This document shows, one piece after another, positions 1 through 37,176 of a stretch of 37,176 nucleotides of DNA. Origin of the DNA: an uncultured Granulosicoccaceae bacterium (GTDB lineage Bacteria; Pseudomonadota; Gammaproteobacteria; Granulosicoccales; Granulosicoccaceae); contig CALIHW010000174.1 of the NCBI GenBank assembly GCA_938020525.1, positions 1-37,176 of the forward strand, given 5' to 3'. Made by a program: the position numbers and the translations under genes. The notes beneath the pieces are model-generated. The model was not told the origin of the DNA. It saw nothing but the letters and a program-made list of their open reading frames with translations, and did no database searches. The first letter of the stretch is position 1, and each line of letters begins with the position of its first letter.

Positions 1-1
1 T

Positions 2-181
2 TCAGACGGCAGCTATGGCATCAAAGAAGGCTTGATCTACAGCTTCCCTGTGACCTGTAAAGGCGGTGGCGAGTGGGAAATTGTACAAGGTCTGGAAGTC
101 GGTGACTTCATCCAGGGAAAGATGAAAGAAAGCGAACAGGACCTGATTGAAGAAGCAGACGCTGTAAAGGAAATGGTTTAG
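2..181 (+). CDS. mdh: malate dehydrogenase, C-terminal 59 residues (partial)
   Basis: The window opens inside this gene. The open frame from base 2 ends at TAG 179-181 and gives the end of an NAD-dependent malate dehydrogenase, which interconverts malate and oxaloacetate in the TCA cycle. Recognisable blocks are [18 protein letters not shown] and the following [13 protein letters not shown], which match the substrate-domain C-terminus of the cytosolic proteobacterial enzyme (roughly the last fifth of a protein of about 325 residues). The catalytic His and NAD-binding half lie to the left of the window. A strong terminator follows 12 bases later, so this is the end of its transcription unit. 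The family is fairly certain despite the short stretch; the 5' end cannot be judged. Confidence 0.85.
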
Positions 182-193
182 TAAGGTTGTATC

Positions 194-228
194 AACGGTC
201 TGTGCAACTATGCGCAGACCGTTTTATT
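194..228 (+). terminator. Rho-independent terminator of mdh
   Basis: A 12-bp stem (AACGGTCTGTGC, 194-205, with GCGCAGACCGTT, 212-223, containing one G-T pair) encloses a 6-base loop and runs into TTTTATT. Position and T-tract fit termination of mdh. Confidence 0.85.
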
Positions 229-306
229 CAATTGCTCTATCGCAGTTGATAACCTTATGTAATTGGACCATGCTCCGTATATCATCAGCCACAAGTAATA
301 TAAAGT

Positions 307-504
307 AAGCTAAAAGAAACCCCGAACAGACATTCTTCCTGGGATTAATAAAACTGGGGTGAATACAAAGCGTAGTTTGCTTTGCAAGAGGGGTGCTGAC
401 TGTAACTAGAGGGTGTCACAACCCTGAGTTCGCTTTACTTTAGCTTGTGAGATTTAGTGCTTAACCTATCATGAGTAACCGCAAAATCAACGGCATGGCA
501 AAGC
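307..504. repeat. Tandem repeat unit A (diverged copy of 505-760)
   Basis: This unit and the next begin with the same block (AAGCT, then AAGAA, then CCCCGAACAGAC) and stay alignable through the hairpin CAAAGC-GTAGTTT-GCTTTG (366-384), the trailer CAAGAGGGGT, TGTAACTA, GAGGGTGTCACAACC, the TTAGCTTGTG block and then the last codons of msrQ. Compared with unit B, unit A lacks a module of about 63 bp (roughly 595-655), and its first hairpin has degraded (the CTCCC arm is interrupted by an A+T-rich insertion near 339-353). The gap 182-702 holds no convincing gene. Confidence 0.8.
454..504 (-). pseudogene. Fossil of the msrQ 3' end (about 16 codons)
   Basis: Read on the minus strand, this stretch gives FAMPLILRLLMIG and a stop, which lines up with the true MsrQ C-terminus FALLLIWRFFRMIKR (703-753). 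The DNA is about three-quarters identical with one small indel close to the stop. No start or upstream coding sequence is attached, so it cannot be a gene. It is a remnant carried along by the tandem duplication. Confidence 0.7.
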
Positions 505-702
505 AAGCTTAAAGAACCCCGAACAGACTTTCTCCCTGGGGAGAATACAAAGCGTCGTTTGCTTTGCAAGAGGGGTGACGACTGTAACTACAAGGCTGTG
601 ACTAACTTACGTAAGCGTCATTCCCCTCCCCGGCGCTTAGACGCCGACCCTCCCTTCGGAGGGTGTCACAACCTTGCGTGCGCTTTATCTTAGCTTGTGT
701 GT
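505..702. repeat. Tandem repeat unit B, abutting msrQ
   Basis: The intact unit of the pair. It contains hairpin 1 TTCTCCCTGGGGAGAA (530-545), hairpin 2 CAAAGC-GTCGTTT-GCTTTG (548-566), the trailer CAAGAGGGGTGACGAC, a 46-bp double-hairpin module, and then GAGGGTGTCACAACC and TTAGCTTGTG up to the msrQ stop. Homology with unit A continues about 50 bp into msrQ. On the msrQ strand the whole block is its 3' untranslated region. Confidence 0.8.
624..669. repeat. 46-bp double-hairpin module, copy 1
   Basis: The sequence contains GGCG-CTTAGA-CGCC (631-644, a 4-bp stem) followed by CCCTCC-CTTC-GGAGGG (648-663) and TGTCA. A second copy with the same GCGCTTAGACGCCGACCCT core lies at 36891-36937. It is present in unit B and absent from the homologous place in unit A, so it behaves like a small separately inserted module. 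Confidence 0.7.
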
Positions 703-1350
703 TTAGCGCTTGATCATCCTGAAAAACCGCCAAATCAGCAGCAAGGCAAATGCACCAAGATATATTGATGGTTCCAATAGCTCGCTCGCCCTCACCTGCC
801 AGATAAAGTGCACCAAAGCCAATAACACTAAAAGATAAATCCAATTGTGCAAAGACTTCCATCGACTCCCAAGCTTACGCACGGCAAACCGATTCGATGT
901 TAGCGCAAGAAACAGCAAGCCGATCCAGGCAATAATCCCGACTGTTATAAACATGTTCTCTACGATAGCGCTCAAGGCATCACCAAGATCCAGACCTTGA
1001 TCGAGTACCACCCAGACAGCCAAATGTACGGTTGTATAGAAAAAAGCGAACAATCCAAGCATTCTTCTAAGTTTCGCAACCGTCGCCCATTTGAAAATAA
1101 ACTGTATCGGTGTGACACAAAGAGTGATCAGAAGCATACGCAAGCCCCACTCACCCGAAATCAGAAGCAGTGCCTCAACCGGATCAACGAACTTGTTTGT
1201 CATCACCCCTGCCACTGCCATGAAAAACGGCACAAGGCAGAGAATGAAAACTGCGGGCTTTAACAACAGCTTACTCATATTGAAGCTTGCCTGAATAATG
1301 CTTGCCCGAGAAAGCGTTACACCTTTAGCGGAGGCAGCACGTGTGTTCAT
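703..1350 (-). CDS. msrQ: MsrQ, heme-binding membrane subunit of the methionine sulfoxide reductase system
   Basis: A 215-residue integral membrane protein of the YedZ/MsrQ family. It passes electrons from the quinone pool through b-type heme to the periplasmic reductase MsrP, which repairs oxidised methionines in envelope proteins. About six hydrophobic helices are visible. Candidate heme histidines lie in FYTTVHLAVWVV and in the pair LHNWIYLL and LALVHFIW. The ATG at 1350 is preceded by GGGAGG seven bases upstream. The internal ATG at 1278 (MSKLLLKPAVF) looks more like the usual family start but has a poor ribosome site, so the longer form was chosen. It lies 49 bases downstream of msrP in the same operon. 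Its 3' end abuts a repeat that also contains a fossil copy of its last codons. Confidence 0.9.
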   Translation of the reverse strand: MNTRAASAKGVTLSRASIIQASFNMSKLLLKPAVFILCLVPFFMAVAGVMTNKFVDPVEALLLISGEWGLRMLLITLCVTPIQFIFKWATVAKLRRMLGLFAFFYTTVHLAVWVVLDQGLDLGDALSAIVENMFITVGIIAWIGLLFLALTSNRFAVRKLGSRWKSLHNWIYLLVLLALVHFIWQVRASELLEPSIYLGAFALLLIWRFFRMIKR

Positions 1351-1399
1351 AGTTTAGCCTCCCTTGTTGGGCATGCAAGAAAGCGAGCGACGAGCATGC

Positions 1400-2362
1400 T
1401 CAAAAGCTTTTCTTTAAGTCCATTCCCTCATATAGGCTTGCTACTTCATCCGCGTAGCCGTTAAACATTTCGGTTTCACGCTTTTCCGAAAACAAAGCAC
1501 TGAAACCACTGCTGTCGCTATCCAACCGCCGCTCTTTAGCTTGACTCCAGCGCGGATGACTAACCTGCGGGTTCACATTCGAGTAAAACCCGTACTCACG
1601 CGGTGCTGATTTATTCCAGCTGGTTGCAGGCTCTTCTTCAACAAAGTTGATAGCCACAATCGACTTAATACTTTTGAAGCCATATTTCCATGGCACAACC
1701 AATCTAAGAGGTGCACCGTTCTGGGCAGGAAGTTCCTTTCCATACAGCCCGACCGCCATCAGAGTTAACGGGTGCATCGCTTCATCAATACGCAATCCTT
1801 CGGCGTAGGGCCATTGCAGTATGGGATACTTCTGACCAGGCAATTTATCCGGATCATAAATTGTTTCAAACTGTACGTACTTGGCTTTGCTGTTCGGTTC
1901 AAAGCGCTTGAGTAAATCCGCCAAAGGAAACCCGACCCAAGGAATAACCATTGACCAGGCTTCTACACAACGAAGACGATAGATCCGTTCCTCGAAGGTG
2001 TGTGGCTTAAGAATATCTTCCAGTGCATAATTTCCGCCTTTCTCGCACTCACCACCAACCTCTACAGTCCAGGGTGTGGTTGCAAGCTTGTCAGCATTCT
2101 TTTTCGGATCACCTTTGTCTGTTCCAAGCTCATAAAAATTGTTGTAGGTGGTAGCCTGTTCAAAAGTCGTTCTTGTTTCATCTGTGCTGCCTGGCCACTG
2201 AGCCAGATCTTTAAATTCCGGTGCCGCTGCATGCAGCTGTTCCGGCATCATTATTCCAGTGCCGGCAGCCCCTAGACCGAGACCGGCGGCTTGCAAGATC
2301 ACCCGTCGTTGTCGAAACACACTTTCGGGGGTTATTTCAGATGATCTGATTTTCTTAGCCAT
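1400..2362 (-). CDS. msrP: MsrP, periplasmic molybdopterin methionine sulfoxide reductase
   Basis: A 320-residue YedY/MsrP-type enzyme that reduces both stereoisomers of methionine sulfoxide in periplasmic proteins. The N-terminus carries a Tat signal: [18 protein letters not shown] (from about residue 18) is a twin-arginine motif followed by a hydrophobic stretch. The sulfite-oxidase-type molybdopterin fold follows, with the molybdenum ligand Cys132 in [11 protein letters not shown] and further family blocks such as [14 protein letters not shown]. Length is normal for the family. It is the first gene of the msrP-msrQ operon, and its promoter should lie in the divergent gap 2363-2634. HOCl- or copper-responsive regulators control this system in some bacteria, but none is visible here. 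Confidence 0.93.
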
Positions 2363-2634
2363 ATCATGTCCGCGTCTGTATGCGATAAACCGAAATTCCG
2401 GATTATTCTCGCACGATTATTGAATTAGTTTTGGGCTGTCTGGATTTTCGCCAAAAAACCGACATCACAGCATTCTAATGATATTAGTTAACAATTTTAT
2501 AACAGATTGTGTGAGATTTTCGAATCCACTGCTAACCTTTAACTAAACCTCTAACCAAGTGGTAAACCAGTACCGCCTGAATCACGCCAGGCCCCAATCT
2601 AACTGGCAAAACTGGGTAACAGAAGCTTTCAATT
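2363..2634. other. Divergent intergenic region msrP / 696-aa gene
   Basis: 272 bases with no credible gene. An A+T-rich core (about 2475-2515, including TTAGTTAACAATTTTATAAC) is the likely promoter area for one or both genes. I could not assign clear -35/-10 pairs or an operator. Confidence 0.4.
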
Positions 2635-4725
2635 ATGACAACAGTAGCGGCAAACAGTTTCTCTTCATCACACCTCACTCTGAATAACCGTGACTCCGGT
2701 ACACGTCGCGATGTCAGAAGCGCGACACAGTTAACTCGCTTGCAACGCACCGGCAACCTGACAGACTGGAAAAGCACTTACGCTGACGTGCAACTTCTGC
2801 CCGTCTCATGCATCGACAGTTATACGAATCTGGTCATCGACGGTAACCCGGTTCCACTTCTTCCAGCGGATAACAGCTCAGTTCAGTTTCCTGCTAACGG
2901 TGAGCATTCTGTTCTGGTTACCAGACACCCGACAGAAAAACTACGCCTGCGTTGCAGAAAGCTCGAAGTAGAATCGTCACCGAATAATAATACAGCGCAT
3001 TACAAATTGTTTCTGGCAGCAGGCTTTGTCGCATACCAGTCTCTTGGTGAAACCAAACGGGCACCAATTTTATTAATACCAATCACCATAGAACGCATGC
3101 GCGGCAGAGACAGTCATTACGCAATCAAATACCAGAACGGAGCACGTCTACACGTAAACCCGCATGTCGCAGATTTGTGCAGCACACATCTTGAGCCATT
3201 GATAAAGCCATTTGAAAGCACAACTGACTTACGCGATTACCTTAGAAATATAAAATCCAAAGTACATAGCAACTTCAATTGCAAGATAACCGCAAATACC
3301 GGCCTTCTAAGTTTACAGTCAGACATTCTCAATAACCTAAGTCAGAAAGACATGGTTGATATTGAACTGGAACGCACCAAACCCGGCACTGAGTTCAGAC
3401 CACTACCAGCCACAACCAGGGAATTTGACCCACAACTGGCGATGCGGATTCTAAGATTCGTCGAACCTGAAGAACTCGTTACAGAGTTACATAACTTTTC
3501 AGGTCAGACTCAAAACACAAAAACGCCTGTAGATGACGTTGATCCTGACCTTGACGATGAAACTTTGGAGAAATACCACAACTGCGCTGGCTGGTTAATT
3601 GATGTTGGACTGGGTCACTGGAAGTTGAAACACATTGCAGCGCTACCTCGTCGGTTACGGACTATCGAATCGAGTATTAATAAGTTGCTTGCCAACAACG
3701 AATTCAATCGATTATTCCGCAATGAATACAGAACGGTAGACATGCTGTTTCGCTTAAATAAAGCGAAAGATAAAATTCTTAATGCACCACCTGAGATGCA
3801 ACACCACTCTATCTCTCTGCATGCCAATGCGAACACCAGATTGCTACTTCAGCAAGCAAAGATACAAGCGTCTTCAATCGAACATGAAATGGAAGTCATT
3901 GACGATACCTTTCACTTAAGTTCTGTGCCAAGCAGCAAGACATTACATAGATTGATCGAAATTATTTCCAGACGTGAAAGCGAATCTCAACTAGCTAACC
4001 CTGACTACTTCAGAGCAAGACGCAAGCTAAACGAAATACTCCGCTACCACAACGGCGTACTCACTGATGGTGATCTTGAGCGACTTAAAAGTCTTGCGAA
4101 GACATTGCAGTTTTCCGAGACCTTCAATGACGATCCTTACTACAAACGCCACTTCGGCTCCCTTTTTAAGGGTACCGACACCAACTGGCAAAGACTCGAT
4201 ACCGTCGTAAATTTCAATCACAGCTTATCATTGGAACTGGGCTCTTCACTGCTGGTTGCCCAATTCTCTGATGAGTGGGTATCATTCGAACGGGATTTCA
4301 GCAGCTTTGCACCAAACATTGAGTCTGCGGCAAGCAGTGCACATAAATTATGCGCGCTGATTCCGATGTTTATCGACAAAGAAACCAAACTCGATAAAGC
4401 CTCCCGGGTGGCAGAAAAATTCAGATGCCGAATTGATGTATGGCAGAAATACCTGCACAAGCACTTCGCAGATACTGAATTAACACCTATGCAATTACTT
4501 TCCAACATGGAACTCGGTGATCACAGCTACCCGACAGTAACTTTGTCACAACAACAGATAGATGAGCGAATATATCGTCACATAGTCGGACGCGGTCTCT
4601 CCAACGATTCAGTTGCCGCTACTGCAGACTGGCTGTTAAATGTCATTGTCGGCTTGCAGACAGACACTGCCACTGTACGTAGATTTCTCGACAAGGAAAC
4701 TGTGCTTCACCGCAGTCTGAGTTAA
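2635..4725 (+). CDS. Uncharacterised 696-aa protein with a DUF4011-like N-terminal region
   Basis: Soluble by appearance, with no signal peptide or membrane segment. Residues about 55-190 resemble the DUF4011 domain found at the front of large SF1 helicase proteins. The family pattern of a helical 'LxLAxGFxxY' block followed by 'R-APxLLIPxxxER' and 'N-P-x-L' is seen here as FLAAGFVAYQSLGE, KRAPILLIPITIERM and GARLHVNPHVADLC. The remaining 450 residues are charged and helical, with no Walker A, DExx, PD-(D/E)xK or Vsr-like motif visible. It therefore looks like a free-standing DUF4011-type protein without the helicase or nuclease that normally follows. The ATG at 2635 has no good Shine-Dalgarno. 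It is monocistronic and convergent with purL. The domain call is recollection-based and moderate; function is unknown. Confidence 0.5.
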   Translation: MTTVAANSFSSSHLTLNNRDSGTRRDVRSATQLTRLQRTGNLTDWKSTYADVQLLPVSCIDSYTNLVIDGNPVPLLPADNSSVQFPANGEHSVLVTRHPTEKLRLRCRKLEVESSPNNNTAHYKLFLAAGFVAYQSLGETKRAPILLIPITIERMRGRDSHYAIKYQNGARLHVNPHVADLCSTHLEPLIKPFESTTDLRDYLRNIKSKVHSNFNCKITANTGLLSLQSDILNNLSQKDMVDIELERTKPGTEFRPLPATTREFDPQLAMRILRFVEPEELVTELHNFSGQTQNTKTPVDDVDPDLDDETLEKYHNCAGWLIDVGLGHWKLKHIAALPRRLRTIESSINKLLANNEFNRLFRNEYRTVDMLFRLNKAKDKILNAPPEMQHHSISLHANANTRLLLQQAKIQASSIEHEMEVIDDTFHLSSVPSSKTLHRLIEIISRRESESQLANPDYFRARRKLNEILRYHNGVLTDGDLERLKSLAKTLQFSETFNDDPYYKRHFGSLFKGTDTNWQRLDTVVNFNHSLSLELGSSLLVAQFSDEWVSFERDFSSFAPNIESAASSAHKLCALIPMFIDKETKLDKASRVAEKFRCRIDVWQKYLHKHFADTELTPMQLLSNMELGDHSYPTVTLSQQQIDERIYRHIVGRGLSNDSVAATADWLLNVIVGLQTDTATVRRFLDKETVLHRSLS

Positions 4726-4762
4726 CTTTAAGCTTCTTTAGTACTAAGCTTGCCGAGTAGTT

Positions 4763-4788
4763 GCCTGAACAATTAGCCTGAACAATAA
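4763..4788. repeat. Tandem 13-mer between convergent genes
   Basis: GCCTGAACAATTA (4763-4775) is followed at once by GCCTGAACAATAA (4776-4788) and ends exactly at the purL stop codon. The 63-bp gap also has two AAGCTT sites flanking TTAGTACTA. No T-tract terminator is evident. Confidence 0.6.
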
Positions 4789-7700
4789 CTAAACCTGCGA
4801 AACCCAGAGCCTTGCGTTGCGGAACATCCGCAACCAGGGCCCGTCTTCCGGCCAGTCTGCAGAGCTGTAGGAATTCTGCACTGACCTAAAAACTCGTTCC
4901 GGGTGCGGCATCATAATATTAAAGCGCCCATCTTCATTACAAAGACCTGTAACCCCTTCTGCCGAACCATTCGGATTCAGTGGATAGCGCTCTGTCACCT
5001 TGCCAAGGTTATCTACGTAGCGCAGTGACACCTGCGAAGTCTTCAAAATATTACTTACCTTGCCTTCTCCATGCGCCACGGCAACAGGAATTCTCGAACC
5101 CTCCATGCCGGTAAATAAAATTGAGGCAGTGGACTGTACCTGTACGGTAGAGAATCTTGCTTCGTACTGCTCTGAAACATTACGTACAAAATCCGGCCAA
5201 TGTGCGGCACCCGGTATTAACTCACGGAGCTTCGACATCATCTGACAACCGTTACATACGCCCAGTGCAAATACATCAGGCCGTGCAAAATACTGCGCGA
5301 ACTGATCACGCGCGCGCTCGTTGTGCAGTATGGAGCTCGCCCAGCCACCACCGGCACCTAGTACATCACCATAGGAAAAACCGCCACACGCAGCAAGACC
5401 TGAAAATTCGTCAAGCGTTACACGGCCAGTAATGATGTCACTCATGTGCACATCAATGCTTTCAAAACCTGCCTTATCAAATGCCGCCGCCATTTCTACC
5501 TGGCCATTAACACCTTGCTCTCTCAATATCGCAATCTTTGGTCGGGTAGTGATAGTTGCAACAATATTATCGACAGGGTTATCAGACGGCTTATAGGTAA
5601 GTTCAGTTGTAATACCAGGGTCTTCAGCATCCGCAATTGTCTCAAACTCCTGCTGCGCACATGCTGGGTTATCCCGGTGTTGCTGCATTTTATAAGACGT
5701 TTCCCACCAAAGTCGCTTCAACTCAACAACAGATTTACTCAAAACTGTTTCATCAGCAACCGAGACAATAAGATCGGGTTCGTCTGTGACGGTACCGATT
5801 TCGGAAATCAGCTGCAGGATATCGTTTTTAGCAAACACTGCCTTCACAGATTCAAGATCAGAACGCCGTACCTGCAGTAAGACCCCAATCTCTTCACTGA
5901 ATAACACACCTGCAATACCATTGTCGCCCCCACTGTCAGAGAAAGAAATCTCTGCACCGCAGCCACCGGCAAAACACATCTCTGCGATTGCAGCAATGAC
6001 ACCCCCGTCAGAGCGGTCGTGACATGCCATCACCAAACCACTACGCATGAGTTCCTGAAGGCTGCTTATAAGCGCTTTAAACTCTATGACGTCATCTACG
6101 TCCGGACATTCGTTGCCTATCTGTCCATGTACCTGCGCAAATACTGAAGCACCCAGCCTGTTTTTCGACTTCCCAATATCTGCAAGCAGCAACACAGTAT
6201 CGGGCGTTTTGACTAATTGTGGCGTCACTGTTTTGCGTACATCGGCAACCTTGGAAAATGCTGTCACCACTAACGATAAAGGTGCGGTAACAGCTTTGTC
6301 CTGCCCATTCTCACTCCAGCGAGTTTGCATGGAGAGTGAATCTTTACCCACTGGAATAGACAGTCCTAACGGCACACAAAAATCACGCACCACTGCTTTC
6401 ACAGTGTCATACAGTGCCGCATCATCTACGTTCGCTGCAGCCATCCAGTTGGCAGACAGCTTTATGTCCTTGATATCTGCCACTGCCACCCCTGCAAGGT
6501 TGGTTAATGCTTCAGCAATAGCAATACGGCCAGATGCCTCAGGTGAGATAAGTGCTACCGGAGAGCGCTCTCCCATCGCCATTGCTTCACCTGTAAAACC
6601 ATCAAAGTCAGCCAGGGTAACCGCGCAATCTGCTACCGGCATCTGATAAGGCCCTACCAGTTGGTCTCGATGCACCAACCCGCCAACAGTACGATCACCA
6701 ATGGTTATCAGGAAGTTCTTCGACGCGACTGTGGGAGACTGCAGCACACGACGTAACGCCTTTTCTATACCCGTCTTTTCATTACTCGTCTTTTCATTAC
6801 TCATCTTTTCTGGGGCCACACTCGTCAGGTCAAGCGGAGCTTCGCAGTGTTTATTCCGTGACGTCTCGCGCTTCATGCGTGGCGGCTTGCCGAGCAATAC
6901 CTGCAGCGACATATCAACAGGTGGCTTGTTAAGCAATCTATCGGTCACGGTAAGATGTTTTTTGTTTGTTGCTACTCCTACAACCGCAAACGGACAACGT
7001 TCTCGGTCACACAGAGCAGTCAGTTCGGGTAACCTGTCAGCAGCCACTGCAAGTACATACCGCTCCTGCGATTCATTACACCAGATCTCCATCGGAGACA
7101 TGCCATGCTCGTCAATTAGAATCTCTCGCAGTTCAAACGTCGCACCACGATCGGCGTCGTGCACCAGTTCAGGCAGAGCATTTGATAACCCACCGGCACC
7201 GACATCATGCATGGATAGAATCGGTGAATTGTCGCCCAGAGAGACACAATGATTAATAACCTCCTGACAACGCCTTTGCATTTCAGGATTACCGCGTTGC
7301 ACTGATGCAAAATCCAGTGAGGCATCACTCTGCCCACTCGCCAGTGATGAAGCCGCACCACCCCCGAGCCCGATAAGCATCGCCGGCCCGCCCAGCACCA
7401 CAATCGCACTGCCATCCGGCACTGGTTTCTTATTAACATTCAGTGGCCGTATATTGCCCAGCCCACCGGCAATCATTATCGGTTTATGAAAACCGCTCCA
7501 GTGGGGCCCACTTTGCGCAGAATCTTCGACTGCCCCCACAGGCACTTCACTTTCAAAGGCGCGAAAGTAACCAGTTAAGTTAGGCCTGCCAAATTCATTG
7601 TTGAATGCCGCAGCACCGATCGGACCTTCCTGCATAATCTGAAAAGCAGACGCAATATGCTCAGGCTTACCCGCGTGCTGCTCCCATTGATGGGTAAATC

Positions 7701-8694
7701 CGGGTATGCGCAGATTCGACACACTGAATCCACACAAGCCAGCCTTCGGCTTAGCACCATTACCAGTCGCACCTTCATCACGTATTTCACCACCGGAGCC
7801 GGTTGCAGCCCCCGGAAACGGACTGATCGCTGTCGGGTGATTATGCGTCTCTACTTTAATCTGGATGTGAATCGGTTCTTCGGTATAACGGTATGAACCA
7901 CTGACAGGATCCGCCATGAATCGCTGGCCTTTTGAACCTTCTATCACCGCGGCGTTGTCGTCATAGGCAATCAGGGTGCCTGATGGCTGAGCCTTGTGAG
8001 TTTCTCTGATCATACCGAACAACGACGAGTCAGAAGGCTCACCGTCCACCACCCAGTCGGCGTTAAATATCTTATGTCTGCAGTGCTCCGAGTTGGCTTG
8101 CGCAAACATCATCAACTCTGCATCGGTAGGGTTTCGATTTATAGTTTTGAAACTCTCTACCAGATACTCTATCTCGTCATCTGATAGCGCAAACCCATAG
8201 GTGACGTTATCTTTCTTCAGCTGCTCAACACCACCATTCAACACATCTATTTCAAGCAAAGGTGCCGGGGCTTTATCCTCAAACAGAGATTCAGCACTAC
8301 TCGTATTACTCAGTACCATTTCAGTCATTCGATCGTAAAACAGCAGGTGAGCATTTTCTGCAATTCCACCCTCTGAAAACCAGGCAGTACCACGCTCTAT
8401 TCGAGATACTTCGGATAATCCGCAATTATGTGCAATATCTGTTGCCTTAGATGCCCATGGCGAGATCGTACCGGCGCGAGGTACGGTAATCAGGTCAGGT
8501 TGAATATCACCTACCGGATTCGCCGCAAGTAATTCCTGAAGCTTATCTGTGGTATCAGTCGATACACGTCCGTCTATAAAGTAGATATTTCGGGCAGATA
8601 AATTTTCAAACCCAGGTGACAGTTTGCGGCACTTGTCTAACAATGCCTCGACGCGAAATGCAGACAACGCACTGCCGCCAATCAGCACCAACAT
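4789..8694 (-). CDS. purL: Phosphoribosylformylglycinamidine synthase (FGAM synthetase)
   Basis: A 1301-residue single-chain PurL, the size typical of Gammaproteobacteria (about 1295). It converts FGAR, ATP and glutamine into FGAM in de novo purine synthesis. The first synthetase half has MMFAQANSEHCRHKIFNADW and VETHNHPTAISPFPGAATGS (ATP/Mg and FGAR contacts). The second half repeats the fold (VGKDSLSM, ACHDRSDGG). The C-terminal class I glutaminase has the nucleophile Cys in GVCNGCQMMS and the His/Glu pair in MMPHPERVF. The start at 8694 has AAGGAAC just upstream. One oddity is a short low-complexity insert after the first half, encoded by a 15-bp tandem repeat (6773-6810). It is monocistronic. 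A 15-bp inverted repeat at 8736-8750 lies in its leader. Confidence 0.97.
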   Translation of the reverse strand: MLVLIGGSALSAFRVEALLDKCRKLSPGFENLSARNIYFIDGRVSTDTTDKLQELLAANPVGDIQPDLITVPRAGTISPWASKATDIAHNCGLSEVSRIERGTAWFSEGGIAENAHLLFYDRMTEMVLSNTSSAESLFEDKAPAPLLEIDVLNGGVEQLKKDNVTYGFALSDDEIEYLVESFKTINRNPTDAELMMFAQANSEHCRHKIFNADWVVDGEPSDSSLFGMIRETHKAQPSGTLIAYDDNAAVIEGSKGQRFMADPVSGSYRYTEEPIHIQIKVETHNHPTAISPFPGAATGSGGEIRDEGATGNGAKPKAGLCGFSVSNLRIPGFTHQWEQHAGKPEHIASAFQIMQEGPIGAAAFNNEFGRPNLTGYFRAFESEVPVGAVEDSAQSGPHWSGFHKPIMIAGGLGNIRPLNVNKKPVPDGSAIVVLGGPAMLIGLGGGAASSLASGQSDASLDFASVQRGNPEMQRRCQEVINHCVSLGDNSPILSMHDVGAGGLSNALPELVHDADRGATFELREILIDEHGMSPMEIWCNESQERYVLAVAADRLPELTALCDRERCPFAVVGVATNKKHLTVTDRLLNKPPVDMSLQVLLGKPPRMKRETSRNKHCEAPLDLTSVAPEKMSNEKTSNEKTGIEKALRRVLQSPTVASKNFLITIGDRTVGGLVHRDQLVGPYQMPVADCAVTLADFDGFTGEAMAMGERSPVALISPEASGRIAIAEALTNLAGVAVADIKDIKLSANWMAAANVDDAALYDTVKAVVRDFCVPLGLSIPVGKDSLSMQTRWSENGQDKAVTAPLSLVVTAFSKVADVRKTVTPQLVKTPDTVLLLADIGKSKNRLGASVFAQVHGQIGNECPDVDDVIEFKALISSLQELMRSGLVMACHDRSDGGVIAAIAEMCFAGGCGAEISFSDSGGDNGIAGVLFSEEIGVLLQVRRSDLESVKAVFAKNDILQLISEIGTVTDEPDLIVSVADETVLSKSVVELKRLWWETSYKMQQHRDNPACAQQEFETIADAEDPGITTELTYKPSDNPVDNIVATITTRPKIAILREQGVNGQVEMAAAFDKAGFESIDVHMSDIITGRVTLDEFSGLAACGGFSYGDVLGAGGGWASSILHNERARDQFAQYFARPDVFALGVCNGCQMMSKLRELIPGAAHWPDFVRNVSEQYEARFSTVQVQSTASILFTGMEGSRIPVAVAHGEGKVSNILKTSQVSLRYVDNLGKVTERYPLNPNGSAEGVTGLCNEDGRFNIMMPHPERVFRSVQNSYSSADWPEDGPWLRMFRNARLWVSQV
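6773..6810 (-). repeat. In-frame 15-bp minisatellite inside purL
   Basis: GTCTTTTCATTACTC occurs twice in succession (6773-6787 and 6788-6802), followed by a partial third copy (ATCTTTTC). In the protein it reads EKMSN-EKTSN-EKTGI. The unit is a multiple of three, so copy-number changes keep the frame. It lies in the linker between the two synthetase halves. Confidence 0.75.
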
Positions 8695-8735
8695 GGATTG
8701 TTCCTTTATAAGAAGTAAGAAGAATCAGGGAGTGT

Positions 8736-8750
8736 GGTAACGGTGTTACC
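8736..8750. promoter_or_regulatory. Inverted repeat in the purL leader, possible operator
   Basis: GGTAAC-GGT-GTTACC is a perfect 6-bp inverted repeat about 45 bases upstream of the purL start. It does not resemble the PurR box of enteric bacteria (ACGCAAACGTTTGCGT). It could be an operator or a small hairpin. No regulator is known for it. Confidence 0.3.
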
Positions 8751-9170
8751 GAGCGCTACAGTATGCCATACATCCTCCACATCAGGAGCTAAATAGTCCT
8801 TTGCGATTGCGCAAGCCTCGCGTCTTCGGGACGCACACTGCGCCCGATTGCTCGCCCGGTGAACGCTGCGTCATAAGCAATTTCTCAATCCAACAAACTT
8901 GCCGCCAATGGATGCTGCAGACTTCCGCATTGTTAAAGTGGGCGCTGAAATCCCATTGCCAGGTACAAGTCTCGGAAACACGTGCACCCGCGAAACCGCT
9001 CGCAGGGCTGTTCCAAACGGACAATCGACTGCGTCACACGCCAATTCCCAACGGAATCACGTTTACCGCACCACACGAGAGGCCATCCGCAGAATATATT
9101 AATCAGTTCTCGTTAAAACTGTTTCAATTTTGAGACACTCCGGTTCCGCTTCGATACTGAGTGTTCGTAA
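8751..9170. other. Intergenic region between purL and the hydrolase gene, no convincing gene
   Basis: About 420 bases. Short frames exist on both strands, but none has recognisable content or a ribosome site that persuades me. Two adjacent small hairpins are present: TTGCG-ATTG-CGCAA (8801-8814) and GCGTC-TTCGG-GACGC (8820-8834), the second with a UUCG-type loop. They could belong to a long 5' leader of either divergent gene or to a small RNA. Confidence 0.4.
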
Positions 9171-10841
9171 ATGACAAACCGCCTGCTCAATCTTTCGCTC
9201 ATTTCTATTTCATTGGTTATTGCCGGCTGTGACGGAGAAAGTAACGAGACTGCCGCTTCTATCGTTCAAACCCAGAGCTCACAGGTGATGATGCAGGACG
9301 GTCAGTTTGTTGTTGCTCCAGAGCGAAAAGTTGAATTGCTGCCACAGCCAGTAAATCTGGGTAACTCACTACCCTACCCTGATCGAAACGGTTTTGAATT
9401 AAAGTCGCTCAACACAGACTTCTGGCCGAACAGACAACAAATGATCGACGCTGGTGTTTCCGGTGTAGGTACCAATTTAGTTTGGGAGAACTGGCAACCG
9501 ACACTACAGACTGAATGCACTGCGGATCAAATTACTTTTGAAGGCTATTGCTTCACTATCGAAGTTGCATTCGATCACCAGATCAAATACTGGTCAGACC
9601 AGGGTAAAGCAGTAACCGGTATTTTGTATGGTGTTCCGAAGTGGGCACGCAACAACGAAACCTGCCCTGCTACAGACACAGACGTGGGTAGATTCTGTGC
9701 TCCACGAAACGCTCAGGATTACGCACGCTTTGTAGCGATGATTGCAGAGCGTTATAACGGAAAAAACGGACACGGTCGTGTTGCTGATTTTATTATTCAC
9801 AACGAAGTCAACATGAACCAGTGGTACAAGGTAGGTTGTGGTGACGGCATTCCGTGCGATCAGGAAGCCTGGATTGTGGACTACGCTGCTAACTTCAACG
9901 CAGCCTACGACAGAGTGACCGCTATCCAGCCAGATGCACGAGTCATGGTACCGTTTGCACATCAGTTTGATACTAACTTCGATAATCCTGCAGGCAACAA
10001 CCCGATCATTTCTGTTAAAACTTTCCTTCGCGGTGTCCATAGCCGTGCGGAAGGTCGCAAATGGCGCATCGCTTATCATCCATACAATCATCATTTAAAT
10101 AGTGCAGAAAATTCTTTTGATGATTTACCACGAGTCACTTACGGTAATATCGGTGTACTTTCTGGCTGGTTGAGACAGGAATTCCCGTTCCAGCCTGAAT
10201 CGTGGGAAGTGCATTTAACAGAGAACGGTGTCAGCTCTAACGGCCAGTCTGATGAGTACAGCCAGGACATCGCGGTTTGTAATACCTACATCAACGTTCT
10301 TGGCACACCGGGTATCGAAAACTACATCTATCACCGTATGCAGGATAACGAATACGAAGCAGTTCGCGGTGCTGCCTTCGGACTTCATCGTGCAGACGGC
10401 ACAGCCAAGCCGGTATGGGAGACCTGGAAAAACATGACAGGTCATGGTGATCAACAAAAGCTTGATTGTGGTTTTGAAAATCTGCCATATACAAAGCTTA
10501 CCAGCTCTGCTAACAGCAATGGCGACTATCGCGCATCAACCCGTGTTGTTGGCGATACTTATAGCGCTGTAAATGAGTGGTTCCTGCTTCGCGACTATGA
10601 AGCTAACACTTACATGGCATACGAATGTCGCGCTGGTAGCAGCTCATACGTTAGCACTGATATGTATTGTGGTGGTGAACTGTCATACGGTCCGCTGGGT
10701 TATGTACATGAGCAGAATGCGGATGACAGAGTTGCACTATTTTCCTGCAGCAACGGTACTTCGGTTTACACCAGTGACGAGTACTCTTGTGGAAGTGCAG
10801 AAGTAGTTGAATTTATCGGCTACGTTAAGAACAGCAAGTAA
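9171..10841 (+). CDS. Lipoprotein glycoside-hydrolase-like protein (DUF5722/clan-A type barrel)
   Basis: A 556-residue predicted outer-envelope lipoprotein. The N-terminus has a signal peptide ending in the lipobox VIAGC (Cys19). Residues about 75-430 look like a TIM-barrel glycosidase of the clan GH-A kind, close to what I recall as DUF5722. The likely acid/base is Glu212 in IIHNEVNMNQWY and the likely nucleophile Glu351 in VHLTENGVSS, the usual strand-4 and strand-7 spacing. The C-terminus (about 440-556) contains two copies of a roughly 40-residue Cys/Tyr-rich repeat: YMAYECRAGSSSYVSTDMYC with GPLGYV, then ALFSCSNGTSVYTSDEYSC with FIGYV. This may bind carbohydrate or anchor the protein. 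It is convergent with a lipoprotein sulfatase, which suggests a sulfated algal or animal polysaccharide as substrate. Substrate specificity is not deducible. Confidence 0.7.
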   Translation: MTNRLLNLSLISISLVIAGCDGESNETAASIVQTQSSQVMMQDGQFVVAPERKVELLPQPVNLGNSLPYPDRNGFELKSLNTDFWPNRQQMIDAGVSGVGTNLVWENWQPTLQTECTADQITFEGYCFTIEVAFDHQIKYWSDQGKAVTGILYGVPKWARNNETCPATDTDVGRFCAPRNAQDYARFVAMIAERYNGKNGHGRVADFIIHNEVNMNQWYKVGCGDGIPCDQEAWIVDYAANFNAAYDRVTAIQPDARVMVPFAHQFDTNFDNPAGNNPIISVKTFLRGVHSRAEGRKWRIAYHPYNHHLNSAENSFDDLPRVTYGNIGVLSGWLRQEFPFQPESWEVHLTENGVSSNGQSDEYSQDIAVCNTYINVLGTPGIENYIYHRMQDNEYEAVRGAAFGLHRADGTAKPVWETWKNMTGHGDQQKLDCGFENLPYTKLTSSANSNGDYRASTRVVGDTYSAVNEWFLLRDYEANTYMAYECRAGSSSYVSTDMYCGGELSYGPLGYVHEQNADDRVALFSCSNGTSVYTSDEYSCGSAEVVEFIGYVKNSK

Positions 10842-10853
10842 GAAATCAACAAC

Positions 10854-10883
10854 GGTACGATCACTCCAGGTAGTGATCGTACC
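10854..10883. terminator. Perfect 12-bp inverted repeat between convergent genes
   Basis: GGTACGATCACT (10854-10865), a 6-base loop CCAGGT, then AGTGATCGTACC (10872-10883). It sits 12 bases after the hydrolase stop and overlaps the last codons and stop of the sulfatase (Tyr-Asp-His-Tyr-Leu-Glu-stop). No good T-tract follows on either strand, so it may act as a shared transcript-end stabiliser rather than a classical terminator. Confidence 0.6.
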
Positions 10884-12306
10884 AGATAGTTTCTGCAGCA
10901 CTTAAATCGCCCGCAGGCATCCCCGGACTGGCTAAAGTGGTGGTCCATTCTGTGAGTGATTGCTTTAACGCTTCGGCTCGTTGCGGTTCTGCAGCGAGTA
11001 AATTTTCATGTTCATGATTGACATCAAGATTAAATAAATACTCGCGACTCCCTGCAATGAGGTACTTCCAGTTGCCACTCACCACTGACGCCTGATTCCA
11101 GAATCGCCAGAATAGCGGACGCTCCTCAAGACCTGTCTGTGTACCGTCAAGATACGGCAGCAGATTCAGACCATCCAGTTCTGCCACAGGCTCAACCTCT
11201 GCGATAGCAAGACTCGTCGCGGCAACATCAAGGGTCGATACCGGATCATCGAAGACCGTATTGGCCGGAAGGGTTCCTGGCCAGCTGACGATATAAGGTA
11301 TGCGAATTCCCCCTTCAGTCAGCATGCCCTTTTCTCCAACCCACGGCGTGTTTAGTGATCCATCCCACGGCGCGGTATTATTTTCGATAGGTGCATCAGT
11401 CAACGGCACACCGAGTGGTGCACCGTTATCGCTGATGAAAAAGATAATCGTGTTTTCTGACAATTCCAGCTCATCGAGCCTTGCTCTGATCCTGCCAACG
11501 CCGTCATCAATGGCCGACATCATAGCCAGTGCATATTTGCGTCTAGTCTCTGCGGCAGACTCATGTCGCGAAAGATATTCCTCTGTTGCCTCCATGGGTA
11601 CGTGAGGTGCGAAATAAGGCAGATACAGAAAAAATGGCTCGTATTGATTTTTATCTATAAAGGCAAGGCCCGCTTCAGTCGTCACATCAAGTCGGTAATC
11701 GGTGTTTCGGATGTTAGTCGTATCCAGATCATTACCGTTGAGATCAAAGTTAGCCCACCAGTTATTCAGAAAGCCTGAATAAACCGAATCAAAACCGCGC
11801 TGGTCAGGCATATATTGCCTGTGTTCTTCGACAGACACAGAGTCAAAATCAAACACCTCAGAGCTCTGATTAATCTCAAGGTGCCACTTGCCCGCCATAC
11901 CGGTTTGATAGCCGGCTTGCTGGAGTCGATTGGCAACGGTGATCTGATCCAGAGGCAGCGGACTCTGACGATTGTCGTCAAGTCCGAACTTCTGTTGATA
12001 ACGCCCTGTCAAAAGAGCGGCGCGGGATGGTATGCACTGCGGGGCAGTCACATAACCGGCAGTCATTCGAACGCCATCGTTCGCCAACTGGTCTATGTGT
12101 GGAGTTTTAATATCGTTAACGACGCCATAGGCACCGACATCGGCATAACCCTGGTCATCAGTAAAAACAACAATAATGTTCGGACGATCATCTGTGCGCT
12201 CCTTCGACTCACTGTCGCTGGCAACAATTTGAGTCGGCTCCGGCGAACACGCTGTAAGCAGAGTCGCGAGGACAGAAATCAGGAATATATGGCGTTTGAT
12301 ATACAT
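10861..12306 (-). CDS. Lipoprotein sulfatase (arylsulfatase/S1 type)
   Basis: A 481-residue formylglycine-dependent sulfatase that hydrolyses sulfate esters, probably on a polysaccharide. The N-terminal signal peptide ends in the lipobox LLTAC (Cys20), so it is likely membrane-anchored in the envelope. Metal and active-site residues are visible: FTDDQG (Asp50/Asp51), the formylglycine motif CIPSRAALLTGRY with modifiable Cys91 (C-x-P-S-R), KWHLE, and the downstream FISDNGAP with Asp and Asn. Because the motif has Cys, an FGE-type activator or anSME must exist elsewhere; neither is in the window. GGAAGAG lies directly before the ATG. It is paired convergently with the hydrolase, with no regulator or TonB/SusC-like uptake gene nearby, so this is a minimal polysaccharide-degradation pair rather than a full PUL. 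Confidence 0.9.
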   Translation of the reverse strand: MYIKRHIFLISVLATLLTACSPEPTQIVASDSESKERTDDRPNIIVVFTDDQGYADVGAYGVVNDIKTPHIDQLANDGVRMTAGYVTAPQCIPSRAALLTGRYQQKFGLDDNRQSPLPLDQITVANRLQQAGYQTGMAGKWHLEINQSSEVFDFDSVSVEEHRQYMPDQRGFDSVYSGFLNNWWANFDLNGNDLDTTNIRNTDYRLDVTTEAGLAFIDKNQYEPFFLYLPYFAPHVPMEATEEYLSRHESAAETRRKYALAMMSAIDDGVGRIRARLDELELSENTIIFFISDNGAPLGVPLTDAPIENNTAPWDGSLNTPWVGEKGMLTEGGIRIPYIVSWPGTLPANTVFDDPVSTLDVAATSLAIAEVEPVAELDGLNLLPYLDGTQTGLEERPLFWRFWNQASVVSGNWKYLIAGSREYLFNLDVNHEHENLLAAEPQRAEALKQSLTEWTTTLASPGMPAGDLSAAETIWYDHYLE

Positions 12307-12439
12307 CTCTTCCGGCAGGTTTGAGGCTAGGTACCATCGGCAGCTGGTGCAAGATCCGCTCCCTGATAACGCACCACTGATGGACCGCTAGTTGCTTGGA
12401 GCTGTTCTTCGGGTGAATAATTGGGTGCATGGAGTGACA

Positions 12440-13288
12440 ATGAAAAGAAACGAAATTCTGCTCTCTTCTTTAAACAAGTCCGGCAAAGGCATAGAGATCG
12501 GACCTTTCCACCGTCCAATCGCACCCAAAAAATCAGGCTTTGATGTTGAGATTATTGACCACCTAACGAAAGAGCAGCTGCTCGAAAAACATGCGAGCCA
12601 GAATTTCAATTTTGATGTAGTCGAAGACGTCGATCATATATGGAAAGGTGAAAGTTACGCTTCCCTTACCGGCAATGAGAAGCACTACGACTGGATTATT
12701 GCCTCTCATGTAATCGAACACACTCCGGACTTGATCGGGTTTCTAAAAGAATGCGATTCCATACTTCGTGATGACGGAGTGGTATCGCTGGCAGTACCGG
12801 ATAAAAGGTATTGTTTTGATTTCTTCCGTCCTCTGACCGGCCTTGCCAGAGTCATCGATAGTCACCTCGCACAGAGAAGCATTAACACCCCAGGCACGGT
12901 TGCAGAATTTATTCTAAATGTCGTAAAGCGGGAAGGTACCGGCGCGTGGTCAGCTGAACGCAAAGGGGACTTCAAATCAATCCATACGCTTGAAGAAGCA
13001 AAAAAAGCGATGAGCCGCGTTCAAAACCACGAGGTGCATATGGATGTCCACGCATGGTGTTTTGTACCGCACTCATTCCGACTTCTAATCAATGATTTAT
13101 ACGATCTTGACCTGATACCGTTCAAAGAGGTGAGTTTCACTTCAACAGTAGGCAGTGAGTTCTATATCACTCTGGGGCGACAGGGAAAAGGGCTCGATAT
13201 GTCCAGGCTGGAGGCCGCAAAGCGCGCATCGCTGGAGTGTGCAGCAGAAGAAGCATTGCTTGATGAAGCTAAGGTTGTGGCGGCCTAG
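12440..13288 (+). CDS. SAM-dependent class I methyltransferase
   Basis: A 282-residue soluble protein. The SAM-binding Rossmann start is KGIEIGPFHRPI (motif I variant GIEIGP). The acidic end of strand 2 is in FDVEIIDH, the family motif is DWIIASHVIEHTPDLIGFLK, and SILRDDGVVSLAVPDKR follows. This is the Methyltransf_11/23 pattern often seen beside surface-glycan glycosyltransferases, but no glycan genes are next to it here. The start at 12440 was chosen because GGAG lies 5 bases upstream (12431-12434); a longer in-frame start at 12392 has no such site. The 3' end meets a truncated, oppositely oriented methyltransferase pseudogene, so a rearrangement took place at this junction. The substrate is unknown. 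Confidence 0.8.
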   Translation: MKRNEILLSSLNKSGKGIEIGPFHRPIAPKKSGFDVEIIDHLTKEQLLEKHASQNFNFDVVEDVDHIWKGESYASLTGNEKHYDWIIASHVIEHTPDLIGFLKECDSILRDDGVVSLAVPDKRYCFDFFRPLTGLARVIDSHLAQRSINTPGTVAEFILNVVKREGTGAWSAERKGDFKSIHTLEEAKKAMSRVQNHEVHMDVHAWCFVPHSFRLLINDLYDLDLIPFKEVSFTSTVGSEFYITLGRQGKGLDMSRLEAAKRASLECAAEEALLDEAKVVAA

Positions 13289-13606
13289 CCGCTACAACAC
13301 CACCGAAATTCTTGTTAAAGAACGACGACTCTGAAATCCGTTCACACCGATACTCAATCTTTGGAATCCGGGATTGAAACTGCTCAAGCAATGTCGGTGA
13401 GCTATCAATTGCCACACGGAAAATCCGGCTCCCTCCAGTTCACGGGTTATCGGATAACCTGCTCCGCTCGCTAGTTCGAGAACCTGTGTTGAAGTATCTG
13501 GTTGATCAGCCCAGCGTCTGACAACCTTAGCGCCTATCGAAGACCGATCTCTACTTTGCAAAAAACGGTCTGCATATTTTTCGTAAGCCGAAGACGAGTC
13601 CATCAT
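13269..13606 (-). pseudogene. Truncated, frameshifted SAM methyltransferase
   Basis: The N-terminus (SAYEKYADRFLQSRDRSSIG, then VLELASGAGYPITRELEGAGFSVW) is a clear small class I methyltransferase with the glycine-rich SAM loop. After GFSVW, near 13410, the reading frame breaks. The expected continuation AIDSSPTLLEQFQSRIPKIE, then ERISESSFFNKNFGGVV, is present one base out of frame, consistent with deletion of one base in TGG-GCA. Family-like sequence then ends near 13290, where the neighbouring methyltransferase begins from the other strand; the remaining half of the domain is gone. The ATG overlaps the stop of the ATPase gene as TAATG (13606), so it was once translationally coupled to it. 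It is almost certainly non-functional. Confidence 0.85.
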
Positions 13607-16218
13607 TAAAAAGCTGGCAGAACCAGGGTCTTGCCATTAACACTTGCCACCCAGTGCGGCTGCCAGGCAACACCAAATAATTCAAGCTCAATATTTTTCT
13701 TTAGTGGAGACACCTTGATAACTTCAATCTCCTCTGCAAGCTTCTGCCACTTACGATCAATCTCAAGCATCTCTGCTTCATGCTCAGATCTCTGCTCGTC
13801 CAGCTCCTTTCGCAATGCGTCAATCTCTTCGATTGATTCGCGAACATCTGCCTCAGCGTTTTGCTTTTGACGGCGCTTTGTTAACGTAGAGCTGATTGTG
13901 GATCTACGACGACGCCCGAACAAACCACTTGCAAAACCCGCCAGGGTTTTGCTGTAACTCACCATGGTCTCCACTTTCAAGGCAGACAAAGTATCTTCGT
14001 CTTCATCTAACTCTCTTTCCTCACGACGTAGTTTTGCATGCAGTCGATCGAGCTTATTGTCAAATCGCGCCTGTACCTTGTCGATCTCTATCTCTTCTTT
14101 TTCATCAGCTTCGTCTCTACAACGCGCCAGAAAGCTCTGCTCTGACTCGTTTGGATCTGAAGTTATTTTAAAATTAGGATTAGAAAATAAAGGCAAAACA
14201 GCTTCACGATAGATATAGTCGATATACTTGCGTGAAACCGGCTTTATCTTCCGCGAGCTTGAATAGACGTCATCGAGCAATGAATAATAAACATCCTCAT
14301 CTGGCTCTGTATCCAGTTCATCCGGATCAATCGCCTCGATTGAGTATTTAGAAAAATCCAGCGAAGCTCGTTTAGACGGATCAGCAATCATCGTTGCATA
14401 CCTTCTACGTTCGCTATAGCTTCCCTTTCTGTCTGTAAACAACACATCCACCTGCATCATCAGAGCTGGCTTATAAACGAGACCGATTTTTTGTGCATCA
14501 TTAACAGATATCGGTGAGTTACCCCGCTGCAACGCCCGATAGAAACTGTATTTCTGTGGCAGGAAGAATTCATCGAGTCCACTTGCTATCGATTGCCTGG
14601 TCTGAGTGTACTTAGCCAATGCCTTGTTAACTTGAGGTGCAGCGGACTCCGTCACTTGCAACTCTTCCGACAACTTCCCAGGCGCAGGGGTTTGCTCTTT
14701 CACTGCAGCTCTTTGAGCTTTCAGCTTTCTCGACTTTTGATTGGCTTTACTTTTTACCTCAGTTGCAGTTGTCTCATCCTCGGAAGCTTCAGATACACGA
14801 CTATCAGCACCGACAAGTTTATTTAGCCCCGCAATTTGCTTGCGAGTCATCGGGCCTGCCATATAATTCATGGCCCAGCGCGTTTGAAAAATAGCAGGCC
14901 CGCCACGATCATGAACATTGTTAATAAGAAATACACGCTTACCCAGCCCGGACAACATTTTATCAGTGGCACTTCGGTCAAAATTGCCATCACTGGCACC
15001 CTGCAATCCATCCAGCAACCGTTCTTTATCGCGCTCTGTTTGTAACCTGCCCACCAGCCAGGTGCCGGCATTTGACAGACCTTTATAGTCAATATCTACC
15101 GGGTTCTGGGTTGCTACCACCATACCAACACCAAACGCACGCGCCTGCTTAAACATACGCAGCATTGGCTTTTTCGATGGAGGGTTTGCCGTCGGCGGCA
15201 GGTAGCCGAATATTTCATCAAAGTAGACGAGCGCTCTCAGACTGGTGGTTCCCGCTTGTGAGCGCATCCAGGTTTCTATTGCGGAATATAGCAGCGTGAC
15301 AATAAACATACGCTCGGTTTCACTTAAGTGCGCAATGTAGAAAATACTATGTTTGGGCTTACCTTCTTCTGTATAGAGCAGTGACTGAATATCCAATGGA
15401 TCACCGGCAATCCATGGCTGAAAAGAAGGTGCTGCAATAATACTGTTGAGCTTCATTGCCAGTGCGGTGCGCTTTTTCTTTGGAAAGAACTGATCCACAC
15501 TGAAAAAACCCAGTTTCTCAAAAGGCGGATTTTGCGTCTGCATGATCAGCTCACCCATATCAACATCCTTACCCGCTTCCCAGGAATCTGCGATTATTTT
15601 CGACAACAGGATATGTTCTGGATCACTTATCGGGTCAATGTTATCAAGCCCGATCAAACCAAGAATTGCGGTGACCATACCTTCAATCTGCTCTAACAGC
15701 ACTTCCTGCTGCTCTTGCCAATCAACATCAGGCGCTTTTAATGAAGCGAGTATGCTTATCGGCTTACCGGAAGTTGAACCCGGCGTATAAATAGCACGAT
15801 CAACAGAATCTTTTAGTCGCTGTATACGATCAGACTCTATTCCCCAGCCTTTTAATCCCTCTTTCCACATGCCCGCGGTATCAGTTGCTGCCTGCTCCAC
15901 AGTCTTACCATCGCGGCGCGCATCACCGGCATTGATCCACGGCTTGAAGTCTTCCGGCAACAGATCCGGAAAGTGCAGCAACAGATTGGTGATATCACCC
16001 TTTGGGTCGATCAGGATTGCCGGCAGGTTATTCAACGCTGCCTCTTCCATGATATCCAGACACAGGCCCGTCTTACCGGAGCCAGTCATGCCAACAACCA
16101 CCGCATGTGTGGTGAGATCATCCGGGTCATAGGTCTGTGGTTCGTCGGTAGTTTCACCGTCCTCAGGATTGACGCGCCGACCAATATAAAACTCGTTGGG
16201 AAACTCTAGTGATGCCAT
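13606..16218 (-). CDS. HerA/DUF87-type P-loop ATPase with C-terminal coiled coil
   Basis: An 870-residue cytoplasmic ATPase of the HerA-VirD4-FtsK superfamily. Walker A is GMTGSGKT (43-50), and the next strand gives LIDPKGD. Walker B is LVYFDEIFGYLPP. The MVVATQNPVDIDYKGLSNAG block is a typical sensor and arginine-finger region of HerA-like motors, followed by a Lys/Ser-rich linker (about 480-515). Residues about 690-840 are strongly charged and predicted coiled coil, with a basic patch (GRRRRSTISSTLTKRRQK) in the middle. No NurA-like nuclease or other partner is adjacent, and the only coupled gene is the decayed methyltransferase downstream. It may pump or remodel DNA, but its role is unknown. 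The gap 16219-16327 to the next gene is empty of genes. Confidence 0.75.
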   Translation of the reverse strand: MASLEFPNEFYIGRRVNPEDGETTDEPQTYDPDDLTTHAVVVGMTGSGKTGLCLDIMEEAALNNLPAILIDPKGDITNLLLHFPDLLPEDFKPWINAGDARRDGKTVEQAATDTAGMWKEGLKGWGIESDRIQRLKDSVDRAIYTPGSTSGKPISILASLKAPDVDWQEQQEVLLEQIEGMVTAILGLIGLDNIDPISDPEHILLSKIIADSWEAGKDVDMGELIMQTQNPPFEKLGFFSVDQFFPKKKRTALAMKLNSIIAAPSFQPWIAGDPLDIQSLLYTEEGKPKHSIFYIAHLSETERMFIVTLLYSAIETWMRSQAGTTSLRALVYFDEIFGYLPPTANPPSKKPMLRMFKQARAFGVGMVVATQNPVDIDYKGLSNAGTWLVGRLQTERDKERLLDGLQGASDGNFDRSATDKMLSGLGKRVFLINNVHDRGGPAIFQTRWAMNYMAGPMTRKQIAGLNKLVGADSRVSEASEDETTATEVKSKANQKSRKLKAQRAAVKEQTPAPGKLSEELQVTESAAPQVNKALAKYTQTRQSIASGLDEFFLPQKYSFYRALQRGNSPISVNDAQKIGLVYKPALMMQVDVLFTDRKGSYSERRRYATMIADPSKRASLDFSKYSIEAIDPDELDTEPDEDVYYSLLDDVYSSSRKIKPVSRKYIDYIYREAVLPLFSNPNFKITSDPNESEQSFLARCRDEADEKEEIEIDKVQARFDNKLDRLHAKLRREERELDEDEDTLSALKVETMVSYSKTLAGFASGLFGRRRRSTISSTLTKRRQKQNAEADVRESIEEIDALRKELDEQRSEHEAEMLEIDRKWQKLAEEIEVIKVSPLKKNIELELFGVAWQPHWVASVNGKTLVLPAF

Positions 16219-16327
16219 GACTAAACAAACTCAGGTGTGATCAGTAACGATATCAAATTACCCGTTAATTCGATACAAAGACAGGATTCGACACAACTTA
16301 GGGCATCCATACAGCCGGGTTACGCTC

Positions 16328-17398
16328 TCAGGCAGCGTCTATCGCCCGCACCTTGTCACCCAGCTTCTGACCTTGCATATCAAACAAATGGCAATGTGCA
16401 GGTTTAATCGCAAGCGTACACTTCTCACCTGGAACAAAGCTGTACTCGCCATCCAGTTTAGCGATCAGCGTTTGCTCATCTGGCAATACAAGATGCACAA
16501 ACGATTCACCACCAAGGTGTTCAAACACACTGACCCTTCCCTTTAAAGGACCATCTTCGTTGAGAGTAAGGTGCTCGGGTCGGATACCCAGCTGTAGTTT
16601 GCCTGCAGCCGCATTAGATTCGCATACCTGGGCACCAGCAAGTTGCACGCTGTGTCCGTTACCATCGGCTTGTAAAAAGTTCATGGCTGGTGAACCAATG
16701 AAGCCCGCAACAAAAGTGTTCACCGGATCGCGGTAGAGTTCCAGCGGGGTACCCACCTGCTCCACCTGACCATCGCGAAAGACCACAATGCGATCGGCCA
16801 ATGTCATAGCCTCAACCTGATCATGGGTTACATAAACCATGGTGCTGCCGAGGCGCTGGTGTAATTTAAGTATCTCCACCCGCATATGAACTCTTAGTGC
16901 GGCATCGAGATTAGACAATGGTTCATCAAATAGAAAAACATCCGGCTCACGTACGATTGCGCGGCCTATAGCCACCCGTTGCCGCTGACCACCGGATAAC
17001 TCCTTCGGTTTTCGATCCATTAGTGGATCAAGCTCGAGAATTTCTGCAGCTGTATTGACGCGCTGATCAATCTCTTTTTGCGGTACACCGGCATGCTTCA
17101 GTGCGAAGCCCAGATTGCCACGTACATTCTTGTGTGGATAAAGAGCATAAGATTGAAACACCATAGCAATACCACGATGTGCAGGTGGCAGGTGATCAAC
17201 GCGTTTGCCAGCGATGGAAATCTCACCTGCGGTTACTTTTTCAAGACCCGCGATCATGCGCAACATCGTTGACTTACCACAACCACTCGGCCCAACAAAC
17301 ACAATCAACTCACCGTCTTTTACCTGCAGGTCCATACCATGTATGACTTCTACTGCACCGAATGATTTTCTTATGCCGCTGAGTTCAAGTGTAGCCAT
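16328..17398 (-). CDS. Sugar ABC transporter ATPase (UgpC/MalK/MsmK type)
   Basis: A 356-residue CUT1-family ATPase that powers uptake through the two permeases upstream in the operon. Walker A is GPSGCGKST (36-44). The signature is [15 protein letters not shown], Walker B is [12 protein letters not shown], and the H-loop is YVTHDQ. The last 110 residues form the MalK-type OB/TOBE regulatory domain ([24 protein letters not shown]). It is the last gene of the operon, 3 bases after the second permease, so its translation is probably coupled. Such ATPases can serve more than one sugar transporter. Confidence 0.93.
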
Positions 17399-17401
17399 AC
17401 C

Positions 17402-18238
17402 CTAACCCTTAACCGCACCCGAGGTGATTCCCCGGATAAGTTGTTTCGAAAAAATCACGTACATGATTAATACCGGCAATATCGCCACTGACAATGATGC
17501 CAGCACCGCACCCCAGTTAACCGTGTATTGTCCAATGAACTGCTGCACACCCAGGGTTACCGTCCGTGTTTCCTCACCTGGCGATAAAATCAATGGAAAA
17601 CACAAGTCGTTCCAGATAGGGATCATGGAAAACACAGCAACCGTTGCAATCACCGGTCTAACCAATGGAACAACAACTTCGAAAAATATCCGATACTCGG
17701 ATAATCCATCAATACGAGCGCTGTCCTTTATCTCACGTGAAACTGATTTCAAAAATTCAGTAAATATAAATATGGCAATAGGCAACCCCTGCGCGGTATA
17801 AACAAGGATCAACGCCGTTAGTGTATTCGCAAGATTCAAATCAACAACAAGCTGAAGCAGCGCCACCGTCCCCAGACGAATCGGCACCATTATGCCCAGT
17901 ATCAGATAAAGACCAAGAAAAGTATCTCCGGGAAACCGATACTCAGACAACGCATGCGATGCCATCGCACCAAACAATAAAATAAGAAACAAAGACACAC
18001 AGGTAACAATCAGACTATTTCCAAAGTACAACGGAAAATCGCTGTTAGTCAGTACACTGGCATAGCCTTTCCATGAAAATGCTTCACCAACCGGCAACCC
18101 GGTAGGATCCCGGAATATCGCTTTCTTCGATTTAAGACTATTGATCACAATAAGCACCAGCGGAAACAACGCCAGCATTGAATAGGCAATTAGTACTGCA
18201 TGAATACCTGTACTGGTGATCCGTTCACGTACAAGCAT
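17402..18238 (-). CDS. Carbohydrate ABC transporter permease (MalG/UgpE type)
   Basis: A 278-residue inner-membrane permease with six hydrophobic segments. The EAA loop that contacts the ATPase is KDSARIDGLSEYRIFFEVVV, followed by P-L. The C-terminus ends in LIRGITSGAVKG, typical of the MalG branch. Its ATG overlaps the stop of the first permease as TGATG (18236-18240), so the two subunits are translationally coupled, consistent with a heterodimeric channel. Confidence 0.92.
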   Translation of the reverse strand: MLVRERITSTGIHAVLIAYSMLALFPLVLIVINSLKSKKAIFRDPTGLPVGEAFSWKGYASVLTNSDFPLYFGNSLIVTCVSLFLILLFGAMASHALSEYRFPGDTFLGLYLILGIMVPIRLGTVALLQLVVDLNLANTLTALILVYTAQGLPIAIFIFTEFLKSVSREIKDSARIDGLSEYRIFFEVVVPLVRPVIATVAVFSMIPIWNDLCFPLILSPGEETRTVTLGVQQFIGQYTVNWGAVLASLSVAILPVLIMYVIFSKQLIRGITSGAVKG

Positions 18239-19182
18239 CAGTGATCGTACCTTTGTAATCGACGCTGCACGCCGAACAGATACAACGAAACTCCTATCAG
18301 AATAATAAAAAACAATGCCGAGGCGACTGTCGCGCCCATATGCACATCACCAAGTTGTGCCTGAAAACCAAAGAAGGTCCGGAACAGAAATGTACCCATC
18401 ACATCAGTTGAAAAGTTAGGTCCTGCCAGCCCACCCTGTATTGAATAGATAAGATCGAAGCTTGCAGTGAAGTTACCAATATAAGTGAGAATACCCACCA
18501 ACCCTAATGTGGGTAGTATCAGTGGTAGTTTAACCTTCCAGAAAATCCACCAGCCATTTAGACCATCAATACGAGCTGCTTCTATTGTTTCTTCAGGCAC
18601 ATTCAGCAGTGCTGCATAGAACAACATCAACGGAATACCGACATACTGCCAAATAGAAATTAATGTCACGGTAATAAGCGCCGTACTTTCAAGTCCTAAC
18701 CAGGGCTTAAAGAAACTACCGACCCCGAGCCAGTTCATAAACGCTGGTGTGACACCCCAGAGTGGTGACAGTATCAACTGCCAGATAAATCCGACCACAA
18801 CCACCGATAACAATGTCGGCAGGAAAAAAATCGTGCGATAGGTAGCAGCACCTTTCAACGTCGGGATACTCAAGAGAGCAGCGAGTGCCAAAGCGATCGG
18901 ATTCTGAATAAGCATATGCATCGCAAACAACAGCACGTTATTCTTGAACGCATTCCAGAATTGTTCTGCCCAGTACGGTTCACCAACTAGTCGTGCATAA
19001 TTGGCCAGACCGACAAAAACGCCGTCTCCCTCCCCTGCCTGATAGAGGGACAAACGCAATGACTCAACGATCGGGTAGATCGCAAACACCGTGTAGATCA
19101 GGGTAGCCGGTGCCAGAAAAACGAGTATATAGAGTCGCAGCGGAGTTCTGGCCGGAGCCTCATTTTTATTGGCTTTACTCAG
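18238..19182 (-). CDS. Carbohydrate ABC transporter permease (MalF/UgpA type), probable CTG start
   Basis: The partner inner-membrane permease, 314 residues by this start. The EAA loop is EAARIDGLNGWWIFWKVKLP. The first conventional start codon is GTG at 19089, but it falls inside the first membrane helix. The same frame runs upstream without a stop and encodes the expected N-terminus (LRLYILVFLAPATLIYTVFA). Between the in-frame stop upstream and 19089 there is no ATG, GTG or TTG. A CTG at 19182, with GGGAG seven bases in front, would give SKANKNEAPARTPLRLY. I therefore place the start at CTG 19182. A sequencing error in an ordinary start codon is the alternative. The stop overlaps the next permease. 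Confidence 0.8.
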   Translation of the reverse strand: MSKANKNEAPARTPLRLYILVFLAPATLIYTVFAIYPIVESLRLSLYQAGEGDGVFVGLANYARLVGEPYWAEQFWNAFKNNVLLFAMHMLIQNPIALALAALLSIPTLKGAATYRTIFFLPTLLSVVVVGFIWQLILSPLWGVTPAFMNWLGVGSFFKPWLGLESTALITVTLISIWQYVGIPLMLFYAALLNVPEETIEAARIDGLNGWWIFWKVKLPLILPTLGLVGILTYIGNFTASFDLIYSIQGGLAGPNFSTDVMGTFLFRTFFGFQAQLGDVHMGATVASALFFIILIGVSLYLFGVQRRLQRYDH

Positions 19183-19239
19183 TGCACTGCTCCCACATAT
19201 TTTGCCCGGCTATACGCAAACACATTTGGTGAACAGAAA

Positions 19240-19265
19240 CCGGTCTGCACAAAAGTACAGACCGG
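19240..19265 (-). terminator. Intercistronic hairpin between binding-protein and permease genes
   Basis: CCGGTCTG (19240-19247) pairs with CAGACCGG (19258-19265) over a 10-base loop; on the transcript strand it is followed by TTTCTGTT. Placed just after the binding-protein stop, it probably acts as a partial terminator and mRNA stabiliser that gives more binding protein than membrane subunits, a common arrangement in ABC operons. Confidence 0.65.
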
Positions 19266-19281
19266 CGTATACAGTTACAAC

Positions 19282-20532
19282 TTACGGCTTATACCAGCCG
19301 TCAAGATTGGCTTGCGCTTCTTTCGCAGCATCTTCCGGACTAAGAGAACCGTTTATCACGTTAGCGGTTATTGTCCATAGCTGATTACCCAATGCCGGCT
19401 CCCCTCGAGACAAAATCTGGTGAGCTACACGAATAGTTGCCTCGCACTGACCTCGCATGGCAACAAACTCCTGCGCCAATGCATTCTCGACATTTATATC
19501 GTGCTGCGACAGAGAAAAGAAACCCGGCGCGGCATTGGTTAGCAGTTCGGCAAACTCAGCTGAAGTTGTCCAGGCCAGAAACTTCATCACCTCTTCTTTA
19601 TTCTCGGTTGCGGCATTCATGCCGATACCAATATCTGTGTGATCACTGATGTAACAGTTACTGTCAGCATCTTTACTCGGTGGCGCGAATGCACCTAGCT
19701 CGAAATCTGCATTTTCCTGGAAGCCGGTTATTTCCCATGAGCCAGTTGGATAGATTGCCGCACGGCCAAGAGTAAACAGATTCTGACTATCGGTATAACC
19801 TTGCGCCTGAAACCCATTGCCAAGGTACGGTGTCCACCTGGCCATCTGTCGAAAACCTTCAACAAAGCCATCATCGGTAAACTTTGCCTTACCACTGATT
19901 AAACCAAGGCGTCCTTCTTCGCCTCCCCAATAGGCGGGACCGATATTGGTGTAGCCCATAGTAGCTGCTTCCCAGGCATCCTTAGTACCCATTGCCATTG
20001 GTACGTAGCCGCCATCATCCTTAATCTTATCAAGCACCGCATAGAAGTCTCCTTCGGTCTTTGGCACCTCAAGACCCAATTCGGCAAACGCATCCTTGTT
20101 ATACATGAAGCCATGAATAACCGATGCCATCGGCACGCAGAAAGTTGCATCACCTTTGTCTGTGGACCAAGCCGCTTTTGCAACATCAGAAAAATTCGAG
20201 AGCCCTTCAAGGCTTTTGATATCTTCAAGACTACCGTCGTTATACATGGCAAGCGCATTGTCAAACGGACGGCAGGTGATAACATCACCCGCAGTACCAC
20301 CAGCTAAACGCGCATTCAGTGCTGCGTTGTATTCCGTTGCTGTGGTTGGTGTGAACTGCACATCAATGTCGGGGTTTTGCTCTTCAAAGACTGGCAGGAT
20401 CAAATCATCCCAGATTGCCTGATCTTCAGCACGCCAGCTTTCTATTGAAATCACCACCTTTTGAGCAGCGGCGGTGCCACTCAGGCAAAGTGCTACCGCG
20501 GCCACCGCAGCTTTAGTCGCTGAAACTTTCAT
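19282..20532 (-). CDS. Sugar ABC transporter substrate-binding protein
   Basis: A 416-residue periplasmic binding protein of the CUT1 (extracellular solute-binding family 1) type. The signal peptide is MKVSATKAAVAAVALCLSGT, then AAAQ. Family features include the ESWRAEDQAIWDDLILPVFE start of the first lobe, LNARLAGGTAGDVITC, AIYPTGSWEITGF and the aromatic GFFSLSQHD region. The start at 20532 was chosen over an ATG six codons upstream because AGGAGAGAGG sits right before it. It is the first gene of the transporter operon (binding protein, permease, permease, ATPase), divergent from a sugar kinase/nagA operon, so the ligand is probably an N-acetylated amino sugar or a short oligomer of it. That specificity is inferred from the neighbours. 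Confidence 0.92.
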   Translation of the reverse strand: MKVSATKAAVAAVALCLSGTAAAQKVVISIESWRAEDQAIWDDLILPVFEEQNPDIDVQFTPTTATEYNAALNARLAGGTAGDVITCRPFDNALAMYNDGSLEDIKSLEGLSNFSDVAKAAWSTDKGDATFCVPMASVIHGFMYNKDAFAELGLEVPKTEGDFYAVLDKIKDDGGYVPMAMGTKDAWEAATMGYTNIGPAYWGGEEGRLGLISGKAKFTDDGFVEGFRQMARWTPYLGNGFQAQGYTDSQNLFTLGRAAIYPTGSWEITGFQENADFELGAFAPPSKDADSNCYISDHTDIGIGMNAATENKEEVMKFLAWTTSAEFAELLTNAAPGFFSLSQHDINVENALAQEFVAMRGQCEATIRVAHQILSRGEPALGNQLWTITANVINGSLSPEDAAKEAQANLDGWYKP

Positions 20533-20563
20533 TTCCTCTCTCCTCCTCACTTATTGAAATTTG

Positions 20564-20592
20564 ATCGTATCCGTTAATTAGAAAAGTTACAA
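20564..20592 (-). promoter_or_regulatory. Candidate sigma70 promoter of the sugar ABC operon
   Basis: Read on the minus strand: TTGTAA (20587-20592) as -35, a 17-base spacer, TACGAT (20564-20569) as -10, then about 30 bases to the start codon. Each box matches consensus at 4 of 6 positions. The 94-bp divergent gap must also serve the kinase operon; no clear operator palindrome was found. Confidence 0.35.
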
Positions 20593-20626
20593 TACCAATT
20601 CAATACAGGCATTCTCTTCAATAAAT

Positions 20627-21511
20627 TTGAATAGTGAGAACCTCACCATAGTTGTAGACGGCGGCGCCAGCGGATGCCGTCTGGCAGCATTCGACGACTT
20701 CGGCAAGCAGCGTGCAATCGCGCAGAGCGGACCGGCGAGCCTGTCAACTGGAGTTGATAAAGCATGGCAGCACATTTCCCAGGGCATATCATCGTTAGCC
20801 GCGCAAATCGGTGAAGCTGATAACTGGCTACCGCAAGAATTATGGATGGGGCTTGCCGGAAGCTTACAAAGCACTCGCTATGACCAGTTCCTTTCTTTAA
20901 TTCCGGACGCGATAGATCCGGTTGTTATTACTGACGGACATGCACAACTACTCGGTGCAGCCGGCGGCAAACCAGGTATCTGCCTCGCTATGGGCACTGG
21001 TAGTGTTATTCATTGGCTTGACGCGCAAGGTAATCTTAACCACGCCGGTGGCTGGGGTTATCCTATTGGCGATGAAGGATCAGGCGCGTGGTTGGGTGCA
21101 CAGCTTGTTAATCACTATATATGGTATCGGGACAGTCAAACAACAAACGATATTCTATCGACTATGTTTGCAGCACTTGAACAACACATCGGTACAGATG
21201 TGTCAGACATACAGATGTGGACGACGAGCAACAGCTCCACCAATATAGCTAGCCTTGCACCGATTGTTGTTGAATCTGCCAACAACGGTGATGAGCTTGC
21301 TACTGTCATTGTTAATAGCGGTACGGACTATTGTCAAAATCTAATTGATCTTGCGCCAGCCAATCTACCCGTATTTCTAGTTGGTGGTCTGGCTGACTTA
21401 TACAGGGCACCGCTTAAGAAAATCTATGGTAGTCGCTGCCAGCCAGCAGCCGGCAATGCGCTGAACGGTCTTTACAAGTTTGCCGAAGAACAACGCAGCC
21501 ATAACTCATGA
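20627..21511 (+). CDS. BadF/BcrA-type sugar kinase, likely N-acetylglucosamine kinase
   Basis: A 294-residue actin-fold kinase of the BadF/BadG/BcrA/BcrD ATPase family. The phosphate-1 loop is VVDGGASGCRLAAF near the N-terminus, the phosphate-2 loop is CLAMGTGSVIHW, and GGWGYPIGDEGSGAWLGAQL follows, as in GlcNAc/glucosamine kinases of this branch. It lies 20 bases upstream of nagA, which uses GlcNAc-6-phosphate, so GlcNAc kinase is the best role: cytoplasmic phosphorylation of sugar delivered by the divergent ABC system. It begins with TTG (20627) in a short, nearly Shine-Dalgarno-free leader, so translation may be weak. Confidence 0.8.
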   Translation: MNSENLTIVVDGGASGCRLAAFDDFGKQRAIAQSGPASLSTGVDKAWQHISQGISSLAAQIGEADNWLPQELWMGLAGSLQSTRYDQFLSLIPDAIDPVVITDGHAQLLGAAGGKPGICLAMGTGSVIHWLDAQGNLNHAGGWGYPIGDEGSGAWLGAQLVNHYIWYRDSQTTNDILSTMFAALEQHIGTDVSDIQMWTTSNSSTNIASLAPIVVESANNGDELATVIVNSGTDYCQNLIDLAPANLPVFLVGGLADLYRAPLKKIYGSRCQPAAGNALNGLYKFAEEQRSHNS

Positions 21512-21531
21512 ATAACACCGACCAATAAGCA

Positions 21532-22647
21532 ATGACCGGTTCCGGAAATATAAAATCAACATCTGGCAAATGGTGGACATCGGACGGTTTTATCGAAGGC
21601 GTATGCCATCACGACTCTATCGTACAGTCTGTCGTGGAAGAAACCACACAAACCAACTGTGCTATGTACCTGCCTGCACCGGTCGATCTTCATGTTCATG
21701 GCGGCGGTGGTTACGATTGCATGGACGGCGACAAAGCTGTGCGCGGTATGCTTGCAGCACACGCCCAACACGGCACTGGCTCTATGCTGGCCACCTCTGT
21801 CACTGCTCCCTACGATGACATAAGCCGATTCATTGAAAGTGTAGCGCGTGTCATGCAATCACCAGACAAGTCATCTGCCAGACTATTGGGTGTACATCTT
21901 GAAGGTCCGTTTATCAGCCCGCACAAACTAGGAGCGCAACCGCCCTACCCATCCGACGTGAATGTCGAACAACTTGAGTCATGGCTTGCCAGCGGTATCG
22001 TCCAGGTGATGACTTACGCGCCGGAAATTGATCCGCATGGTGATATGCTCGCCCTTTGTCAGCGCAACGGTGTGCGTGTACAAATTGGCCATACCAACTG
22101 CACCTGGTCTGAAGCACATGCAGCACTGCTTGCGGGTTGCGGTGTGACTCATCTTTTCAATGCAATGAGTGGAGTCTCGCATCGCGATGGTGGCGCTGCT
22201 ACAGCAGCCCTTGCATATGCGGAGTACGCAGAGATCATTCTTGATGGTTTCCATGTTGAAAAAGCCGCTTTTGATGCCGCACGACGGGCGATTCCTAAGC
22301 TTTACAGCGTCACTGATGCAACCGCCGCCGCCGGAATGCCGGACGGCGACTACAAACTAGGTTCATACGATGTGTGTAAACGAAATGATCAGGTACTGCT
22401 TGCTGATGGAACACTGGCCGGTAGCTGCCTGACACAACAGCGTGTTATCTCTCAACTCAGGCATTGGGATATAGACTGGCATACTATCGGGTTGATGATC
22501 AGTACAATACCAGCCCAATGGATTGGTGAACAAAAATTTGGCGTCATTGAAGCAGGTGCTGAAGCAAACTGGCTTGAAATACAAAATGAAACGCCAGTTG
22601 CATTGTGGTTATCGGGCGAACGTACCGAGCTGCAGCAAGACGAGTAA
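21532..22647 (+). CDS. nagA: N-acetylglucosamine-6-phosphate deacetylase
   Basis: A 371-residue amidohydrolase-fold enzyme that removes acetate from GlcNAc-6-phosphate to give glucosamine-6-phosphate. Metal and substrate motifs are present: the first-strand pair in PVDLHVHGGGGYDCMDG (His54, His56), GVHLEGPFISPHKLGAQ (Glu124), VQIGHTNCTW, VTHLFNAMSG and the catalytic Asp in VTDATAAAGMPDG. It is slightly shorter than E. coli NagA (382). It lies between the kinase and an oxidoreductase. No nagB (deaminase) is in the window, so glucosamine-6-phosphate must be handled elsewhere or by an unusual route. Confidence 0.92.
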   Translation: MTGSGNIKSTSGKWWTSDGFIEGVCHHDSIVQSVVEETTQTNCAMYLPAPVDLHVHGGGGYDCMDGDKAVRGMLAAHAQHGTGSMLATSVTAPYDDISRFIESVARVMQSPDKSSARLLGVHLEGPFISPHKLGAQPPYPSDVNVEQLESWLASGIVQVMTYAPEIDPHGDMLALCQRNGVRVQIGHTNCTWSEAHAALLAGCGVTHLFNAMSGVSHRDGGAATAALAYAEYAEIILDGFHVEKAAFDAARRAIPKLYSVTDATAAAGMPDGDYKLGSYDVCKRNDQVLLADGTLAGSCLTQQRVISQLRHWDIDWHTIGLMISTIPAQWIGEQKFGVIEAGAEANWLEIQNETPVALWLSGERTELQQDE

Positions 22648-22676
22648 TATTATCTTTGGATCTTAAGGAGCGAAAA

Positions 22677-23696
22677 TTGATTCGAGTACTTATTGCAGGC
22701 CTCGGCAATATGGGTCTAAGCCACGCTCTTGCTCATCATAAGAATCCAGATTCCAAAATAGTGGCTCTGGTGAATCGGTCAAAACCGGATCTACCTCGGG
22801 AGCTAAAAAACTATCCAATATACGAATCATACGAGGATGCGCTTGCAGCACAGACACCGGATCTGGCGGTAGTTGCTACCTACACAGACACTCATGCGGA
22901 CTATGCATGTTTGGCAATGGAAAAAGGTGCTCATGTGTTTGTAGAGAAACCACTGGCTACCACTGTTAAAGACGCAGCTCGAGTGGTAGATAAAGCCAAT
23001 GCCACCAATCGCAAACTGGTAGTCGGCTACATTCTAAGGCATCACCCCTCCTGGATCACATTGATCAATGAGGCACGATCACTTGGCGGCCCTTTTGTAT
23101 TTCGCCTGAACCTTAATCAACAGTCCAGCGGTGCAGAATGGGAAACGCACAAAACACTCATGCAAACCACCTCACCTATTCTTGATTGCGGTGTACATTA
23201 TGTTGATGTGATGTGCCAGATCACTGATGCGGCACCGGTGCGGGTTCAGGGAATGGGTCTTAGGTTATCAGACGAAATCGCTGTTGACATGTATAACTAC
23301 GGACAGCTTCAAGTGTTCTTTGAAGATGAGTCTGTCGGCTGGTACGAAGCCGGCTGGGGGCCAATGATGTCAGAGACCGCTTTCTTCGTTAAAGATATCG
23401 TTTCACCTTATGGCTCTGTCTCGATTACCGATGGGAATAAAGGCGCTTCATCTGATATAGACGGTCACACCAAAGTCGGTAGCATTCTGGTACACACTAA
23501 ATCCGGTGACCGTATTATAGAAATGCCACAAGAGCCAGGCCATCAGGAGCTCTGCGATGCAGAGCAATCCTATATGCTGCGTTCTATAGCTGAGGATATC
23601 GATCTCACTCGCCACATGCAGGATGCTATTCAGTCACTAAGAATCTGTATTGCCGGAGACAAGAGCATCCGCACTGGGAAACCAATTGATCTTTGA
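22677..23696 (+). CDS. Gfo/Idh/MocA-family NAD(P)-dependent oxidoreductase
   Basis: A 339-residue sugar or polyol dehydrogenase. The Rossmann start is RVLIAGLGNMGLSHALAHH, the cofactor-adjacent motif is HVFVEKPLATTV, and the C-terminal domain has GYILRHHPSW and CGVHYVDVMCQI with a His in the usual catalytic place. The TTG at 22677 was chosen as start because AAGGAG (22665-22670) lies six bases upstream; the frame is open further back to 22605, inside nagA, but without a ribosome site. It is third in the kinase-nagA operon. Its likely substrate is an amino sugar or a deacetylated, oxidised derivative taken up by the adjacent transporter; the sequence does not say which. Confidence 0.85.
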   Translation: MIRVLIAGLGNMGLSHALAHHKNPDSKIVALVNRSKPDLPRELKNYPIYESYEDALAAQTPDLAVVATYTDTHADYACLAMEKGAHVFVEKPLATTVKDAARVVDKANATNRKLVVGYILRHHPSWITLINEARSLGGPFVFRLNLNQQSSGAEWETHKTLMQTTSPILDCGVHYVDVMCQITDAAPVRVQGMGLRLSDEIAVDMYNYGQLQVFFEDESVGWYEAGWGPMMSETAFFVKDIVSPYGSVSITDGNKGASSDIDGHTKVGSILVHTKSGDRIIEMPQEPGHQELCDAEQSYMLRSIAEDIDLTRHMQDAIQSLRICIAGDKSIRTGKPIDL

Positions 23697-23713
23697 GGGA
23701 TGCATATTGCTAG

Positions 23714-23872
23714 CCCGGTTTATTCGTGAAATGGCGAGCATAGCGCGCAGAGCATTGGTTTCACAGGGTATTTTCTTCTCGCGCTGAATACTTACTGATA
23801 TTTACAAGAGAAAAAATTCGCTGTGGAATCAAGGATCAAGCGGGATGCCGTCATTTTCATGAATAAACCGGG
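23714..23872. mobile_element. MITE-like element 1 (159 bp)
   Basis: Terminal inverted repeats: CCCGGTTTATTCGTGAAA (23714-23731) and its inverse TTTCATGAATAAACCGGG (23855-23872), 17 of 18 identical; similarity continues inward with small gaps. Flanks are CTAG on the left and CTTG on the right, compatible with a 4-bp target duplication that has since mutated. There is no coding capacity. The ends match those of element 2 (33304-33556). It is inserted just after the oxidoreductase stop. Confidence 0.75.
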
Positions 23873-23904
23873 CTTGGGTATCTAACGTATACGAATCCGA
23901 AATT

Positions 23905-24061
23905 GACATTCTCCCTCTGGGTGGGTGTCGTCAAAGGTTTTAGTAACTATCACATGACCTTAACCAGTGCCGCTTTTGTCATTCTCCCCGGGGAGAATCC
24001 GGCGTGTAGTTTGCGCCAGAAGAGGGGTGTGTCTGGTTAGATACTCAATAAGACTTCGAGC
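23905..24061 (+). repeat. Dispersed structured repeat, copy C
   Basis: A stretch of 157 bp that is about 90% identical to 37021-37176. It contains a CTCCC/GGG half-element with GGGTGTCGTCAAAG, a perfect 18-bp palindrome ATTCTCCCCGGGGAGAAT (23981-23998), hairpin 2 CCGGCG-TGTAGTTTG-CGCCAG (23999-24019, one mismatch) and the trailer AAGAGGGGT. No coding potential. Together with the next entry it fills the gap 23905-24212. Confidence 0.85.
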
Positions 24062-24212
24062 TTAAACTTTGAATTTATTGCCAAAAGTACCTCTCTCCCA
24101 TAGGGAGAGTGACTTAGCTTTGGGTACGTGTATTAAAATATAGTCGAACAGGATTTCAAAAAATGCTTTGACGACACCCTCCCCCACGAGAATTACTATT
24201 CGGGGCTTCGAT
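24062..24212 (-). repeat. Structured repeat, copy C' (inverted), 3' UTR of the aminotransferase gene
   Basis: Read on the minus strand directly after the aminotransferase stop: ATCGAAGCCCCGAATAGT, an ATTCTC/GGGAGGGTGTCGTCAAAGCATTT block shared with 37005-37050, a diverged spacer, then a perfect hairpin CTCTCCC-TAT-GGGAGAG (24093-24109). It is back to back with copy C, making a loose inverted pair behind one gene. The block is homologous to the sequence that follows the gene-tail fossil at 36951-37004. Confidence 0.75.
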
Positions 24213-25592
24213 CTACCACAAACCATCGCTTTGCAGATCTGCCATCGTTGCAATGATACTCTCGCGTAATGTCATCGCAATCTCGTCTATCTGCTCACAG
24301 GTTAGTATTAATGGAGGTGACAACACAATCATCGCACCCAGTGGACGTACAATCAGCCCTCGTTGCTGCGCATGCTTTGACACTCGCATACCGATTGCAA
24401 CCTCTTCGTCGTAATACTCACGCGTTGCTTTATCTTTAACAAACTCAAGCCCCATCATAAAATGACTGCCGCGCACATCGCCGACAATATCCAGATCTTT
24501 GAGCCCGAGCAGCACTTTTTCAAAGTGAGGCCCGACGTGCCGAACGTGCTCACAGATGTTTTCGTTTTCAAGAATATCCAGATTTGCATGGGCTGCTGCA
24601 CAACAGGCTGGATGACCTGAATAAGTCATGCCATGCAGAAAGCGGTTACCACTAGCGCTAACGACCTGCATGATTTCGTCGCTGAAAAAAGTGGCAGAGA
24701 TCGGTTGATAACCAGAAGATAGTCCTTTAGCTGTGCAGATGATATCCGGCTGGATATTGAACACACTTTCAGATGCAAACATATGGCCGAGTCTGCCAAA
24801 AGCGGTAACCACCTCATCAGAGATGAGTTTTATATCGTAGTCATTACATACCTGCGCTGTTCGTTGGTGATAACCCGCAGGAGGCACCAGGACTCCACCT
24901 GCTCCCATAATCGGTTCGGCTATAAAGCCTGCAATATTTTCAGCACCGACTTTTTCTATATCCCGCACCATTTCATCGAGCAGAAAATCACAAAACTCAG
25001 CCTCTGTCATATTGTCGTTATGATGATAGACGCATGGTGACGACAGAAAATGCACATACTCTTCAGCTGACTCCCAACCATCCCGGTAACCCGGTGTAGT
25101 CATCGCGATGGCAAGGTGAGTTGAACCGTGATACGCACCAATACGTGACAGGATTTTTTTCTTGCGATAATTGCCTAAGCTGTTCTGGTAGTAGTGCAGT
25201 ACTCGAATTGCCGTGTCATTGGCAACCGACCCAGAGTTACCAAAGTAGACACTATTAAGGTTCGAAGGGGTCATCTGCGTCAAACGCTCGGCAAGCGATG
25301 CGGCAGCGGGATGAGTCAAATTATAGAAGGTAGAAAAGTAATCGAGGTTTTTAAGCTGCTCCGCCACTGCATCCGCAATTTCGCGGCGACCATGTCCGAC
25401 ATTGACACACCAGAGACCTGCCATGCCATCCAGCAAACGCTCACCTCGTTCAGTGAAAACATAAGCACCCTCAGCGGAAGAAATAACAGTACGGGCACCT
25501 TCCTCTTTTAGAGAGTGCAGATCTGAAAATGAGTGCACCAGATGACGGTCCTGCTGCAGGATCAGCTCGGTTCTGTCATTTGGTAAATCCAT
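24213..25592 (-). CDS. Class III PLP-dependent aminotransferase (omega-amino acid:pyruvate type)
   Basis: A 459-residue cytoplasmic aminotransferase. The fold-type I class III pattern is complete: GMAGLWCVNVGHGR near residue 57, SVYFGNSGSVANDTAIR (PLP phosphate), AYHGSTHLA, the PLP-ring Asp259 in KLISDEVVTAFGRLG and the Schiff-base Lys289 in DIICTAKGLSSGYQP. The best matches by pattern are pyruvate-linked transaminases of beta-alanine, taurine or putrescine (SpuC-like); the amine donor cannot be fixed. The start has GAGGAGC upstream. It is monocistronic, divergent from an EamA transporter (25726) that might move the substrate or product. The last 17 codons are duplicated at 36951-37004. Confidence 0.88.
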   Translation of the reverse strand: MDLPNDRTELILQQDRHLVHSFSDLHSLKEEGARTVISSAEGAYVFTERGERLLDGMAGLWCVNVGHGRREIADAVAEQLKNLDYFSTFYNLTHPAAASLAERLTQMTPSNLNSVYFGNSGSVANDTAIRVLHYYQNSLGNYRKKKILSRIGAYHGSTHLAIAMTTPGYRDGWESAEEYVHFLSSPCVYHHNDNMTEAEFCDFLLDEMVRDIEKVGAENIAGFIAEPIMGAGGVLVPPAGYHQRTAQVCNDYDIKLISDEVVTAFGRLGHMFASESVFNIQPDIICTAKGLSSGYQPISATFFSDEIMQVVSASGNRFLHGMTYSGHPACCAAAHANLDILENENICEHVRHVGPHFEKVLLGLKDLDIVGDVRGSHFMMGLEFVKDKATREYYDEEVAIGMRVSKHAQQRGLIVRPLGAMIVLSPPLILTCEQIDEIAMTLRESIIATMADLQSDGLW

Positions 25593-25725
25593 AATTGCTC
25601 CTCAGTCGGCAGGCCATTCTGTGCCTGTGTACGATTCAAGTCTGTCATAATAATGTTCAGCGATCCACCAAAGCTCGACAGTGCTAACGCCAAGTCGAAA
25701 AACCAAAAAAGAATAAAATGATGCA

Positions 25726-26637
25726 GTGTCATTGAACAAGAATTCCCAACTGGCACCAAGCGTCATTCTTTTTGTCACCGTAGCGCTATGGGGAATATTC
25801 TGGCTTCCCTTACGGCATATAGAAGCCAAAGGTATTTCCGGGGTCTGGGCAGTTGTCGCTATCAATATAGTTCCCCTGCTGTTCCTTTTACCTCTGGTTT
25901 TGTATCGTCGAAAATATTTTCTTGTCAATTTAAAAACCAAAACACTCGTTGGAATAGCAATGGGTGGCGGCATGGCTTTTTATGCCATCGCGTTTCTATA
26001 TACAAGTATTTTGCGAACCACGCTGCTGTTTTACATGAGTCCGATCTGGGCCACTTTACTGGCTATGTTTCTATTGCGGGAAAAAGCAAATTCAGGTCGT
26101 TGGATTGCAATAGCCATAGCTTTCACCGGACTGCTCCTAATACTCTCCGGCAAGTCCGATACCGATCTCAATGTAAAACTGAATCGCGGTGATTTCTTTG
26201 CGTTATTGGCAGGACTGATGTGGGGTTATGGCACCGTACTGATAAAGAAAACCAATGAGATACCCGCCATCGACCTGGTACCGGCACAGTATTTCTGGGC
26301 TACGGTAATAGCATTCGTCGTATTGCTCACTACGGCAGGCAATTCAGATTTTCGTGTTCCACAATTTCAACAGTGGATAGAAGCCACGCCACTAATTGTC
26401 GGTTTCTATGTATTGCTCACTGCGCCAACAATATTTATCTGCACGCGTATAGCACAAATACTCTCACCAGGCAGAGTGTGTCTTCTCATGATGTCAGAAG
26501 TATTAGTTGCTGGAATCAGTGCGCCACTGCTGGCGGGAGAATTGATATCATTACTTGAATGGCTTGCCGGATTGCTAATTATTGCAGCCACAGTAGTTGA
26601 GGTTTACAGCACTAAAGAGACAGACGAAGCGAGTTAG
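25726..26637 (+). CDS. EamA/DMT-family transporter
   Basis: A 303-residue inner-membrane protein with about ten hydrophobic helices in two EamA halves (roughly 10-145 and 160-295). The first half ends FYMSPIWATLLAMFLLREKA, and the second has the equivalent PGRVCLLMMSEVLVAG. Such proteins export or exchange small metabolites such as amino acids. The start is GTG 25726; no strong ribosome site is visible, and the two ATGs just upstream (25718, 25721) are out of frame. It is divergent from the aminotransferase with a 133-bp shared gap, so a functional link is possible. Substrate unknown. Confidence 0.85.
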   Translation: MSLNKNSQLAPSVILFVTVALWGIFWLPLRHIEAKGISGVWAVVAINIVPLLFLLPLVLYRRKYFLVNLKTKTLVGIAMGGGMAFYAIAFLYTSILRTTLLFYMSPIWATLLAMFLLREKANSGRWIAIAIAFTGLLLILSGKSDTDLNVKLNRGDFFALLAGLMWGYGTVLIKKTNEIPAIDLVPAQYFWATVIAFVVLLTTAGNSDFRVPQFQQWIEATPLIVGFYVLLTAPTIFICTRIAQILSPGRVCLLMMSEVLVAGISAPLLAGELISLLEWLAGLLIIAATVVEVYSTKETDEAS

Positions 26638-26653
26638 CAACCACTCAACGAGA

Positions 26654-27274
26654 CTATTTTGCCTTGCTGAATATATCGATCACCCGGTCATTGCTGTCGT
26701 CTAGAAAATAGACAACCGAGCGACCTGCATGACCATACTCTTTGACATACAAGTGCCACAGGTTACTGATATCGGTTTTTAAGTCTACCCTGGTCTGATA
26801 ACGGACACGCTTCCAAAGACCATCGTTCAGCCTGACTTCCATTTGTCCTTTCTCCTTCCGGTTTACCGCAAGGAACAGCTCATCACCGACCAGTTCGTTT
26901 AACCCATATATCGCATCATTAATCTCGCCCCAGACCTGCTCTTTTTTCAAAGGCACAATTACTGGTGCTGCACCTAGCTCTTCAACCACGCTGTCTTCAA
27001 TCGGCGTTTCTTCAGATGCCGCGGGAACAGGAGTGGTGCGAGTGGCAACAGATGCCTTCGCCTCCACCACAATCGCCTGTGGTGCAACTGGTGTTGGCAC
27101 AAGTGGCGCTGAAACGGACGACTGAGCGGTTCCGTCAACCGGACCAGCGACAGCACCAGATGAGTCTCTGGAATCAGAATGAACCATTCGAAACGAGCTC
27201 ACTAAAACCACTGCAAGCAGTGTCAGCGGCGCTAAATTCAGAAATAGCTTCTGTAACCTGGCAAACAATACCAT
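26654..27274 (-). CDS. Single-pass membrane-anchored hypothetical protein
   Basis: I do not recognise this 206-residue protein. It has an N-terminal anchor or signal (LNLAPLTLLAVVLVSSF, about 12-28), a low-complexity Ala/Pro/Ser/Thr/Val linker (about 30-105) and a compact C-terminal domain (about 110-206) rich in charged and aromatic residues (WGEINDAIYGLNELV, VRLNDGLWKRVRYQ, YVKEYGHAGRSVVYFLDD). This suggests a periplasmic domain held on a flexible stalk. It is convergent with the EamA gene (16 bases apart) and divergent from selO. Codon use looks normal for the region. Confidence 0.7.
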   Translation of the reverse strand: MVLFARLQKLFLNLAPLTLLAVVLVSSFRMVHSDSRDSSGAVAGPVDGTAQSSVSAPLVPTPVAPQAIVVEAKASVATRTTPVPAASEETPIEDSVVEELGAAPVIVPLKKEQVWGEINDAIYGLNELVGDELFLAVNRKEKGQMEVRLNDGLWKRVRYQTRVDLKTDISNLWHLYVKEYGHAGRSVVYFLDDSNDRVIDIFSKAK

Positions 27275-27402
27275 CTCTCTCGAATTACACCGGCTGAAAC
27301 GTCACCGGTTCTGGCGGGAAATCTACTGCACAACACAGTAGTAAACTAAATGTTCCGCATTTTGTACAGTGACAAGTGCGCACAAACCGGCAATAAAAAG
27401 AA

Positions 27403-27418
27403 TTGATATTAATATCAA
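27403..27418. promoter_or_regulatory. Perfect 16-bp palindrome, candidate operator
   Basis: TTGATATTAATATCAA is a perfect palindrome in the 272-bp divergent gap between the anchored protein (start 27274) and selO (start 27547). An A+T-rich even palindrome of this size suits a dimeric helix-turn-helix regulator. The rest of the gap shows no gene. Confidence 0.4.
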
Positions 27419-27546
27419 CGCGTTAAATTCAGATGGATCACACTTTTGGCTGTATCAAATTCATACCAGACAACCCTTACACTGCGCAGCCGTAAAAACC
27501 GTCCGCCAATCGATATACTGCAGATACTCCAGCAACCTACCCCGGA

Positions 27547-29103
27547 TTGAACTCCGTGCAGATAAACGATGACTTCACAACCGCTTTACCGGGTGATTCC
27601 GAGACCAGAAATTACCCGCGTCAGGTCTATCAGTCCGTCTGGTCAAAAACCCAACCGGTGGCCGCTGCCGCCCCAAAACTGGTAAGCCATATCCCGGAAC
27701 TCACCTCGCTGCTGGACATTGATGTATCGAACCCGGACGCAGCGCACATCTTTACCGGCTCTGCAATTTCGAAAACCGCCACACCGTATTCAATGCGCTA
27801 TGGCGGCCACCAGTTTGGCAACTGGGCTGGGCAACTTGGTGACGGAAGAGCAATTGCACTAGGCGAAGTCAACGACAAAAACGGACAACACTGGACCTTA
27901 CAATTAAAAGGGGCCGGCCCAACCCCATACTCACGACAGGGAGACGGTTATGCAGTTCTCCGCTCTTCGATTCGTGAATACATGTGCGCTGAGGCTATTC
28001 ATCATTTGGGTATACCCACTACCCGTTCTTTAACACTCTGCACAACTGGTGAGACAATCCCGCGAGATGTTTTCTATGACGGCAACGTCACCATGGAACA
28101 AGGTGCAATTGTTTGTCGTGCTGCACATTCTTTTATCCGCTTTGGTAATTTTGAAATTCATGCAGCTTACGAAGAAACTGACCTGCTTAAACAACTAGCA
28201 GACTATGTGATAAAGCGCGACTACCCGCACCTTGGTCAACCAGGTCCCGCGGTATACCAACAATGGTTCAGGGAAATCCTTCAACGTACAGCCAACACGG
28301 TTGCCAACTGGCAAAGAGTGGGCTTTGTACATGCAGTGATGAATACCGACAATATGTCTATCCTCGGGCAGACAATAGACTACGGGCCTTATGGCTGGCT
28401 CGAAGAGTATGATCCGCGCTGGACACCAAACTATATCGACAACAGCATGCGTCGATACTCTTATGGTAATCAGCCTGAAATTGCCCTTTGGAATCTATAT
28501 CGACTGGCCAATGCAATATTGCCATTGTTTGAATCTACTGAACCACTCGAAGAGGTACTAAAAGAATACCGTGGTACTTATGATCAAATCTGGAACAAAA
28601 TCCAGGCAAATAAACTCGGACTACAAGACTACGATACTTCAGACAAGAACCTCTACGAATCACTATGGACCACATTGAAATCTACAGGTACTGATTACAC
28701 TATTTTCTTCAGGCAGTTGGCAAAGGTGACGCCAGAAATGCAGGAAATTGAAATTGAAATTCAACTTAAACCTGCCCTATACAACCCGGAAGAATTCAAA
28801 GGCGACATTGCTGCAGGGTTTATGCAGTGGGTCACTCAATGGCAGGCATGCACAGCCAGGACGGACAAAGACAAACGTCTAACAACAATGCTGCAAACCA
28901 ACCCAAAATATGTGCTGCGTAACTATCTGGCTCTCAATGCGATTGATGCCGCCGAAACAGGGGATTTTTCATTAATGGAAAACATCATGAAAGTTCTGCG
29001 CACTCCCTACGACGAACACCCGAATGAAGAAGGGTTCGCGTCACGCAGACCGGACTGGGCAACAACAAGACCAGGCTGCACTATGCTGACTTGTTCAAGC
29101 TGA
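27547..29103 (+). CDS. selO: SelO, protein adenylyltransferase (UPF0061/YdiU family)
   Basis: A 518-residue pseudokinase-fold enzyme that transfers AMP from ATP to Ser/Thr/Tyr of target proteins; in E. coli it is linked to redox stress. Family landmarks: LPGDSETRN at the N-terminus, MRYGGHQFGNWAGQLGDGRA, LQLKGAGPTPYSRQGDGYAV with the R-S-S-I-R-E motif after it, TRSLTL, VHAVMNTDNMSILGQTIDYG (active-site Asn/Asp) and the conserved C-terminal Cys in GCTMLTCSS, the position of selenocysteine in animal homologues. The only available in-frame starts are TTG 27547 and GTG 27556; neither has a clear ribosome site, so the exact N-terminus is uncertain. It is convergent with the MFS gene 22 bases away. 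Confidence 0.93.
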   Translation: MNSVQINDDFTTALPGDSETRNYPRQVYQSVWSKTQPVAAAAPKLVSHIPELTSLLDIDVSNPDAAHIFTGSAISKTATPYSMRYGGHQFGNWAGQLGDGRAIALGEVNDKNGQHWTLQLKGAGPTPYSRQGDGYAVLRSSIREYMCAEAIHHLGIPTTRSLTLCTTGETIPRDVFYDGNVTMEQGAIVCRAAHSFIRFGNFEIHAAYEETDLLKQLADYVIKRDYPHLGQPGPAVYQQWFREILQRTANTVANWQRVGFVHAVMNTDNMSILGQTIDYGPYGWLEEYDPRWTPNYIDNSMRRYSYGNQPEIALWNLYRLANAILPLFESTEPLEEVLKEYRGTYDQIWNKIQANKLGLQDYDTSDKNLYESLWTTLKSTGTDYTIFFRQLAKVTPEMQEIEIEIQLKPALYNPEEFKGDIAAGFMQWVTQWQACTARTDKDKRLTTMLQTNPKYVLRNYLALNAIDAAETGDFSLMENIMKVLRTPYDEHPNEEGFASRRPDWATTRPGCTMLTCSS

Positions 29104-29125
29104 ACCGATACTTTCTAATAGGCTA

Positions 29126-30328
29126 CTAAACCGTTGCAGCAGACTGCCATTGACGGAACACTAATAGCGCTACAAAAACAGAAAGAGCGGAAAGTAAAAA
29201 CGGCGCCGCCGGCAAATAATAAGGTGTGCCATCACGGGTAAAAAAACTAAATACCTGTGTCATCACTAATGGGCTAACGATAGTTGCAAGTGCGGTCAGT
29301 GAACCCATCACACCTTGCAGTTCACCTTGCGCGTTTTTCGGTACATTGTTACTCATTAACCCTTGCAGAGCCGGCACAGCCACCGCACTAAAAACGCTAA
29401 TTGGCATATAGGCAAAGACATGCCATGTCTCAGTCATAAACGGATAAACCAGAAACGTCATTAAGTGGATGCACATACCAAACAGTGCAGTACGCTTTTC
29501 CCCGAACTTTGTGAGAATAGGCCGAATCAATGCCCCCTGGATAATGACAATACCGAGCCCATAGGCGGCAAGTGATAAGCCAACCATGCGCGAATCCCAG
29601 TTAAACTGTGCGCGGCCAAAAAATGCCCATACTGCCGGGTAGACAAAGAAAGCAATGCTCAGTAACAGAAACACCATCAGCATTGGCATCATGGCTGGTA
29701 GCTTTCTCATCTGCAGGAACGCACCAAATGGATTGGCTCTTTTCCATTCAAACGGTCTTTTGGTTTGCGGAGTTAGCGATTCTGGCAAAACAAAATAACC
29801 GAACAACATATTCGCAAACGCCACTGCTGCCGCTGCAAAGAAAGGCGCACGCGAACCGAAGTCTGCAAGCAATCCGCCAATGGCAGGACCGAGAATAAAA
29901 CCCACTCCAAATGCAGCACCGAGCAAACCGAAATTCTTGGCTTTCTCTTCCGGGCTGGAGATGTCTGCCATATAGGCTGCAGCTGTTGACTGCGTTGCCG
30001 CGGTTATGCCTCCAATAAATCGACCGAGAAACAACAACCACAGCGTGTGTGCAAACGCCATAATTAAATAGTCTGCTGCCATAACAAACAAGGCGACCAA
30101 TAAAACAGGTCGCCTGCCCAGCGCATCTGATAACCCACCAAGTGCCGGTGAAAATAGAAACTGGTTTATTGCAAATACAACGGTCAGCATGCCGCCCCAG
30201 AGAGCAGCCTGACTTAAATCAACATTGCCAACCTCACGAATAAGATCCGGCATCACTGGCATGACGATTCCGATGCCCATTGAATCGAGCACAACGGTGA
30301 TAAATATAAATACAACAGGCAGGCGCAT
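29126..30328 (-). CDS. TetA-like MFS transporter (DHA1 family)
   Basis: A 400-residue, 12-helix inner-membrane antiporter. The N-terminus (VVFIFITVVLDSMGIGIVMP, then V-M-P-D-L) is typical of TetA-type exporters, with the loop 2-3 motif GGLSDALGRRPVLL and motif C GAAFGVGFILGPAIGG. The start has GGAG five bases upstream. It begins 54 bases after caiD on the same strand, so it may be cotranscribed with the carnitine operon and export a quaternary amine or another compound. It may equally be an ordinary multidrug exporter. Tetracycline resistance is not claimed. Confidence 0.85.
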   Translation of the reverse strand: MRLPVVFIFITVVLDSMGIGIVMPVMPDLIREVGNVDLSQAALWGGMLTVVFAINQFLFSPALGGLSDALGRRPVLLVALFVMAADYLIMAFAHTLWLLFLGRFIGGITAATQSTAAAYMADISSPEEKAKNFGLLGAAFGVGFILGPAIGGLLADFGSRAPFFAAAAVAFANMLFGYFVLPESLTPQTKRPFEWKRANPFGAFLQMRKLPAMMPMLMVFLLLSIAFFVYPAVWAFFGRAQFNWDSRMVGLSLAAYGLGIVIIQGALIRPILTKFGEKRTALFGMCIHLMTFLVYPFMTETWHVFAYMPISVFSAVAVPALQGLMSNNVPKNAQGELQGVMGSLTALATIVSPLVMTQVFSFFTRDGTPYYLPAAPFLLSALSVFVALLVFRQWQSAATV

Positions 30329-30382
30329 AAGCGCTCCGATGCGAGCAGTCAGCTCATAGACATAACGAGGTGGTGGGGAAGT

Positions 30383-31168
30383 TTACCTGCCTTTCCAGAC
30401 CGGATCGCGTTTTTCCGCAAACGCTTTTGCACCTTCGAGCTGATCCTCAGAACTGTAAAGCTTATCAACCGTTGCAAGCTGTCTCTTTGAAATCCGGTTT
30501 AACGCATCCTGAAATTTCATATCTTCCGCTTCTCTTACGACTTCTTTAATGGCGGCATATACCAGTGGCGGGCCGGAGACCAGCAGTCTTGCAAGTTCCC
30601 AGGTTTTATCCAACAGCTCATCAGGCTCGCAAATCTCTTTTAACAAACCCCACCGCAATGCCTCTTCAGCATCAAACCAGCGTCCAGTCAAAAGCAAATC
30701 CATCGCTACGTGATAGGGAATACGCTTGGGAAGCTTCACTGAAGCCGCGTCTGCCACAGTACCGGAACGTATTTCAGGCAGAGCAAAGGTTGCAGTATTG
30801 GATGCCAATATTAGATCACAAGACAACGCAACCTCCAGCCCACCACCACAGCAAATTCCGTTAACTGCACAGATAACCGGTTTATTTAAATTGCCAAGCT
30901 CCTGCAGACCACCGAAGCCACCAATACCGTAGTCCCCGTCGACGGCATCACCGTCTGCCGCTGCTTTCAAATCCCAACCAGGACAGAAGAACTTCTCTCC
31001 TTCTGCACGCAGTATGGCAATGCGCAGCTCGGGATCATCGCGAAAATCCATAAAGATCTCACCCATAATACGACTGGTCGCAAGATCAATAGAGTTTGCT
31101 TTTGGCCGGTCAATAGTAACCTCAAGGATTTGGCCCTCGTGACGGGTTTTAATGGGAGTATCTGTCAT
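30383..31168 (-). CDS. caiD: Crotonobetainyl-CoA hydratase (carnitinyl-CoA dehydratase) CaiD-type
   Basis: A 261-residue crotonase, exactly the length of E. coli CaiD. It hydrates crotonobetainyl-CoA to L-carnitinyl-CoA and the reverse. Family signatures: TIDRPKANSIDLATSRIMGE, FFCPGWDLKAAADGDAVDGD, the oxyanion-hole and catalytic-Glu segment GICCGGGLEVALSCDLILAS, the second Glu in FALPEIRSG and the C-terminus KAFAEKRDPVWKGR, which is diagnostic of the CaiD group. The ATG at 31168 was chosen over a TTG at 31177; AGG from the end of the previous gene gives a fair ribosome site. It follows the acyl-CoA ligase gene by 10 bases and is cytoplasmic. Confidence 0.88.
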   Translation of the reverse strand: MTDTPIKTRHEGQILEVTIDRPKANSIDLATSRIMGEIFMDFRDDPELRIAILRAEGEKFFCPGWDLKAAADGDAVDGDYGIGGFGGLQELGNLNKPVICAVNGICCGGGLEVALSCDLILASNTATFALPEIRSGTVADAASVKLPKRIPYHVAMDLLLTGRWFDAEEALRWGLLKEICEPDELLDKTWELARLLVSGPPLVYAAIKEVVREAEDMKFQDALNRISKRQLATVDKLYSSEDQLEGAKAFAEKRDPVWKGR

Positions 31169-31178
31169 AACATTCAAC

Positions 31179-33248
31179 CTATAACTTTTTCTGGAGTGAT
31201 GCAGATGCGGTGATCAACGCATCAACAACCATCGTTTTATTTGAAAGACATAACAATGGATTGATCTCTACCTCAGCGATATCATCATGGTTTAACTCAA
31301 CCCACTGACAAAGATGCAATATCGATTCAATAATCGACGGAATATCTGCGCTGACCTGCCCACGATATCCTTTCAATACCTCTGACAATCTGAGCTCGCT
31401 TAACTTCTGACTGATTGCTTCTTCCGAGACCGGCAACAACATTGAAACTGTATCACGCAATAGCTCTGTCAGTACGCCACCGGCACCGATAGTGAGCTTA
31501 AACAAGCCATCTGGTTCACGTATAATCCCGACTAACATCTCAGTCACCGCACCCTGAAAGTACGGCTCAATCAAAAGTTCGTCTGCCTTACTGAACAAAG
31601 CAGCACAATGCTCACGCAGTGCTTCTTCTGTTTGTACATCAAGTACGACCCCACCCTGCTCAGTCTTATGTGTTACCCCGGAAACTTTTATCACCAGCGG
31701 ATAACCGGTACTATGACTGGCGGTTACCGCCTGATCAATACTTGTCACCTTAACGGCTGCTGCAACCGCTAAACCCGACTCCCTTAATAGCGACTTAGCA
31801 TCATACTCAGACAGTACAGCCGTGGTCTCAAGCGACTTACCGGACTGCAGCAGAGGCTGTGATGGGTTGTCAGGACCACCGATGGCAGAGCCCGCAACCA
31901 CGGCATCAAGCGCTGCCTCAATACCGCCGAAAGTCGGTACCTTCTTTTGCATCAGGTATTCAGCTAGAGACTCTGGCAGATTTTCCGGCAACGTAGCCAG
32001 TACGGCAACCGCTGCACCAGTCTTGTCTTTTGCTGCCAGCAAGGCTTCAACTGCAACCCACCAGCTTTTGTCATCGCAGGTATCATTGCGCGGGAAGTCA
32101 ATCACCAGAAACGTCATTGCCGCAGGCGTCTGCAACATTGCAGCAAAGGTAGCTGTCATCGCTTTGATATCATCCCAAATATAAGTGTGATAATCGAGCG
32201 GGTTTGCGAGTGCTACCATCGGACCCAGTGCGCTGCGAAGCGCTGTTGCCTGTTCTTCACTAAGAGTCGGATATTCCAGCGGTCGATCACCGATCGAATC
32301 GGCCATTAAACTTGCCTCACCACCGGAACAACTCATCGAGGCTATCGTATTATTTTGCAGTGGCCCGCAGCAGTGAAGTAATTTAAGTGACTCAAGAAAC
32401 GATGGAATTGAATTTACCCTTGCAAAACCCAGTCGTTCTATCAATGCCGAGGCTGCTGCATCAGTACCCGCCAGAGAATTAGTGTGCGATACCATCGCAG
32501 ATTGCGAATGCTCCGTTTTACCAGCCTTGATAACTACAATACCGACTCGACGCCTGGCGGCCTTTTCAGCCAGCATCTGTAAGCCTGCAATATCGCCAAA
32601 GCCTTCAATATGTAAACCGATTGCCGTTACACGCTCATCATCGAGTAATGCACTTGCCATATCAGCAAGACTCACTTTGGCCTGATTGCCGGCAGTCATC
32701 ACATAGGCGATTGGCAAACCACGACGTTGCATGGTCATGTTAATCGCAATATTGGATGATTGAGTGATGATCGCAACACCACTTTCGACACGGCGCCCTC
32801 CATGCTGGTCAGGCCACAATAACGCACCATCCAGATAATTAATCAGGCCATAACAATTTGGCCCAATAATCGGCATGCCAGCAGCCGCATCTAATAGTTG
32901 TTCCTGTAACGCAATACCTTCTTCGTCTTCTGCAGACGCTTCACTGAAACCCGATGCAAAACAAACGGCACCACCAGCACCCTCCTGTGCAAGCTCTCTC
33001 ACAATGTCTATAGTCAGGCGACGATTAACGCCAATGAAAGTAGCATCAGGTGCTGCAGGGAGTTCAGCAATTGATCGATAGCAGGAATAACCCTGCACTT
33101 CATCAAGCTTGGGGTGTACCGGCCAAATTTCTCCGTCGAACTGCATGCGCACACACTGCTCAACTACGTTACGCCCCCATGAGCCGCCTACCACTGCAAT
33201 ACTCTCCGGGCGTAACAGTCTGCTTAGGTCAGATGAGCGCTCCATCAT
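31179..33248 (-). CDS. ADP-forming acyl-CoA ligase (acetate--CoA ligase family)
   Basis: A 689-residue fused acyl-CoA synthetase of the NDP-forming superfamily. Domains in order: CoA-binding Rossmann (about 8-110, ESIAVVGGSWGRNVVEQCV), two ligase-CoA flavodoxin-like domains (about 150-440) with the phosphohistidine segment MVSHTNSLAGTDAAASALIE, and a C-terminal ATP-grasp (about 480-689, GLAVAAAVKV, YPLVIKVSGVTHKTEQGGV). By position it should activate a trimethylammonium acid (gamma-butyrobetaine, crotonobetaine or carnitine) with CoA and ATP. E. coli uses the unrelated AMP-forming CaiC for this, so the operon substitutes a different enzyme class. It is separated from the dehydrogenase upstream by an inserted 253-bp element. 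The function is inferred from neighbours. Confidence 0.82.
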   Translation of the reverse strand: MMERSSDLSRLLRPESIAVVGGSWGRNVVEQCVRMQFDGEIWPVHPKLDEVQGYSCYRSIAELPAAPDATFIGVNRRLTIDIVRELAQEGAGGAVCFASGFSEASAEDEEGIALQEQLLDAAAGMPIIGPNCYGLINYLDGALLWPDQHGGRRVESGVAIITQSSNIAINMTMQRRGLPIAYVMTAGNQAKVSLADMASALLDDERVTAIGLHIEGFGDIAGLQMLAEKAARRRVGIVVIKAGKTEHSQSAMVSHTNSLAGTDAAASALIERLGFARVNSIPSFLESLKLLHCCGPLQNNTIASMSCSGGEASLMADSIGDRPLEYPTLSEEQATALRSALGPMVALANPLDYHTYIWDDIKAMTATFAAMLQTPAAMTFLVIDFPRNDTCDDKSWWVAVEALLAAKDKTGAAVAVLATLPENLPESLAEYLMQKKVPTFGGIEAALDAVVAGSAIGGPDNPSQPLLQSGKSLETTAVLSEYDAKSLLRESGLAVAAAVKVTSIDQAVTASHSTGYPLVIKVSGVTHKTEQGGVVLDVQTEEALREHCAALFSKADELLIEPYFQGAVTEMLVGIIREPDGLFKLTIGAGGVLTELLRDTVSMLLPVSEEAISQKLSELRLSEVLKGYRGQVSADIPSIIESILHLCQWVELNHDDIAEVEINPLLCLSNKTMVVDALITASASLQKKL

Positions 33249-33303
33249 CGCAGCACCTTCATTACGCCATCCACACTGCCAGCCGGGTTCTTCAAAGGGC
33301 TAG

Positions 33304-33556
33304 CCTGGATAATTCATGAGGATTCGGCGTCCAGAGGAAATCTGGCTAAACCGGTCGGCCAATCGCCTGAGGAAATGGGGTCTGAGAAACGTGGCCCGCC
33401 ACGTGCCGAAGAGGATGGGCCGAGATGTGACGCCAGATTTTCTTCTGGCGTCGAATAGACACACTGCTATTTTGAAAAAAGTGCTAATGAAGTGGTTTGG
33501 AACTGTATACATAGCTTTTCGCCAATAGTTACTTGTCGCCTGATGAATAATCCAGG
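33304..33556. mobile_element. MITE-like element 2 (253 bp) with CTAG target duplication
   Basis: Terminal inverted repeats: CCTGGATAATTCATGAGG (33304-33321) and the inverse of CCTGATGAATAATCCAGG (33539-33556), 16 of 18 identical. Both ends are flanked by CTAG (33300-33303 and 33557-33560), a perfect 4-bp target duplication. Inside are an inner hairpin GACGCCAGA-TTTTCT-TCTGGCGTC (33429-33452) and a related CCAGA-GGAAA-TCTGG hairpin near 33330. Short frames on both strands have no recognisable content. It lies in the middle of the carnitine operon. CC-starting ends with a 4-bp duplication recall the IS1380 family, but that assignment is from memory only. Confidence 0.85.
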
Positions 33557-34717
33557 CTAGGCGCCCAGCGGTCGCAACAACTCACGACTGATGATATGCC
33601 GTTGAATCTCTGAGGTGCCATCCCATATACGCTCTACTCTGGCATCACGCCAGAAGCGCGCCAGTGGCAAGTCACTCATAAGCCCCATGCCACCATAAAT
33701 TTGTATCGCTTCATCAGTGACTCTAGCCAACATCTCAGAGGCATACACTTTTGCACTGGCGATTTCGCGGTTGGCTGGTAATTTCTGATCAAGGCGCCAG
33801 GCTCCGGAAAGTGTCAGCAGATCAGCCGCATCAATTTCAGTGATCATGTCAGCAATCTTAAAACCAACACCCTGAAACTTCCCGATCGGCTGACCAAACT
33901 GCTTTCGCTCTGCGGCCTGCGCTAACGCCAGATCAAACACACGACGTGCCCGCCCAACACACATAGCCGCAACGGTAATACGCGTGGCATACAACCATTC
34001 ATTCATTATCTTAAAGCCACCGTGTAACTCGCCCAGTATCTGTGACTCGGGCAGACGGCAGTCGTCAAACTGCAAACGGCAGTTCTGATAACCACGATGA
34101 GAAACAGAATCATAGCCCGGCAGAATCTCAAAACCCGGTGTGCCACGGTCAACAAGAAAGCAAGTTATCTTCTTTTTGGTACCACGCGCAGTTTCTTCCT
34201 CACCGGTAGCAATAAACACAATCACAAAGTCTGCGACATTAGCGTGAGATATAAAATGCTTACTACCGTTTACAACCCAATCCCCACCTTGCTTTTTTGC
34301 CGTGCATTTCATCCCACGAACATCCGAACCCGCATCAGGCTCCGTCATTGCCAGCGCATCCATTCGCTCCCCGGTCACTGCGGGCAGCAGATACTTTTCT
34401 CGCTGTTCACCTTCGCATGCCATCAGGATATTCGATGGCCTGCCAAAGAAATGATTCAGGGCCATGGATGAACGCCCCAGCTCGCGCTCTACCAGACAGA
34501 AATCAACGTGGGATAAACCGCCACCACCGACTTCCTCCGGCATGTTGCAGGAATAAAAACCGATATCCATACATTTCTGTTTGATCTCTGCTGCGAGCTC
34601 ATCCGGCACGTTACCTGTACGTTCGACAAGTTCTTCGTGCGGGTACAGTTCTTTTTCACAGAACTCTCGCACGGTAGTGACAATCAGTTCCTGTTCTTCA
34701 GATAATGCAAAGTTCAT
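33557..34717 (-). CDS. Acyl-CoA dehydrogenase, probable gamma-butyrobetainyl-CoA dehydrogenase
   Basis: A 386-residue FAD enzyme of the short/medium-chain ACAD family. Motifs: ALAMTEPDAGSDVRGMKC (FAD/substrate), WVVNGSKHFISHANVADF, RKQFGQPIGKFQGV and YGGMGLMSDLPLARFWRDAR. In the C-terminal RIWDGTSEIQRHIISREL, Asp366 stands where many family members have the catalytic Glu (YEGT). In this operon the likely reaction is gamma-butyrobetainyl-CoA to crotonobetainyl-CoA, passing electrons to ETF. The ATG at 34717 matches the usual family start; a TTG four codons earlier is possible. It lies 35 bases after the carnitine dehydrogenase gene. Its stop codon TAG lies within the CTAG duplicated by MITE-like element 2. 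Confidence 0.88.
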   Translation of the reverse strand: MNFALSEEQELIVTTVREFCEKELYPHEELVERTGNVPDELAAEIKQKCMDIGFYSCNMPEEVGGGGLSHVDFCLVERELGRSSMALNHFFGRPSNILMACEGEQREKYLLPAVTGERMDALAMTEPDAGSDVRGMKCTAKKQGGDWVVNGSKHFISHANVADFVIVFIATGEEETARGTKKKITCFLVDRGTPGFEILPGYDSVSHRGYQNCRLQFDDCRLPESQILGELHGGFKIMNEWLYATRITVAAMCVGRARRVFDLALAQAAERKQFGQPIGKFQGVGFKIADMITEIDAADLLTLSGAWRLDQKLPANREIASAKVYASEMLARVTDEAIQIYGGMGLMSDLPLARFWRDARVERIWDGTSEIQRHIISRELLRPLGA

Positions 34718-34752
34718 AGAAGGCGCCAAGTTATTGAAAGTAGGTGCAGAGA

Positions 34753-35736
34753 TTAAGTAGCGTCTTTCATACGCTGATCATGCTCATTGAGTAACTGACC
34801 GGCCCCCCAGTCGGTCTGCTTAAGACCGCGCATGATCGCAACCAGGTTGTTGTCTCGAATGCGTTCAAGCTCTCTTATCGAATGCATTCCAGATTGTTCA
34901 TCGGACTGTGTTGCTATGGTATCAACCAACTCATCAGTGAGCTCCGGTACATCCATTAACTTGGTCCACGGCCATTGCAAACACGGACCGAACTGAGCAA
35001 TAAAATGCGCCATACCCGCTTCACCACCGGCAACACGGTATGTCTCAAACAAACCCATCTGCGCCCAACGCAAACCGAAGCCATAACGAATAGCATCGTC
35101 TATCTCTTCTGTTGTTGCCACGCCATCTTTTATTAACCATAAACCTTCGCGCCAAACCGCCTCAAGAAAACGATCTGCGATATGCGCATCTATTTCTTTA
35201 CGCACCTTCAATGGTTTCATACCAATCAAAGTGAGTATCTCGCAGGCACGATCAACAACAGCAGGATCCGTTTCAGCACCGGCAACAACTTCGACCAGTG
35301 GCAACAGATAGACGGGATTAAACGGGTGAGCAACGAGTATCTGGCCGGGTCTGGTCGCACCTTGCTGCAACACACTTGGCTTATAACCTGATGTAGAAGA
35401 TCCCAGCACTGCAGACTCGGGAGCATGGTTCTGTATTTCTTTAAATACACTGTGCTTTATTTCTATTCGCTCCGGCACACTCTCCTGAATCCAGTCAGCG
35501 TTTTCTACCGCGGACTTTACATCCGCTACAAAACTCAACGCACCTTCAGGCGGCATTTTAACGTCCGCAAGTTGAGGCAATGACCCACGGGCGTTATCGA
35601 GCATTTCATTGATTTTTCGTTCAGCATCGTCGGCCAAATCGTAAACCCGGACATTCCAGCCGTTTAGTAAAAAACGCGCTGCCCATCCACCACCTATGAC
35701 ACCACCACCGATAATTGCCGCTGTTTTATTGCTCAT
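34753..35736 (-). CDS. lcdH: L-carnitine 3-dehydrogenase
   Basis: A 327-residue NAD-dependent enzyme of the 3-hydroxyacyl-CoA dehydrogenase fold, oxidising L-carnitine to 3-dehydrocarnitine. The NAD loop is AAIIGGGVIGGGWAARFLLN. The catalytic His is in LVAHPFNPVYLLPLVEVV, and the C-terminal domain has IADRFLEAVWREGLWLIKDG and YGFGLRWAQMGLFETYRVAG, all typical of the carnitine-specific branch (about 320 residues) rather than FadB-type enzymes. It sits 81 bases downstream of the beta-keto acid cleavage enzyme, the pairing known for aerobic carnitine degradation in Pseudomonas and relatives. It is cytoplasmic. No homologue of the betainyl-CoA thioesterase that completes that pathway is in the window. 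Confidence 0.92.
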   Translation of the reverse strand: MSNKTAAIIGGGVIGGGWAARFLLNGWNVRVYDLADDAERKINEMLDNARGSLPQLADVKMPPEGALSFVADVKSAVENADWIQESVPERIEIKHSVFKEIQNHAPESAVLGSSTSGYKPSVLQQGATRPGQILVAHPFNPVYLLPLVEVVAGAETDPAVVDRACEILTLIGMKPLKVRKEIDAHIADRFLEAVWREGLWLIKDGVATTEEIDDAIRYGFGLRWAQMGLFETYRVAGGEAGMAHFIAQFGPCLQWPWTKLMDVPELTDELVDTIATQSDEQSGMHSIRELERIRDNNLVAIMRGLKQTDWGAGQLLNEHDQRMKDAT

Positions 35737-35817
35737 GGTTTATTACTCATCTTTATATCACTGCCGGTTTTGGCTCTTGCATCAGTTGGGCTATTGCTAA
35801 TTGTAAGTAACAGGGCC

Positions 35818-36735
35818 TTACGACTTACCGACCGGGGATTGCTTTTTCAGGTTCAACATTTCACGAACTTCCTGCGGGCCCATTACTTTTGAGCCCATGT
35901 TCTCAATAATAGAAACTGATCTTTCAACTAACTGTGCGTTGGTAGCAAGCACACCTTTCTCAAGCCACAGGTTATCTTCAAGCCCCACACGCACGTTACC
36001 ACCAGCAAGTACCGCGGCTGCCACATAAGCCATCTGATTACGGCTTATAGAAAACGCAGAGAATACCCAGTGATCAGGCACATTGTTAACCATTGCCATA
36101 AAAGTATTCAGATCATCCGGTGCACCCCAGGGTATTCCCATACAAAGCTGCACTAGCGCTGGATCTTTAAGAATACCTTCTTCAACCAACTGCTTTGCGA
36201 ACCAGAGATGACCTGTATCAAATGCCTCAATCTCCGGGCGGACTGCAAGATCCGTCATCATCTGCCCCATTGATCGGAGCATCCCCGGTGTATTGGTTGC
36301 AACGTAATCCGCTTCTGCAAAGTTCATAGTGCCGCAATCGAGCGTGCAGATCTCCGGCAGACATTCGGCAACATGTGCAACTCTTTCTGCTGGCCCGACT
36401 AGGTCGGTACCGGCACTCGGTGGTAACGGATTTTCACCGCTACCGAAAACCAGATCGCCCCCCATTCCGGCAGTCAGGTTAAGTACAACATCTACCTCAC
36501 TCGCTCTAATTCGATCAGTGACCTCTCGGTAGTACTCAAGCTTACGCGAAGGTGTGCCTGTATCTGGGTCACGCACGTGGCAGTGCACCACAGCAGCACC
36601 TGCACGGGCAGCATCAATAGCGCTGTTGGCAATCTGCTCCGGACTGCGGGGAACATGGGAGGAGCGATCCTGCGAGCTGCCGGACCCAGTGACCGCGCAG
36701 GTGATAAAAACATTCTTGTTTGGCGTCAGACTCAT
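35818..36735 (-). CDS. BKACE (DUF849) enzyme, probable 3-dehydrocarnitine-cleaving
   Basis: A 305-residue zinc-dependent beta-keto acid cleavage enzyme: 3-dehydrocarnitine plus acetyl-CoA gives betainyl-CoA plus acetoacetate. The zinc and substrate motif is AAVVHCHVRDPDTG, with VFITCAVTGSG at the N-terminus, VVLNLTAGMGGDLVFG, CTLDCGTMNFAEADYV and the C-terminal NVRVGLEDNLWLEKGVLATN. The DCGTMNF block and the adjacent carnitine dehydrogenase point to the dehydrocarnitine subgroup of this family, the step I recall as CdhC in Pseudomonas; the symbol is left blank because the naming is from memory. It is the first gene of the operon; AAGG lies nine bases before ATG 36735. A weak TACAAT -10 (36764-36769, minus strand) lacks a clear -35, suggesting activator dependence. 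Confidence 0.87.
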   Translation of the reverse strand: MSLTPNKNVFITCAVTGSGSSQDRSSHVPRSPEQIANSAIDAARAGAAVVHCHVRDPDTGTPSRKLEYYREVTDRIRASEVDVVLNLTAGMGGDLVFGSGENPLPPSAGTDLVGPAERVAHVAECLPEICTLDCGTMNFAEADYVATNTPGMLRSMGQMMTDLAVRPEIEAFDTGHLWFAKQLVEEGILKDPALVQLCMGIPWGAPDDLNTFMAMVNNVPDHWVFSAFSISRNQMAYVAAAVLAGGNVRVGLEDNLWLEKGVLATNAQLVERSVSIIENMGSKVMGPQEVREMLNLKKQSPVGKS

Positions 36736-36890
36736 AGAAACAGACCTTACTGTGTTTGATGCGATTGTATCTGTGTCTGCGTAGCAGGCACACGGGTTTA
36801 TTCACCTGACTGTGCTCCGCTTACGACATAGTTTGCTTTCGAAGAGAGGACACCAGAGGTTCAATCAGATGCACTATTTGAGCGACATAA

Positions 36891-36937
36891 CCCTCCCCTG
36901 CGCTTAGACGCCGACCCTCGCGTTCCGGGAGGGTGTC
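36891..36937. repeat. 47-bp double-hairpin module, copy 2
   Basis: CCCTCCCCTGCGCTTAGACG, then CCGACCCTCGCGTTCCGGGA and GGGTGTCA. It shares the core GCGCTTAGACGCCGACCCT and the final GGAGGGTGTCA with 624-669. It lies upstream of the carnitine operon and directly before the aminotransferase-tail fossil. Confidence 0.7.
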
Positions 36938-36950
36938 AGTCATTGCTGAC

Positions 36951-37004
36951 CGCGAGAGTATTATTGCTACCATGGCAAACCTGCAAAACGTTGGTTTGTC
37001 ATAG
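36951..37004 (+). pseudogene. Fossil of an aminotransferase 3' end (17 codons plus stop)
   Basis: The plus strand reads RESIIATMANLQNVGLS and stop, against RESIIATMADLQSDGLW and stop at the end of the aminotransferase gene (24213-24266). About 10 of 54 bases differ. The first three changes (ATT/ATC, GCT/GCA, ACC/ACG) are silent, which suggests the fragment came from a functional paralogue. Homology runs on past the stop into the shared 3' repeat. No upstream coding sequence is attached; the 47-bp hairpin module lies just in front. Confidence 0.75.
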
Positions 37005-37176
37005 ATCGAAGCCCCGAATAGTCATTCTCCCTGGGGAGGGTGTCGTCAAAGCATTTAGTGACTATCACATAACCATAACCAGTGCTGCTTTTGTCATTCT
37101 CCCTGGGGAGAATCCGGCGTGTAGTTTGCGCCGGAAGAGGGGTATGTCTGGTTAGATATTCAATAAGACTTCGAGC
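37005..37176 (+). repeat. Dispersed structured repeat, copy D (runs off the window)
   Basis: ATCGAAGCCCCGAATAGT is shared with the 3' side of the aminotransferase gene. From 37021 the sequence is about 90% identical to copy C (23905-24061) up to the last base of the window. It contains ATTCTCCCTGGGGAGAAT (37096-37113), an intact hairpin 2 CCGGCG-TGTAGTTTG-CGCCGG (37114-37134) and AAGAGGGGT. The remaining operon-upstream gap (36736-36890) shows no gene. Confidence 0.85.

Follow-up and report, generated by a model that had tools for sequence, protein, structure and literature searches.

What kind of element are the paired hairpins of this locus, and what keeps their arms complementary when the stems change? 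The window, a 37,176-nt stretch from an uncultured Granulosicoccaceae bacterium, was predicted to hold four copies (366–394, 530–576, 23981–24028 and 37096–37142), and reading of the sequence showed all of them to be present with their arms, loops and trailer. A covariance model scan of the window with filters off returned four strong matches at 513–586 (77.2 bits), 37080–37153 (76.1), 23965–24038 (68.1) and 316–404 (64.1), followed by a fifth-best match of 20.1 bits; copies 2, 3 and 4 were among the sequences used to build the model, which leaves the score of copy 1 as the sole independent one. The description of hairpin 1 as broken holds for copy 1, where it is split by about 15 nt, and was given for no other copy. 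A single architecture for all four had also been proposed. However, the element around copies 3 and 4 is longer and of another kind than that of copies 1 and 2, and the two stem types belong to two element types that have the hairpin module in common.

Structural comparison revealed that the basic module is made up of two hairpins, first an outer one (CTCCC-loop-GGGAG) and then an inner one. The stem of the inner hairpin varies, while its loop (GTNGTTT in X; CTTAGA in most Y) stays constant, as does the GAGGGG/CCCTC flank. Y is an inverted partner hairpin absent from the original prediction. The modules are arranged as inverted X..Y pairs of about 145 bp, often in tandem, and the CAAAGC copies belong to this type. 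Among the 43 units with both X and Y, 31 span 140–148 bp, as measured from the fuzzy match start and with X modules lacking Y left out of the count. In the window, copy 2 is an X module at 514–586 (+ strand, as are all elements given below), with hairpin 1 at 530–545, hairpin 2 at 548–566 (CAAAGC-GTCGTTT-GCTTTG) and a trailer to 576. Its inverted partner, the Y module at 624–667, comprises CCCTCCC, a hairpin CGGCG-CTTAGA-CGCCG at 631–646, an outer hairpin ACCCTCC..GGAGGGT at 647–664, and GTC. Copy 1 (316–404) is the X module of another inverted-doublet unit, with hairpin 2 (CAAAGC-GTAGTTT-GCTTTG) at 366–384 and a trailer to 394; no Y partner for it was seen. A decayed doublet unit (TAGTTTGCTTTCGAAGAGAGG .. 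CCCTCCCCTGCGCTTAGACGCCGACCCTC .. GAGGGTGTC) occupies 36829–36937, and a fuller relative of it occurs in a congener (locus L225). The DNA fold of the window unit gave a z of -4.7, and no target duplication was recognised around doublets.

Three further ideas about the doublets were set aside. For tandem arrays arising from a duplicated upstream flank, same-locus flanks scored 6.05 versus 5.62 between loci (11 arrays), which leaves the idea unsupported. The 16 units treated as single gave 6.59 versus 5.18 (19 of 2000 permutations as high) due to two array members among them, L233 and L005, and the other 14 units scored 5.21, with 985 of 2000 permutations as high. An inner GAGGGG/CCCTCC stem lengthened by spacer bases, which had appeared good in the window copy, scored 3.64 within units, a value matched or exceeded in 1901 of 2000 permutations, versus 3.87 between units. 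A CCCC/GGGG stem that would close the X module, yielding a three-way junction, appeared in some folds, with two of five X folds weak (z -1.2 and -1.4), and is not claimed.

The stem types include CAAAGC, TCCGGCGT, TCCAATGC and GAAGC, and an alternative reading of the CCGGCG stem, that of the MITE form described below, has 7 pairs, the closing one being T.G. The X hairpin, the one originally predicted, occurs with three main stems, and the Y hairpin with six perfect Watson–Crick stems. In the X alignment (n = 43), both sides had changed in 36 cells versus at most 11 in slid controls, and 93.1% of cells were paired versus at most 56.9%. Respective values for the Y alignment (n = 26) were 22 versus at most 2, and 96.2% versus at most 40.8%. 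A free-arm pattern for the Y hairpin matched 86 times, in 3 of the 143 genomes, and 62 of the 68 matches listed are fully paired, with G-T counted. The claim that both arms change together around a constant loop core and trailer is borne out by the pairing kept in both alignments. In X and Y alike, neither the number of pairs altered on both sides nor that of additional pair types was clearly above shuffles, given that independent lineages are few. The paired changes were probably kept because the DNA must form hairpins. Palindrome arms can also be corrected against each other by template switching in replication, which changes both arms in one event with no selection. This origin of the paired stems is possible but doubtful: the stems are almost invariant within few subtypes, as if rare events had made subtypes that were later copied, whereas the loops and flanks are almost fixed across stem types in both X and Y, a constancy that arm correction alone does not need. 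It is compatible with the reading preferred below and would replace only its last step, the retention of paired changes for hairpin formation.

The CCGGCG copies form the core of a MITE of about 285 bp with GAGGGTGTCGYCAAAG ends, inside which the pair form has the stems CCGGCG and CCAATGC. A type B MITE of 261 bp with inverted ends lies at 23921–24181 and contains copy 3 (23965–24038, stem CCGGCG/CGCCAG) together with a partner module at about 24070–24126 that has lost hairpin 2; the target hairpin arm CATTCTCCCTCTGG adjoins it on the left (23907–23920), and no exact 5-bp duplication was found at this MITE. A second type B MITE at 37036–37176, cut by the contig end, contains copy 4 (37080–37153, stem CCGGCG/CGCCGG), and the outer arm of its target unit, GAAGCCCCGAATAGTCATTCTCCCTGGG, lies to its left (37008–37035). 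Exact 5-bp target duplications flank 9 of 31 elements with these ends versus 10 of 930 exchanged flank pairs, and 22 of the 31 have none. The nine, counted here for type B, include at least one type C element (L081). The DNA fold of the MITE gave a z of -4.1.

The MITE ends match those of an IS1182-type insertion sequence (IS), presumably of the DDE type, which is found in both family-rich genomes, that of the window and that of congener G003. The 16-bp end GAGGGTGTCGYCAAAG is common to the MITE and the left end of the IS, and the right end of the IS shares its first 10 bases. Start sites at 96%–100% identity number 12 in G003 and 3 in the window's genome, and no complete copy of the IS was found in either of these drafts. 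The first 139 residues of the transposase matched the IS1182 model NF033551 (1e-10, 41.2 bits), far under the family cut-off of 270 because only these residues are assembled, and matched DUF772 over the same part (3.6e-8, 33.7 bits, cut-off 23.1). Other IS1182 genes of G003 were rejected as a source of the ends: three of the four full-length matches (two adjacent and one apart) bear other inverted ends, and a script found no inverted ends at the fourth (C85).

Insertion is biased toward the hairpins. Allowing at most two mismatches, 19 of 21 IS ends, 38 of 77 type B ends and 7 of 18 type C ends lie in family hairpins; another 1, 6 and 2, respectively, lie in an unrelated palindrome, and 43 of the 116 ends, 33 of them type B, lie in no recognised hairpin or palindrome. 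CTCCC occurs within 16 nt before 13 of 15 left and 6 of 6 right IS ends, against a background of 2.3%, and is present at 11 of the 13 left IS ends retrieved by IS or end sequence, not by hairpin. Exact CTCCC precedes only 17 of 33 left and 14 of 30 right own-type B ends. All MITE tallies are biased upward, since many loci were retrieved via hairpin content. The transposase may recognise the hairpin as a structure; the targets all share CTCCC, so that preferences for sequence and for structure coincide here. Each inserted MITE adds two new outer hairpins; as a result, targets multiply and insertions nest, and both the target bias and the nesting are observed.

These data enable us to propose a layered family of mobile palindromic DNA, made up of doublets, MITEs, an IS1182-type IS and their hairpin targets, to which we assign a probability of about 0.6. 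In the first layer, the outer and inner hairpin module is arranged in inverted, REPIN-like pairs of about 145 bp. In the second, one pair form lies inside the MITE, partly with 5-bp duplications. In the third, the IS bounded by the same ends would supply the transposase that moves the MITEs. In the fourth, almost every IS, and roughly every second MITE, sits at outer hairpin tips, each MITE bringing two more targets. A more speculative extension, which we hold to be rather unlikely, is a self-multiplying landing pad: the transposase would read the extruded hairpin tip, each MITE insertion would make two new targets, and since shape and loop would be read rather than stem sequence, the stems could drift freely if paired. 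Our trust in both the layered family and this extension is lowered by the type B ends, of which only 38 of 77 lie in family hairpins, and by the duplicated elements, of which four sit in a recognisable hairpin (L013, L080, L081 and L091) and five outside (L011, L017, L018, L026 and L039).

Copy number accords with mobile DNA. Many further copies were to count as support, and the loop-plus-trailer pattern (at most two mismatches) gave about 168 hairpins in the window's genome versus none in the reversed control. The family is restricted to few genomes, with up to 168 copies in one. Window positions 500–720 had no match in plasmids, and no viral contig held the loop pattern. The loop pattern occurs in 29 contig stretches: 15 come from one Granulosicoccaceae MAG whose contigs and positions are those of G003, and 14 are single matches elsewhere. 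All 14 were rescored with the covariance model, as were 11 other weak loci; the highest score among the 14 was 18.6 bits, compared with 44.4 for the best G005 copy, 22.7 for G009 and about 20 for the weakest G003 rows. We take the 14 as chance matches, although the G009 and weakest G003 scores are barely higher and a weak true relative is possible.

The suggested REP-like character is evident in short palindromes, high copy number, inverted doublets, tandem clusters and intergenic position. Of 69 clusters, 37 at contig ends and 4 inside ORFs (called by length) were dropped; the 28 scorable ones comprise 13 co-directional, 12 convergent and 3 divergent, a depletion between divergent genes in small numbers. 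A RAYT-type transposase, whose presence the original prediction had raised, is not detectable in the window's genome, where no Y1_Tnp (PF01797) match was found even at E ≤ 10 (draft, 93% complete). Candidates for the enzyme that spread the doublets are a lost RAYT and the IS1182-type enzyme. That they are REPINs proper, spread by a since-lost RAYT (a Y1 tyrosine transposase) with the IS1182-type element as a later guest, appears improbable. Doublets, tandem clusters and gene context would fit, as would the targeting of published REPs by several IS families described in PMC1525189. Y1 genes were detected in 34 of the 57 genomes searched (the window's and 56 others, E ≤ 0.001), and G003, searched at E ≤ 10 like the window's genome, has only one broken, sub-threshold Y1 fragment (E 0.0013; both drafts 92%–93% complete). 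However, no family hairpin was found in the 3.1-kb locus of this fragment, and the palindrome foot in alignments A1 and A2 bears no GTAG or CGTC tag, being of GGGAGAATA or GGGAGGGT type with GTAG present only within the loop. Moreover, MITE-borne copies have inverted ends and partly 5-bp duplications, which Y1 enzymes are not known to make. A tag-plus-hairpin scan of 14 Y1 loci of relatives found none of the GGGAG-hairpin-GAGGGG type; a few GTAG, GGAG or CGTC hairpins occur at these loci. We thus favor the layered family, probably RAYT-less, REP-like and used as a landing pad by the IS1182-type element.

A position behind stop codons, predicted for the copies, applies to three of the four. Copies 1 and 2 are flanked by two convergent genes, one of lactate/malate-dehydrogenase type (end 181) and one ferric-reductase-like (end 703), and copy 3 by another convergent pair, with ends at 23696 and 24213, whereas copy 4 lies at the contig end, and the gene at 35818–36735 (minus) starts about 360 nt downstream of it. 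The bias toward gene 3' ends is general, with 37 3' ends versus 19 5' ends flanking the 28 clusters. Of the suggested selection on folded RNA or DNA, the paired stem changes stand, but the data neither show nor require an RNA role, and selection is more likely to act on DNA structure. A 3'-UTR RNA element in mRNA stability or termination, with the folded transcript under selection, is highly improbable: the paired changes and the 3' bias would suit it, but no Rfam 15 family matched the window at gathering score, the copies face both orientations and nest within one another, their abundance in few genomes resembles mobile DNA, a T run directly after the hairpins is absent in the copies inspected, and the same 3' bias is known for REPs (PMC3733652).

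The family resembles the REPINs and BIMEs of Pseudomonas and E. coli in its inverted palindrome pairs, tandem clusters, high copy number, intergenic 3' bias and long single-strand fold, and differs in having no detectable RAYT, no GTAG or CGTC tag, a two-hairpin module (outer and inner) and partner modules with differing loops. Some Pseudomonas REPs start with (T)GTGGGAG, according to PMC2817692. PMC3733652 describes CGTC-tagged REPs that, like ours, form dimers with no dedicated transposase, and reports some REP dimer families within palindromes; they differ in tag, stem length and loop, and here the palindrome is used by an IS1182-type element. Insertion inside palindromic repeats is also described for ISPsy8, ISPa11, ISPpu9/10, ISRm22 and ISRm19 (PMC1525189); unlike the present IS, these are members of IS3, IS110 and IS4, preferences are noted in IS256 and IS5 as well, and the term IS1182 is absent from the main text of that source. 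IS1272, counted in the IS1182 family, shares the transposase family and inserts at inverted repeats or stem-loops, and also at non-repeats (PMC5678879). In that account, the target inverted repeat is replaced with no duplications, and loop duplication is one branch of the authors' model; here, in contrast, 5-bp duplications occur and target arms persist on both sides. Unlike IS1272, the present system includes MITEs that carry further targets.

REPs are commonly attributed to RAYTs. The present REP-like family abounds in two species in which no intact RAYT was seen, and its hairpins are the target of a presumably DDE-type IS with MITEs that bear copies of them. With such a family it becomes testable whether hairpin-reading transposases alone can keep palindromic repeats. 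The many natural insertions at hairpin tips provide material on structure-directed insertion in the IS1182 family.

All four two-hairpin blocks of the original prediction are present in the window as described. A covariance model built in part from three of them recovered the four blocks at 64 to 77 bits, among which only the score of the first copy is independent, as the model contains the other three; beyond these copies, no match in the window exceeded 20.1 bits. In the 4.53-Mb draft of its own genome (224 contigs, the window being contig 174), the loop-plus-trailer pattern with up to two mismatches gave 168 matches, against 0 for the reversed control. Allowing one mismatch, a search of 143 genomes yielded 106 matches in the own genome, 23 in G003, a congener rich in the family that matches an uncultured Granulosicoccaceae MAG in contigs and positions, and one in each of five others, with 0 or 1 per genome in the control. 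The covariance model found at least 85 copies in the own genome, a floor given that every candidate scored there matched, together with 43 in G003, 3 in G005, one each in G009 and G011, and 1 to 3 weak matches in each of G023, G051, G056 and G061; with the tighter filter settings applied over 40 genomes, none was found in the remaining 48 of 57 genomes. Contig breaks are frequent in these repeats, as at the right end of the window and at many contig ends of the own genome and G003; the counts are thus probably underestimates, and units at contig ends are truncated.

The 152 copies collected carry the inner stem CAAAGC in 48 cases, TCCGGCGT in 34 (and in 3 more whose trailer is altered), TCCAATGC in 34 and GAAGC in 4, besides rare variants; unpaired copies are under-represented here, as at least four paired bases were required for collection. 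The CAAAGC copies belong to doublets in which the two-hairpin module, termed X, is followed on its 3' side by an inverted partner, termed Y, that reads CCCTCCC, stem, CTTAGA, stem, ACCCTCCC..GGGAGGGTGTC, with TACC as a variant loop. Such a unit spans 140–148 bp in 31 of 43 measured cases, and another X lies within 160 nt after 12 of 30 first copies. The window unit folds into an outer hairpin, an inner hairpin, a stem, an inner hairpin and an outer hairpin (z −4.7). In G005 (L221:3467-3545, contig C47), a compact doublet, inverted and with inner hairpins that differ from each other, is arranged as GAGAATCC-hairpin-GGAAGAGGGG-8 nt-CCCCTCTTCC-hairpin-GGATTCTC and may be close to an ancestral form.

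In an alignment of 43 chosen X sequences, leaving out copies whose outer hairpin holds an inserted element, 93.1% of the cells pair and 36 cells changed on both sides, compared to at most 11 with the partner slid. Pairs with two-sided change (5 versus 4.3 in shuffles, and also 5 when slid by one) and further pair types (13 versus 14.7) were not above shuffles. For Y, 26 sequences picked from a list that demanded pairing gave 96.2% paired stem cells and 22 cells changed on both sides, where slid controls gave 2 at most; neither the pairs with two-sided change (4 versus 2.8) nor the pair types (6 versus 5.8) clearly exceeded the shuffles. To avoid selection by pairing, Y was also searched with its arms left free over the 143 genomes, yielding 40 matches in the own genome, 32 in G003, 14 in G009, none in the remaining genomes and 0 for the reversed control. 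X has just a single weak match in G009, so Y can be plentiful where X is not. Among the 68 matches listed of 86, 62 pair fully counting G-T, with six perfect stems (CGGCG, CCGAG, CAGCG, CAGAG, CCACG and CGGAG); counting each distinct arm pair once, 9 of 15 pair fully versus 47 of 210 exchanged pairs. Paired changes in the stems are real, with few independent events.

The CCGGCG copies reside in a MITE, type B, with ends GAGGGTGTCGYCAAAG and usually an inverted CCAATGC partner. Its length is 286–288 bp for 15 of the 25 copies in the own genome, 261 bp for the window copy and 237–269 bp for six copies in G003. Exact 5-bp duplications flank 9 of 31 elements versus 10 of 930 exchanged flank pairs; five of the nine lie outside hairpins, and in the other four (L013, L080, L081 and L091) the duplication comprises the loop and about two stem bases. 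Contigs of G003 begin or end about 120 bp within an element sharing the MITE end, and shortly after the element start a reading frame opens, the first 139 residues of which match DUF772 and, below the model's cut-off, the IS1182 transposase model. This insertion sequence (IS) has 12 start sites in G003 and 3 in the own genome; its unassembled interior is as expected for a multicopy IS in a draft. Against the own genome, the full IS1182 model gave only a weak partial match (E 0.004). At L228 (G003:C3:1500-6500), two full-length IS1182-family genes are arranged head to head and their inverted ends abut, which looks like the insertion of one next to the end of the other; their ends differ from those of the MITE-sharing IS. 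A broken Y1 (RAYT-like) transposase gene, split over two frames, lies at L249 (G003:C66, around 1379-1704), and family hairpins are absent from this 3.1-kb locus.

In the 16 nt that precede an IS end, CTCCC is present at 13 of 15 left ends and at 6 of 6 right ends, against a background of 2.3% of 16-mers sampled from own loci. Family hairpins hold 19 of 21 IS ends, 38 of 77 type B ends and 7 of 18 ends of a third element type, C; an unrelated palindrome holds 1, 6 and 2, respectively, and 43 of all 116 ends lie in neither. Hosts were named allowing up to two mismatches; both arms of the CAAAGC hairpin, the Y hairpin and hairpins within MITEs B and C are among them. An IS or MITE sits within MITE hairpins at L004, L058, L016, L024, L030, L081 and L009, hence the elements are nested. 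A further palindromic repeat, unrelated to this family (..GGATGCGC..GCTTATCCCCCCTAC, with variants), repeatedly serves these ends as a second target (L016, L038, L041, L153, L159 and L161). Immediately upstream of the MITE inserted at position 1414 of L028 is a tandem series of half-hairpin arms, GTCATTCTCCCT, TGATTCTCTCTGG, GTCATTCTCTCTGG and CGATTCTCCCTGG.

With ORFs defined by length alone, 28 of 69 repeat clusters were kept; of those dropped, 37 lay at the end of a contig and 4 within an ORF. Their flanking genes are co-directional in 13, convergent in 12 and divergent in 3, giving 37 neighbouring 3' ends versus 19 5' ends. Near the contig end, with a repeat unit on either side, window 36940-37013 holds a short copy that, compared by eye, resembles the 3' tail (24182-24290, minus strand) of the gene for an aminotransferase at 24213, as well as the tail of its likely G003 orthologue (L225).

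The repeat family was not found in the excerpts consulted of open-licence literature on Granulosicoccus repeats or insertion sequences, or on IS1182 MITEs. Excerpts of PMC5678879 describe IS1272 as targeting and replacing inverted repeats without duplications, include a model branch with a duplicated loop, and refer to a review for palindrome targets of IS1182 members. Members of IS3, IS110, IS4, IS256 and IS5 use REPs as targets, according to an excerpt of PMC1525189; parts of PMC3116915, PMC3733652, PMC8266576 and PMC2817692 treat the definitions of REPINs and of tags, RAYT requirements, tandem clusters, and palindromes hosting REP dimers. The suspicion of a REP-like element came close, but the family consists of two nested kinds of mobile DNA, together with a probable IS1182-type element whose insertions are preferentially in their hairpins.
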